From Mesodorylaimus sp. YZB2_4 (lineage: Eukaryota; Nematoda; Enoplea; Dorylaimida; Dorylaimidae), in NCBI GenBank assembly GCA_030248295.1, contig JASANH010000499.1:310001-374000 (forward strand): a DNA stretch of 64,000 nucleotides, read 5' to 3'. Made by a program: the position numbers and the translations under genes. The notes beneath the pieces are model-generated. The model was not told the origin of the DNA. It was given only the letters and a program-made list of their open reading frames with translations, and did no database searches. Of this stretch, positions 1 to 64,000 are shown piece by piece. How positions within the stretch are numbered: the stretch's first letter is position 1; every line of letters starts with the position of its first letter.

Positions 1-1832
1 AAATTATTCATCAAATCGCTTCACAGGGCATCAATATTAAAGCGTTGGAAGCCATTCTCAAATTATCTAGCCTATGTAATTGCTTTTGTGATTTAAAAAA
101 TCCTCCGAAGTGCTTTCCTGTTGTTGAATGTTTGACCGCACAGTCGAATAATTTTTCAAAGATTCAAATCTTTTCAACGGTAAATTCGAAATCGATCAGG
201 GGCGTTTGTTGTCATAATCAAAAATTTCGACCTGCCTTTACTGGATGTCATTATGTCAATATAATATGCAAACAATGCTGTACTGACACCGAGCGATTGC
301 GGTATGAGTGTATGGCGTCTTCTTGATCACATGGGCTGTGTCCTGCGCTTTGAAGGATTTTAGGTTGGCAAACACCGCTACTAGCACTTAGGCTGCTGAA
401 AACATGAGCTTCAGGGCAACCGCGAGTCTACATACCTGTATAGTCAGTCGCCAAAACTGTACACTACAAACCGCTCGTGGCTGCTAGGTTAGGTGTCTAT
501 AGAGCGCAGAGATACGACATGCAACCGGGCTACCGCATAATGCTGCCAATTTTCGAGTCATGCCAACATCGTGAGTACTTCAGTACTAGTCAAAGCGGGA
601 TTTTAAGTAGGGATATGTCATTTGATCATGCTGATAACTTCTACGGTGGACGAACAGTATTTCAGTAAGAAGCCACCTTTCTCTGTCGCTGATACACTAT
701 AGGACGCGCAGGAAATAAATTCCGCGACAATGCCTGAATTGCCACTCTTCGTTCTACCAAAAGCAAGCTGTACACTCATATTGTGGCTGAAAGACAGAAG
801 CTCTACTGCTGCTATCTCCCGGATCCAAAACGTAGCGCACTGTTATGGACACTCAATCGTTCGATTTCCTCAAGCATATCTGACACCGCAGTCTTGACGC
901 GCGGTAAAGTTGAAGTAGCTTTCCGAAGAGTCTGCATTTAATTCGGATGATTGAAGATTATTCTCAGTCAGCAGGTCGGCCATCAACTGCAACTACAGCA
1001 GTAACTTGTGAGAAGCCCAACCTTGTCACCTAACTGAGAACAGTAACTAGTCACCCAGCCTTGTCGCCGAAAAATCAAAGATGATCATCGAAAATCCTCG
1101 CAAAGGGAATTTTGAAGATACTAGCAGACATCGTCACAATGGATATTTATGCGACCACGCGGCAGCTGGTTTTTCTATTTCCCTTTCGATGGTCCATGGC
1201 GCTCTCACGCCTGGCGCTCTCAGGCGGACTAAGGCGATGCAAATATGACGTATTCGTCGATTCATCAATCAGTCGCTGGTTGATGACTCGACGGATACTT
1301 CATCTTGTCAAAAACATAAGAAACGGGCTTGCTCATTATCAGACTGGTGGAATTTTATGCATAATAGCTGCAACCAGGATCGATCAACAAAACGTGTTTC
1401 TAGTAGTGTTGGTTAGTGTGCTGTATGTGACATGTAATATCTATCCGAAGACCAACCACACCTACAGTAGAAATCATTTATTGTCAAATATGTCCCTCCA
1501 CCTCGAGAGCGCATGTCAGCGTCTGACAGTGATACGACATGAACATTTTGGTTGCGGGCGATTGTTCTGCTCCTGGAAATAATAAGCATTTTTCCTCTTT
1601 AGGAAAATATAGTATACTCAGGCATGGCGACTAGTGAATACAGTATGCACTGCACTGCTCCTGGGCGTTGCTTTAAGAAAGTGCAGGATTCTCGATCATT
1701 GTTTCGCTGGTTTGGTTCGAAGTTCAGTGACAGTAAACATACTGATCTACCAAATACAGAAGTCCAATGTGAACTACAGCATATTTCCATTTACATAACA
1801 ACAAATATCGAGAGACCAAAAACACACCATAA
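1..1832. other. no gene recognised
   Basis: No supported gene. An open stretch at 1112-1582 has no ATG at its start and no family motif, and its codon content looks random. Confidence 0.5.
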
Positions 1833-2786
1833 TCAAGGTTGATTTCGATTTGTGGCACCAATTAAGACGACTGAATTCTGTTTCCATTTTATCAAAACTA
1901 GAAAACATTCACGAAATTTCTTATTTCTAGCAAATAGTGCAATTCCTTCGACCATAGCACTAGCATTCTTCAAAATCGTGCCAAAAGTAACCAAGAAGAA
2001 ACTAGCCTCGTTATGCGGCAAGTTCAATGAAACATTGATCAGTACCTCGGCCATCACTCCAGTCAGCAAGTACAAGCCCATCATCAGTTTGACTGTGGGC
2101 ATGACTGCTAGTTGCTGTTTCGAAAATGAATCTTGCAAATTTGAGTTGCTTGAAGAGAAGACATGCCGCAAACGAAGCGATAGCATCATGGCTACGTAAG
2201 CGAGCACATCAGCTATGCAGTAGAATAAGTTAAGCTGGCCGAATACTTTCATGAACAGTGGGCGCAGTGCGTCTGTGAATGCAATGCACACAACAGTCGA
2301 AGTAAGAGGAGCTATTGAAAAAGCAATAATTAGCTGAGTTGTGTTGTAGAGAAAGCACGCAAAAAGCAAACACAATGAATACCTTTGACCAAATGATCGA
2401 TACCGAATCGGCGCTGTGACGCTGATCAGTCGATCAATAGCGATCAGACTGGCTATTTGGGCGTGAAATGTGATTCCCCAGATGGGCAGTATACCGACAA
2501 GCAGGCAGGATAGGACAGTACGTACGTACTGAAAAACGCCCAATTGCAGCCCAATATTGTCGACTCCTCTCGAGAGAAAATAGAGTGCGACGAGCAATGA
2601 TCCGATGCCACCTCCTCCGATCAGTGTGAAACACGGCGAGTGGAGGGTCTTGCTCGCAGCGATGACCACAACTGTGATCAAACTGCCGACAATGCCAAAG
2701 AGACTAACAATTAGGAGCCCTATTGTGTGGAGCGCAAGAAGAGGGACGCTTGGAGTATAAATGTAAGTGTCGTTTCCGGCATCCAT
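1833..2786 (-). CDS. serpentine (7TM) receptor, orphan, intact
   Basis: Single-exon 317-residue protein, probably a plasma-membrane G-protein-coupled receptor of lineage-specific, chemoreceptor-like type. The start is the ATG at 2786, because all paralogues begin Met-Asp/Asn then a short Asn-glycosylation sequon (here NDT). Seven hydrophobic segments lie near residues 18-42, 55-72, 92-117, 137-160, 180-203, 232-255 and 262-286. The DRL-ISV motif at 118-123 sits after TM3, as in rhodopsin-like receptors. A NPxxY motif is missing in TM7; the family instead has a conserved ARNKKFREC segment (286-294) after it. TM6 is preceded by the family signature AVMPTVKLMMGLYLL. It resembles nematode Srsx/Srx-type receptors in style, but I cannot assign a named family. 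It is the best preserved copy at the left end of the receptor cluster. Ligand unknown. Confidence 0.8.
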   Translation of the reverse strand: MDAGNDTYIYTPSVPLLALHTIGLLIVSLFGIVGSLITVVVIAASKTLHSPCFTLIGGGGIGSLLVALYFLSRGVDNIGLQLGVFQYVRTVLSCLLVGILPIWGITFHAQIASLIAIDRLISVTAPIRYRSFGQRYSLCLLFACFLYNTTQLIIAFSIAPLTSTVVCIAFTDALRPLFMKVFGQLNLFYCIADVLAYVAMMLSLRLRHVFSSSNSNLQDSFSKQQLAVMPTVKLMMGLYLLTGVMAEVLINVSLNLPHNEASFFLVTFGTILKNASAMVEGIALFARNKKFRECFLVLIKWKQNSVVLIGATNRNQP

Positions 2787-3753
2787 GACCACCTACTGTA
2801 CGTCCAGACATGCATATGACCCCTACAGAGCTGGAGGACAAAAATCTAAAGTTGTTAAGGGCAGCTGCTATTTCGCTATGGCAGCAGCTGGAGGCCAATC
2901 GTAATCATGAAGAGCCACATTTCCAGGCGTTGTCGCTTTGTAAAGCTTATTCCTTGATTAACATGTTCTTGCCATCGCACCAGACAAGGGGCAACTGACA
3001 GATGTAGTCCTCGAGGTCCTCCTGGCCATTTCCGAACCTGATTGACGTCAGTGCGAAGCACAAAGCCTTGTCAAATACGACAGACGCATGTACAATGCGA
3101 GCAGGATTCAGGAAAGCTAGGCATCTACCTACCTTCTTTTTTCAAGAATGGCCGATGTTTGATGAAAGACATGTTAGCCTGTTGTAGCAGGAAACATCTT
3201 TATGTGTCAAGGCCGAGAGTAGATTCCTAGCGCATGATCAGGGAATGTTCAGGCAGGTAACACGATTAATGTGAAAATATGACAGGTAGACGTGGTGCCA
3301 GACCCGTCATAATCTCGCTCCAAAAACTGTCCTGAAAGATTGGCAGGCAATGCCTCACTCCAGATAAAACAAAGATACAATTAGCTTTTTCGATGATTGG
3401 AAAATGTTTATCAGTTCGAGCCAATAATTGTCGTTGTATTTTAAAGCTTCTATGGCTGTCATCACAATTTTGTTTGCACAAAACAACAAAACTAACTAAT
3501 CAATGAAAAACGCACGTATGTAACAGACCCATCCACGACCACAGTACTCATTCGGCAGGCCTAAAGACGAACAATACCGCACAGAAAATTGCAAGTCCGC
3601 TGGCGATATTCCCTTCTAGGAACGCTAACGTTGCGCGACACGCATGACTCGAAAACAGTCCGTATCACTAAAATAAGTCTCTCAGGGTATAAAAATAACC
3701 GTCTTTACCCCACATGCTGAGACCACTTATCGTAACACAGAGTACTGTAGTTA
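2787..3753. other. no gene recognised
   Basis: Intergenic DNA between an intact receptor gene and a receptor remnant. No supported coding sequence or recognisable repeat. Confidence 0.45.
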
Positions 3754-4075
3754 CTAGTGCGCTTGGGTCGTCGTCTTTGGGCCTTTGACAACGCTAGTCG
3801 ATTTTACCGAAGTTGAAGATACGACCGTTTTCTGTTTCTGCTTTATCAAAGCTCGAAAACATTCGCGAAATTTTTTATTTCTTGCAAAAAGAGCGATTTC
3901 TTCAACCAAAGCGCTGGCCGTTCTCATAACAGTGCCGAGTGTTATCAAAAAGAGGGCGAATGCGCTATCGGGTAAATTCAAAGAAATATTGATCAAGATC
4001 TCTGCCATCACTCCTGTCAGCAAGTGCAGGCCCATCATCAGCTTGACAGTGGGCATGACCGCCATTTGTTGCTCT
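3754..4075 (-). pseudogene. serpentine receptor, 3' fragment (TM6-TM7 and tail)
   Basis: About 105 codons match only the last third of the receptor family: the AVMPTVKLMMG signature before TM6, then TM6, TM7, the ARNKKFREC segment and a basic tail. Homology to the paralogues stops abruptly near 4075, so the part encoding TM1-TM5 is absent. The remaining frame is open. This is a truncated duplicate or the survivor of a deletion, not a functional receptor. It lies between two longer members in the same orientation, which suggests tandem origin. Confidence 0.8.
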
Positions 4076-4963
4076 CCATCAGATCAAAAAGGAATCTCAA
4101 AACCCACTCAACATTTAACCCCACGCGCATTCATAAGTGAGAACTGGATGTTTTTGCGCTTCATCCCAACCGTTTTTACAGAAGTAAATAGTTTTACACG
4201 GATAGTAAATTGCGAAAAGCTCCACTGCTGCTTATGACTCTGGTCTCTTGACAAACGCTTTCGTAAATGCTACACACATTTTCTTTGCCTGTTCGGAAGA
4301 GAAATGGTCATTTTGCAGCCTCTCTATACCTCTTTCACCGTTAGTACCAATCAGCCTTTAAAGAATTACTCATCAAAATTGAGAATCTGAGGGCGTAAAA
4401 ATCTGTATCGATCCAAATAGCAAGCACTGAAAGGGGCCTTGATATCTTCCATGATTATCCAGATAACCTAAACATAGATATGTTTTCGCATGAGCTGTAT
4501 TCCGAACATTCTTCATTCATTCCACAGCCAAGATGCTCGTTGACCGACATAAGATGCAAAATTTCTCCCGCCCTCTCTCGACTTGAAATGAGAGATGATA
4601 ATTGATCACCTAAACATAAACAGTGTGACACAGAAGCGCAATCGCAGGGAAATCTTAAAAGATAACCATAAATTATATTTTTCACATTACAAAACGCCCA
4701 TGGTGACCTTTTGACTTCAACCATTTCCACTTCAACAGCCAACTTCAAAGGAAATCTTTCAAGTCTGCAGGGCGAATCTCCTAAAATTGTACTGTAGACG
4801 CTGGGTGCCTAACATTGTTACGGCGCATCTTTTTCTTTTGATCATGATTCAATGATACTCGCAAGACCCGCGCCATGTCGAACCGTTGTTGTCATTGCAA
4901 GCATAAGTCTTATACCTTCAAAAATATTGAGGCAAAATCATTCATTTTGCAATCACTAAGACC
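4076..4963. other. no gene recognised
   Basis: AT-rich intergenic DNA; no supported feature. Confidence 0.45.
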
Positions 4964-5913
4964 TCATCGTTGGCGTTGATTTGGCTTCATAGTAATCGGC
5001 GATACCACTGTGGCCTTAAAGAAATCTCGAAAACATTCTCGAAATCTCTTGTTTCTCGCAAAAAGTGCGATTCCTTCAACGAAAGCACTGGCCGTTTTCA
5101 AAATTGTGCCTTTTGTTATCAAAAAAATCCAGTCTCGTTATGCGGCAACTTCAATGAAACATTGATCAGTACCTCGGCCATTACTCCAGTCAGTAAGTAC
5201 AAGCCCATCATGAACTTGACTGTAGGCATGACCGCCACTTCATGTCTGATAAAAGTATCTTGCAAATTAGAGTTCGTTGAGGAAAAAATATGCCGGAAAC
5301 GAAACGATAGCATCATTGCGACGTAGGCGGGTACATTGACCACGCAGTAGAACAAGTTGAATTGGCCAAACACCATCATGAACAGTGGGTTCAGACCGTC
5401 TGTGAACCCGAGGCACCTGAAGACTGAGCTCAGAGGAGCCGTCGCAAATGCAATGACCAATTGAACAACGTTGTAAAGGGAACAGCCAACAAGCAGCCAC
5501 GTGGAATATTTCTCGCCCAGTGATTGATATCTGATAGGAGCAGTAATACTGATCAGCCGATCGATAGCAATCAGGCTGGTTACTTGCGCGTGGAATGTAA
5601 TCCCGACCACAGCCAAGATGCCGGTAAGTGCACAAGACAAGCTGGTGATCTCAGTTGGAATAATGCCCCACTGGATGCCGATGTTGCCAACGCCTCTTGC
5701 AAGGAAATAAAGGGCAACGAGAAATGAGCCAATGCCGCTTCCAGCGATCAGTGTAAAGCATGGCGAGTGAAGGGTCTTGCTTGCAACACTGACCACGACT
5801 GTGATTAAACTGCCGATAATGCCCAAAATACTCAGAACTATGAATCCCACAGCACGGATCGTGAGAAATGACAAGCTGGCTTCGTCTGTTTCAGTGAAGT
5901 TGGACGTATTCAT
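4964..5913 (-). pseudogene. serpentine receptor with one frameshift before TM7
   Basis: The ATG at 5913 opens a frame with a glycosylation sequon (NFT), TM1-TM6 and the DRL-ISI motif. It stops at 5119, just after the family's PHNE-GFF segment. Continuing one frame over, the sequence encodes the missing TM7, a variant ARNKRFREC segment and a tail ending at 4964. The break lies in a run of T on the minus strand (A on plus, about 5125-5131) that is one base too short compared with the paralogues. Everything else is well preserved. This is either a very recent pseudogene, a polymorphic null allele or a homopolymer sequencing error. If the sequence is correct, the product would lack TM7. Confidence 0.8.
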
Positions 5914-8029
5914 GATCGAACCTTGAAGAAAGCACAGCGCCCGCGACCAGCATTGAAATTGGCTTTTTCCAACTACTCTGCTGAACTTTATGGCACAAAT
6001 GTTCCTGCAAGCGGGAGTCAGTCCTTAACTACTATTGAGGTCAGTATTAATTTCACAACAGATAAAAACTCAGAGAATTTAAAGGAAAATATCGTTAGAA
6101 GTGTGGCTGATTCACCAGTACGCAGACTACGTATGCCTTCCCAGTACCCCTGACATCAAAATTTTTAATTTTTGTCAGTTATCATTTTTTGAATATTGAA
6201 GTCGATAGATATTTCCTGTACCAACTCCAACACTATTCTCACTTTCCGCTAAGTTTCACGTCGCCAATCCTCTCATATCCTCTCAACCCTTCGCTTCTTA
6301 TTTTTCATCCTACAACTTCGCTGTATCTCTGGATAGTAGACAGAACCACGCGGCAGACTCGACATTTCATGCCTTCTATAGATATTCTTATTTAACATCA
6401 GCGTGATGTCAGTGTAGAATTTCCAGCAGGCCTTCCTGTCATTTGATACGTCTTTAAGTGGAATTAAAATCAAGAGTCATTCCGATGGCAAACCCATATG
6501 GCTTCATTTTAATTCCAAGTTTTCAAAGCTGGTTATAAATTCTTGTCAGCAGCGCCCGGATCTTGAAAAAGTTTCGAAGACTCACGGTCTTACTAATGAG
6601 AGCCTCAGGCGCCGTAGGTATGTTGTTACAGAAAGTTTTTTTAACCATCCTGGTCGTGTTAGGGGAGAGTCGATTACTGGGGTTTTTTAAGCAGGTATTG
6701 GGCTTGTTACTTTAATCTGCCAGATCTCACTAACGCTTTTGACCGCTGCAGCACCGAGGCGGCACAGAAAGACATTTGCTAACATCCGATACTCTTGTAC
6801 GGGCAGAGAACCTGCAATTTTGCGTAAGCAGCTCTGACAAGATTGCAATTGCAATTGTAAGCACAAACTGGCCAGCTTATTGATAATACGGAATGGACAG
6901 CATAGGTTAGCAGTTTATGCATGGTCCAGACAAATTAAACAATCAAAAAAAGTAAATAAGTCGTCATAAGACTTTTATATTTTATGTAGTTATATGACCA
7001 TGAAGGATTTTCTCAGAGGACATGGTGGGGACCTTGACTTGTACGCAGAGAGAGTGTGAGTTTTTTTATAAATTTCCCGGCAGTTAGTATGGATATTAAA
7101 TTTTATCTTGGGTCTCTACTCTAGTTAAAAATCAGCCATTGGCCAGCCAGTGAAGTGACCACCTTGTAAGCTATACATTGTTCGTTATCCCCTTGACCCC
7201 TCTTGTACTATTGTAGGATTTGTCCAAAATCTAAATCCTCGATTTTCTCATGAAAGGTAAGGAAAGGAACAATCATTTGGCCAAGCGATATTGATGAGGT
7301 ATGTATAAAGGGTTGTCTTTTCATCCAATTGTAATAGGTGCCTTCAGTGGTTATCCTATTTGCATAAGACATCCCTAGCACTGCGCATACTAGCAGGCTA
7401 GGAGAACCTGACTGTGTGTCAGGGCCAATCTCAATATTAAGAAGTGGTATAGACAGAACCGTCTGTATTTTACCACTGCGACTATAACGTCGGGTTAGGT
7501 CAGATCTTGAAGCTTGGATACTGCCGTGGTCACTTGTCATCTCATTTCATGTTATGTCATATATTTTATCTGTATCAAAGCACCAAACAACGCACTTTGC
7601 TGCGAGTAGGCATCATAAGTTTCATGCACATGTACAAAGGTGTTATCACACTTGCTGCTCACATCGACGTCAATCCCCCTTCATTATCTGGCTAACAACG
7701 TGCGACAGGCTTGGCCCTGCGTGCAGAATTTCCCGGATTGGCTGAGTTCGGAAATGAGCTAATTACGTCCCGTTACTAATTACGACTTAGGGGTACATCT
7801 GGTGCATCCTTCATATGTACTTGAGGAAATTCTTCAACTTTAAAGGCTTCCCACTTGCTTTATGTAGCATGCAAAATACCTCGGTCGTCAAAGCTAAGGA
7901 CCTGCTCTCTCGCTGCCGCAGAGATACTGTATGTGGGCGGATACAAGTATAAAACACACATCACTCCGAAAAAGGCTACAGTGGCCTCTCGTCGCGTTCC
8001 ATCCAAATGAATACTTTCGAAATCTGATC
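5914..8029. other. no gene recognised
   Basis: Long intergenic stretch separating minus-strand receptor copies from a plus-strand copy. No recognisable gene or transposon. Confidence 0.45.
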
Positions 8030-8979
8030 ATGGATATCTCGAACAACACTGTAACGGATACACGTAGCCTGCCTATTCTAATGATCCGTGCTATGGGGAC
8101 TCATAGCTGCAAGTATTTTGGGTGTTATCGGCAGTTTGATCACAGTCGTGGTATCGCTGCCAGCAAGACCCTCCACTCGCCATTTTACACACTGATCGCT
8201 GGAGGCGGCATCGGCTCATTGCTTGTCGCTCTCTATTTTCTCTCGAGAGGTATAAGCAGCATCGGCCTCCATTTCGGCATTATTCCCAACAACCTCACTA
8301 GTTTGTCCTGCGGCTTACTGGGTTGCCGGCTGTGCTATGTTTTGCATTCCATGCTCAAGTAGCCACCCTAATTGCTATCGATCGATTCATCAGTGTCACT
8401 GCACCGATCAAGAATCGATCACTGGGCAAGAAATATTCAATGTGGCTGCTTATCAGCTGCTCCGTGTACAAGATCGTTCAATTAGCCATTGCATTTGGGA
8501 CAGCACCTCTGACAAAAATTATCAAATGCATTGGATTTATTTACGGTTTTCACCCACTGTTCATGATGGTATTTGGCAAATTTAACTTGTCATACTGCGT
8601 GTCCAATGTTCTCGGCTATGTCGTTATGATGCTGTCGTTCCGTTTTCGGCATTCTTTCTCCTCGGCCAACTCGAATGTCCAAGATTCATTCATGAAGCAC
8701 AAACTGGCGGTCATGCCCACAGTCAAGCTGATGATGGGCTTGTACTTGCTGCCGGGAGTGATGGCGGAGATGTTCATTAATATTTCTTTGAGTTTACCGC
8801 ACGGTGAGGCTGGGTTCTTTTTGATCACAATTCGCACAGTTTTTAAAACGGCCAGTGCTTTGGTTGCACTCTTTGCAAGAAAAAAGAAATTTCGTGAATG
8901 TTTTCGGGTTCTGATAAAGCGCCAACAGAGCACCAACGTATTAGCCATCTCGGTGAAGCCGAATCAAGCTCAACGGTAA
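8030..8979 (+). pseudogene. serpentine receptor, multiply frameshifted
   Basis: The only plus-strand member of the receptor cluster. The ATG at 8030 begins the usual MDI-NNT amino terminus. Frame is lost within TM1 (about 8093) and regained about 55 bases later (near 8150), so TM1 is scrambled. A third shift near 8320-8340 separates TM1-TM2 from the frame carrying TM3-TM7 (8323-8979), which includes IDRFISV and the KKKFREC segment. Compared with the paralogues it also lacks the few residues between ASALV and ALFAR in TM7. At least three disruptions make it a clear pseudogene. Confidence 0.85.
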
Positions 8980-9198
8980 GTAGCTAGTAAAAAATGGCCT
9001 GAGCGAACAGATTATTTCGAGTGAAGGTGGTTCTAACAATTTTTAGTTGCTTTTGAAAAACTTATGTTAAACTGTTTATTGTGCAATATACCGTATGTTC
9101 ATGGGAGGTGGGTGGAAGAGATAAACTGCCCTGGGTTCAGTCGGCTGTAGTCATGGGGGGGGGGGGAGTGTGTAATAAAGCCCCTCACACCTAAACCC

Positions 9199-9238
9199 CA
9201 GTATGCGGTTGCCTTGACGTCAAGGCAGCCGCATACTG
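9199..9238. repeat. 40-bp near-perfect palindrome centred on TTGACGTCAA
   Basis: Two 20-base arms (CAGTATGCGG.. and its complement) match at 19 of 20 positions with no spacer. The centre at 9214-9223 is TTGACGTCAA, which contains the CRE/ATF octamer TGACGTCA. It could be a cruciform-forming relic of a transposon end or a bZIP site; function unknown. Confidence 0.85.
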
Positions 9239-10142
9239 CTCCGTGTATAAGGCGGCCAGTTAAGGCAACCAGATACACTTCCTTCTCCACAGGCGTAACA
9301 CACCTACTCCACTCTGAGCTCTCTCGATCATCACTGGCAGAGAGACCCTGGTTTTTTAAGGCAAACATGTGTTTGAAGGGTTCAAGGAATGATTCTAGAA
9401 GTAAAAGTATGTCAGTGGTTATGTCAATAAAGTATCAGGTTCTGATCTGTTTTCTGATTGACTTCGTTATGATCACTGCCTGCACCGAAGGGGAGTTTAC
9501 TTCTTTCTCTTAGCTCTTAACTGAAGTTTATCACGCGAATCTGTGCAGGGAAAGATGCTTGATATTAGCGTCGTGGACGTTTAAACTTTTCCGTGAAGCA
9601 ACTATTGTCAGGTGCGTATCAAGATGCACTAAGAATACCTGGCTCGCAATGAACAACGTCATTTGAACTCATTTCCGAGCCTTTTTGCCAATCTAGGGAG
9701 TGCCGCACGTGGGCCTATCCTGTGCGAGTGGTTTATGTGATATTAAAAAGCTAGTATACGAAGGAACGAATAAAGCCGATGTATAACGTCCATGTACAGT
9801 ATTTATACCGATTGCGCATAATCATGAAACTAAACGACTCATATTTCTGACTATCTGATCATGTCGAAATCGAAAAAACCTGCGTGATATCCATCTCAAA
9901 ATTGAAGACGCCTCAAAATATCTGCACTGATATTAGCTCGATAAATATTGGTCTCCTGTTAAAAAATGTTTCGTAGTCACTAAACAGCTCTCGCATCATG
10001 GTGCACTGGCGCTGCTATTGATGCATCCTTTTTCTGCAATCTGGAGCAATTTTCGGCTTTTTTATCAGTTGCTGCAATGATGAATGCCAGCTGTACAGCT
10101 GTGATACTGCGCTCTGCTTAAACATTAGGCTGCCAAATGTTG

Positions 10143-10185
10143 TCATAGCTCCACCTTCGCTCCACTAGCTAAGGTGGAGCTATGA
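10143..10185. repeat. 15-bp perfect inverted repeat, 13-base loop
   Basis: TCATAGCTCCACCTT at 10143-10157 is matched exactly by its complement at 10171-10185. A second, partial copy of the GCTCCACC word follows at about 10192-10209. Probably a small foldback element; no gene is attached. Confidence 0.8.
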
Positions 10186-12779
10186 GTCATTGCTCCACCA
10201 GCTCCACCTTTGTGCTACATGGGGCGCTAAACTGAGAAATGTCTCTTTGGGTTCTCTGCCTCTGCACCGCATACCTCCTCTACTGCTACCGTTATATCGC
10301 TAAGCTTTCAGTGGCTAATTCTCATCAAAGCTGATTGAAAATCCGAGGATGTCAGAAATTTTTTATAAATCCAGATAGTAAGGGCACAAAAAGGCCAAGT
10401 CTTTCCAAGATAATCCACTGATACACATTGATATACGTTTTCGTATGCGCCCACTAATAAATCTATTTTTCGGATATAGTACGCTAAAATTTTTTTTGTC
10501 CACCTCTGACATGGCATGAACCTAATCCTTGATAGAACGCCGCGAAATGAAGATTTTGTTGTTTAATAACTTCGAATTTTTCTTACGATTTGCGGCAAAT
10601 ATTTTTAAAACGCTCGCCTGTTCGTGTGCACCGTTGTCGCCAATCGTACCGCTCCCAAATACCCGTTATTCTCTCTGACCCCTCACTTTCCACGTGCCAC
10701 TTGTCATATTGGAATTTATCCATGCGCCGCATTGACGTCAAATGGGATCTCCAGCTGGTACACTTGCCCTTTGATCACATACCATGCGTGACTTATCGAG
10801 TGGGCAACGATATGTTATTTCTAACACGACAATAGCCCTGCCATTATAATCACAAGATCTGATAGCTGCGCAGGAAATATTTTCTTAGTTTGTCTGCCTG
10901 GATTTTAAAAAGGCCAGCGTGTTCCTACTGATGTTGTACAGAGCGACAGATGCTAGCATTGCTGTTAAGAAAATTTTATAACTGGACATACAATAGGAGA
11001 AAATGTTTGATCTGCGGCACTGAAATCATGTTTGCATGACCAGCTAGGTGTCTACAAAGTGGTGACTCAATCGGCGCCCCATATGTCGTCTGGATAAAAA
11101 GGACTGAAATCTCAGTACAAGTTTACGCACCAAAAGTTTTACCAGGAACATCGCATAGGTATTTCTTAATTATAAAACACCATCGTTGATAAAATTGGGA
11201 CAGATACGTATGCTTATATTACTGTGCCTGACGATAAGAAGAGTTGTTTTTAAATGCAGTCAGCTGCAGTTACTGGATCTGTGAAACGATCATTTTTTAC
11301 ATAAGCATATTGGTGAAGGCATTTTTTGTTCGAACACACTATGGTAGTACCAAGTGGTATACACGAGGCTGCCTGCCTGTGCGCGAAGAGTTCTAGTCAC
11401 AGCGTGCCAAGTCTAGTTTCTGCAGGTTTTCTTGAACCGAAATGCACCGCTAGGAAGCTTTCGGAGTTGCCGGGCTGCATGATGAACGAGTTGATCCTTC
11501 AGATACCAATAATAAATGACCCATTATTCTGTGTTTAATGTAACTGTAAGCCGTTATATTAGGAGCAAAAAGTTAATTCAGTATTATATGTCAAGTTTCG
11601 GTCACTGTCGACCAGAATTTAAATTTTTCGCGTAGTCTTGAAAACTTGTGATTATCTTGATGGAAAACCATGCACGCCTTGTTCTTGAAATGACTTTCTG
11701 GTGCTCATTTGATCTAATTATCAATCCGTTTCATGAGATGAATGTGACAATGTACCGCTCACTATGAAACATATGTACATTGACGTCAATGCAGCCCATG
11801 TTTTTAAATCACAATGCTAACATAACAAACACATTGACGTTAAGTAACGGGGTGCTTTTGGTGAGATATGAGCGGGAATAGCATGTTGAATCTCTGCTTC
11901 ATGAGTAGCACATGAAAAGTAAGGGGTTTTCTCGGAATGACCAGAACTTGTTATTTGGCGAGCGTGAATTTTAAAAATAATTTTTGAAACAGGGTTACGA
12001 GAACAAACTTGCATTAAAAATATTTTTGCCAGCATCACCTTAATGTTGCATAAACTTTGACAGGAAGTTATCTGTCGTGAAGCAGAGTCACAATAATTTG
12101 GTCAGGTACCTGCGCGGATCTTTTAGGCTTTGCGGGAGCATATTTACAGGTACAAGGTTACGATTTGTGACTCCTAATTTAGCAACCTAGGGGCACTCTC
12201 ACAATCAGCTAGGACTTGTCTTAAAGTTGGGATGGTTGAATTACAGATGAAAGATACGACTTTTTATTTCCTAATATTTAGAATATGTCTTGGGCGATTG
12301 TGAAATTAGCAAGAAAATGTCCAATTAAAGGACCAAGCTGGTTAACGAACGCAAGGGTGCCTTGTCATATTTTGCAAATGTTTAGAGTCGGACGACAAAA
12401 ATATTAGTGAGGAGTTAAAAAAAGTGGAAAAATCCTTTTTAAAAAAAAAATTAGAAACAATAAATTCATTAAAATCTACTTTAAAAAAAAACTTATGGTC
12501 ACAGTCATTTATGAGCAGCATGGATCTTCCTTATTTTACATTATTAGCTCGTAAAGAATATCCATGATGAACGGTGTGGCTGAGAGGGGCTGCTTGTGCC
12601 ATGGCACCATGATAATAAATTCTGATGTTTATCATGGGGAGCAGCCTTCCGAAAAAAGTTGATGCGTTACGACTGTTCGAAAAATTACATGTATTTCACA
12701 TGACCCGATCCGATCAGATCCGAAATTTTTCCTGTTTTATGTGATCCGACAAGCCCCCATCCGATCCGGTCGTGATGAT

Positions 12780-12948
12780 TATGTTCATGTCCATGTTTTG
12801 CCACATCACCAAACGCTTATGTGCACTCGAGGGTGAGAGCTGATTTTACACGAAATGATCTACCGGCCCGCGAGTCGAACACTCGCCCGTAACTGCGCAC
12901 CTGGCGTGAGAGGCAGACGCCTAACCCACCGGGCCACGAGGCCGGTAG
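12780..12948 (-). repeat. tRNA-derived SINE, family A, copy 1
   Basis: Read on the minus strand, a tRNA-like head (GTGGCCCGGTGGGTTAG as A-box region, GTTCGACTC as B-box) is followed by a tail containing AAATCATTTCGTG-like sequence and CACCCTCGAGTGC. The same head and tail occur at 21860-22030 and 58162-58300, with shorter pieces at 32595-32685, 34690-34790 and 46553-46692. The acceptor arm is imperfect and the unit is dispersed, so it is a SINE and not a tRNA gene. Confidence 0.75.
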
Positions 12949-13009
12949 GATGCACAAGGCACTGTACACAAGGAGAGAGGTCTCGCATTTGCATCTGAGG
13001 TTGATTCAC

Positions 13010-13400
13010 ACTGCAAGTGCTGGAAGAAGCGGGGAGCAGATAAGCACGAGGATGTGTACCACGTTCCGAATAACTTTCGCATCAGGATCTACAACAATTT
13101 GGGCATCCTGTACTGTACACTGACTTCCTCGGACGGTGGCGCGTGGGCTGTTAATCCTGCCCGTGTCTGACACCCGTTTAGCTTCCGTCTCTCCACTCGG
13201 AGCACCTAGACGGTACAAGGTCACCCATGGCCTGGCAGTCAAGGTCAGCGAGGTCTTGTAGATCGCAAACCAACCCCCTTTTTTCTGGAGACTAAACCCG
13301 GGACGAGCCCACTCGCTACCAAGCATATAGTATAGAGACAAATGACTAACCACTAGCGCCACTGCGGCCGCTGCACTCCCGCTCCTATGAGTATTTGACA
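13010..13400 (-). repeat. tRNA-derived SINE, family B, copy 1
   Basis: On the minus strand a tRNA-like head near 13290-13390 (A-box like TGGCGCTAGTGG, B-box like GGTTTAGTCTCC) leads into a body with TAGGTGCTCCGAG and GTCCGAGGAAGTC. The body recurs on the plus strand at 16975-17130. The open frame across this unit (about 150 codons) is a by-product of the repeat and has no real start. Confidence 0.6.
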
Positions 13401-13464
13401 GAGAATTCTGTAATCTATCGAGACTGCTGCGCTTCCTACTAATATTATAATAAACGAGCGGCAA

Positions 13465-14213
13465 CGCTGGAAATGTCTCGGCTCTGGAATTTGAGTCACT
13501 TCAGGGCTTTTCAGCTAACTGGACTAACTGCTTCTCATAATGACTGTCAGATCCAATGATGACTGTGATATTCCGTTTTTCCAGAACATCACTTTCGCTT
13601 CCATTTTCGTGCGCACTACGAGGACGCTGCAATCCTACTACAGTAGTTAATGACGGCGTGGTCGTAAGAAAATGGATATTTCGCATCTTATATCCCGTAA
13701 ATATTACTCAGCCGTCGGCAAATAATGCTTAGCAAAAGCGGATTGATAATAGGACGGCGTCAAAAATCTTTATCAGCCTGCTGGACAGGAAAGACACAAA
13801 AAGAATTTTTAAAACACGAGTGATAATTCGGATTTACTAGGTCCAGAGGTTTTCATCATTCACTAGTGAAAAACGAGAAAATTGTCATTCTATCACGAGG
13901 TCAGTCATGATTAATGTTTCGGGTGCCACGGGCATTCATATCATATACCCGGATCAGTAAAGAAACAAAAGAGTAAAAAAATGCACCTGAATAATGTATC
14001 GATGCGAAATAAGCGACAATGGTTACTCACCTAATCCACACACATGCCAGTATGAAGACAAGATCAGTCTTCATAGGTCGAAACTAATTAGCGAAGTCAG
14101 GTACCACACCAGTTTTTGTCTCAGACTCTGTAGAGCTGCGATGTAACGGAGCATTTTTCAGTCACTCCTACATTAAGTTGCTTGACATATATGGTAGTAT
14201 TTTTTGCATGTAC
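13465..14213. other. no gene recognised
   Basis: Downstream flank of the receptor gene at 14214-15167; AT-rich, no supported feature. Confidence 0.4.
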
Positions 14214-15167
14214 TTAGACTTGACTTGGCTTTAGCGTTATCACTGATACCACCAATTTCTCTTGCCGCTTAGTCAAAACACGAAAGCATTCACGAAATTT
14301 CTTGTTTCTCGCAAAAAGTGCAATTACTTCAACCAAAGCGCTGGCCGTTTTCATAATAGTGCCGATTGTAATAATAAAGAATCCAGCCTCACTATGCGGC
14401 AGATTCAATGAAATATTGATCAACAACTCTGCCATCACTCCTGTCAGCAAGTACAGCCCCATCATTAGCTTGACTGTGGGCATGACCGCCAGTTGCTGCT
14501 TCATGAATGAATCTTGCATATTCGAGCTGGTTGAGGAGAAAAGATGCCGAAAACGAAACGACAGCATCATGGCGATATAAGCGATGACATTGGCCAGGCA
14601 GTAGAACAGGTTAAGTTGGCCAAATGCTATCATGAAGACTGGGTTCAGACCGTCTGTGAACCCTAGGCACCTGACGACTGAGCCCAGAGGTGCCGTCCCG
14701 AATGCCACAGCTAATTGAACAGTGTTGTAGACGGAGCAGCCAATAAGCAACCTCATGGAATATTTCTTGCCTAGTGATCGATACTTGATTGGCGCGGCGA
14801 CACTGATCAGTCGATCGATGGCAATGAGGCTGGCTGCTTGTGCGTGGAATGTAACTCCCACCACAGCCAACACGCCGGTGAGTACACAGGTCAAACCTGT
14901 GATCTCATAGGGAATAATGCCCAGCTGGAGGCCGATGTTCAATATTCCTCGGGAGAGAAAATAGAGAGCGATTAAGAATGAGCCGACGCCGCCTCCGGCG
15001 ATCAATGTAAAGCATGGCGAGTGAAGTGATTTACTCTTAACGATGACCACGACTGTGATCAAACTGCCGATAATGCCCAAAAGACTCAAAACTATGAGCC
15101 CAACAGCATGGAGCATAAGAAGCGGCAGGCTGGGTGTGTATGCCTCGGTGTTGTTGAAGATATCCAT
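14214..15167 (-). CDS. serpentine (7TM) receptor, orphan, intact
   Basis: Single-exon 317-residue receptor, the same length as the intact copy at 1833-2786. The start is the ATG at 15167 (MDIFNNT, with a sequon at Asn5); no in-frame ATG precedes it in the flank. DRL-ISV is at 118-123, cysteines at 52, 94 and 190 are shared with paralogues, and the TM6 signature and ARNKKFREC segment are present. No frameshift or stop is seen, so this is a candidate functional receptor. Its 5' flank (15215-15500) is recognisably related to the flank of the broken copy at 18593-19541 and to an orphan flank at 17876-18175, so the copies were duplicated with their promoters. Family function (chemoreceptor or peptide receptor) is inferred only from the fold. 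Confidence 0.85.
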   Translation of the reverse strand: MDIFNNTEAYTPSLPLLMLHAVGLIVLSLLGIIGSLITVVVIVKSKSLHSPCFTLIAGGGVGSFLIALYFLSRGILNIGLQLGIIPYEITGLTCVLTGVLAVVGVTFHAQAASLIAIDRLISVAAPIKYRSLGKKYSMRLLIGCSVYNTVQLAVAFGTAPLGSVVRCLGFTDGLNPVFMIAFGQLNLFYCLANVIAYIAMMLSFRFRHLFSSTSSNMQDSFMKQQLAVMPTVKLMMGLYLLTGVMAELLINISLNLPHSEAGFFIITIGTIMKTASALVEVIALFARNKKFRECFRVLTKRQEKLVVSVITLKPSQV

Positions 15168-15214
15168 GACGGGTTTGAAAAATATTTTACAGAAACAGAT
15201 GTTCGGCAGGGACC

Positions 15215-15500
15215 TTCCCAGATCGGGAACTTTATGATACAAATCTTGTGTTAGCGGGACGGCGGGCCTTTTTATCAGCCTCGAGTGAGTTTCAGTTTTC
15301 TAATAAAGGAGATAAAAGCGCATTAGGTCTTTTTCGTCAGGTGCGCTATCCGGAAAGATTATTATGAGTATCGTATGTGCCTATAAGTTCTATTGATTAC
15401 GTGGACTTTTCAGCTCAAATATCCGTACTTTTCAGTTTCAAGGCTGTCATATGAGCTTCCTTGAAATGTTCGCATTGTTCAGCAGAGACTGAAGGGAGAA
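15215..15500 (-). promoter_or_regulatory. conserved 5' flank of receptor gene
   Basis: Shares ordered blocks with 17876-18175 and, more weakly, 19575-19720: a block with GTGAGTTTCAGTTT, then GCGCATTAGG, GGAAAGATTATTAT, CTCAAATATC and TGTCATATGAG. It sits directly upstream of the receptor ATG. Conservation across copies may mean promoter function or simply recent duplication. Confidence 0.5.
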
Positions 15501-16974
15501 TAATATGTAGGATTTGTGACGTCCATTTCGTAGCATCGGTAACGCAGACATGATACTGCACATTTGTAAAGTAGGTATCTTCGTGTTCCATGAATTTTTG
15601 AAAAGTTGGCTGGTGTGGACGTGGATATAAGATGGTGTATTGTGAGACAAATCGTAAAAAAATCATCATTTTTATAATATCATCATTAAGAGCCGTACCT
15701 TCCCTTTGTAGAAATTAAAATCGCATACAATAATGCAGCAATCGCTGAGTCAAGACTCCATATGTCACCCAATGTGATTTGTTGATGTACTGTGCCCCAA
15801 AATCCTATGTATCCTAAATGTACCAATAGCTAAAATCACGAAAACTGGAAAAAGTATGCCAATGCACTAGAGACTCAGTTGGCTCAGTTGTAGGCAATGA
15901 TCCTGTCTTGCTTGCTTTGGCCAGACGCCTGACTTGCTTGCCAGACACCTGTCTTGCTTGCCCTGGCCAGCAATCCTGACTGGGAACGGCAGTTGTAAGC
16001 TCATCGTCAGAGTGGGAACAGATGGGTCTCTGGCAGTCTGTCGCAGCTGGCTCTGGGTAAATTATCAAGCGGGGTGCCGAACGAGTATAAAATCAGGAAA
16101 CCGACCTTCGAAATCTAGTCGGAGAGTGTAGCGAGAGCGGCGTTGTGGAAGCGTAGAGTTGCAAAGAGAATGAGCGAACCTACCGCTCAGGTCGGCCGAC
16201 GATAAGAGACTGAGTATATAGAAGCTTCGTTACACTGTCTATCACGGACAAAGATAAGCAGGCGACCACTCTGGTCATAAACGAAGAATGAGCCACAGGA
16301 AAGCGAACTACTGTAGGCATACTCGTAAAAGGAGAAAAGAATCACATTGTAAAGTCACTGATCGACGATTCCTCCTGGGCTGTAATGTGAGTATTGAATC
16401 TATCGCGCTCCGTCGCGACAGAGAGGACCCCTCGCTTCTCCCAGTATCATCGTGGGACGCTGCTGCTGGCGGGATACCCTCAGCAAAAGTGCTTTTTAAG
16501 TACAGTACAGTATTTGAGAAAACCGCAACCAAGCCAGGCTACCAGCCAGGGCCAAGGCTGCCAGGGGGTAGCTGGCTGGCGTAGGGGAGAATGTGCCAAG
16601 ATGAAGCGAAGTCGGTGGGGCAAAAACTTCGACTGGACCAAACATGTCTTGCGACCATAACTGCGGCTAACATCAACCCGAGAGGCTATGGTCTCCCAGT
16701 TAGGAGATATCAATAATTCTCACCCACTTGCCATGGGCCGCCAAGCAGTGAGATTACAGCATCATATTTTTTACAATGTGGGTATTTTTACGAAAAACGG
16801 ATTAGAAAACATAATGACGCTCGTTTTCAGACAGACAAAGAACAAAATCATCACAGTGTCACCAGCTTATCTTTTATCAGCATTTCGCTTCGTTCACAAT
16901 CATCACCTCAGCCCGCTTGGTGAGCAACTAGGCTTCCCTTATCGTGCTATCCGTTGCCGCCAGCATTACTTTAT
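15501..16974. other. no gene; local tandem words
   Basis: Contains an iterated CTTGCTTGCC/GACACCTG/CTGGCCAG patch at 15905-15970 and a GCCAGG/CCAGCC-rich patch at 16530-16585. Open frames here are products of these biased words. No supported gene. Confidence 0.4.
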
Positions 16975-17130
16975 GTGGGGCCGTGGGTGACTCACCCGGT
17001 ACCCTAGAGGTGCTCCGAGTCGCTAAACCAGTAGACAGTCTCGGCTGTCAAACACCGACAGGGTTCACAGCCCACCCGCCATCGTCCGAGGAAGTCGGTG
17101 TCCTGTCGGATGCCCTCGCGTGGAGGTGCT
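16975..17130 (+). repeat. SINE family B, body fragment
   Basis: Matches the body of the unit at 13010-13400 in opposite orientation: the ordered words GGTGCTCCGAG, ACAGCCCAC and GTCCGAGGAAGTC are shared. The tRNA-like head is not evident. A separate B-box-like GGTTCGAGTGC occurs just downstream at about 17191. Confidence 0.55.
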
Positions 17131-17540
17131 CCTAGTGAAGACACGCAGAAGTACGCGTGTGGCGGTCCCTGCACAGCCTAGCTTACAAGGTTCGAGTGCT
17201 GGTCGGATCTAGCCAAACCGAGCTCCGGCCCACAAAATTTTTTTTTAAAGTGTTTGAAAACGACCCTACCCGAGGTAATTTCTGGCAGCACCAGATATTC
17301 CTTGATGCTTGTCTTTTAAGCTTCCTCATCTGATTTTCTCCGCTGAAAAATTTCCTGAGTCTGTGTGCCTGACACTCACAGGACGATTCCTATGAAGGAG
17401 AGACAGAGGAAAAACAACTTCCTTCACGTATTCTTTAAATAGCGGTTCTCTCTCTCAGCTGTCACAGCCCATTCTCATGGCAGGTGACTCCCCCGTGTCC
17501 TTGTAGATGGCCACAGTGATAGACTCTGTACTGTGTGACC

Positions 17541-17692
17541 AGCACGCCTGGCGGTCGGGAGTAATCGATACGCTCCCCTGGCTGGGACGTCAACCTCTTC
17601 GGTTGATGTTTCTAGAGCAGGTATAGTCGCGAGACTTGCCGCGAGTTTTTTGCTTCGAGACTTCGGTCTCGACTATCTCCCGCCGCCTGGGT
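17541..17692 (+). other. strongly structured segment, possible RNA
   Basis: A long closing stem pairs 17541-17561 (ending GGCGGTCGGGAG) with 17677-17692 and beyond (starting CTCCCGCCGCC), tolerating several G-U pairs. Inside are a hairpin ACGTCAACC/GGTTGATGT (17587-17609, loop TCTTC) and a stem ATAGT-CGAGAC/GTCTCGACTAT (17623-17676) that also contains a UUCG-capped CGAGAC/GTCTCG hairpin. No known RNA family is recognised. It may be a structured ncRNA or a piece of a structured SINE. Confidence 0.35.
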
Positions 17693-17875
17693 GCGCTGGT
17701 TACAACTGTAACCCTTGCGTCAGTATTTTACTAGTTTTTGTGCTGTAGCTTATTTGGTAACAACTTCGAATATCTTTTTAAGCCTGCAGAGTCTTATAGA
17801 TATGCTGTGTCCCACTCATTTATCGTAGTTCCTATGAACTGCTGCTTATACCAAGGATAGTAGGCTTCCTTCTGA

Positions 17876-18175
17876 ACGGGAACTTCATGATGCGAATGTT
17901 CCACCAGCGGGGAGGCGGACCTTCTTATTAGCTCTGAGTGAGTTTCAGTTTCCTAATATAGGAGGGAAAGCGCATTAGGTGTTTCAAAAAACCCGTCTGG
18001 CGAATTATACGGGAAAGATTATTATCAGTCGTGTGTGCCTTCCAGTACCATTGATTCCGCTGACATTTCTGCTCAAATATCTGTGCTTCTTAGGTTTTCA
18101 AAAATGTCATATGAGCTACTTTGAATGGTTCGAATTGTTCAGCTGACGATTAGTCTGAAGGCAGAATCAGGAGGC
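17876..18175 (-). repeat. orphan copy of receptor 5' flank
   Basis: Matches 15215-15500 block for block but no receptor coding sequence lies next to it on the expected (left) side, where the structured segment and SINE debris are found. This is a remnant of a seventh receptor unit whose coding part was deleted. Confidence 0.65.
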
Positions 18176-18592
18176 ATGGTAGTGCCTGCTTAGACCAGCC
18201 AACCAGACGCCTGATGCCACAGGACGGTTTTCGCTGGCTAATAACTCGAGAACGGTTGGACGTTTTTTTGCATTTTTTTCAAAATCCTGCCACCTTACCA
18301 CCACGCGAGGGTTTCTTTTGCCAATCTTATGAATTCGCACATTGAACTAGAAAAAATTTCAATAATGCAAAACAGAAATGCAACATCACTGAAGAGCATA
18401 TGTGCAGAATAACTCACAGTGGTCCCCTACTCCATTCAAATCCATAAGTCTGCGTCAATAGAAGGGCATTCGTGGGTCCTGAAGGCCCTAAATACGAGAG
18501 AAACCTCTCTCAACCTCTGCCGGCCAGACACATACAGTATGAATCATATTCACTCAGCATCTTTCTATCAAATATTGTCAACCGCATGAAAC

Positions 18593-19541
18593 TTAGGTCT
18601 GTGTCGGCTTTATTGTTATCACTGATACCATCGACTTTTTTTGGCCCTGCATCATAATTCGAAAGCATTCACGAAATTTTTTATTTCTTGCAAAAAGAGC
18701 GATTCCTTCAACCAAAGCGCTGGCTGATTTCAAGATTGAGCCAGCTGTAATCATGAAAAATCCAGCCCCGCTGTACGGTAAATTCAATTAAATATTGATC
18801 ATTACTTCTGCCATTACACCAGTCAGCAAGTACAGCCCCATTATCAGCTTGACTGTGGGCATGACCTCCAGTTGCTGCTTCATGAATGAATCTTGCACGT
18901 TCGAGTTGGTCGGGGAGAAAGAATGCCGAAAACGAAATGACAGCATCATGGCGATGTAGGCGAGAACATTTGCCAGGCAGTACAGAATGTTGACCAAACG
19001 CCATCATGAAGAGTGGGTTCAGGCCGTCTGAGAACCCAAGGCATTGGAGGACTGAGCCCAGAGGTGCCGTCACAAGTGCAATAATTAGTTGGACAATGTT
19101 GTAAATGGCGCAGCAAATGAGCAACCACTGGGAATAATTTTGATTCAATGATCGGTATCTGATAGGCGCAGTGACACTGATTAGTCGATCGATAGCTATC
19201 AAGCTGGCTACTTGAGCGTGGAATGTTATCCCTCCCACAGCCAAGATGCCGGCAAACACGCAGCATAAACCAGTGACCTCATAGGGAATAATGACCGACT
19301 GGATACCGATGTTCAATATTCCTTGAGAGAGAAAGTAGAGAGCAATGAGCAGTGAGCCCACGCCACCTCCAGCGATCAGTGTAAAACACGGCGAATGAAG
19401 TGACCTGCTCACAGCGATGACCACAACTGTGATCAAACTGCCGATAACACCCAAAATACTTACAATTATGAGCCCCGCAGCATGAAGCATAAGAAGTGGT
19501 AGGCCAGGCGAGTATGCCCCAGTGTTGTTAAGGGTATCCAT
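18593..19541 (-). pseudogene. serpentine receptor with frameshift and stop codon
   Basis: The ATG at 19541 starts the usual MDTLNNT amino terminus and TM1-TM4, with IDRLISV, in one frame. Near 18995-19003 about five bases are missing where paralogues encode the GQLNLFYC segment, so the rest of TM5, TM6 and the signature before TM6 are in another frame. That frame then hits a TAA near 18788-18790, where paralogues have a serine codon in the NISLNLP segment. TM7, ARNKKFREC and the tail follow to a stop at 18593. Two independent lesions make it a pseudogene. Otherwise it is close to the intact copy at 14214-15167. Confidence 0.88.
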
Positions 19542-19574
19542 GATTTCGACCGAAAACAGAAAGTGACTGTGCAG

Positions 19575-19720
19575 CAGCCTTTTTTGTATCAGTGGAATCT
19601 TGAAGTACAAATCCTCGTGCTAGCGGAAAGGCAAGCCTTTCAATTAGCTCGAGAGCAAATTAATTTCCTGCGTAGAAGAAAGGAAAGCTCATTTCATATA
19701 AGAAATCCGTCAGGTGCACA
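19575..19720 (-). promoter_or_regulatory. diverged 5' flank of receptor pseudogene
   Basis: Lies upstream of the broken receptor and retains blocks of the flank at 15215-15500 (ACAAATC, GTGCTAGCGG, CTCGAG, TTTCCTGCG). Retention of flank with lost coding integrity fits whole-unit duplication. Confidence 0.4.
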
Positions 19721-20059
19721 CCAGGACAGATTTGTATCACGTGCAACTGACACTCCTAATGACTGCGTGGGCCGTCATCTCAAATATCTGAGCTTTCGCT
19801 AATCTGCAAAAATGTTGTGAGCCAGATGTTGTCGACCTGCATATAACTTCAACGAGAATTTGGTGCGAGATGGAGTCAAATGTTTTGCACTATGAAGGTA
19901 CGCGTAAATGATGATTTTGCATCGACAGATATGCTCTCAACATGTCAACTGAGCCTTGCTAGCTTTTCATGGGCGTGAATATTGGTGTTATGTAAACTAT
20001 TATCACTCACGAAAAAGCCAGATATCAACTGCATCATTTAATAATACATATTTTCACCA

Positions 20060-20560
20060 ATTACCCGTTTTCCTTGGCGGAAAAAGCACCTGAGACCACG
20101 TGCCTGACTCTCGCAGGACGATTCCCAATCGTAAGGGGGCATCCATAAAGGTCCACGGCACAAAATCTCGATTTTTTGACCCCTCTCCCTGTCCCCTTAC
20201 CGCATGCCGACCACTTCTCGCGAACCCCCCCTCAAACATGGTCGATCACTTCAGCCATACCCCCCCCCCCCGTTTCCAAACGCTGTTTTGCGAAATGTTT
20301 CATCTCACGCATTCAAGAAAAACCCCCTCTCGCAAAAAGGGGCGGGGGGCCAAACCACACCAAAAAAAAACCCCCCACCCACCCCCCCCCCCAACAACAC
20401 TTAAGCTCGACAAGGTGCCCTCTCCTTCGAAGACAAATCTTTTTTTTGAGTCATGGAGCGGATTTCTATTTTGTAAAAGACTCCACAAACTTTTCCCCAT
20501 ATTTTTATAAAATTGTGCGGGTTGGGCCACGCTAACCCAATTCTCCATGGGACTTCTAGT
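20060..20560. repeat. C-rich low-complexity repeat
   Basis: Contains C/G homopolymer runs (for example about 20260-20273 and 20341-20396) and the word GGGGGCATCCATAAAGG at 20136, related to GGGGCCATCCATAAAGGACGTC at 48848. Proline-rich open frames here are artefacts of the C runs. Probably a decayed dispersed repeat. Confidence 0.55.
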
Positions 20561-21859
20561 CATATTAGCTGGCCAGCAGTAATGATATGATTATTTCCAA
20601 AAAAGTCTGTTATGACAGACTCGAAACTTTTAGACCAGCCAATGCACACAGTGGAACCGGGGCTTAGGACGGCTGGTCTACTCGGCCACAAGAAAATGAG
20701 AGGTGACCCAACATGCTAGGCACTGCATTCAGCGTGTAATCGCTCGCGCACATATACAGTATATGCATTGAGATGTCAGCATCCGAGCCACATAGCTTAC
20801 GTTCTGTGTACTGCTGCTGTTGGAACACGTTCCCTAAAGGATACCAGCTGTGCCGTTTCACATCAGCAACCTAAACAGGCCAAAGCTGGCGCTTCGAGTA
20901 AAATGATATGGCTTAACGTTAGAGGCCTAAGCCTTGAACGACACTGGAAATTCCCCCCACCCCCCCCCCCCCCTTCTTCCAGCTTGATGTTCATGCTCAT
21001 GGTTTATCATATCAGTGATAAACCGCTAAAGTCTGGATAATTTTACAGCGACACACGATACATTTTTCCTTTTGTAACTTATGTAACGTGAAAACATTGA
21101 ATTGAAAATAAAATTTCTTTCTGATGACGATCAGCCGGTCCAATCTTTGGTGGAGCCCATGAAGGCGTAATACAAGAGTGAAAGGGCGAATTTCTCTTAA
21201 AGCCCCTTCTGAGAATTTAGCGAGCACAGCCAAATTTGTGCCTACTATAATCTGCGTTTGAAGCAGTTCTCGTCCTGTCTGCTTAATGTCCGCTTTGGCA
21301 GAACCAACAAACGCTAGATGACGAAAAGTCATCAGTAGCCGTATTGATCTGGCCCCATAGTTATCACTGACGCTAGTACAACTAGACCAACGCCGCATAA
21401 CCTAATCCAATTCCATTCAGCCAAATTTTAGTCAGTGATTGGTTTTTGCAATCGCGAAGGTTGTTTCTTCGCTGAGCACGGTCGGTTCGCTCGAGAAAGA
21501 CCAATTTTTCTCTTCAAACACGTTAAGGGGGGGCAGCAGCTTTTCATCACTGTCGACTTGGGCGATAGAGGGACTGACAAAGTGTTCCTAAGATGATCAA
21601 AGTGCCTCATGTCCCGAGATGATCTACATATCTCTGGATCCAACAACTAGATACCATCATCCAATGAGTACGCATAACCGCGTCGTTGAAACAGCAAATA
21701 TGAAATCTGCCCACTCATTTCAAAAAGCGAGACAAGCATCTGTTTTTGGCAAAAATTAAGAAAACATTTCCCAGCGGGAAGCAAATCCACACCAGCTTTG
21801 AATGACCTGGACAGTAAGAGTCAGCAATAGAGTGACTTGTAAAAAGAGTGAAAATAGCT
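20561..21859. other. no gene; C run
   Basis: Includes an almost pure C tract at 20954-20974. No coding sequence with motifs or splice logic was found. Confidence 0.4.
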
Positions 21860-22030
21860 ATGTTGATGTTCATGTTTGACTACATCAGCAAACGCTTATG
21901 CGCACTCGAGGGTGAAAGGACACATTTTACACGAAATGATTTACCGGCCCGCGAGTCGAACATTTGCCCGTAACTGCGCGCACCTGGCGTGAGGGGCAGA
22001 CGCCTAGCCGACCAGACCACGAGGCTATTC
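21860..22030 (-). repeat. tRNA-derived SINE, family A, copy 2
   Basis: Near full-length copy of the unit at 12780-12948 in the same orientation: tail words AAACGCTTATG and GCACTCGAGGGTGA, then ACACGAAATGAT, CCGGCCCGCGAGTCGAAC and the head words CCTGGCGTGAGG and GACCACGAGGC. Many point differences show age. Confidence 0.75.
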
Positions 22031-22788
22031 TCACTTATGTAAGCATTTTCATGGTGCCTCTCCAAAGATTATAGTGAGTACCTGTGCATCAATATAGCGG
22101 AGGCTTCACAGATGGTGCGCTGATGGAAGATCAAAACGACGCCCGACAAAGTCATCTGTCATTCATTCTAGTTTTTGAATACCAAATATTCTTTCACTTC
22201 TTTCACTTCAAACACTAGTTTTAGAAAGCTCTTTTGTTTCAGTTCTTATGAAGAAACTTTCGACGTTAACGTCAGAGCCCAAAGAGTTGTTCACTCTTTA
22301 ATGCTTGACTTATGTGACCTAACTAAAAATTCTTTTGCGTTTGTCATAATTTTTTTACTCACAGATAATACTGGTGAAGAATGGTTCTCTCAATCAAACC
22401 CTCTTTTGAAATCCGTTTAAAACTGGTCTGTAATCAAAAATATTGATATCGTTGGCTTCAAAAAATTTTTGTCAAGCGCAGGGGTATCCTGAAAAACAAT
22501 CTCCAAGGTTTTTTGTTGACCTAACGAACTAGAACTAACGATAAGTATACTTTGTTCTGTATGTTTGATAATCGTGTGTGCCCACGATGACAGTCTATAT
22601 ATCAGTCAAAGATGAAGTGATGCCTTCAAGCTACGCATAAATTTTATATATACTAGATTTTGCGCAGTAGGTATATCATTTTTAGCTTCAGCTTTAAAAG
22701 CTGCCGCCATGTCTGGACGCAGGCACTCGCACTTCTGTTGGCGTCAGCGCATACTGTATTCTCTTATTTTCTGAAGGTTGCATACGCG
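22031..22788. promoter_or_regulatory. 5' flank of channel gene
   Basis: Non-coding flank. A TATA-like CTATATAT lies at about 22594-22601, roughly 190 bases before the channel ATG. The reading frame is open upstream of the ATG at 22789 but contains no in-frame ATG, so this is taken as 5' UTR. Confidence 0.35.
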
Positions 22789-24585
22789 ATGGCGCGTAAA
22801 TCTTTTTTTGAAGCCATCGGCGAGGGTTGCCCTCACAGAAGCACCATTATATTTTGGGCATTCGGACTCACATTTATGATCGCATTCAGTATAAAAGATC
22901 TATATTCCATTTTGCACGACTACTTCGACGAAGATGCGAATGTGGCAGTTCAAGTCAATGTTCAACGAAATCAAGCGCGTTCCCGCTATCCCGATGTCTA
23001 CTTGTGCATGGCAATGTCTACTTCTTGTGGCTCACAGCAAGGACAGTCGCATTTCGACAAGCTAGCTTATTCTCTCGAAGCCAAAAAATACCGTAGCGAA
23101 TGCGAAAATTGTGATTATTTGAAAGAGTTCTGGACCTTCTGGGATTTAGACCGTTATTACAAGAATGATACAAGAGACGAAAGACAAAGCTTATTAGAAT
23201 CCATATTGCACGTATTTCTGAACGAAACTGTAAATGGTGAATTTTCGGAAGAGCAGAATTTTATGAACTTGAACGCTTCTTTATATAGGCCGATTATTGA
23301 TTGCATTGTTCAAAATTTAAGCGCGATATTTTCTGCAGATTATTCAATTTATCGGTCATTTTTTTATTCGCCTGCAGATAAAACCTTTTCAGATGCAGCC
23401 TTAGATCTACTCTCGCAAAGATTTTTAAAAAATGTTCTTTGTAGATTTGTTGCTCTATTAGACTATTCAGGCAGCTCAAACGCGTCTTGTGCTGATAGAA
23501 TAGAGAGATCGTACGGCATTTACGATTCTGATTCGTCTATTCCGTGCCCTAAATTATGTTTCCGATTTCCTCTCATAAACGCTGGACTCAGACTCGATAT
23601 TGCAGACGCCTATTTCTCATATATCGGTTTTCACCCGCAAATTTTCATTTACAGTTCTGAAAACCCACTTTTTACTGACGTTACAACAAATTTGTACATA
23701 TTGCCAAATGATACTTCATCTAGTGTTCAAACAGTGCAGGTAACCTATTCAATCCAGGCAACAATAACTGAAGACAGACAGAAAAAAATTTCTTGTTATG
23801 CGAGCAGATCAAGGGCTGATTGCATTGTGGATTGCATGGCCAAGAAAATGATCCAGACATGTGGATGTAAACCATTTTCGACGAAATTTTTTTATTCACC
23901 AGCGGAAAACCAAGGCGTTGGTTATTGCTCAACTGATTCTTATTCTGATATCAAGTGTGATACGTTTCTTTCTAACATGTCACAAACATGTGATGCTGAA
24001 TGCACGACAGCTTGCGAATTTATAAGTTACCAGTGGCAAATTGCACCTTCTATTCGCCCCCGAACAGACGACGATGATACGTCTGTTAGATTTTATATAG
24101 ATGCCCGAGAGCAACCATATCTCGAAGTAAATATAACCACCAAAGATAACGCGCAGAAATTGATTTCCGATATAGGAGGTATCGTGGGCTTCTATTTGGG
24201 ACTAAGCGGATTATCCATCGTTTTCTTGTTTGTGTACTTCATCGATTTAGTGAGACAATGGTACAGCGAGGAAATTCATACTTCAGCGTTGCCGTTAGCT
24301 TCAGCTGGTCTTTTTTGGCAATGGCATTGGCTGCGACTAACCTCGGCTGTTAGATTGACTCAGACTGCGGACACGGGTCCTCATGCGACTGAACTACAAA
24401 ATAAGAATTTGACAAATCGAATATCGGAGTTGGAACTTATGCATGCGCAGGACATTAAGAAGCACGAAGAAGACTTGAAGAAGCTTCAGTTCGACATGAT
24501 CAAGAATGAAGAAGAGCTGGAGCATATGAAATCTATCGTCCATAAGCTGTCGATGAAATATTTAAAAAACAAAACGGCAATATGA
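22789..24585 (+). CDS. degenerin/ENaC-type sodium channel subunit
   Basis: A 598-residue uninterrupted reading frame for a DEG/ENaC/ASC cation channel subunit: a plasma-membrane protein with two membrane segments and a large extracellular domain, usually a trimer. TM1 is about 18-39. The extracellular part is rich in N-glycosylation sequons and cysteines. Its cysteine-rich domain includes SCYASRSRADCIVDCMAKK, then TCGCKPF and further Cys pairs before TM2. TM2 (about 462-485) begins DIGGIVGFYLGLSGLS, with the Gly-Leu-Ser selectivity-filter triplet at 471-473. The acidic residue usual shortly after that serine pattern is replaced by a hydrophobic one. The His-Gly gating motif before TM1 is not intact (GEGCPHR instead). 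The cytosolic tail ends in a predicted coiled coil (about 535-592), rich in Glu and Lys. The gene is intronless, unlike most animal members. Ligand or mechanical stimulus cannot be told. Confidence 0.9.
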   Translation: MARKSFFEAIGEGCPHRSTIIFWAFGLTFMIAFSIKDLYSILHDYFDEDANVAVQVNVQRNQARSRYPDVYLCMAMSTSCGSQQGQSHFDKLAYSLEAKKYRSECENCDYLKEFWTFWDLDRYYKNDTRDERQSLLESILHVFLNETVNGEFSEEQNFMNLNASLYRPIIDCIVQNLSAIFSADYSIYRSFFYSPADKTFSDAALDLLSQRFLKNVLCRFVALLDYSGSSNASCADRIERSYGIYDSDSSIPCPKLCFRFPLINAGLRLDIADAYFSYIGFHPQIFIYSSENPLFTDVTTNLYILPNDTSSSVQTVQVTYSIQATITEDRQKKISCYASRSRADCIVDCMAKKMIQTCGCKPFSTKFFYSPAENQGVGYCSTDSYSDIKCDTFLSNMSQTCDAECTTACEFISYQWQIAPSIRPRTDDDDTSVRFYIDAREQPYLEVNITTKDNAQKLISDIGGIVGFYLGLSGLSIVFLFVYFIDLVRQWYSEEIHTSALPLASAGLFWQWHWLRLTSAVRLTQTADTGPHATELQNKNLTNRISELELMHAQDIKKHEEDLKKLQFDMIKNEEELEHMKSIVHKLSMKYLKNKTAI

Positions 24586-24794
24586 TTTAATATCTTCTTA
24601 ATATCTTACTGGCAAACGGGGCATAGATATTTTAGTAATGTCTTCCCAGGGATTATGCAAAAAAAGCATGGGTCGGTAAAAGTGAGGGAATGTGGTATTT
24701 TTTCCCAAGACAGTGGGACCCACGATATTTTCAAACTTTCTGGCCTTTTTTCAGAGCAATTTATGCAGGGGTTATAACTGAGTGTAAGTAGACA

Positions 24795-25595
24795 CCAGAT
24801 CAGGTCAGGATGAACTCGACGGGTCGGGTCAGGTGTCCGGATCCGACCCGAAAGTCCCTGACCCGGAACTTTGGGTCGGGCTGACCTGAATTTGTTAGCG
24901 GCAGCTGAAGTTCCTTGAGAAAAAAATTAGCACGATTATCCGAATGTTCGTTTCAGACATGTACTGGAGCCTTGTGGGAGGATGAGTGGAAAAGTTACAG
25001 AGACAACTCACTGTTTTTACCTGAAAATAACACTATCACCAAGGCTTTTGAGCAGTGCTTTGAACATTCGACTATTATTTTATTGAACAAATTGAGTCCT
25101 GACTTGGCGTGGACACACAGCTCTGATGTATTTAGACAGAGTCTTTCGAGTGTCGCTTTGTAATGTGTTCTTGTATGTATGCTGTGTTTCCTGCGCGTCC
25201 CTCGATCTTATTGTTAGTGCGCTGAAGCGTTTACGTGAGGAATAAACGGTACAGTACAGACTATGGGTAGTCCCGCCCATGCATCATAGTTGCTAAGAAG
25301 GTCAATGAAAACTTAGTTAGATGAACCCTTTCGCAGAAATGACTCAGAACATTTGGTCATACCCACATCTTATCATAATTGGTCTGACTTCCTTGGAAGT
25401 TACGCAGAATAAAAACGTGGGAGTGCAAGGCTTTACGCATGCCAAGCAAGTCCTCCGAGTCCTGGAGCTTGGAGCAGATATAAAAAAGTTTCTGTCGCTG
25501 CTACTGTGGTAGTAGTAACTTGCAAAATTGCAGTATTTTTAACCCGTTGGACCCCATTATTTAAAAAGTGACCCTAAAGTACCTGACCTGATCCG
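24795..25595. mobile_element. terminal-inverted-repeat element with GGGTC words
   Basis: The ends CCAGATCAGGTCAGG (24795-24809) and CCTGACCTGATCCGG (25581-25595) are inverted copies with one mismatch. Just inside the left end GGGTCGGGTC, GGATCCGACCCG and GACCCGG words are iterated. No transposase is present, so it is non-autonomous. A clean target duplication was not found. The terminus begins CCAG like the two hAT-like families elsewhere in the window. Confidence 0.6.
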
Positions 25596-26950
25596 GAGTC
25601 TAACTGTAGGCAGTGGAATTCGATTGACACGATCAGGTATCCGTAATTTGCATGGCAAGCAGGCAGCACACCATCAGCGGATATCAGTCCCCATCGTGTC
25701 CTCTTCGATACAAGGGGTGCAGTGTTTGCAACATGCGCTCAGCACCAGGATGGTCTGAAACACGGTCAGGAGAGTTATGGTGCGACATGAAAGTCAACTT
25801 TTGATACACCTTATAGGATCACTTCGCAACGAGCCTTGTCCGTAGGTCGCTGTCCAAGGACCCTCGTGTAACAAAAGGCCGTCACTTGCCAATTCGTATT
25901 TGTACAGTGTCCTTCTCAGCATGGCACGAGCATCTGGTCTCTGAAGGAACACACCAGGCAGCGCTTGAATGATATCCTGGCTGAGCTTTCAATTGAGCTC
26001 GATCAGGGAGCAAATCTTTCATTGTTGGATAGTTAGCGGCCTTTGGTGCCTGCTCGCCGAACTCGTCCGAACTGGGACATCAACGACAAATACCATGCTT
26101 TTTCAAGTTCCACCGCCGTCAACACCCAACGCAGACACGGCACACACTCCCGCTAGAGAAAGGCAGATACCCCTTTATGTGCTTGCTAACTACAGTAGAT
26201 CAATTTGCATATATCGTGAATATCACCCGTTCATCATCCGAGACTTGTCTTAGGCCTTCTCCTTCTCATCCCTACCTTTCACAGTCAACAGTCTTCACGT
26301 AGGCAATGATTCTGGCTTCTGTCATGAGCTTGAAGCAAAGTCTTCGAGAACCTGATTCGAAAACAAATGGTTATTGCCCAAGGGCTAACTAAGTTTGCTC
26401 ATGCCTCTTTCCACCAAGTTTCGAGTTTGCCGATTTTGTAGAGGCTGGACTGACAATCTGCACGCACAGAGCCGGTAGCTGGGTACGTCTTCCGTCAGGA
26501 TGATGTTCCAGCCATGGATTAACGAAATAGACCCAGCCGTGTTACAAATCGATGAGCTCGAACAGACTTTGACTCCAATGTCTTCACGGGAATTTGAACA
26601 ATTGTGGTGTTTTCTATCCGCTATCATCTCTATTAATTGGCAGTTTTCAGATCCATATCAGTCAAGTACTCACATTAGTCAATAGAGTAAATTTGCTGTT
26701 TTGAAGTCTTCTAATCTTTGATTCGACTCAAACTTTACGGAGACTTTACTGAATTATCTCATTTAGCCTGGGAAGCCTTGACAGGCCAAGTTTTCACTAA
26801 AATAACAGGCACTTGCATTTTGAAAAAGAAAAAGAGCATAATATGACAGCGCATCACTATTTGTAAGTAACGCGGGTCTGATATCGACTTCACAAATCGA
26901 CCATTTCGTGCGTTCAAAGCATTTTATCGCTCAGCGACATTTCACGTCAG
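25596..26950. other. no gene recognised
   Basis: Intergenic DNA between the channel region and the first peptide precursor gene; no supported feature. Confidence 0.4.
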
Positions 26951-27373
26951 CTAACGCACGAAGACGCATTGAATAGGCGAGAAATAGCAGTTGATAAAAG
27001 TGTTACTCTTCGTACGTAAAACGACTTTATTTTGCGATCCATCGGTTCCTTTCGGTTTCAGGATTGCGTGTTTGTAAATTCGTGGTACATTGAGCTGGCG
27101 CTTGCTTCGATCTGGCGTGAACCACCTTCGCGTGGGCGATGAATCCGACCTAAAACAGTTAGTCGCCATTGCAGAAACGGCCAATCAAAGTAGTTGAAAA
27201 CGCTATTTTAAGCACACAATGGCAAAATCCATCGCCTCGCTTGTCTTTGGCAATTTCTCTATGATATACCGTACTTACTGATGGTCATTTTTCTGAGCTG
27301 GGGCTGCGCTGCTAAGATCCGATGCCAGTAAACTAAAGATTAATACCATGGCAACCAGAGAAGGAGAGGGCAT
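26951..27373 (-). CDS. AstC: allatostatin-C-like neuropeptide precursor, copy A
   Basis: Two coding exons: 27373-27279 and 27149-26951, with a GTAAGT donor, TTTTAG acceptor and a phase-2 intron of 129 bases. The 97-residue product has a signal peptide (hydrophobic core about 6-18, Ala-rich cleavage region 21-26), dibasic sites RR 39-40 and KR 48-49, and a conserved carboxy-terminal block ending NCYFSPIQCVFVR. The cysteines at 86 and 93 enclose six residues (YFSPIQ). This spacing and the C-Y-F-x-P-I-x-C pattern match arthropod allatostatin C, where the ring is C-YFNPIS-C and lies at the precursor end. It is secreted and probably processed in neurons. Conservation extends about 40 residues before the ring, unusual for AstC, so a longer mature peptide is possible. 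Family assignment rests on the ring motif and precursor layout. Confidence 0.75.
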
Positions 27374-27522
27374 TTCAGTGCAAGGAGTATCAACTTAGTT
27401 GTGCCCAATAAAATAGCAATCAAAAATAGAGTGAAATCTTATCCCTCAAGTGATTGACTGGATAACGCGCACGTTTCTGGCCACCTGACTGAATAATGGG
27501 AGATGCGCCGCATCGCAGAAGA

Positions 27523-27530
27523 CTTTTATA
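27523..27530 (-). promoter_or_regulatory. TATA box of precursor copy A
   Basis: TATAAAAG on the minus strand, 150 bases upstream of the ATG. All five precursor genes have a TATA box at a matching distance. Confidence 0.7.
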
Positions 27531-27559
27531 TCCAGCGTCGCCCAGGCAGTTCCTCTAAC

Positions 27560-28010
27560 GAGAGTGGGCGCAAGCACGATTAGGCAATATGAGAGGAACG
27601 AATTTCTCTAATTTAATCGCACTTCCTCGGTGGATCCCGGTGCTAATCGGGTTCGTGACAGGAACAGTGAATGGCGCAGCCACATGCCAATTATACCCAC
27701 CTACGTGCTCTTGGTTACATTGATCAAATGCCCTGAACGAGTGAGTCAGTAGCATCAAAACAGGAGCGCTGTAATTATTAGAACGTGAGATTCCCAGTTC
27801 CGAACGACATGGGCTTGATTAATCAAATTAGTTTGTCACAAAGTCGCCAACCCCTGCAATTTGTTCGTTCCATCGGCTAATTCCTCTCTGATTACTGGTC
27901 TTCCTCGTTTTCTGTCACGTGCTGCTACAAGTGCCAGGATCAAGCAGTCACGCATTGTATCTGCTGTCGTCTTCCGCAATGTCGGGAACGGCCAGGTCAC
28001 GCGAAGGTGC
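27560..28010 (-). promoter_or_regulatory. conserved upstream module of copy A
   Basis: Shares ordered words with the other precursor flanks: GGTGCTAATCGGG, ACCCACCTAC, ATCAAAACAGGA, a CACGTG E-box at 27916-27921 (543 bases from the ATG) and GGATCAAGCAGTCACGCATT beyond it. Presence at all copies suggests a shared expression programme. Confidence 0.65.
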
Positions 28011-30668
28011 TGGTAGTCAGTGATGTCAGTCGTAGTGCCTTCAATTTACTGTGTGAATACCTGATAGGTGTACATATGTAGATCTTTATCTGAAGCAGGA
28101 CTGCCATTCATTACCATTTATTTATGAAGTCGATGCCCTCCAAAATCGATACCGTTCGTGATAGTCCGAGAACACACACGCCGCCTTTCAACGAGAAGAA
28201 TGTTCATGTGTAAATATAATAAGTACGGGTGATATGCATAATTGTGTATAAGAGAAAAAATATAGCTTGTTCAGCATCTTCTCTGACATCGCAGTGACCT
28301 TGGCGCCAGTTGACCATGGCGGCTCCGAGATATCTCGAGCCAAATTTGGTGAAGTGGACGTCCTTTTGGCCGCACTTCCACCTCTTCATCCACTTGCTGT
28401 CAGTTCGCTATTCGCTTATTACTCTTATCAAAAACATTTTTCGGCGCACTCACAAGGGAGAGGACATAGAAAAAAGAGCGAGACCAATCATTCAGTGTCT
28501 AAGAAACTACAAGAAGGATGTGTCTTATAAAAGTGTCATATGAGCCCATGGTCTAATATCAGATGGAATAACAATAGTATTCCACTTCTGTCCATTGTCC
28601 GCTTACCCCCACACTCCAGGGTGAGGTGGGCATTCTTCATGGATGCCCCCTAAAATAAGGAGTTCGCCGCCGCAAAAAAAACAAACGCGAATTATGCGAA
28701 GCTTTTCCTTCTGGTTTAGGAAACTGCGTGTGAAGTTGTTGCGATGATTCATAACAAACCACTGCAAAATCTTCCTTTCGGTTAGAAAAACACCTCAAAT
28801 TCCACCTTAACTTTTGTATTTTTCCCCGAGTGGTCACTTAGATAAGTGCCCCCTGCAATGAGGTTCACTTACATACAAAACATGGGCTTCTGTCGGTGGC
28901 ACCGTGAGGACGAAAGCGATGGGACATAGTGGTCGTTAGTCGATACTCCCGATACTTGACTCATTGCATGGGGCTAAATTGATTAGTGACGGTGCAACAA
29001 TTCTGTTTGATCACAATTTTTGGGGTGGCTGGGCTGACCTTTTCGTTGTCTGATCATAGATGTTTTTCGAGATAATAGTACTTTTTCCAACCCTAATTTG
29101 GGTTAGAAATTCAGCAGAGATACAAGAAATTCGTCGTCTATTCCCTCCTGAGCTGACACAAATTTCGTACAAAGAAGGTTGCCACGTTCTGCTCTGTCAC
29201 TGTATGTAGCCTACTGCGCATAGTGTGTTCCAGAGTGGCTGGGCACAGGCAACTAACGTAACTATTGATAGGCAGGGGGTTTTCACACTCCATTGCCGGT
29301 TGTGCTGGTGCTGTAATGTGCCGGTTGTGCCAGCAAAAAAACAACATTCGAGTTATTTTCTGGTGGTAAACGGGCTCAATTTCCTCAACAAATATTCTTT
29401 TCTACAGAGAATGTACAGTAGATCGCGAGTAGATTTTTCAAAAACTTTAGGCTTAGAAATCAAAACAAGCCAACTAATCCACCAAACTAAAGTAAAAAAT
29501 TCAACAAAACTGAACAGAAAGGAACACTCGTCTCGTCTCGGCCAGTACGTATAATTTTAACGGAGGGTAACTACGGCTAACAGAAACAGCACTTACGCGC
29601 ACCGCACGGCTAATAAAAGTATCCCGCCTGCTGGCGGTATGCGTTAAAACCAGTTTTTCGTGCACAAAGAATTAATTAGCTCGAATCTTAAAATCCCACC
29701 CTTAAAAGAACAGTTCTCGCCATGAGAGCTTTCAGAAAAACCAACTCTTTTGTCTTTTGTCTTTTGTCGTCGTCGTCGGCGTCGTCGTCTTCCGTCGTCA
29801 TATCTGGAACAGCAAAACGTACATTTTGAATCTCGAGGCCGGCTAAGCCATTTCCAACAAAGTTTCGCACGATTATTGGCCGTGACAAACATAGCTCACC
29901 AAAAAAATTTTGTGCATTTTTGTTGACTTCTTGTCTAGTTATGGACGAGCAAAGTTGTCCGCTTAACATTGCGCGTCTGTGTGGCTGGGCTGAACAGGCA
30001 GCTACTGTGCCTGTTAAAATACGTTTATTGGGTACTTTACGATGAAAATCAGTACAGTCAGTAAAGCTTAAGACTTCTGTGCAGGGGTCGTCTTTACTAG
30101 GAAATCATCTGCCCCCCAGATCTTCTTCTGGAATGCAGAAAATCACGTATATGACAGCAAAATCTCACTTCAGCTTCGTTTTCCCATTAGGTCAGAGATG
30201 CGAGAGCAGAAAGTTAATGAGCGACCCCCCCCCCCCCCCAAGCATCCAGCAACTATGAGGTTGTCACGGTACACGCTGTGATTCATATTCATGGACGGTC
30301 AAGTTAAGCATGATAATGGATCTTTGAAACAGTCATTAAAATTTGTAAGTTCCGACGCATGAATACATTGCAGAGGCGTGTGTAGAAAGGTAGCAGTTTT
30401 TCCAGTTTTGGTGCGGAGCGAACTCGTCAAAGTCGGCAAACACTCGTCCATAGCTCTCTCCAAATTACGAGCAAGCACTACGCCCATGTTTTCATTGAAA
30501 TTATTACCCATCTAAAGCTGCTTTAGTATGTTTGCCGAAACCGGCCATCAATATCTCCAAAAAAAGTGGTTTTTGTGGAAAGCATACGAACATTTCTCAG
30601 TTAGGTGTGTCATTGTTGAACCGTTCAAATTCCACGAGTTGTATGTCGGCTGAAAAAGGGAAAGTGCG
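28011..30668. other. no gene recognised
   Basis: About 2.6 kb without a supported gene. Includes a CGTCGTCGTC patch near 29767-29800 and a C run at 30226-30239. Confidence 0.4.
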
Positions 30669-31536
30669 ATGTGGATACAGTCAGTGATCTTTGTAACTGT
30701 GATTGGCGGATATTTGTCTTCTGGAAAGAAAACTGGTGAGAATTCTGAGTCGCGAGTTGGCCTCTGAGAAGTGCCCATATGTTCATACCTTAAAGCGGTG
30801 TGAGGCCCTGTTTGTGTTGTGTGACTTATCCATACAGTAAGGTCACAGTCTAAATATGACAGAGTAGAAATTAAGAATGATGATTGAAAAATGAGGTACA
30901 AAGTTGTGGAATGTCCAACCTCGAATCTATCTAACTTTATGGAACAAGAGGGTTCATCAAATTTTATGCGCCGCCGACGGAAAATGGCTTGAGAAAATAA
31001 GCGGCAGATGGCAGAAACCTACACAATATCTCAAGCTGAGCAGCCGAAGTGAAATATGTCTGTTTTCAGAATATTCTGTTCGCGTCCGTCGCGGTGACGA
31101 TCTTGTACTAAGCGGCGGGTCTGGTTTCAATTTGCCATTCTTGAATCAAATCGCTAATAAATCCCAGTCGCCTATTTTAAGCTCTCTTTTCTCAAATACG
31201 GGCATCGGCCAACAAACGGGAGCAGCCATAAATTTTGGCAATAATCAGCCGAGAGGAATCTTCGGACAGGAGACCAGCGTTTTGGGATTATTCAATCAAC
31301 AGAAAGGTATCGGCGGTGGCGTCGATCAGCAAGGGCGTATTGGTGGCGAATGGGGAAATAATGTGGGCATCCTCAATAATTTATTCGGGTTCGGCAAACA
31401 AGGCCAGGCTAAAGTGGATTTACAAAACGGCAATGCCCACATTACAGAAAACGCTGGCCTAAGCCCACTCTTCCAGTCCAGCAGGGGTTTCAGTATTGAC
31501 TGGAGTAATTTGGCGGAGACGTTGAAAAATGGTTGA
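30669..31536 (+). CDS. small secreted Gly/Asn/Gln-rich protein, unrecognised
   Basis: Two-exon model: 30669-30735 and 31070-31536. The donor is G|GTGAGA, the acceptor TTTTCAG, and phase 1 agrees on both sides. The 177-residue product starts with a hydrophobic signal peptide of about 19 residues (MWIQSVIFVTVIGGYLSSG), followed by a basic VRVRR site that a furin-like protease could cut. The rest is rich in Gly, Asn, Gln and Phe, with repeating hydrophobic patches such as LPFLNQ, LSSLFSN, VLGLFNQQ, ILNNLFGFG and LSPLFQS. It has no cysteine after the signal peptide. It may be an extracellular matrix, silk-like or disordered secreted protein. I recognise no family. The exon pairing is by eye and should be confirmed with transcript data. 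Confidence 0.6.
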
Positions 31537-32594
31537 TTTTTGGCAGTTGCCGTCGAAACCTTTGTAGCTGTGGAAGCAGTGTTTTGCGTCGCAGCAGATG
31601 AATGTTCTTTTGTTAGAGAAAGTTCGCAATTTAAACTGAAAAACTGATAATTTGTTAACGTTGTGTCTTCGCATCGGGATAAAATAGTGTTAACAAAACT
31701 AGGTGCACTGGATTTTACATAATTTCACTTCAACATTTGTTTACGTATACTAAAAGATTTTATGATGATACTGTCTTTCGCTTTTTTGCTGTTTTAGCTC
31801 TAATAAGGTCGTGTTGAATACAAAGTATGACCTTACACTCCGCACAGACACCAGTGTGCGCTTCTTTAGGCATTAACTGTGTAGTAAAAATACCTGGGCG
31901 AAATAGTGCCTCAACCAAGCCAAAGCGTGATTGCCGCCCATGCAGCCGTCCTTAGTGGTTGGGTTAAAACAAAAAACACCGTCAAACATCAGCCTACAAT
32001 TTTTACTGCACAGTCGAATAGTTCCGTGATCTTTTGGGTACGCAGATGCCATACTATCGGCTGGCGCTAGATTCAAATACTATAGGACAAGTTGCGTTGG
32101 GTTTGATCCTTTGTTTTAAAATCAGCAAACTTCCCGTTGGTTTTTTTGCGTCAATGAGGAGAGCAGTTGCTTGACTTTGCAGCTACTGGCTCGGAAATAC
32201 TGTATTTGGTGATTCCTGCCATATTGGCAAATCTTTTCATTGGCCTCAAAAATTCTGACTTATCACAGATATGATGATTCGAAAAATATTGGAGATGTGT
32301 TTCTTCTGTAAGAAGAATATCCGAGGGGTAAATATTTCTTTGTTCTTGTCTGATGCAAAAAATAGTGTGATGCCATGATTCAGCTTAAAATGTGGTTCGC
32401 CTACATTTTCTATGACAGTGATTTGCTATGCAGCATGTTTGTGGAGGTAAAAATCACAGAAGATGGTCTAATCGTAATTCACGGCTAACTAAATTTTTTA
32501 GGTAAAACTAGTGCTCTCGAACCAAATAACTCAAACCAAACTGAAACCGATAGAACTGAGAAGCGAACAAACCAAAACATAACAGAACCGGAGT
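31537..32594. other. no gene recognised
   Basis: Downstream of the secreted-protein gene. A word cluster of AACCAAA/GAACCG type at 32517-32590 resembles other iterated-word debris in the window. Confidence 0.35.
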
Positions 32595-32685
32595 CGTGGC
32601 CCTGGGGGTTAGGGTTTCTGCCCCTCACGCTAGGTGCACACTTAAAAGGGAGGGCTCGACTCCCGCCTCGGCGCAAAATAATTAT
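32595..32685 (+). repeat. SINE family A, head fragment
   Basis: Retains GTGGCCCTGGGGGTTAGG and CCCCTCACGCTAGGTGCAC, with GGGCTCGACTCCC as B-box. The tail is missing. Confidence 0.55.
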
Positions 32686-33462
32686 CAAGTATGTGTTCCT
32701 TAGCCCTTGAGTGCTTGGATATGGATAAGTATGATGCGGCCGTGAGGGTACTGCTTATAACAAAAGCAGCAACTGGAGTAAGCCGACACCGCTAAGCCTC
32801 GCTTGTAGCCCGGATTTTAATGGAAAATTGGATATGGAAGAAGTCCGAACGCCCACTCCTGGCGTAAATGTTTTGCCAAGTCAACTCATTTGTTACGACT
32901 TTCATGCCAGCTTCTTTTCCAGTGCTCTAACAGTATCGTGGACGTTGCAGTAAAGTTGGCACTGAAAACTTCACGCCGTCGAAAGAATTGGCGAGTTTCC
33001 ATGATCATCATGGCATTAGTCTCCTACGCATTTTAGACCAAGTACGCTCGTATGGTGGGTAGATTGGGAATTTGGATGCTGCATAAAGGCGAATACTTAC
33101 TTGAAAACGCATCCTATACAAAGCTATATATTGGGCAATCAACTTGTAGAATACACGCTTGCTTTCAGGGTCTTTCAATCCGCTATTCAAACATTAACTA
33201 GCTCAAACTAGTTGCAACTCATAGTTATTCAGCTTTCGCAGGCTAGTTTACACTGGCATAACGGCATTTTTTCCAAGCATAATACTTTGAAAATATGTAG
33301 AACTTCTAGCATTTTTAAATCGATGAGAAGGAAGAGCATACGGTACAGACCAAAGTTCTAAAAGTTTGTTACGAGTACGAGAATGCACATGCACATCGAC
33401 TTCATTTTACTATCCCTTCCATGTAAGCGCAAGTTAGCACCCGTTGCAATCCTCTCCATCAG
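32686..33462. other. no gene recognised
   Basis: Intergenic DNA downstream of precursor copy B; no supported feature. Confidence 0.35.
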
Positions 33463-33906
33463 TCACCTACGCACAAATACGCATTGTATCGGCGAGAAAT
33501 AGCAGTTGATAAAAGTGTTACTCTTCATACGCAACACGATCTTCTTCTGCGATCCATCGGATTCTTTTGACTTCAGGATCACTTGTCTGTAAATACGAGG
33601 TGTACTGGCCAGGCGCTTGTCAAAACTCGGCAGGAGCCGCTGAGGATCGTGAGGCTTGAGTGATGAAGTCGATCTAAAAATTTAGAGAAACGGTCAAAAA
33701 AGTAAGTGTTGATTGCAGAATCAACTATCTGAATGGTGCGGTGGCTTTTGCTTTTGTAATCTATGTGCACAAGACTGTGGAGATTTGTCTTGGATCTATG
33801 CTTACCTAAAATCAACTTCTTGAACTGGTATTGCGCTGCTCATGACTGGCAGCAGTAAGCTGACAAGTAGTGCCAGTAATATGACAGACAGAGAAGTAGA
33901 ATGCAT
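33463..33906 (-). CDS. AstC: allatostatin-C-like neuropeptide precursor, copy B
   Basis: Exons 33906-33806 and 33673-33463; the intron is in the same phase and position as in copy A, with a GTAAGC donor. The 103-residue precursor has a strong signal peptide (core about 7-20), KR at 53-54 and the carboxy-terminal ring NCYFSPIQCVFVRR with cysteines at 91 and 98. An additional arginine ends the protein, giving a dibasic terminus. The region between signal peptide and KR is unlike the other copies, whereas everything after it is conserved, which indicates selection on the carboxy-terminal peptide. The coding sequence is intact. It probably arose by tandem duplication, since orientation and flanks match copies A, C and D. 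Confidence 0.75.
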
Positions 33907-34058
33907 TTTAGCGCAGGTATAGGTGCAATAACGATGGTTCCAATAGGGCATTGATATGAAAAGGAGTGACTGGAACTCGAGCTGTCAATGATTAGCTGGA
34001 TGACGGGCAAAACTCTGGAACTCCAACGCAACAATGCGAGTGCAGCATCATCAAAGAA

Positions 34059-34066
34059 CTTTTATA
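34059..34066 (-). promoter_or_regulatory. TATA box of precursor copy B
   Basis: TATAAAAG on the minus strand about 155 bases upstream of the ATG. Confidence 0.7.
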
Positions 34067-34099
34067 CCAGGCATTCGCCCACACATTCCCTCTGACGAG

Positions 34100-34600
34100 A
34101 GTGGGCACAAAAGATTCTTTGATATGAGAGAAGCTTGCTCCAAGATAACCACTCCTTTTGCGCGAATGCCGGTGTTAATTGGGTCAAATGGCAGAAGCAG
34201 CGAAGGGTGAAGTCAGCTGCCGATCATACCCACCTACCTTCCCCCGGAGACAGGAAATAATTTCTTGTACTAGACTTACATAGATTGAGCGGCTAATCAC
34301 ATCAAAACTGGAGCAATATAAGTACCGGGGACGTGAGCCAGTTGTTCTTATCCATCCAAGTTCCATCGGCACACCCTCATCAGGTTTGTACCGTCGCTCA
34401 CTTCTACTTTTTGCCTGTTTGTCCTCGGCATTTCGATCAAACTTTGTCCCCTTCCCGCTATTTATCTGGCACGTGCGAGGAACAACGGTACCAGGATCAG
34501 GCAGTCACACATTTCGAAACTGGTGCCACCTTCTGCTTTGTCTAGAACAGACATAAACTCATGCTAATATGGTCGTAGCCTCAGATATGTCATAGTCGTA
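34100..34600 (-). promoter_or_regulatory. conserved upstream module of copy B
   Basis: Contains GGTGTTAATTGGG, ATCATACCCACCTACC, ATCAAAACTGGAGC, CACGTG at 34470-34475 (564 bases from the ATG) and GGATCAGGCAGTCACACATT followed by CGAAACTGGTGCCA. These words recur in order at the other copies. Confidence 0.65.
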
Positions 34601-34689
34601 GCCAGCCTCCCATCCGCGACTACTGCTTGCTGTACATGGCACGCCAGCCTATCCGTATTTGACCTCGTATGCTCCACCCATCTACATGT

Positions 34690-34790
34690 TCAAGTTGTAC
34701 CAAATCACCAAACGCAGGCATGCGCACTCGAAACTAGACACAGGATGGGACATACCAGACACAGAATGATTAGCCGGGACATTGATATAT
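34690..34790 (-). repeat. SINE family A, tail fragment
   Basis: Words AAATCACCAAACGC and ATGCGCACTCGA followed by ACAGAATGATTAGCCGG match the tail of the unit at 12780-12948. The head is missing. Confidence 0.5.
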
Positions 34791-35014
34791 TTCCGAGTCT
34801 TTGCGGATATTTGTCTTCGGGGAAGAAAAAGGGCAGGACCTCACCCGCCGAGGTGGTCTCTCAAAGTTTGGGGTTTCTTGTGTTTGCGCCTTTCAAAAGC
34901 AGTCTAAGCAGGTTACGCGTAGGTCTAACACTCAATGCATGTCCAACAAAGGCAATGAGCAGCCAGAGTGTAGGTAGGGTCAGATAGAATAATCACTGGA
35001 GGTAGAATTCCCCT

Positions 35015-35360
35015 GCCAATCACACCCACCCACATTCACCGAGGCAGCAAATCATGCGTTGCACAAGATTACTGTAATTGTGCTAATTAGTTTCATCAAA
35101 CTGAGCGCTGCACGTTTGGAACGTGAGAGCTCCTTGAAACACGCAAGTTGCAGTTGACACGGCCTCAGGAATTATAAATTAGTAAGTTATACCGTCGCTC
35201 ACTTCAGCTTTTTGCCTCCTTCCCTCGCATTTCAATCCAAATTCGCCCCTCTGTCATCTATCGCTCGGAGCAACAATGTCATCATCAGGCATGTGACGCA
35301 TTGCGAAACTGGTGCCACCTCCTGCTTCGTATAGGACAGGCGAATCATGCGAAGATGGTC
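35015..35360 (-). repeat. orphan copy of precursor upstream module (B type)
   Basis: Matches 34226-34590 in the same orientation: CACACCCACCCAC, GTGCTAATTAG, ACCGTCGCTCACTTC, GCTTTTTGCC and GCGAAACTGGTGCCACC. No precursor exons lie on its downstream side, and the CACGTG core is not preserved. It is the flank of a lost gene copy. Confidence 0.6.
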
Positions 35361-36057
35361 GTAGTCCAAGTCACCATGCCCGTGTGTGTGTCTGCTCGAT
35401 GCCGCTGTCAAACAGACACACATACCCGCATTCATACACGTGCTTTCTACCCCCGCGTTGCACGATCCATCAAAGAGCAGCTGCCAAAAAAAGTGATGTC
35501 ACCAGTTTAATACTTCCAAACCAGGTTTATTACAGTGGGTAATCGTACTTTTTGGGTATTATCACTTCACTAGTGTAGTCAGCACGCGAGAACAAAATGC
35601 AGTCACGGAATTACATGCATTAATGCGAATTATTATTAATTATAAAAATAGTGCCTAACAAGCAAATGCAGGTTTTAAGGACAACGGGCAGCTCTAGATT
35701 TCCCGAGCTTTTTTGAAAGATATGTGATACTCCGAATGAATTAGTTTGATGTCTAGGAACGTATTCTCACTTTTCGTACTCCCACCCATGTACCACATCG
35801 CTTTCGACATGGTATGCATGCGCTGAAATGTTTCAACTAGAAACTAAAAATTAGAGACCACTATGGACAATTTGTTGCAAATGTGAAAAGTGAAGCGCTG
35901 GTGTTAATAAAGACTTCTGTTGTTTGCCCAAAAGACTCGCAATCAGGCTGCGGCACACGGACAAATTTTCAAAAAAAAACGTGCCTAGGCGGCAGAAGAT
36001 ATGAGAGACTGAAGTTTCTTTGACAAAAAGCTCCGACTGGAAGAAGGCAAGCCGCGC

Positions 36058-37581
36058 CCAGGTCTGACATTGGGTTCCGAAGCCCGACGCATGTTTTTGA
36101 GGGTTTGGGCGTGGTTGGGTCGGGTTTTTAGACAGGGTGGTTTTGGGTTGTGGCGGTTGATCTTTTTTTCAAACCCAAAAATACTACTTTTCCACTTGGG
36201 GTCAGCATGACCATATGGATGGCTCCACAGCGTATTGAAGCCGATGTGATATGATTTCGAATGTTGATGCGTATGATTCCGTTGGTTTCGAATCGACGGA
36301 TCCTGGTGTTTCAAAACATGTACCTAGTGCTTTCAGCTTTTCTAATTCGACATGTCAGTCTGAATGTCGCATACTGTAGCGATTTTGTAATTCCATCTCA
36401 TACTTTTTCTCTGGGAAACGAGGCTATCGCATCCTCTTCTCGCTTGCTAGAAACCCAAGCAATAGGTCTTGCATCTTTCTCTTCCAACATTCCTTTCATC
36501 AATGCCTTCACCGCTGCTCTGTATGGGTTAGTGTTGAGATAAAAGCACTCGTAGAAAGGTGGTTCTGGTTCCTTCCTCGCATTATACCACACCGACTGTG
36601 AACTGAGAAGTCGTCTATCAGCAGATAATATCGAGCTCTGGCCTGATCTCGAGTCGACTCGCAGCGAGAGATCAGATCAGGCAGATCTGCCTAAACTTGA
36701 AAGTTTGAAAGCTTGGTTGGTCAGAATCCATGAAGCTTTTTGCTTTTTGGCAGTGCATGGGCTTGAGTCTTTGGTTGGGTTTAGAGAGTGATTTCTTGCA
36801 TTGAAACAGGTATTTCCTGTAAGTTTATTCATAGGCTAGTGAGAAATTATGACTGCGAGAGGCCAATTTTGCAAACACTTTGCTTCCGGCCCCCGCACCC
36901 CACTCGCACTTGGGTGATCGGCTCTCATTCTTGAGAGGAGCATTTTATTGTTCGGGGAAGAGGGCTTGTAAAATTAGTGCCCGGAAAGGAAATGGTCGTT
37001 GAGATACGTATGTGCAGGCAGGATACTGTATTTTTCAGGTCTTTGGTTGTGTTTTAAAAGTTAAACAATCGAATTTGGAAGTGCAGTCAGATTAGCTTAT
37101 GCCTGTTTATCACATGCTAGATAAGTTACTTCTGGTATTCCTGCAGATCTTTTTGAAGTTAGATGAACAAGCGAGTGGGGCACGACCCACACACTGGTCA
37201 AAATGTGTTCATCGTAAGGTCAACTTTTAGAGTTACAGTATGCACTGTCAAGATGTGCTACACGTAGCCCTGGGGTGGCCGGGGGAGATTCTTCCACACC
37301 TCAAAAGCTCACTCTCGCAGGAGACTTCCGAGTAAAATCACTATGCTAAGACTGCTTTTCCTGAGGTCGTTTAGTAAAAAATGATAGCATTTTAACAATA
37401 TGTGCATTATCCTAAAAATAAACTTCACTGAACAAAAGTGGTTTTTCGGGTCTTTGTCAGGTTTTACAAAAATATTGGTTTTTATGGGTTGGATTCGGGC
37501 TCACTAGCCAATGGGTTGAGTTCGACTTAAAAATTTTTGGGTTGGGTTTGGGTCGAGCTGTGAACCCATTGTCAGACTTGG
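36058..37581. mobile_element. non-autonomous hAT-like element, 1.5 kb
   Basis: The ends are inverted: CCAGGTCTGACATTGGGTTC at the left, and at the right GAACCCATTGTCAGACTTGG, its complement with two mismatches. Flanking 8-mers AGCCGCGC (36050-36057) and TGCCGCGC (37582-37589) match at seven of eight positions, as expected for the 8-bp target duplication of hAT elements. GGGTTTGGG-type words are iterated near both ends. No transposase is visible. Confidence 0.75.
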
Positions 37582-38359
37582 TGCCGCGCGATTATATTTC
37601 CCGCTAAAACATTCAAAATTTCGACGCCTGCACCTTACCCCGGGACTAGTGGGCTGAGTGTAGCAAGTCGAAAATATTTATGCTGCTGGTATAGAGTAGT
37701 AGGAGTACGGAACAAGGGGCAAAAACGAGACCAGGGGCAAAACTACTTAGTGTTTTTACACGGTTTTTTGTAATTATGACTAGTTTACAACATCAGGCAT
37801 CACAAAAATCTAATCTTAGCTCAAACAGACCGCCATAGCATTAATTGGAAGGATGGAACGGGTGGGCAGCCCTGAACGCAATGAGTCAACTGCACAGATA
37901 TTTCGGTTAGTGCGAAGAAGCATATCAATTAAAGACGACTTTAGAAAATGCTAATGAAACATTTGCGAGGTTAGTACATACCCAGCTCTCTTAGTCAGTA
38001 CCTGAAGGCGCCTTTGCAGCGAGTCCCACAGCTCAGTCTCTTTGTCCTTTTCTTCATAATCAGCTCCAGCATACCAGATGCATCGCTGCGCAGATTGCAC
38101 AATCATGTTTGCAACCGAGGCGATGGCTTCTACTTTCTGGTTTCAGCACTCCAAAAATTCTGTTTTCGGCTCTCATCACGATCGATGCATCGATCTTTTG
38201 GAGGAGCATCAACCCGCTCCCAAAAACCTCTGACTCCATAGCATTGAACAAATTTGTGGTATACATCTTCATGTCTATCTACTCCCCGACCTATTCTTAC
38301 AAATCTTACAAGAAGCCTCCCCCTCGCAAAACGGGAGACCCGGCTCCTAGTGTAAAGTA

Positions 38360-41300
38360 CCTTGCCATTCGTCGCAATTGCAGAGTACGAAACCGACCTC
38401 ACGTCAGCAGCAACAACAACAGCGTCAGGGCACCAACTCTGGATCCAGTGGCTCCCAGACGCAAAACCGCCATCACCAACGTGGACGTGTGGCTGCGGTA
38501 AACCAAGAAACACCGACATCGGCGTTTGACAACAGTGAGTCTATGTTTGGAACTGTGCATGCTAGTGGGAACGCTGGATAGAATGGTAGGAGTGCGACTT
38601 TAGGTAGGGCATCCGCTACGTTGCTCCCTGTTTTGATGATCATGGCACTCTGTATGCCATTTGCGCGCGCAGAAACGTTGTTCTTGTTCCAGCCAGGAAT
38701 GGGCGGTACCTTTTGAAGCATACACCGGGATGTCCGGTGCTAAGCACCTAAAATTAAAGAAGTTTCGAATGCTCTGGTTAATATTTGTGTCCCACGGATG
38801 TCGCCAGTCATCCGTCCAGCCTTTAAATGTGCACTGCACGAGAAGACGTACTGTACGCGTACAAGCAATGTTTTTGGAAAAGACATCGTGCAGGACAAGG
38901 AAATAAAAAAAAACAGTAGCACCAGAGTTATGCAAGTCTGTCTATCAGACTAAAAATTGGGAATGGATTTTCCTTGCAAAAGGTTGGAAACTAAACTTGG
39001 ATGACGCATCGCCCGTTAGAGGTGGGTTATAAATTTTGCTGCTATGACCACTGTCAGTCAGCTACGAATTTCGTGATTGGGGAGGGTCTGGTTTTTACAA
39101 CAGGCGACAATATGCTTCATTCCGACTTGATGAGCTGCAGGATGTCATGCATCTACAGGGCATTGTGCTACCGAAGATGAAGTCTTGATTTGGGGTCCAC
39201 GGAATCTGACCCACCGGTGCCAGTATAAGTTTGAGGGACAGTTTAACGCCTCGGTAGTAGAGCACTATTTGATTGTTGAGGAGTTGCAAATTGCATTAGG
39301 CCTCGCTGGCAAGTTTCGGCCCTCCCTAGGAAGTTTGTGCATACCTACAGGTGTGTCCCAGACAGATCAAGACCTTTGGTGCGCCTAAATGCTTCTGATT
39401 GGCGCCCTAGCGATTTTTTCCCCCCCGAAAGGAGATACCTCGAGAAATTTTTGATCCAGTCAACATTAAGCCGCAATTTTTGGAACGGAAACTAACTTAT
39501 CTTGTGGCGCATGGTTTCCATCAGCTATGGATGGAGCTTTGCCGTGAAAGCCAGAAACAATTGGATGTCATATGGCAGCTCTTGAGAGTCGATCCCACGT
39601 TAAAGCCGCGTGCCGCGTTTCAACGTGATGATATATCTGCCATATTTGTTGGGCAGGCGCTACGCGTCTCCTCTTGCCGTCGGATCAATGCTCTACAGAT
39701 TTTTTTGGGGTGACAAATGGTGACAAAGGTGACAAATGTTATTCCTTGATTCCTGGGAAGGCTGAAAACGGTACCCTTACTGATACCTGGTTCATGCGAT
39801 GTGCAAACGTTCAGCCCTCAAACTCCTCGCCAACAAAGAATTTCGTCAGTGTATCAGCAAGGCAATGAGTGGCTCCTCTCTGGTGTTTCTATTCACGTGC
39901 ATCAGCTACACGTTGAACTATTTTGGAAGGATCCTTGGGAGCCTGTTGTTTTCCGCGCTCCTGCAGTTTCTGAAAGAATGGACAGGCAAATCTTCCCATC
40001 CTTTGTGGACCATAGTGGCGCACTCCTTGTGATAGATCAACGTCTTGACCGCTTGATTAACTACACCGCAGCCTTATCAACTAACCCCGATGTGGTCAGG
40101 GCTGTTTTATTAGGTGCAGGCCGAGGCGTTGGCGCTGCTATGAGAGGTTTAGGCCAAGGAATCAGCGGTATCTATCATGGCATTTCCAGGTCGGCAGTAG
40201 ACTTGATTAACGGTCTGCTAGCTGGACCAGTCCAGTTTGTGGTGAATGTTTTAACTTTTGCCAAAGTAGTTCAAGGCATATGCATTCTATTACTTTGGCT
40301 TTATCGTCGTTTTGGGCTACCCCAATGTTTTCGAACCAGCAATGATCGATGCTGATGATCCTCCACCTACTCTTCCGAGGTCGAGAAACGCTAGCCCGAG
40401 AGATCCGCTCACCTTCGCAACCGTGTTGGAGTATTTTCGTCCAAAGCCGTGTACCCCCGAAATTGAAGTGGATAACACAGGAATGGAATTACAGCCTTCA
40501 GCGGAAGTACCCACTGTTATGGTTGCAGAAACCTCTTATCCGCATGGGCCTCACCCGTTCATTGAAGTACAGCTAGGGTCTGTCACAGCCAAAGCCCTGG
40601 TCGATACAGAATTAACACTTACCTTGATCAATGCTAAATTGACTCTTAAAGTCATGCAGCATTTAGGAATCGAGATGCTGAAATCAGAGGCGGAAGCTAA
40701 CAAGATTACTGGCGCACTTCTCAAATTTCTTGGAAACCTAATATTGCTATTCAAATTAGGGACAGCACAGTTTTAGCATCCCGCGCATGTTACGGATTCG
40801 TGTCCCCGCCAAATGGTTATTGGGTCGGATTTCATGGAGCGAGGAGGAGGTCCCTTGCTGTTAGATTTTTCACGTCGAATTTTTAGTTTCCGATCAGCTA
40901 CCATTCCACTGGCTGCTGAATCCGAAACGATTGAGGCCGCATTGATACACGATTTCGCTCGGGTAAAAAATAAGTGCATAGTTCCGCCTAGATCAGAAAT
41001 GGTTTGCGAAGTTTTCATGCGGTCACATGAATCAGGGAATGTATTGCTGAAACCGTCGGCAGTCTTGTCAGTCAACTATCCGGGCGCTGAAGTGCATCCC
41101 GCTTTTGTCAGTCCTAATGGCGGGACAGCGCCGATCCTGATCACGAGCCACTCCCGCGAACCAGTGACTTTATTCCCAGGCGTAAGGATATGTGACGTAA
41201 CGCCAGGTGAACCTCTGCACGCAGCAGAAGTACCAGTAATTGCAGCCGTGGAGAGCGCAATGTGTCCAATGGTCGACCTGTCTTCAGCCGATCTGACAGC

Positions 41301-43340
41301 GAGTCAGAAGGCTGACCTTCGCGCGTTGATTTTGAAATATAGCGACGTTTTCGCGACTTCGGAAATTGATTTGGGGTGTACTCCGCTCCTTGAGCACACA
41401 ATCCCCACTGACGACCATCCGCCGACTTTCCAGGCCCCATATAGAATTCCCTTGGCTTTCAAAATCGAGGTTAAGCGGCAACTCGATCAGTGGATGGATC
41501 ATGGCATTATTGAGGAGTCCTCAAGTCCTTGGAATAGTCCATTGTTAGTAATGAAAAAGAAATCGGGTGACTTACGGCTGTGTGTTGATCTATGAAAGGT
41601 CAACGCATCCACGCAACCAACCCCTTATCAGTTACCGCGCATTGACGAAATTTTGGGCTCTCTTGGTAAGACGCAATTTTTCTCCACATTGGATTTGGCA
41701 GGAGCTTAACTCCAAATGCCTCTGAAGCAGGAAAATAGGCCTAAGACTGCGTTCTTAACACCGATGGAGCGTTTTCAGTTCCGCCGTATGTCATACGGAC
41801 TCCCGCTGGCTCCATTTTCCTTTCAGCTGTTGATGGAACGCGCGTTAAGAGGCATGATAGGGGAATCTTGCCACGTTTTCCTCGACGACATTTTAGTTGC
41901 TTCGGATACTTTCGAGAGCCGCTGGATCCATTTGGAGCAAGCTTTCCAGCGTCTGGATCTGGCCAATCTGAAGCTGAAGCCAGCCGAATGCCAGCTCGCG
42001 CTAGCGAAAGTGCCATTTTTCGGCCACATTATTTCTCGAAATGGCTTAGAACCCGACCCTGAAAAAGTTCGAGCAGTCGCCAAGCATCCCGCTCCCCAAA
42101 ATGTCGCACAGCTGCGCAGTTTCCTTGGTTTAGTCAACTACTATAGACGATTTATCCCTTACATGGCGTCTACTGCGGAATCGCTATACCGCCTTTTCAA
42201 ACCGTCCGTTCGTTTTGAGTGAAGTCCAAGGAAACGAGCTGCGTTTGAAAGTCTACGTTTAAAGTTGACTTCGTTCGACGTCCTACTTCATCCAGATTTT
42301 TCGAGAGGGTTTCTCCTGCAGACCGACGCATCCAAAACAGGACTAGGAGCCGTCCTAGCCCAGTCCACATCGCAAGGCGACAGACCAATTGCCTATGTAA
42401 GCCGGACATTGACAGCAGCAAAGAAAAATTATTCGGCCATTAAACTTGAGTGTTTGGCGATCGTTTGGGCCCTAAAACACTTTCGGCTCTACATCGGCTC
42501 TACATGTATGGTCAACGGATCATAGTTTTGTCTGACCACCAACCGCTGCGGTATGTGCTCTCCGCGACTAGTCTCACGGGGCGTTTAGCTCGATGGAGCA
42601 TGGCCATCCAAGGGTTTGACCTCTATCGTCGTGGACAAAGCAACTAGAATGCAGATGCAGATGAGAGCACCCGTTTGTGCGATCCACGTTCCGCCCTCTT
42701 CTTCTCCTATAATCGAAGGCAACGTGATGTTGGCAGAGAAGCAAAAAACCGATCCTTAGTTTGGTCCGGTGTTCGCCTTCCTGACGGAGGATACCTTGCC
42801 TATGGGGGAGGACAAGGACGAGGTCGAATCGAAAATTCGTCAAACTGTCGTTTTGAGTGACCTGTACTCCTTGCAAGATGGTGTTCTCCATTACCATCCA
42901 AAACATGGGAAGGAGCTCACCCCACGGCTAGCCCTCCCTATATCCTTAGTACAGGAGGTGTTGGAATGCTGTTGGAATGCTGTCACAACATATCTTGCTG
43001 GCGCAAGAAACGCAAAAAGCGACTGTAGACAAGCACACCCAAGATCCATCAAGGTGATCTGGTTATGGTGTACGTCCCAGGAGTAGGAAAAGGGAAGTCA
43101 CCGGAATTGGCGCATTTGTGTAAGGGGCCCTTCGGAGTAAAGGAGGTCAAATTGCCCTAAGTAAAAGTTGAGATGAAAAGTTTATGGCACAGAAAGAACA
43201 GTCCAAGTTTGGTTTTGGTGAACATCGACCGATTGAAAAAGTTCAAAGGTTCTTATCCAACGGAGGAGTCTAGACCCTCTGGTGCGGCACCCTACAACCC
43301 TTTGAGCCGCGCTAAACAGAATTTGCTAAAAGAGTAATGG
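38360..43340 (+). mobile_element. decayed Ty3/gypsy retroelement with envelope-like segment before pol
   Basis: In order on the plus strand: a Gln/Ser-rich nucleocapsid-like stretch (38378-38580); a signal-peptide-like hydrophobic stretch (about 38610-38670) opening a glycoprotein-like region with sequons; a membrane segment near 40240-40310; an aspartic protease region with VDTE where VDTG is expected (about 40605); reverse transcriptase (about 41380-42220) with LVMKKKSGDLRLCVD and FLDDILVA as the catalytic box; RNase H (42265-42650); and the start of integrase (about 42800-42960). In-frame stops occur at 41593, near 41708, at 42220 and at 42645, with a frameshift in RNase H. The integrase core is missing: sequence jumps near 42980 to the carboxy-terminal part. 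No 5' LTR was recognised. Dead element. Confidence 0.85.
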
Positions 43341-44129
43341 TGGCTGACGTTAGCGGATGAGTTGAAGCAAGAGAGGGAGCAGATGTAACGTGATGACGAT
43401 CTGCGTCGAAGTCGCAACAGTTACTTATCAGCGATTATGAAGTGTTGTGAGTAATTTTGTCTGGCATTTGGGGCATGCTATTTATAATCGGTGGCAGAAT
43501 AGGTTTCATGACGGAGGTCTGGTAACCTTCGTTTAGGATTTGATTTACTAGGATTTTGCATTGTATTTTACGTTCGTATTGTCTGGTCACGGAATGTCTT
43601 CAATGAGTGCATGGACTAGAAAATGGCAAACCGAATTTATATGTTATTGGTTAAATGTGCCGCGACATTTATTTTCGAATCGTGATGCAAATAAGGTCGC
43701 TATCTAAGCCATGGTATGTTTGAATTTCGTGTCGGATGGCTTATAAGTAAACGGTGAGTAGAAGTCGGAAGTCGTCGCTTTAGTAGCGCTGTTACACATG
43801 CATAGCCTGTTAGAACAATTTGTAGAGAGACTATGAGTTGCACAATACTGGTTCGTCGAGAAGACTTTTTCTAGACGGCTGTAAAAATTGGTGGACAATA
43901 GTCTGCTTAGCATTTGCTTGATGCCTGTTATTTGTTATACGCAACAGAATCCAGTGCCATTCTATGGAAGATCAGATGATATTTTGGTCTTCATTATCTT
44001 TGGTGCACGAGCAACGATTACTTCGAGTCCGTGTGAGCAAGCAATACTCCCTGGACGTCTTCGTGACTTCCTCCGATTAACACGACGCCGCTCCCATTTC
44101 TTGCCCAACGGCCTGATCAAAGTAAGTTT

Positions 44130-44560
44130 CATAGCACGTGAAAGGAAACGGGATAGGACGAATAATTGGATCCGAATATGTCGACGGAAGGAGGCATATT
44201 TATTGTGTCAGCGACGGTGCATGTCGTAAATTGGACGTCTGAGAACTCTTGCTCACACCCAAAGACTATAGCTTTCCTGCTTTAACGTCCCGACGAGCTA
44301 ATTCTGAGCATCTGGCACAACGAATGATTTCCTGTCTCGAGAGCACGTGCAGTGGGTGTGTTCGATTGGTAGGTGACCCCACCCTTCAATGCTTACGCCA
44401 GTTGCCCAATTATATTGCCTCACCCAATTAGCACCGGCATGTACCGAGGAGGTGCGCAGTAATTACATTGGGGCCTTTCGCTTGTCACATATTCGAGGAT
44501 GCTACCTGCTCTTTGTTTACAGTCGTCTGAAGAAATGTGTTGGCGTTCGCCGGCTATAAA
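44130..44560 (+). promoter_or_regulatory. upstream module and TATA box of copy E
   Basis: CACGTG at 44135-44140 (597 bases from the ATG), then CAAAACTGG/CACCC-type words in reverse orientation relative to copies A-C, CCAATTAGCACCGGCAT, and TATAAAA at 44555-44561, about 180 bases before the ATG. The layout mirrors copy D. Confidence 0.65.
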
Positions 44561-44736
44561 ACCGAGTGATAGCGCTACGAAATCAGCATTCTTACCCGTA
44601 CATCGGAGATCCAAATCTGTCATTCACGCATAAGATCTTCGTTCAACCAATCATCGCCAGATCAAGTCTTGCTCACCTCCGTCTCAATTCAGTCCGAATC
44701 AATCAAGTTTTGTCACAATTCTGTTGAAATTCTAGA

Positions 44737-45171
44737 ATGAGCCCATCTTTCTTTGTCGTGCTCTTGGCAGTCGTCGTTGGCTTATTGGCCCTTTATGTGA
44801 GCACTGCAGCGCCGCCTCATGAACTGGAGTACCAGTAAGTATCGGCATCTCAGAAGTGTGAGCCAGATAAGCGACATGGCTAGCGAAGAGACTCCAATGC
44901 ATCCCACATTGCAAGCCCACAAAACTAGGTGTAAACCGATTCAACTCTGTCCTGAATATCAAGACTTTGTTGTAATTTTAGATCAGCTTTGTCACCAAAA
45001 CTGACGCAAAATCGGAACAGGCGCATGGCGAACGCATCACGTACTTACAGACACCTTGTTGTCTTGAGGTCAGATGGAAACGATAAATCGAAAAAGGTCG
45101 TTTTGCGATGGAAGAGCAGCACTTTTATCAACTGCTTTTTTTCGCCAATTCAATGCGTCCATGTGCGTTAG
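44737..45171 (+). CDS. AstC: allatostatin-C-like neuropeptide precursor, copy E
   Basis: Exons 44737-44834 and 44982-45171, GTAAGT donor, TTTTAG acceptor, phase-2 intron of 147 bases. The 95-residue precursor has a signal peptide (core about 5-19), RR at 46-47 and the carboxy-terminal ring NCFFSPIQCVHVR with cysteines at 84 and 91. Compared with copies A-C the first ring residue is Phe instead of Tyr, and His replaces Phe/Tyr after the second cysteine. It is the only plus-strand member, because it sits in the left arm of the inverted repeat. It differs from copy D at five residues. Intact, with promoter. Confidence 0.75.
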
Positions 45172-45410
45172 ACGATAAGTAGCTGGCGTTACTTCCCAAA
45201 CATGAGCGTTCACTTTAGAATTCGCTAGCCAAACACCGTAAGACAAGTCGTTTGAACTTGTGGCTTTGTGGCTTTGTGAGCTATATTTGAGCATGAGATT
45301 TTTCGTATCGATTCAATGTTATAGCACGAATTCCACAGCACAGTATGGTATGTTGTGTGCACCACCAAACGTATGTTCTGCCAGTGCACGGTCAAAAATA
45401 GCGAAGGCGA

Positions 45411-46552
45411 TCAGTTTCGTGAGTACCTTTGATAAAGCACATCAAAAAAGAGGGTCGAAAAATTCGACTGGCGAAGCATATTCTGTATGGATCGAGTCTC
45501 TCAGAAACCCTCTCGTAAAAGCACTTTACCGAATAATGCGGGCACTAGTCACATCAATAATATATTGATGCGCTGATGAGCATCTTGGACAGCACTCAAG
45601 AACAGTCTTTCCTCAACTACGACTATCACAAAGTTCTGACCAGAAGCTATCGAACGCCTTCAGAACTTATTGAGCATGCAATGGTTTGATCAATGACAAC
45701 CTGAGACAGCTGCTTGGAGTTTCTTAATTTCTTCGTATGTTCTGCCGAGTGAACTCAATTTTTTTCAAATATATCCCCAGTGAGCAAATACATTCGCGGT
45801 TCCATCCGCATCGCTATATTTTTCGGTCCATCGGTAGCTGCAGGGGAGAGTCGATTTTCAGGCCTTTTACCATGGGCTAGGGGGCTTATTAGCTGACCTC
45901 ATCTCGCCATTGAGTAGGGTCCATCCGGGATGTCCGCGCAGAGAGAACTTCACCAAGCTCTCAAACAGTCCGAGTTGAACCCAGGCTGACAGGTTTGCAG
46001 CTTTGCCGAGCAAACTGTGACACGCTATTCACCGCTGCGCAGAAGAGGCGGCTCCTCACGTATCGAATGGTTGAAGTTGCTACGCGTAGAAAAGCAGGTA
46101 CACAGCAGAAGCTGATATTGCGTTTTTTAAAAGATCGAGCTTTCCCACACAGTTTAGTGTATCAGCGGAAGGTTCATCATAGGCATAACTTTGGTGACTG
46201 CGGGCCCGAAACCCTGAATATTAACGAAATAAGCAAATTTTTCCAAAAGCCTAGCAAAAGCCTAGATCCTCGAAATCAAAAAGATTTACAATAGATAGGG
46301 GAAGGTTTATTTCATTCAACTACAAATACACGGATGGGGCATGACTTTTTTGCGAGATGTATTGTAGCTGCAAACTAACAATAAGATGACTCACACCAAA
46401 CGCAAATCGATGCCTTTATTTTTTGTTCTTCACGAATGCAAGCGCCGTGGACGTGCATATCCATCAATGTTATGTGTTTTACCCTTTTATCCAGCAACTT
46501 TCCAATATGCATATCAACAGTTACAGTCATCCGTAAGCTACATTCTCCTACC
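45411..46552. other. no gene recognised
   Basis: Left part of the spacer between the inverted-repeat arms; no supported coding sequence. Confidence 0.35.
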
Positions 46553-46692
46553 GACCTGGCTCGTGGCTTGGCTGGGCGTGGTACATTTACGGGCAAGTGG
46601 TTGACTCGCGCCCTAATAAATCATTTCAAAATGAGCTTTTGAAAAATGTGTCCCCCCCCCACCCTCGAGTGTTTATCCCTTCGTTTGGTGTT
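46553..46692 (+). repeat. SINE family A, internally deleted copy
   Basis: Retains the head start CTCGTGGCTTGGCTGGG, TTTACGGGCAAGTGGTTGACTC and the tail words TAAATCATTTC and CACCCTCGAGTG, interrupted by a C run at about 46652-46660. The anticodon-arm region is missing. Confidence 0.6.
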
Positions 46693-47262
46693 GATAGTGA
46701 ACATGAGGACGGGCACCCTATCTTCAATTCCTGATCTATCACCCATCGCATAATTGTCTACCCAAAGTGAATGAGTAAGGATCAACTAAGAATGAGTGAG
46801 GGTCAAATAAAAACACTGATACCTACTTGGAGGAGTAGGGAAACAAATACAAATAAAGAAACCAATTAATCCCTAGTCACTCTACTTTGTCAAATATACT
46901 GTAGTTTGCCTTTCTTGAAATGGCACCGGGCAGAATATCGTAGTGAAAAGATAAGAAATTAGAACAGGCGATAGTTTTACTTGCAAACGCGTCCTGCATC
47001 ACAAATGGTGAATATGATGCAACTTGCACTTCGCATCCTCGAAGTTTTTAACATAAGACACTTTTCAAATACATTTCACACCTACTTCAAAGTGGCCACC
47101 TCATGGAGCTTTTAAAAAGCTTCAACAAACCAGTTTACACTGGCACAACAGACAGTTTTCCACACATCACACACTGACTTACAAACCTTCTAGGCGAGAG
47201 AAAGAAGCACGCAAATTTTAAAAGCAAAAATCGCAGGGCGACTTTTGTTTTCTGCACCTCAC

Positions 47263-47695
47263 CTAGCGCACATAGACGCATTGGATTGGCGAAAAATAGC
47301 AGTTGATAAAAGTGCTGCTTTTCCAACGCAGAACGACCTTGTGTTTCGACCCATCGTTTCCATTCGGCTTTATGATGACGAGGTGTCGGTAATTGCGTGA
47401 TGCGCGCTTGTTTCGATTTATCTCAAGCTTGGGTGTCAAAGTGGACCTAAGAGGAGTTAATGGCTGACAGTAGTTTGAACCCGGCCAGCGTTGATCTTAG
47501 AGCTGCCATTTTGACATCGCTACTGCATGTTCAAGCTCACTAGGCTCATATGCTTTTGCTATGATAGACTGTCGGTCCCGAACAGACTGGTACTTACTTG
47601 GAGTTTTCCTTCTGCATTGGCATTGCGCTGCTTATATCCATCACCAATAAGCTGGCAATCACTGCCAAGAACATGATAAGCGAAGAAGCATTCAT
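47263..47695 (-). CDS. AstC: allatostatin-C-like neuropeptide precursor, copy C
   Basis: Exons 47695-47598 and 47446-47263, GTAAGT donor and phase-2 intron of 151 bases. The 93-residue precursor has a signal peptide (core about 5-19), KR at 46-47 and the ring NCYFSPIQCVYVR, cysteines 82 and 89. The first half differs from the paralogues while the block after KR is conserved. It sits inside the spacer of the inverted repeat, in tandem orientation with A, B and D. Sequence after KR is intermediate between A/B (Tyr in the ring) and D/E (RWKSSTF before the ring), which suggests that D/E derive from a C-like ancestor. Confidence 0.75.
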
Positions 47696-47844
47696 TATAG
47701 AGCTGGAGTAGAGGTGCGATAAAACTTGACTGAATGCCGTATAAAGTAAGAAGGATAGGACAGAAAATTAATCACTTGATGATTAGCTGAATGACGAGCT
47801 TTGGATACCCGACGCAACAATGTGGAGAGGGCAGGATCTCGGGC

Positions 47845-48300
47845 GATTTATACCGACCGAACGCCTACTCGTGTCTCTGGACGGCTGAGAGCAAAGAAAG
47901 GATAGTCGCTCCAGGAATATGTGAGAAGCGGAGAGCTCGAGTGTGATTACGCAATGTGCGCGGATACAGGTGCATTGGACCAACTGGTACAAGCATTGAA
48001 GGGTGGGGTCATCTGCTAATTAAACCCACCTACTGCACGCTCTAGAGACTGACACCTATAGTAAGCTCGTGAGCTACATCAAAACAGGAAAACTGTAATC
48101 TTTGGGAACGTGAACAAGAGTTCAGAGACTCAAGTTCCAAACAACAGTGTCGCGTGCTTTGCTAGTTTGTCTTCTTTCGTTTGACCCAGTTATTTGTCCC
48201 CTTTTCTACGTGGCACGTGATCGGAAATCGCACCTTGATCAGGTAGTCAGCGGATGCGAAACGGGTGCGAGTTTCTGCTTTGCCTGAATCAGGCAGGAGT
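47845..48300 (-). promoter_or_regulatory. TATA box and upstream module of copy C
   Basis: TATAAAT at 47846-47852, about 150 bases from the ATG. Further upstream: AACCCACCTACTGCACG, ACATCAAAACAGGAAA, CACGTG at 48214-48219 (519 bases from the ATG) and GATCAGGTAGTCAGCGGATGC. Same order as at copies A and B. Confidence 0.65.
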
Positions 48301-48844
48301 CATGCAATGGCGGAGGTCTTTGTGCATTTTTGTTCATGATTTTCTCACGCGCGGACACAGATATTTTCATCGCAACTTCTGCTTCAAATGTAAAGATTCA
48401 AGTCCTGTTAAATGACACCACACACGCACATCAGCCCCGCGTCAACAGGAATATAAATTGTGTAATAAGGCGACGAAATTTTAATCACTTGTAGGCGACA
48501 TTTCCACAACGCAAATGTGTCTGCAGAAATAATCACAACAAGTGAAGTAACAAGTGAACAGCAAACCATGAAACAATGGCTTACTGCAATTACATGACAA
48601 AGAAAACCGGTATCTTTCCTATTAGCAAAGGGTGAAATGGATATTGTATTTTCAATCAATCTGTTGGGAGTTGGTGATGAGCAACATATTTTTATTTTTG
48701 GCCGTGCGTACAATGAGACGTGGAACAATCAAATGAAAGAAGTATTAATGGACGGTACCTCCCTTCTGTCACAACTGCGCATCGAGTATCCAGATGCCGA
48801 AACCTGGGGGTGTTTTTTCACTTGGTGCAAAACTTGCGAGAGCA

Positions 48845-49400
48845 TTTGGGGCCATCCATAAAGGACGTCCACCCAAGGGCTAGTGGGTGGGGGTCAGCGG
48901 AAAGTAGACGGGAGTGGATGGGGGAGGGGGAGGGGGAGACTGGAGGGGGGAGGGAATTCTCCCCCCTTTGGTTGTTCTCTCCCCGTCTAGACCCCAATTG
49001 AACTTATCCCCCCCCCCCCCCCCCCCCCTATGGAAATCCTCCCCCGGGGACGAACTTGCAATAATTTGACCGCACAAGATCATCAGGTGTGGAAAGTGTG
49101 AAGAATAGTGAAGGATATGAGTACTAGCGTTTTCCTTGCAGAGTCAGATGATGAAGACGAATATATCGTGTATATATTGATTGAATTCGGCTATGAGTAG
49201 CATGAATTTTGGAAGAGAAGTTTTGAAATAAACAAAGTTAGCAGTACTTTTTGGGAAGCTAGTTTCTTTCTGGAATCCGTAAAATGTTTGACTTTTATTC
49301 TCCCCCTCTGGAAATCCTCCCACCCTGGTTATTCTCCCCGTCTGGGACCAATTTGAAAAAATTTCTCCCGCGGGGAGAATTTCGAGGAAATGCGGTAAAA
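48845..49400. repeat. G/C-homopolymer dispersed repeat
   Basis: Begins GGGGCCATCCATAAAGGACG, related to 20136; contains GGGGGAGGGGGAG runs near 48925-48950 and an 18-base C run at 49011-49028. Words TCTCCCC and GGGGAGAA are iterated on both sides, giving foldback potential. Confidence 0.55.
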
Positions 49401-49703
49401 GCTTCTAGTGAAAGGACAATCATAAACTAGGAGTTATCGTGGGTGTCCCTTGATCTTCACTGCAATTGAACAAGCTGTTGAGCTTTGCAACAACTTGACT
49501 GGTTCATTCTCACTAGCAGCAGGAAAGCTGCGGTTTATTTCGATCCTGGTTCGATTATGGTCTGGTCCTGGTTCAGCTGCAAAAGCTGGTTTGCTTGAAC
49601 CTGGCAGAGAGCAGGATCGATCCTTTCTCCCACTCGCTATTGTTCACTGGCGACAGGGTTACATTTGTTCCGTCTTTGGGACGCCAGAGACGATGCTGAG
49701 CAG

Positions 49704-49850
49704 TGCCAGCATCGACCGACTGATCCGACCCTCAGCGTGGATCCCAATCTCGACGCGGCTGATGCTTCAAGACATGAGATATAAAAGAGGTGGCGTCTTT
49801 GGCACTCATCATCAACATCATCACCATGTTTTACTGATACCTGAGACACT
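49704..49850 (+). mobile_element. hAT-like MITE, end fragment
   Basis: GCCAGCATCGACCGACTGATCC followed by GACGCGGCTGATG and GGTGGCGTCTTTGGCACTCA aligns with the left end of the element at 61737-62127. The other terminus is absent. Confidence 0.6.
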
Positions 49851-50381
49851 AGGAGTGAACTCGAGAAGGTACAGACAAGAAAAAAAGAAAAATTTACGTG
49901 TTGCAGATGGAAAAGTTTTCAAAAACACATTTCAGCTATCGCAGATTTAAAACGGTCAAAATTACACAAAGCTATATCCGAATCAATGCTATTCTATAGT
50001 TTTATACCAGAATTAATGAAGCTCTGCTTGAATGATTCTGAGAAATGTTTTGGCATAAAAAACTGGTGTACCTGAGAATTACGATCACTACGCCGGCATA
50101 TATCAGAAACGTGAATAAAACGACTGTTTCAAAAATCATGTAAGCCATGATAGAACTTAAAAAACTAAGAAAGCTTAAGCTGTTTGCGCCTGTTACAGAG
50201 AGAAGTCCACTTGGCGTTTGTCAAGGCATCTTCATACGTAATGGTAAAATTATTTCAAAAAAGCCTAACCGATGGTTACAAAAATCGTGCATTCCATGAT
50301 AATAATTGTAAAATTGGCACAGTTTCTGGCGCTTACGCCTATAAAGAGAGAGCTCCATCCCGCGTGATTCAGCGCAACATC

Positions 50382-51180
50382 TTATGTACTCGTAAAATCA
50401 TTCAAAAAAAGCCTAAGCGCATAAAAATTTGCACGCTCTAACTCCTCGATATCACCTTTTAAAATGGGATTCCAAGCTACTGCTCCATATTCTAAAACTG
50501 ATCGAATACACGACGTATATACGGTGCCAAGGACAGAATTAGAAACATGCCTACCCAATCTACGTCTCAGGGCGCCAATCATAATGTCACATTTGCGAAC
50601 AGCATCAGAAACGTGTTCAGTAAATTTCATATCGCTCGAAAAGGTCACACCCAAATACTTTATCTCAGAGTAAAAGTTCAAATCTTGGCCACATTTGAAG
50701 TACGCTGCATGTTGCCGGTACCAAAGCGAATGATAATCGCTTGGGATTTTGAAATATTGAAGCGCAGACCTGCAGAGTTCACCATTTCCGAAATGAAGTC
50801 AATGCACGGTTGTGCCAAGCTTTCGACAGCATTCAAAGAGGGCGCGGGTACGAGTAAACCAGTGTCATCGGCGTACGCCTGGAGCAAACAATTGGGAAAC
50901 AATCGTGATAATTCCTAGAGCAAGGGATCGATGCATGCGAAGGAAATAGTCGGACCAAGCATACTGCCCTGTGGTACCCCTGATGGAATGACAGTAACCT
51001 CAGAGGTACACTCGCCAATGACTACACGTTGGGATCTATTCGATGAATATGAACCAATCCACCGACTTATTTTGCTTGGAATACGGGAGGCTGATAGTCG
51101 ATCCGAAATAAGTTTGTGGGGCAGCTGATCAAAGGCTTTTTGCAAGTCAAAGAATAGCTGGAAACGATCGAACCAATAAT
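50382..51180 (-). mobile_element. non-LTR retrotransposon (LINE) reverse-transcriptase fragment
   Basis: Minus-strand pieces encode LQKAFDQLPHKLI, then VVIGECTSEVTVIPSGVPQGSMLGP, then a QAYADDTGLL catalytic box and a downstream IKYLGVTFSSDM block followed by an RRRLGRH/SVLEYGAVAW region. These are the successive reverse-transcriptase blocks of Jockey/CR1-type LINEs. Frames change near 50905 and 50680, and both ends are missing. Dead fragment. Confidence 0.85.
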
Positions 51181-51194
51181 TTTTTAAAAGTTTG

Positions 51195-51444
51195 CCACAA
51201 AAAGCTTCAGCTAAGATTTGAAGTCAGTCATCCAATTTTGTTGACTTTTATTAGCATCTTAAAGAAACTACAAAAGGGGTTCGACGCCGAGTACGAGCGA
51301 TTTGTTGGAGGTCACGAACCAGCGCGAAAACGTTCAAGGTACGAAGAAGGTGATCAGCGCATTTTTAACAAGGTGATTGCTTGCGATCGTAATAATTTAG
51401 TTGAGTATGTTCGAGGTTTGTCTCATAATTATCGCATGGAGTGA
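51195..51444 (+). mobile_element. MULE-type transposase, carboxy-terminal fragment
   Basis: A continuous frame ends with HPILLTFISILKKLQKG, a basic GHEPARKRSRYEE segment, DQRIFNKVI and EYVRGLSHN. It resembles the carboxy terminus of FLYWCH/MULE transposases (HPN-W-FI-LK-EQ ... RI ... YL--IA-N). The catalytic part is absent. Confidence 0.55.
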
Positions 51445-51754
51445 TATTGTCGTTTTTTAGCGAGTGCTATCTTTTCTCTTGGACAAGTGCACAAACGTTA
51501 AGGTGTGATCACGAGTGACAATGAAAAAGAAGTTTTAATTGCCATGCGTCGAGTTTTCCCTGACTCTTTCTGCGCTTTTTTACTGCCCTAGCGCCAAGAT
51601 GGCTCGGCACTTAGTTTAGCGGCGCCTATTTGACCAGCGCCTAGTTAGTCTAACGTCCAGTTGGCCGTGACCGGACGTCCGATCACCTCCCGCCTGCTTG
51701 CCTGTCAAAATCCGGCATGAAGTAGACGCGACCAGATACAAACTGGGCGAGACC

Positions 51755-52180
51755 TCAATCTTTTGAGGAGAAATAAGATCCCAATAATACTCTAATCGCC
51801 CCCCCCCCAACGAGCAAGTCCAACTGCATATTCTCAGTGCCATTAGGCAATGAGTCAGCCAAAGGCATAGACTTGTACAACGGACTAGCCAGCTGCTGAG
51901 GCCCGACTGCAGACCACTGCAAGCTACCAGTAATCTGAGGAACGAAATTCGCAGACAACGTGACGAACGAATGGTCTAGCAACTAAACGCGAATGTCGAC
52001 CACTGATGATTCAATTTTCATAGCGGAAACAAAACTAAATGTATTCACTGAAATGCGCTCCTTATCCGTAGCCTTCAAGCCCAACTGCTTCGCTAAAGCT
52101 GCCGAAATATACGACCAGCGACTCCCACCATCCAGAAAAAGCCTAACCTTAGACCAAGTCTTAGCAGTTGGCGGTTCGGT
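51755..52180 (-). mobile_element. BEL/Pao retroelement protease fragment
   Basis: Minus-strand frame KVRLFLDGGSRWSYISAALAK then KQLGLKATDK and, after a stop near 51980, TLSANFVPQITG and LPNGTENMQLDLLVG. This order fits the aspartic-protease-like domain of BEL/Pao polyproteins; the catalytic DSG is DGG. Truncated on both sides. Confidence 0.7.
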
Positions 52181-52539
52181 TGGCAGTTGGTGGTTCGTTT
52201 TCACGAACTAAAGAGGAAATTTCAAATGTGCTGGCTCGGTTTTTATGGTTCAGTACATAAAAGCTGGTTCAGCTCGGTTCAGTAAAAATCGACGATCTTG
52301 TGGTTCGGTTCAGTGATTTGGTCGCTGCCAGCGCGCAAGTTATGTCGTTTCGCCACAAACATTGTTTGAAAATCGAAAACCTAACGGAGACTTTGGTTTG
52401 GTGGCTGCGGACGCACGTAAACGCCTGACTAAGCTTCTTTCTGACAAAACCTTCCAGTCTAAGCTTTAAGAAGCTTACAGGGCAGCGGTCAATGACATTC
52501 TGTAGAAACACAAGTCACTGACTGGCCGACTGAGTGAAA

Positions 52540-53150
52540 AGCATCTTTTATGAGCTGATACTTCTTATGAGCACTCCTCATACTACAGTATGCGTAGGCT
52601 CATTTGAGAAGGATCAGCACTTCTGACGAACGAGTCAGTCGCAAATGCCGGTGCTAATTGAGCCAAGTGATAATTGGACAACTGGTATAAGCATTGAAAG
52701 GTGGGGTCACTCGCCAATCGCACACACCCACGGCACGTGCTCTAGAGACCTAGGAAATCATTCAGTGTGTCAGATGTTCAGAATCAGCTCATCAGGACGT
52801 CAAAACAGGAAAAATATAGTCTTTGGGTGTGAGCAAGACACTCAATTTACGACATGCACCGTCGCTTACACAACAAATGTGCCTCCTTATATCGACATAT
52901 TTGGCTCTAATTATTTTTCCCGTTCCGTTTCTTCTCACGTGCTATCGAACTCTACCTTGATGATCAGGCAGTTCATCAGTTAGGCAAGAAACAGGTGCGG
53001 CATCCTGTTATTCTGAGGAAGCCACATCAAGACGATGGCATTCCAACATCAATGGGAGTCGCCATCTCACAGGACTCATTCTAATCGAACTCGAGCTCCA
53101 AATATAATGGTGATACAAATATCGTCTGATCTTCCATTGAAAAATATATC
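52540..53150 (-). repeat. orphan copy of precursor upstream module (D type)
   Basis: Aligns with 54880-55345 in the same orientation: GGTGCTAATTG, CGCACACACCCAC, CAGGACGTCAAAACAGGAAAA, ACGACATGCACCGTCGCT, a TCACGTGCTAT E-box and a CTGATCTTCCAT end. A TATA-like CATAAAAG lies at about 52548-52555. No precursor exons follow below 52540; BEL/Pao debris and GGTTCGG words lie there instead. Confidence 0.7.
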
Positions 53151-54141
53151 GCGCATCTGAAGTGTAAAACTAAGAGAAAATATCAGATGGATGCTAGCCA
53201 CTTATGTGTCTTAATTTTTATACCTGTCCACAAAAAGTCTCATCGACAGAGCATCAAACGTCCCAATCACAAACCTCCTCTTTCTCTCCTGAGCTCTCTT
53301 CACACCTGTGAGATAATTCAATTAAATCTGGGGACAAGCGCAACAACGTCAAGCAAAATTTCAGGCTGTTTGCAATCCACTATAGCTAATGGTAGAAGCT
53401 AAGCGAGCAGCCCTTGTGGACTTCCTGCAGATCATATCCTGCTCTGTTCAAACACAACACACATTCCCTGAAGTTTAGAATGAGTCAAATTTTTCAATGG
53501 CCTTATATTTCATGTTTTCTCCATTTACTGTAGATATGATTTTTCGTTCAACGTTTTCTAAAATATTGAAGGTGGTATATCACTCACTCCGAAAGGGTGC
53601 GCGTATGGAGCGTTTAGGACATTATTTACAATTACGATGCCCTTCTGAAGTCTTTAGACAATGTTCCCTCAAGTTAAAACTTGCGGCTCGAAGTCGTACC
53701 TTGGTGGCAGGTTTGTTGTGTGTAGGTGATGATGCGTAGTGATTACACAAACACAGTCTTGGTATGGAACTGGCTCCGCTTGGTCATCTGTCTGCTTGCT
53801 GAGTGTGGCTAATCGTGAGTGGATTTGTCGATGGGTACCAGAAGACCACAGCAACCATCTAAGCGCCTTTTAAATATAACCAGCAAACGACACTACTTGA
53901 AAGCTGTTGCGCTATTTTTGACCGTACACTGGCAGAACATACGTTTGGTGGTGCACACAACATACCATACTGTGCTGTGGCATCCGTGCTATAACATTGA
54001 ATCGATACGAAAAATCTCATGCTCAAATATAGCTCACAAAGCCACAAAGCCACAAATTCAAACGACTTGTCTTACGGTGTTTGGCTAGCGAATTCTAAAG
54101 TGAACGCTCATGTTTGGGAAGTAACGCCAGCTATTTATCGT

Positions 54142-54576
54142 CTAACGCACATGGACGCATTGAATTGGCGAAAAAAAGCAGTTGATAAAAGTGCTGCTTT
54201 TCCATCGCAAAACGACCTTTTCCGATTTATCGTTTCCATCTGACCTCAAGACAACAAGGTGTCTGTAAGTACGTGATGCGTTCGCCATGCGCCTGCTCCG
54301 ATTTTGCGTCAGTTTTGGTGACAAAGCTGATCTAAAATTACAAGAAAGTCTTGATATTCAGGACAGAGTTGAATCAGTTTACGCCTGGTTTTGTGGGCTT
54401 GCAATGTGGGATGCATTGGAGTCTCTTCGCTAGCCATGTCGCTTATCTGGCTCACACTTCTGAGATGCCGATACTTACTGGTACTCCAGTTCATGAGCCG
54501 GCGCTGCACTGCTCACATAAAAGGCCAATAAGCCAACGACGACTGCCAAGAGCACGACAAAGAAAGATGGGCTCAT
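54142..54576 (-). CDS. AstC: allatostatin-C-like neuropeptide precursor, copy D
   Basis: Exons 54576-54479 and 54331-54142, GTAAGT donor, TTTTAG acceptor, phase-2 intron of 147 bases. The 95-residue precursor has a signal peptide core about 5-19, RR at 46-47 and the ring NCFFSPIQCVHVR, cysteines 84 and 91. It is the inverted-repeat partner of copy E, with substitutions in the signal-peptide region (Phe19 for Leu, Ser23 for Thr, Ala27 for Pro) and two in the pro-region/peptide (Ser45 for Asn, Glu70 for Lys). Intact, with TATA box and upstream module. Confidence 0.75.
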
Positions 54577-54749
54577 TCTAGAATTTCAACAGAATTGTGA
54601 CAAAACTTGATTGATTCGGACTGAATTGAGACGAAGGTGAGCAAGACTTGATCTGGCGATGATTGGTTGAACGAAGATCTTATGCGTGAATGACGGATTT
54701 GGATCTCCGATGTACGGGTAAGAATGCTGATTTCGTAGCGCCATCACTC

Positions 54750-55345
54750 GGTTTTATAGCCGGCGAACTCCAACACATTTCTTCAGACGACTGTAAACAA
54801 AGAGCAGGTATAGCATCCTCGAATATGTGACAAGCGAAAGGCCCCAATGTAATTACTGCGCACCTCCTCGGTACATGCCGGTGCTAATTGGGTGAGGCAA
54901 TATAATTGGGCAACTGGCGTAAGCATTGAAGGGTGGGGTCACCTGCCAATCGCACACACCCACTGCACGTGCTCTCGAGACAGGAAATCATTCTTGCCAG
55001 ATGCTCAGAATAAGCTCGTCAGGACGTCAAAGCAGGAAAACTATCATCTTTGGGTGTGAGCAAGAGTTCTCAGACGTCCAATTTACGACATGCACCGTCG
55101 CTGACACAATAAATATGCCTCCTTCCGTCGACATATTCGGATCCAATTATTCGTCCTATCCCGTTTCCTCTCACGTGCTATGAAACTTACTTTGATCAGG
55201 CCGTTGGGCAAGAAATGGGAGCGGCGTCGTGTTATTCGGAGGAAGTCACGAAGACGTCCAGGGAGTATTGCTTGCTCACGCGGACTCGAAGTAATCGTTG
55301 CTCGTGCACCAAAGATAATGAAGACCAAAATATCATCTGATCTTC
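54750..55345 (-). promoter_or_regulatory. TATA box and upstream module of copy D
   Basis: TATAAAAC at 54751-54758. Further upstream GGTGCTAATTGGG, CGCACACACCCACTGCACGTG, CAGGACGTCAAAGCAGGAAAA and a CACGTG E-box at 55172-55177 (596 bases from the ATG). Nearly identical to the module of copy E in opposite orientation. Confidence 0.65.
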
Positions 55346-56149
55346 CATAGAATGGCACTGGATTCTGTTGCGTATAACAAATAACAGGCATCAAGCAAAT
55401 GCTAAGCAGACTATTGTCCACCAATTTTTACAGCCGTCTAGAAAAAGTCTTCTCGACGAACCAGTATTGTGCAACTCATAGTCTCTCTACAAATTGTTTT
55501 AACAGGCTATGCATGTGTAACAGCGCTACTAAAGCGACGACTTCCGACTTCTACTCACCGTTTACTTATAAGCCATCCGACACGAAATTCAAACATACCA
55601 TGGCTTAGATAGCGACCTTATTTGCATCACGATTCGAAAATAAATGTCGCGGCACATTTAACCAATAACATATAAATTCGGTTTGCCATTTTCTAGTCCA
55701 TGCACTCATTGAAGACATTCCGTGACCAGACAATACGAACGTAAAATACAATGCAAAATCCTAGTAAATCAAATCCTAAACGAAGGTTACCAGACCTGCG
55801 TCATGAAACCTATTCTGCCACCGATTATAAATAGCATGCCCCAAATGCCAGACAAAATTACTCATAACACTTCATAATCGCTGATAAGTAACTGTTGCGA
55901 CTTCGACGCAGATCGTCATCACGTTACATCTGCTCCCTCTCTTGCTTCAACTCATCCGCTAACGTCAGCCACCATTACTCTTTTAGCAAATTTTGTTTAG
56001 CGCGGCTCAAAGGGTTGTAGGGTGCCGCACCAGAGGGTCTAGACTCCTTAGTTGGATAAGAACCTCTGAACTTTTTCAATCGGTCGATGTTCACCAAAAC
56101 CAAACTTGGACTGTTCTTTCTGTCCCATAAACTTTTCATCTCAACTTTT

Positions 56150-56740
56150 ACTTAGGGCAATTTGATCTCCTTTACTCCGAAGGGCCCCTTACACAAATGC
56201 GCCAATTCCGGTGACTTCCCTTTTCCTACTCCTGGGACGTACACCATAACCAGATCACCTTGATGGATCTTGGGTGTGCTTGTCTGCAGTCGCTTTTTGC
56301 GCTTCTTGCGCCAGCAAGATATGTTGTTTTGCAATGTTCCATGTTTCACTCATTAGCTCAGGCATTAAGAGATAAAATTCTTTTTCTTTCCGGTGTCGAT
56401 TAACTGGCGTGTTTAAGGCTTCATCAATGGGCAATCTAGGCTTTCTGCCATACAGTAGCTCAAACCGCGATTTTCCTGCGCTTCCGTGTACCCTACATCT
56501 GTACGCAAAGAGCACAAAGGGTACAGCAATGTCGCAGTCCCTTTGATGCTTGGAAACATACATGCTCAGCATGGAAAACTTCCTGAATGACCTCAGACAA
56601 AAAGTTTGGAGCTCTCTCCGAAAGCAGAGTGTAAGGGCATGAATGCCTGCACACTATTTCTTCCACCAGCAATCTAGCCACTGTAGCGTGCTCAAATCGC
56701 TGGTACAGAAGGCTTCTACCCATTTACTTATAAGCCATCC
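56150..56740 (-). mobile_element. Ty3/gypsy integrase carboxy-terminal fragment
   Basis: Frames on the minus strand cover the end of the integrase core (TLLSERAPNFLSEVIQEV, where the usual SD-GPNF is changed), a following FELLYGRKPRLP block and the basic tail up to a stop near 56155. The two frames overlap and are offset, so it is broken. A roughly 40-base sequence at 56725-56764 repeats 55562-55601, possibly LTR-derived, and marks the edge of the element. Confidence 0.75.
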
Positions 56741-56764
56741 AACACGAAACCCAAACATACTACT

Positions 56765-57658
56765 GTAACCAAACCCAAATAAATGCTTTTACTTAGAGCG
56801 GACGCGGCCAGCATAAAATGGATGCTGGCCACATCCACTTTATTGCGAGGTCAATGAGAGGTCGGCACAGACGTGGCGCCGCATGAAGTGTATGCTCGCT
56901 CAACGTTAAGTTTATGTAAAAATGAGCATTCACTTTATGTCCCCGAACATAAAATTTTATGCCATAGTTTTGACGGCTCCCCTAAGAGGATTCGGATCAT
57001 AAGACGAGCGTGACCAAAAATATTCGGACTTGCAATTATCTGCTTTCGATGCACTGGTAATGCATACAGCATATGCATATTTTCTTAATCTGCACACCAA
57101 GTAGCATCTCTGGTGAAATTATCACTGGAGGTTTGTTTTCCCTTTTTCAAACTATAAGCCCATGTCGGGTGAAAAACTCTGAGTTTTGACTTTCAGGGTC
57201 ATACGAATGATGGGACCTAGGAGAACTTCAAAAAAAAGATCGATAGCTCATCATATTGCTGTAATCGTGATATATCTTAGATCATCCCAGGACCAAGGGT
57301 TGGGGGAGAAATGAGCGATATCGCCCAAGCAACAAGTTTCCATGCGTATCTCCGTGGGCTGGGGTGGGAAATATTCTTGACTTTTGCGTCACCCTACACT
57401 TAAGGGATACTTACTTCTTACTTCTCTGATATTCCTGATTTACAAAAAACAGATGTAATCGACTCGTTTATGAATTGACGCAGTTTGAATAGATTCTGTG
57501 TTGGTCGCAAGGTTCGGGTTGAAATTTTGCGGTGCTCAGCCCAATAATTTTATTGCGCCAGAGGGAATGTTGAAAATGTTTTTTTTCTTAGACATGCACT
57601 CACTACTGATGATGAGTTTGATGAAGCTGGAGGTACTGATCCTGTTTTTGAAGATGCT
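56765..57658. other. no gene recognised
   Basis: Between gypsy debris and a MITE; no supported feature. Confidence 0.35.
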
Positions 57659-57668
57659 TCTGAGCCCT

Positions 57669-58044
57669 CCAGCATCGATCGGGGGATTCACTCTCGATCC
57701 GATCCAGCTGCTGGAACGGCCGGACTGGCAACTGATATTTTTCGCGCTTCATCTGCTGGGAAATAAGAAAATGTGACAAACTATATCGAGAAAATCCCAT
57801 TTTTTCTCTCAAATTAGTATTTAATCCCGCTTTAGGTGCTGCTTATCTCTCTTATGTCCTGAATGGTCTAACAGAGAGTGACAGCGAGGAACCATGGCAG
57901 GTTAGTCACTATCAAACACATTATCCCTACACGTATCTTTTGATCAAAGCGGATCGGCCGACTCGGATCGGGATCGGGCCGATCCAGACCCCAGATCGGA
58001 TCGGGATCGGGATCCAGGTTAAGGGTCGGATCGGTCGATGCTGG
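57669..58044 (-). mobile_element. hAT-like MITE, copy 2
   Basis: Ends CCAGCATCGATCGG and GGTCGATGCTGG are inverted. Internal words GATCCGATCCAGCTGCTGG, TTGGCAACTGA-like and TCTGCTGGGAAAT match the complement of the element at 61737-62127. Flanking octamers TCTGAGCC (57659-57666) and TCTGATCC (58045-58052) match at seven of eight, with two extra bases at the left junction. No transposase. Confidence 0.7.
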
Positions 58045-58149
58045 TCTGATCCATTCGACTTTCTCGAAGAATGTTGTAGCTAGCAAGGTGCCGTCCAGTA
58101 AAAGCGCGATGCTCCCTTTGTCTGACCTTATTGTGATTACAGTCCGTCG

Positions 58150-58300
58150 CCTAACCCACCAGCCTCGTGGCCTGGTGGGTTAGGTGTCTGACTCTCACGC
58201 CAGGTGTGCAGTTACGGGCGAGTGCTCGACTCGCAGGCCGGTAAATCATTTCGTGCGTCCCTCCACCCTCGAGTGCGCATAAGCGTCTGGTGATGTGCAG
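58150..58300 (+). repeat. tRNA-derived SINE, family A, copy 3
   Basis: The best preserved head: GCCTCGTGGCCTGGTGGGTT, then CTCTCACGCCAGG, GAGTGCTCGACTCGC and the tail TAAATCATTTCGTGCG with CACCCTCGAGTGCGCATAAG. Directly before the head, CCTAACCCACCAG (58150-58162) is the perfect inverse of CTGGTGGGTTAGG (58172-58184), a 13-bp foldback. Confidence 0.75.
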
Positions 58301-58374
58301 GCGCGCAGCCAGGGTTGGCTCGTTAGGGTGGGCCAAGAAAGATATTTTACCATCCGCTGGAATCGGTATGTTTG

Positions 58375-58409
58375 GGAGCGCGAAGCGCTCCAGGCGGGCG
58401 TCGCCCGCC
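58375..58409. repeat. pair of adjacent GC-rich hairpins
   Basis: GGAGCGC-gaa-GCGCTCC (58375-58391) and GGCGGGC-gtc-GCCCGCC (58393-58409): two perfect 7-bp stems with three-base loops, one base apart. No associated gene. Confidence 0.8.
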
Positions 58410-59250
58410 AGGGGGAGGGGTGCGGGGAGGTAGATGTGCCTCCTCCCAGCCGGAGGCGAAATTTTTGAACAATCGCTCTTATTAGACACGTTTTCAAGCC
58501 TGAGCTATATCCCTTGGTACCCTTCGTGTTGTGATGCCACTGCCTTTCTATGCCTTTGCCTATACTCACAATAAGTGCTCTACAATTATGCTCCATTTTT
58601 TGATTATGTCTGGACTTTTAACCCCGGGCCCCGGTCCCCCGGTCCTCTGGTCCCCCCCCCCCCCCCCCGCTGGCTGCGCGCCCGATGTGGTAAAACAGGA
58701 ACATGAATATGAACATGAATATGATACCGCAAGTGATATTTTGTCAGGGGATTATTGACGGCTTTTGGATAAGTGATGAAGGTTCTGTGGAGGTTTTGGG
58801 ATCAGGTGCGCAGGGATTTTCTTTGAGCGTCTGGCCACCATGTAATCGTGCTTCATTCTCAATGTCCTTCAATTCATGCCAAGCTTCAGTTGATTCGATG
58901 GACACCTTTTCTCCTCTGAAGTAAGTGCCAGGCCGTCCTCTTTCCAAAGCCAAGATTTTACACCACTAGGCATTTGATTATTCAGAAAATACGCTTAACC
59001 CTCGTACTAGTACGAGGGTATGTTACCACAGTTTCCGTTGTTTAATTAATGTTCCTGTTTGAATTACCCGCTTTAAAGGAGTAAGCGGAGCATCTCGTTT
59101 TGCAGATACTGTCAGCCGCTGCAAAAGCGCGGGAATAGCAGACATTCATTCTAGTCAAGACATCGGTCAATTTCCTTTTTTGTCTGCTTTTCTATATAGT
59201 TTCGTGTCGTCTTTTCATCAGTCACTACTGCTGCCCGCGAAAATCGAGTA
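58410..59250. other. 5' flank of the SPE-39/VIPAS39 gene
   Basis: Contains a C run at 58654-58668, GAACATGAATAT repeats at 58699-58722 and a palindrome CCTCGTACTAGTACGAGG at 59000-59017. No other gene is supported; the promoter probably lies in the right part. Confidence 0.4.
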
Positions 59251-62200
59251 ATGCAAAGGTAAAACTTTTATTTCAGAATTTACAATATTCAAATTGTTAT
59301 GTGAGAACCCTTTTTTTCAGAACCCGCGGACATTCCTCGTCGCACTCAGGAGACGATGGAGATCAAGACGATGATTACTGGAATGTGTCGAACGTCCGAG
59401 CTGCGGCCAAGACTACTTTGTGGGATAATGATGGCGAGGACACTTCCGAAGTAAGCAGTGTTCGTGCGAATTATTTCTTTTTAAACATGAACATGATCCA
59501 TATTCCTGTGTGTTCTAAATAATTAAAAAACATTCCATGTCAGTCATGCATTTTTGGGGCGTAAGAGGCAAATTTTCTTTAATCCTATCAGGACTTACAT
59601 CAGAAAGCAACATCACTTTTTCAAATCACAGCCTGACCGATTTGCCGCTACTCACTTCTTTTGTTTTGTATTTTTCATTTTCAGCGCAAAATATTGACCG
59701 ATACACAACAAAAAATGCCGAGTACGTGCCCCAGGCCGTAAACGCAATTAAAACTGAAATGACCTAATCAAGTTCATTATGAAGAGGGTATCGCAAAAAA
59801 TTTTAGCGTTTTTATGGGGTGGCTCATAAAACGTTTTTTTTATGCGGTCAGATTCGAAATTTTATGTGAAATGTGCCCCTTCACCCGCGAGAACGCATGG
59901 TTGTGTGGTAAAACATAAATATAATTAGTCAAATATCCCAATCTCTTACAGTCCGAGTGCGCACGACCAGGGTGCTTGTTTCAGACAAGTTCAGGGCTGG
60001 CGACTTGTCTGGAGACTGCATGAAATCAAAGCTAATTCTTCTCCCCACATTTCAGGCCACGAAAGCTCTAGCGCAGCTGAAGAAACAATTTGATGCCAAT
60101 TATTTTGCGGACGAACCAGTTGACGATAGCGTGGAAACCATCGATTGGTCTGGAACTAAAGTTTCATATTCAGGTTGGACTTTATTCTTGAAGTTTATGT
60201 TTCGAATCAGTTGAAATTCACTCATTTTTATCAAACTTTAGATATTGATCATGTTTCTATTCGCTCGGGAAATTAATTGACGAGCCTTAATGTTTTCTGA
60301 CACTTTTCGCCTTTCAGCAGTTTCATATTTTAGGAAATACTCGTTCTGAAACGACATCTGCACGAACTAGTGCTGCGGTCTCCTCGCCTTCGCCATCTCC
60401 AATTTCTACTTTTTCTTCGAGTCTGACTCTTACTCCACAATCGAATATTCAGAAATCGATTGGCCATCATAAAAGTCCGAGCGGAGGAAGCATCGGCGCT
60501 TCATCAGTTTCTTCGTCGTCGATTTCGATTGATAATGGTAAAGAAAATTCCTTTTATACCTCCCCTATTAATTAACCAAATCAGCCAAAATCATAATACT
60601 TTAGCGATAAGATCGAGTACACCGAAAAAAGAATATAGTCAAGCGGATTATGCTCGATTGGATGACGAATACAAAAAACTGCGAAAAAAATTCGAGGTTG
60701 GTTCTGCTTAAATTTTAACGCAACTTTTTTAATCTGTTTTTCTTTAATAGGTTCTGAATCGAGATAAATATCGAAAGCCCGAAGTCAAAGATACGATATC
60801 CCGAATGGCATCTGGTCAACCCTACATTCTAGAATATCACAGAAAGTTGAACGAGAAGATCGCGCTTTTGGACTCTATGCTGGAATTTGGTGATGGCGAT
60901 CTGATCCTGGCAGTAAGTTTGATGAAAACCATGTGAAAAGCAGTTCTAATTTTTAAGTTGTTAATCATGTTTTCGATTTACCCAAACAGGAACATGAAGA
61001 ACTTGAGTTGTGAAAGTAGGGAAGCACGCATTGATAACGTGGGTGCGAGTAATCCTGCGCTATCCTCGGACTGGGTGGCAGCAAAAGATAAATTATTTTA
61101 CTTCCTTAAAGACGAAGTACACTCTAGAATCGATGTTGGAATATTGAAAAAAGGAGTATGGTATTCAGATTCAGCGCCAATGTTTTATAGGACGAAGCCA
61201 AAATTCGAGAACTCTAGGGCTTATGTAAAAAATTGTCAAAATTCTTGATTGCAAAGGGAGATTCTTGGGAATAGAAAATTTTGACTGCTCAAATGATTGA
61301 GATAGAGGTCAATATAGACGCAAGTGCTGAATGTTTATCGCGGTCTCTTTTTAAATATGACTTCAGTACCGTCGTGTGCCGTACTCACGTTTTTCTTCTC
61401 GAGCAAACTTTGTGGAAGAGTTTTTGAATTTTTGGAGAGCATGCAACTATCTGTTTAATATAATGAGACAATTCATAACTTCTGCAAGATCTTGTTCAAA
61501 AAGAGGTTTTAAATCAACTGTTTGATCTGCTTCTTAAACTTATTTATGCTGTCAAATAGTGCTGCCCTTGAGTAACGAAAACATGACTGCTTACATTTCT
61601 TACGGTTTCGTAGACTTTGCCCAGTTAAACGCTGATATCCTGCACCAACTAGATGTCCAAAGTGCCCCACTGGAAGGAAAATTTCAGATACGTTTTGACT
61701 GAAAACTGTCAATCTCTAAATTTACTGTGGTGCGTCCCAGCATCGACCGATCCGACCTTGGGCCTGGATCCCGATCCCGATCCAGCGTCTGGATCGGCCT
61801 GATTTCGATCCGATTCGGCCGATGTGCTTCATGGAATACAATATTGGTGGGGATGACGTCTTTGGCACTGAGGCCTCATAAACCTGCCCTGTTTCTTCGC
61901 TGTAACTCTTTATCAGACCACTCCAAAGACACAGGAGAGCTAACAGCGCCTAAAAAGGGGGCTGATTTGAGAGGAAAAACGGGACTTACTGATCATAGTA
62001 TGCAGCTCGTTATCATTTCCCAGCAGATAAGGCGAGAAAAATTTCAGTTGCCAAACCGACCGATCCAGCAGTTGGATCGGATCAGGAACTGATCCACCCC
62101 CTGGATCGGCGGATCGGTCGATGCTGGGGTGCGTCTTTTAATTTCATGATGGTGTGCAACCTTCTTCGCGTGCAAAGTTTGCGTGATGGTCGCCATTGTT

Positions 62201-64000
62201 GCAAATAGCTTTTACCCTGTGTAAAGGAAGCAAAGATATGCCTCACTTTATTAGAAAAGTTTCTGTGCTCGGTTGCGGGATTAGAAGTTCTACAAACTCG
62301 TCCTGTGCAGTTATGACTTAAGAAACTTGTTTTACATGCATTGCTACAAGGCTGCTAAAACTTACCAGCAGTGATCTTCGGTTATCTTGTAGATTTTCGA
62401 GTTGACCTTCTTCAAAGGCGTCTTTTCGCAAAACGCTGCTCTCAAAGGGAGTCGCCTGAGTTATACTGTCTTAAATCAGAAGTGGCCAAAGAAAGAATTT
62501 TCATTTCTGCCAGGACGGTGAACTATCTTGTAGGAATTATCCAATTCCATTCGCACCTTCCTGTTCATTACCTGTAATTGTAGATCATTTGTCGTCCGAT
62601 AATGGCTTGAAATTGTTGACTTTGCTCCTGCAAATTTTAGGTTTTGATCTTCCTCAAAAACACCTTGACTTTTGCGTTGTTCCAAGAACAGCTGCTGAAG
62701 AAGCCATTAGCAGCCAATCACTACGTTGCCTACTTACGCGACCATTATAGATTCGAGGATCTGGCCACTACACTTTTGTAAGTGTTTGTAAGCAAGTCTT
62801 GTGTTTTGGCTTTGAAAATTTATTCTTTTTGACCATCAATCATGATTTTTTCAAGTTATGTTCTTTTGTAAAATTTTTGATTTTAGTGCTCTTGGACGCA
62901 AGGAAGAAGCCGCCATGGTGGAATTTCATTTGGCTTGCAAAAAATCGAGTGCACCCGCCAAAATATCTGCACTAAAACGATCTTTTCAATCCACTTTCAG
63001 TGCTGACGCTAATTTGACGAATGAGTGCCAACTTTTGGGTGAATACGTCGATTTGTTGGAACGACAGCAGCCGATCGATGTGGGTTTGCTTCTGATGGAG
63101 TAGATTTACATAGCTTGAATCTCGACACATACAAAACCTTGAATGCATACCTCTGAGATCGCCAGTCAAGCGGCGAGGAGAATACCAGACTGGCGATCCT
63201 AGATGCACGGGTTCAAATCCTGCTAAAGGCAAAAGTTTTTATTTTGGTATCTTGAGTCGAAATTACAGTACTTCAACCCGAACTTTTTCGTCTGTTTTTA
63301 TGCCTAAAGAATCCGGCCCAGATTTTGCTCAATTCTCTACAAGTCGTTGTCTTTTTAGGCTTCCGACGATAAAGTAGTTCAAGAAGGGCGCGATCCGAAG
63401 TTTAAACAGTACCCGAAAACTGCTAGTGTGGTCGATCAGTCAGTTCTGACCACGTTGTACTATTGCTGTCTTTATCATTATGAACTTCCACAAGTGAGGT
63501 TATCGACTTTTTCTAAGCGTTAATACATTGAATTCCTTTTTTTTATAGAACTCATTTGCCAGTCCGTTATCGATGCGCGATCATCATAAGTTGTCGGAGA
63601 AACAGTTTACTTGGATCGCTCTGCGTGCATTGGCTCGTCAGAAGAGATGGCCTGATGTACAGCAGTTGCTGACGAGCAAGGTGAGTGCATGAGTCAGTTG
63701 CAGACATCTGACCTAAGACATTAAATTCATCCGTCGCTTAAAGTCTGACGAGTAATCAAAATTGACGATCTTTGTTTGAACATTTTTCAGAGCTTTTTTG
63801 GTGGCTCGAAAATTAAATCTCCCATTCCAGTGGATAAATTATTGATGATTCTGGTTAATAATGGAGCCTCGCCCGAAGTAAGGACTTATTACTGGTACAC
63901 GTGCTCAAATAATCATGTTATTTTGTGTTTAGACTCTAAGCATATATGTCAGATTGGTTGATGACCCTGAGCGCAAGTTGCAACTGGCAAACAAATATAA
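59251..64000 (+). CDS. VIPAS39: SPE-39/VIPAS39 (VIPAR) orthologue, 5' twelve coding exons
   Basis: Partner of VPS33B in metazoan endosome/lysosome trafficking (CHEVI complex). Coding exons: 59251-59258, 59321-59450, 60056-60173, 60334-60537, 60605-60696, 60751-60912, 62641-62777, 62887-63079, 63359-63493, 63549-63680, 63791-63877 and 63933 to the edge. All phases agree. Order of recognisable segments: the amino-terminal acidic DDDYWNV motif; VETIDWSGTKVS (family V-WSGEPV); a Ser-rich linker; the helical core starting KLNEKIALLDSMLEFGDGDLILA then VLIFLKNTL; ALGRKEEAA; LLGEYVDLLERQ; SVVDQSVLTTLYYCCLYHY; LSEKQFTWIALRALA; and VRLVDDPERKLQLANKY. About 488 codons are present, and the last 40-60 are beyond the window. 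The first coding exon holds only two full codons. One intron (60913-62640) is long and carries a MITE. Confidence 0.92.
61737..62127 (+). mobile_element. hAT-like MITE, complete copy with target duplication
   Basis: A 391-bp element with ends CCAGCATCGACCGATCC and GGATCGGTCGATGCTGG, flanked by perfect 8-bp duplications GGTGCGTC at 61729-61736 and 62128-62135. Subterminal GATCC/GGATCGG words are iterated at both ends. Termini beginning CCAG and an 8-bp duplication fit the hAT superfamily. It lies in the long intron of the SPE-39/VIPAS39 gene. Confidence 0.88.
63157..63232 (+). repeat. intronic hairpin followed by B-box-like sequence
   Basis: GATCGCCAGTC (63157-63167) and GACTGGCGATC (63188-63198) form a perfect 11-bp stem with a 20-base loop. 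GGGTTCAAATCC, a good pol III B-box, follows at about 63209-63220. The acceptor stem expected of a tRNA is not found, so this is more likely a SINE relic in the intron 63080-63358. Confidence 0.55.

Follow-up and report, generated by a model that had tools for sequence, protein, structure and literature searches.

Five genes in the window, the whole 64,000-nucleotide stretch of DNA analyzed here, encode predicted secreted precursors that end in a two-cysteine ring motif (genes A to E, Table 1). A six-frame scan recovers exactly five C-x6-C frames containing (Y/F)F(S/N)P, and the best-scoring model for each consists of a predicted signal-peptide exon, a phase-2 GT..AG intron of 129 to 151 bp, and a second exon that stops 4 or 5 residues past the ring; in some of the genes, alternative acceptors score just slightly below the chosen one. 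In all five, the cysteines are separated by six residues that include an FxP core, a dibasic site lies 36 to 38 residues ahead of the ring, and a signal peptide is predicted. Across the five domains, 24 columns are invariant. The preliminary description of this DNA, which had proposed five two-exon genes between 26951 and 54576 with a common phase-2 intron, signal peptide, dibasic site, and carboxy-terminal C-(Y/F)FSPIQ-C ring, is borne out on each of these points, with the signal peptides standing as predictions.

Table 1. Positions of the peptide genes and associated features within the window
Feature	Position	Strand	Details
Gene A	26951–27373	−	Exon 1 27279–27373 (signal peptide), exon 2 26951–27149, phase-2 intron 129 bp
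Gene A ring CYFSPIQC	26966–26989	−	Tail VFVR; KR at −38
Gene B	33463–33906	−	Exon 1 33806–33906, exon 2 33463–33673, phase-2 intron 132 bp
Gene B ring CYFSPIQC	33481–33504	−	Tail VFVRR; KR at −38
Gene C	44737–45171	+	Exon 1 44737–44834, exon 2 44982–45171, phase-2 intron 147 bp
Gene C ring CFFSPIQC	45133–45156	+	Tail VHVR; RR at −38
Gene D	47263–47695	−	Exon 1 47598–47695, exon 2 47263–47446, phase-2 intron 151 bp
Gene D ring CYFSPIQC	47278–47301	−	Tail VYVR; KR at −36
Gene E	54142–54576	−	Exon 1 54479–54576, exon 2 54142–54331, phase-2 intron 147 bp; recent copy of C
Gene E ring CFFSPIQC	54157–54180	−	Tail VHVR; dibasic site at −38
Inverted segmental duplication (2.42 kb), left arm	42985–45403		Contains gene C; 98.1% identity between arms
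Inverted segmental duplication (2.42 kb), right arm	53910–56327		Contains gene E
Decayed copy of C/E upstream region	52645–53141		76% identity over the stretch, 80–81% over part
TATAAA, gene A	27525–27530	−	157 bp before ATG
TATAAA, gene B	34061–34066	−	
TATAAA, gene C	44555–44560	+	
TATAAA, gene D	47847–47852	−	
TATAAA, gene E	54753–54758	−	
30-bp upstream element ATTAGCACCGGNATNNACCGAGGANGTGCG, gene C	44427–44456	+	
30-bp upstream element, gene A	27618–27647	−	
30-bp upstream element, gene E	54859–54888	−	

The nearly identical genes C and E sit in the two arms of the inverted duplication and are therefore attributed to one recent event. Gene duplication in progress is visible within the window. 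No gene body is recognizable in the decayed copy of their upstream region, and a family match beside it (51793–51891) was taken as chance (best tblastn E of 0.21). The duplication of one gene pair adjoins retroelement remains. Because the ring genes themselves are under coding constraint (see below), a transposable-element artifact was set aside.

The TATAAA motif recurs upstream of the wider family described below, lying between −200 and −50 in 22 of 50 genes, compared with 2 when the opposite strand is read, 1 in the adjoining upstream interval, and a shuffle mean of 2.9, counts that are not independent because the genes are related. The 30-bp element, in contrast, was found in three of the five window genes and in none of 35 other upstream regions with up to 7 errors allowed, and its candidacy as a family-wide switch was rejected (3 of 40 regions tested).

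A family of about 100 genes

The ring pattern matched 79 times in the 145-Mb genome and not once in a reversed control, which puts it well above chance. Combined searches, in which places in the assembly were taken at E values up to 1 or by pattern, gave 117 loci on 63 contigs, with some of the contigs being allelic and a few of the matches weak. Contigs that seem to be allelic form at least four pairs (C209/C929, C156/C748, and C1031/C1042, nearly identical; C700/C752, identical in protein); the weak loci include C1:1987350 (E of 0.17) and C11:996683 (E of 0.29), and some matches contain stops.

Genes were read at 54 loci of a first union of 104, to which the 117-locus union adds 13. A gene model was obtained at 51 of these 54, and its intron was in phase 2 in 49 of the 51, with no phase preference built in; a hydropathy-based model likewise predicted a signal peptide at 51 of 54. 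A model score of 14 was reached by 41 of the 54 real loci and by 20 of 400 decoy frames. Phase 2 was the commonest phase among decoy models too (63 of 124), yet below the share at the real loci. Scored with a pattern demanding the cysteines, the proline, and the spacing, the core reads FxP at 53 loci and IxP at one, an invariance that is partly built in, since it was the ring pattern that had located 44 of the 54. When ring positions 4 and 7 were left free, the search returned 112 matches against 7 in the control, and among the 100 listed of the 112, position 7 was Q in 86 and position 4 was S or T in 92.

Families of neuropeptide ligands tend to be small and ancient, and hormones of the allatostatin C (AstC) type are normally made from only a few genes per animal. 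It had earlier been suggested that five genes in 28 kb would be a strong local expansion by arthropod standards. The count holds; the scale was underestimated, in that the cluster represents one local portion of some 100 family genes, and the arthropod frame is not supported because the genome belongs to a dorylaim-type nematode. Its mitochondrial COI shares 80 to 81% identity with those of Xiphinema rivesi, Paralongidorus, and Longidorus, and in a COI tree of 47 of 121 sequences its placement is clear at the level of nematodes but not of genus.

Relation to allatostatin C

The six-residue spacing, the FxP core, and the predicted secreted precursor uphold the earlier AstC-like assignment, and the family, whose ring ends in PIQC, is AstC-like in its predicted working part. 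Outright filing as AstC is not supported. The AstC layout, as given in a published comparison, has an N-terminal phase-0 intron (PMC7536072). This intron is absent from all five window genes, and 49 of 51 modeled family genes carry a phase-2 intron instead; having failed this published intron test, the family was not filed as AstC. To account for the mismatch, introns would have to have been lost reciprocally, or else the founding exon would have to be new. Since the AstC genes of Caenorhabditis elegans and Drosophila contain introns of both phases, according to the same source (PMC7536072), either intron could have been kept.

The same genome also contains AstC-like genes with the ring CYFSPVSC, which differs by one residue from the CYFSPVQC form of the PIQ family; their putative product is a CYFSPVSCF-amide. 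The two that were modeled (on C30 and C118, with hand-picked splice sites) have a phase-0 intron, and one is probable at C6 as well. A further gene, with a CYFSPLQC ring and a phase-0 intron in a mechanically built model, looks intermediate.

Database searches returned no relatives. Pfam gave nothing above cut-off for two precursors; a collection of 5.8 billion proteins gave no match at E values up to 10 for one precursor (3 candidates) or for a 31-row alignment (92 candidates); a PDB sequence search with one ring fragment found no match; and no nematode work on the motif PIQC was found in the part of the matching literature covered. Short, fast-evolving precursors are often missed by such protein searches.

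Could the ring then be convergent, belonging to a nematode secreted family that is not descended from AstC and perhaps does not act on AstC receptors? The phase-2 intron, the empty database searches, and the lack of visible similarity outside the ring region would fit such an origin. However, CYFSPIQC and CYFSPVQC match the genome's own CYFSPVSC at six to seven of eight positions, and the two sets of genes share the ring spacing, its C-terminal place, and the order of dibasic site and then ring. The presence of both intron phases in the C. elegans and Drosophila genes (PMC7536072) further weakens the argument from the intron, and we consider convergence improbable.

Coding constraint and site of action

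Sixteen gene pairs, hand-chosen as close relatives, were compared for dN/dS. Among the chosen pairs, 12 have a dS above 0.3, and in all of these dN/dS lies between 0.06 and 0.56 (genes A and B, 0.35, with an intron identity of 0.56; genes D and C, 0.34, with an intron identity of 0.42). In these divergent pairs, both exons are under constraint while the intron decays. The dN of the last 45 codons is below that of the rest in 11 of the 12, by a wide margin in 7.

These data bear on a possible outward use of the peptides, in which the stylet used for feeding would deliver them as hormone mimics to prey or hosts and their ring would act on the AstC receptors of invertebrate prey. Dorylaims feed by stylet. 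The roughly 100 dispersed and tandem genes with TATA-type promoters would suit such a role, for which the cone-snail consomatins offer a precedent of weaponized somatostatin mimics (PMC11336141 and PMC12962067). Against it stand the purifying selection in all 12 divergent pairs, with C-terminal dN lower in 11, and the ring itself, which stays Q and S/T at the positions left free in the search. In venom families, it is usually the mature part that diversifies while the signal peptide is kept; the opposite is seen here. The order to which this nematode belongs includes plant-feeding virus vectors. A GH12 cellulase is known from the plant-feeding Xiphinema index, as reported in PMC5664137, and this plant-parasite marker had no match in the genome, which argues only against plant feeding of the GH12 type. 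We regard outward use as unlikely.

With regard to receptors, an SSTR-type query gave 14 matches at E below 1e-23 (111 of 473 candidates scored, receptor types not separated). SSTR-like receptor genes thus appear to be present, the best of them being C168, C57, C145, C147, and C474, and among the same 111 scored candidates there was no sign of receptor co-expansion on the scale of the peptides. Srsx chemoreceptor genes sit inside the window and near some peptide loci. They lie within 10, 30, and 60 kb of 2, 7, and 8 of 69 peptide clusters, respectively, compared with 1.7, 4.4, and 8% of the genome (148 of 639 candidates scored); this proximity is not convincing, and Srsx proteins were rejected as paired receptors.

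Cleavage sites and the pre-ring stretch

KR and RR sites peak at −40 to −31 from the ring, where they occur in 23 of 47 precursors, compared with 4 of 50 at −10 to −1 and 4 of 50 at −20 to −11. A dibasic pair of any kind falls at −43 to −33 in only 30 of 50 family precursors, and KK and RK pairs are as common at −30 to −21. The long conserved stretch ahead of the ring, emphasized in the preliminary description, is real in the window's subfamily, as the lower C-terminal dN indicates, but across 31 diverse members, the ring is conserved and the pre-ring stretch hardly so. A small folded protein of about 40 residues with one disulphide, for example antimicrobial or mating-related, in which the ring would merely close the fold, could account for the 24 invariant columns, the constrained last 45 codons, and the four short strands suggested by AlphaFold2, but the AlphaFold2 model of the five window domains is too low in confidence to use (mean pLDDT 47.6, pTM 0.19) and the poor pre-ring conservation across the 31 members points the other way, making this very unlikely.

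Discussion

We somewhat favor the reading that genes A to E specify prepropeptides belonging to a very large and apparently lineage-specific family of AstC-like secreted cyclic peptides, probably derived from AstC. The predicted signal peptide would direct the precursor to the regulated secretory pathway, where, to judge from the peak of KR and RR sites, a furin/PC2-type convertase may cut about 38 residues before the ring. The released peptide would then be some 40 to 45 residues long and end a few residues past the second cysteine, an arrangement that fits best in the window's subfamily. As in AstC, the two cysteines would close the eight-residue ring C-(Y/F)F(S/T)P(I/V)Q-C, which may be the receptor-binding part, acting on AstC/somatostatin-type or related G protein–coupled receptors, with the variable N-terminal tail tuning specificity or stability. 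Tandem and dispersed gene duplication would have multiplied this ligand to about 100 genes. Because the ring stays fixed and is not diversified, we favor a role as neurohormones within the animal, or as signals between worms.

More tentatively, and at a little short of even chances, the family may constitute the largest known AstC-like repertoire: a lineage that split from AstC keeping the phase-2 intron and then expanded into about 100 genes for hormones of roughly 40 residues with a fixed ring and varied tails, serving as an internal or between-worm code or as prey-directed mimics. If so, a single-ring hormone encoded by about 100 genes would be an unusual test case for how a receptor-binding motif can stay the same on a diversifying carrier, and would allow one to ask whether receptors follow ligand expansion. 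It also suggests that early-branching nematodes have peptide systems absent from catalogues based on C. elegans.

Among known systems, the cone-snail consomatins are likewise somatostatin-like peptides secreted in addition to the animal's own hormone; they differ in being mollusc venom peptides (PMC11336141). The C. elegans AstC-type gene, compared by its description, shares a nematode FxP ring and a phase-2 intron, but that intron lies in the C-terminal part and is accompanied by a phase-0 intron, whereas the PIQ family has its phase-2 intron near residue 30 and no phase-0 intron (PMC7536072). AstC (PISCF) and somatostatin-type precursors have in common with the family a secreted precursor, a single C-terminal ring with six-residue spacing, an FxP core, and a preceding dibasic site. 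The family departs from AstC in having one phase-2 intron, placed behind the signal-peptide region, where AstC has an N-terminal phase-0 intron; in its ending PIQC, compared with PISCF (PMC11959706); in a short tail, which reads V-x-V-R in most members of the window's subfamily; in the long conserved pre-ring stretch of that subfamily; and in its roughly 100 genes.

Five precursor genes in the window

The six-frame scan finds exactly five allatostatin C (AstC)-like rings in the 64-kb window, and the best model returned for each by a mechanical gene modeller combines a signal-peptide exon, a phase-2 intron of 129-151 bp, and a second exon that stops four or five residues past the ring. Donors read GTAAG and acceptors are of the TTTAG type (TCTTAG in gene D), and KR or RR lies 36-38 residues N-terminal of the ring in each gene. 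The preliminary description had proposed five two-exon genes with AstC-like rings, and scan and models recover all five as predicted genes. The receptor units in the accompanying Srsx cluster share 73-81% DNA identity, and some of their frames look interrupted. Because the integrase-like frame overlaps the outer end of a 2.42-kb inverted duplication bearing genes C and E, the retroelement remains and this duplication may have moved together.

Features of the window and of contigs of the same genome (C numbers); positions without a contig are window positions
Feature	Position	Strand	Basis or remark
Srsx-type 7TM receptor cluster, genes and pieces	1833-19619		Pfam/DNA comparison
Srsx units	1833-2792, 5119-6024, about 8000-8979, 14214-15299, 18708-19619		
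DEG/ENaC (amiloride-sensitive sodium channel) gene	22657-24585	+	single open frame; Pfam ASC E 3e-16
Gene A	26951-27373	-	
Gene B	33463-33906	-	
Reverse transcriptase remnant, RVT_1	41710-42222	+	Pfam; left of gene C
Gene C	44737-45171	+	
Gene D	47263-47695	-	
Gene E	54142-54576	-	
Integrase-like frame	56255-56653	-	by eye; without Pfam match
CYFSPVSC rings (six)	C30 (two), C40:38767, C118:70550, C205:31104, C358:16707		wider pattern
CYFRPISC ring	C121		wider pattern
AstC-like gene ending CYFSPVSCFG	C118:69431-70822		
CYFSPLQC ring	C6:101219-101284		phase-0 intron model
Mitochondrial COI	C73:251445-254668		read with TGA as tryptophan

A large family with a constrained ring

The window genes belong to a family of predicted secreted precursors, here called the PIQ family, that extends through the genome (145 Mb, 1067 contigs searched). 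The DNA pattern C(Y/F)F(S/T)PIQC matches 79 times, compared with 0 for the reversed control, and the wider pattern C(Y/F)FxP(I/V)xC 112 times, compared with 7; protein searches with three different members give 77, 85, and 95 matches at E <=1. Combined, the searches mark 117 loci, which lie on 63 contigs and form 69 clusters of up to seven loci. Four or more pairs of contigs are nearly the same in sequence and probably allelic, and a few of the 117 matches are weak; a reasonable total is therefore about 110 places, and a conservative estimate about 100 genes.

Among the 54 loci whose sequence was examined, out of the first 104, a signal-peptide exon could be modeled in 51, and 49 of these 51 genes have a phase-2 intron, the modeller having no built-in phase preference. 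Decoys put through the same modeller yielded any model in 124/400 frames and a score >=14 in 20/400, compared with 41/54 real loci at that score; the decoy introns were phase 2 in 63 cases, phase 1 in 33, and phase 0 in 28. Since decoy models can be obtained and phase 2 is the commonest among them, single gene models are less certain than the overall pattern. Of 50 genes, 22 carry TATAAA 50-200 bp upstream of the ATG, and this placement supports the predicted start codons, although the genes are mutually related; the corresponding count is 2 for the reverse strand, 1 for the adjoining upstream interval, and on average 2.9 for shuffles.

Across 53 distinct genes, the first cysteine, the proline, and the second cysteine are invariant, as the scoring pattern demands; F and Q reach 98%, the N preceding the ring 88%, and the post-ring tail is mostly V/L-(Y/H)-V-(R/G). 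Since the ring pattern itself supplied 44 of the 54 loci, and protein search alone the other 10, conservation is fairly judged from those 10 loci and from the ring positions that the wider pattern leaves unspecified. Among the 100 places listed of the 112, the free position 7 of the ring is Q in 86 and the free position 4 is S or T in 92. Of the 10 rings found by protein search alone, four read CYFSPVQC and three CFFSPVQC; CYFSPNQC, CYFSPLQC, and CYISPTRC occur once each. KR or RR pairs peak 31-40 residues ahead of the ring (ten-residue bins outward from the ring: 4/50, 4/50, 14/50, 23/47, 12/45, 2/34, 5/9); KK and RK pairs lack a comparable peak.

In all 12 chosen pairs with dS >0.3, dN/dS is 0.06-0.56, and the introns of divergent pairs have drifted to an identity of 0.42-0.64, with the exception of C12_1018002/C12_1023739 (intron 94% identical). 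Over the last 45 codons, dN is below that of the remainder in 11 of the 12 divergent pairs. The difference is clear in 7 of them and only slight in C12_55895/C12_1021895, C156_202941/C156_216415, C40, and C154/C61; the trend is reversed, on very few changes, in the C12_1018002 pair. Four near-identical pairs are uninformative or show a slight excess of amino-acid over silent changes (6 vs 1, 5 vs 1), too few to interpret.

The host is a dorylaim-type nematode

The preliminary description had placed these genes in an arthropod frame, from which the mitochondrial COI departs: its best named relatives are Xiphinema rivesi (81%), Paralongidorus litoralis and Longidorus vineacola (80%), then Xiphinema pachtaicum (76%), whereas named arthropods reach at most 65% among the best 120 matches. 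Matches without a species name reach 84%. A COI tree of 47 of 121 sequences places the query among nematode-like rows with full support, the genus not being separated. Srsx receptors are named after nematode chemoreceptors, and the COI relatives, the tree, and the window Srsx cluster together identify the host, on sequence grounds, as a dorylaim-type nematode rather than an arthropod. A partial COI in opposite orientation lies ~1 kb from the C73 copy, and many stop-containing COI fragments elsewhere among the contigs represent nuclear copies or assembly artefact. A GH12 cellulase has been cloned from Xiphinema index (PMC5664137); a search for GH12 in this genome gave no match, and hence no sign here of plant feeding.

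Proposed mode of action

The PIQ sequences show, or directly predict, that the peptides are secreted from a precursor with a basic cleavage site and that selection holds their ring fixed. A convertase would cleave the precursor at the basic site, the two cysteines would close the ring, and the resulting peptide would bind an AstC/somatostatin-type or related receptor. Somatostatin-type (SSTR)-like receptors seem present in the genome (best E 4e-35, 14 matches below 1e-23), and the SSTR-like npr-24 is listed across nematodes, Trichinella spiralis included, in a published review (PMC3524798). Among the 111 of 473 SSTR-like candidates that were scored, there was no receptor expansion to match the peptides, and Srsx receptor genes (148 of 639 candidates scored) show no clear tie to peptide loci. 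Few receptors may serve many ligands; alternatively, the peptides would act through a different receptor class. That the ring stays constant while the tails vary favours a constrained signal, internal or between worms, over a diversifying weapon. The peptides might instead be used outwardly, as is reported for cone snails (PMC11336141, PMC12962067).

Relation to AstC and intron history

Three of the CYFSPVSC loci (C30, C118, and C205) were examined. Two could be modeled whole with hand-picked splice sites, both with an N-terminal phase-0 intron; no first exon could be placed at C205. The precursor ends read ...KR..IHCYFSPVSCGVGRG in C30 and ...KRR..IKCYFSPVSCFG in C118, whose terminal glycine might allow C-terminal amidation. 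Another ring-like match, a weak one (E 0.6), lies 1.1 kb from the C118 gene. The C6 gene, which has a long post-ring tail with additional basic sites, could be a link or remnant between the AstC-like and PIQ groups.

Most arthropods carry one to three AstC-type genes, according to the preliminary description. Three types are mentioned for crustaceans in a crab paper (PMC11959706), and no expanded AstC-like family in nematodes was found among the matches listed from the open-licence PubMed Central literature. As far as sequence tells, the PIQ family is AstC-like, and its AstC membership is a candidate assignment. An N-terminal phase-0 intron is common to AstC/somatostatin genes, and the AstC genes of Drosophila and C. 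elegans have an extra phase-2 intron in the C-terminal part, as described in PMC7536072. The PIQ family differs in being without the N-terminal phase-0 intron that its likely relatives have. We infer an ancestral gene with both introns, of which the AstC-like genes would have retained the first and the PIQ family the second.
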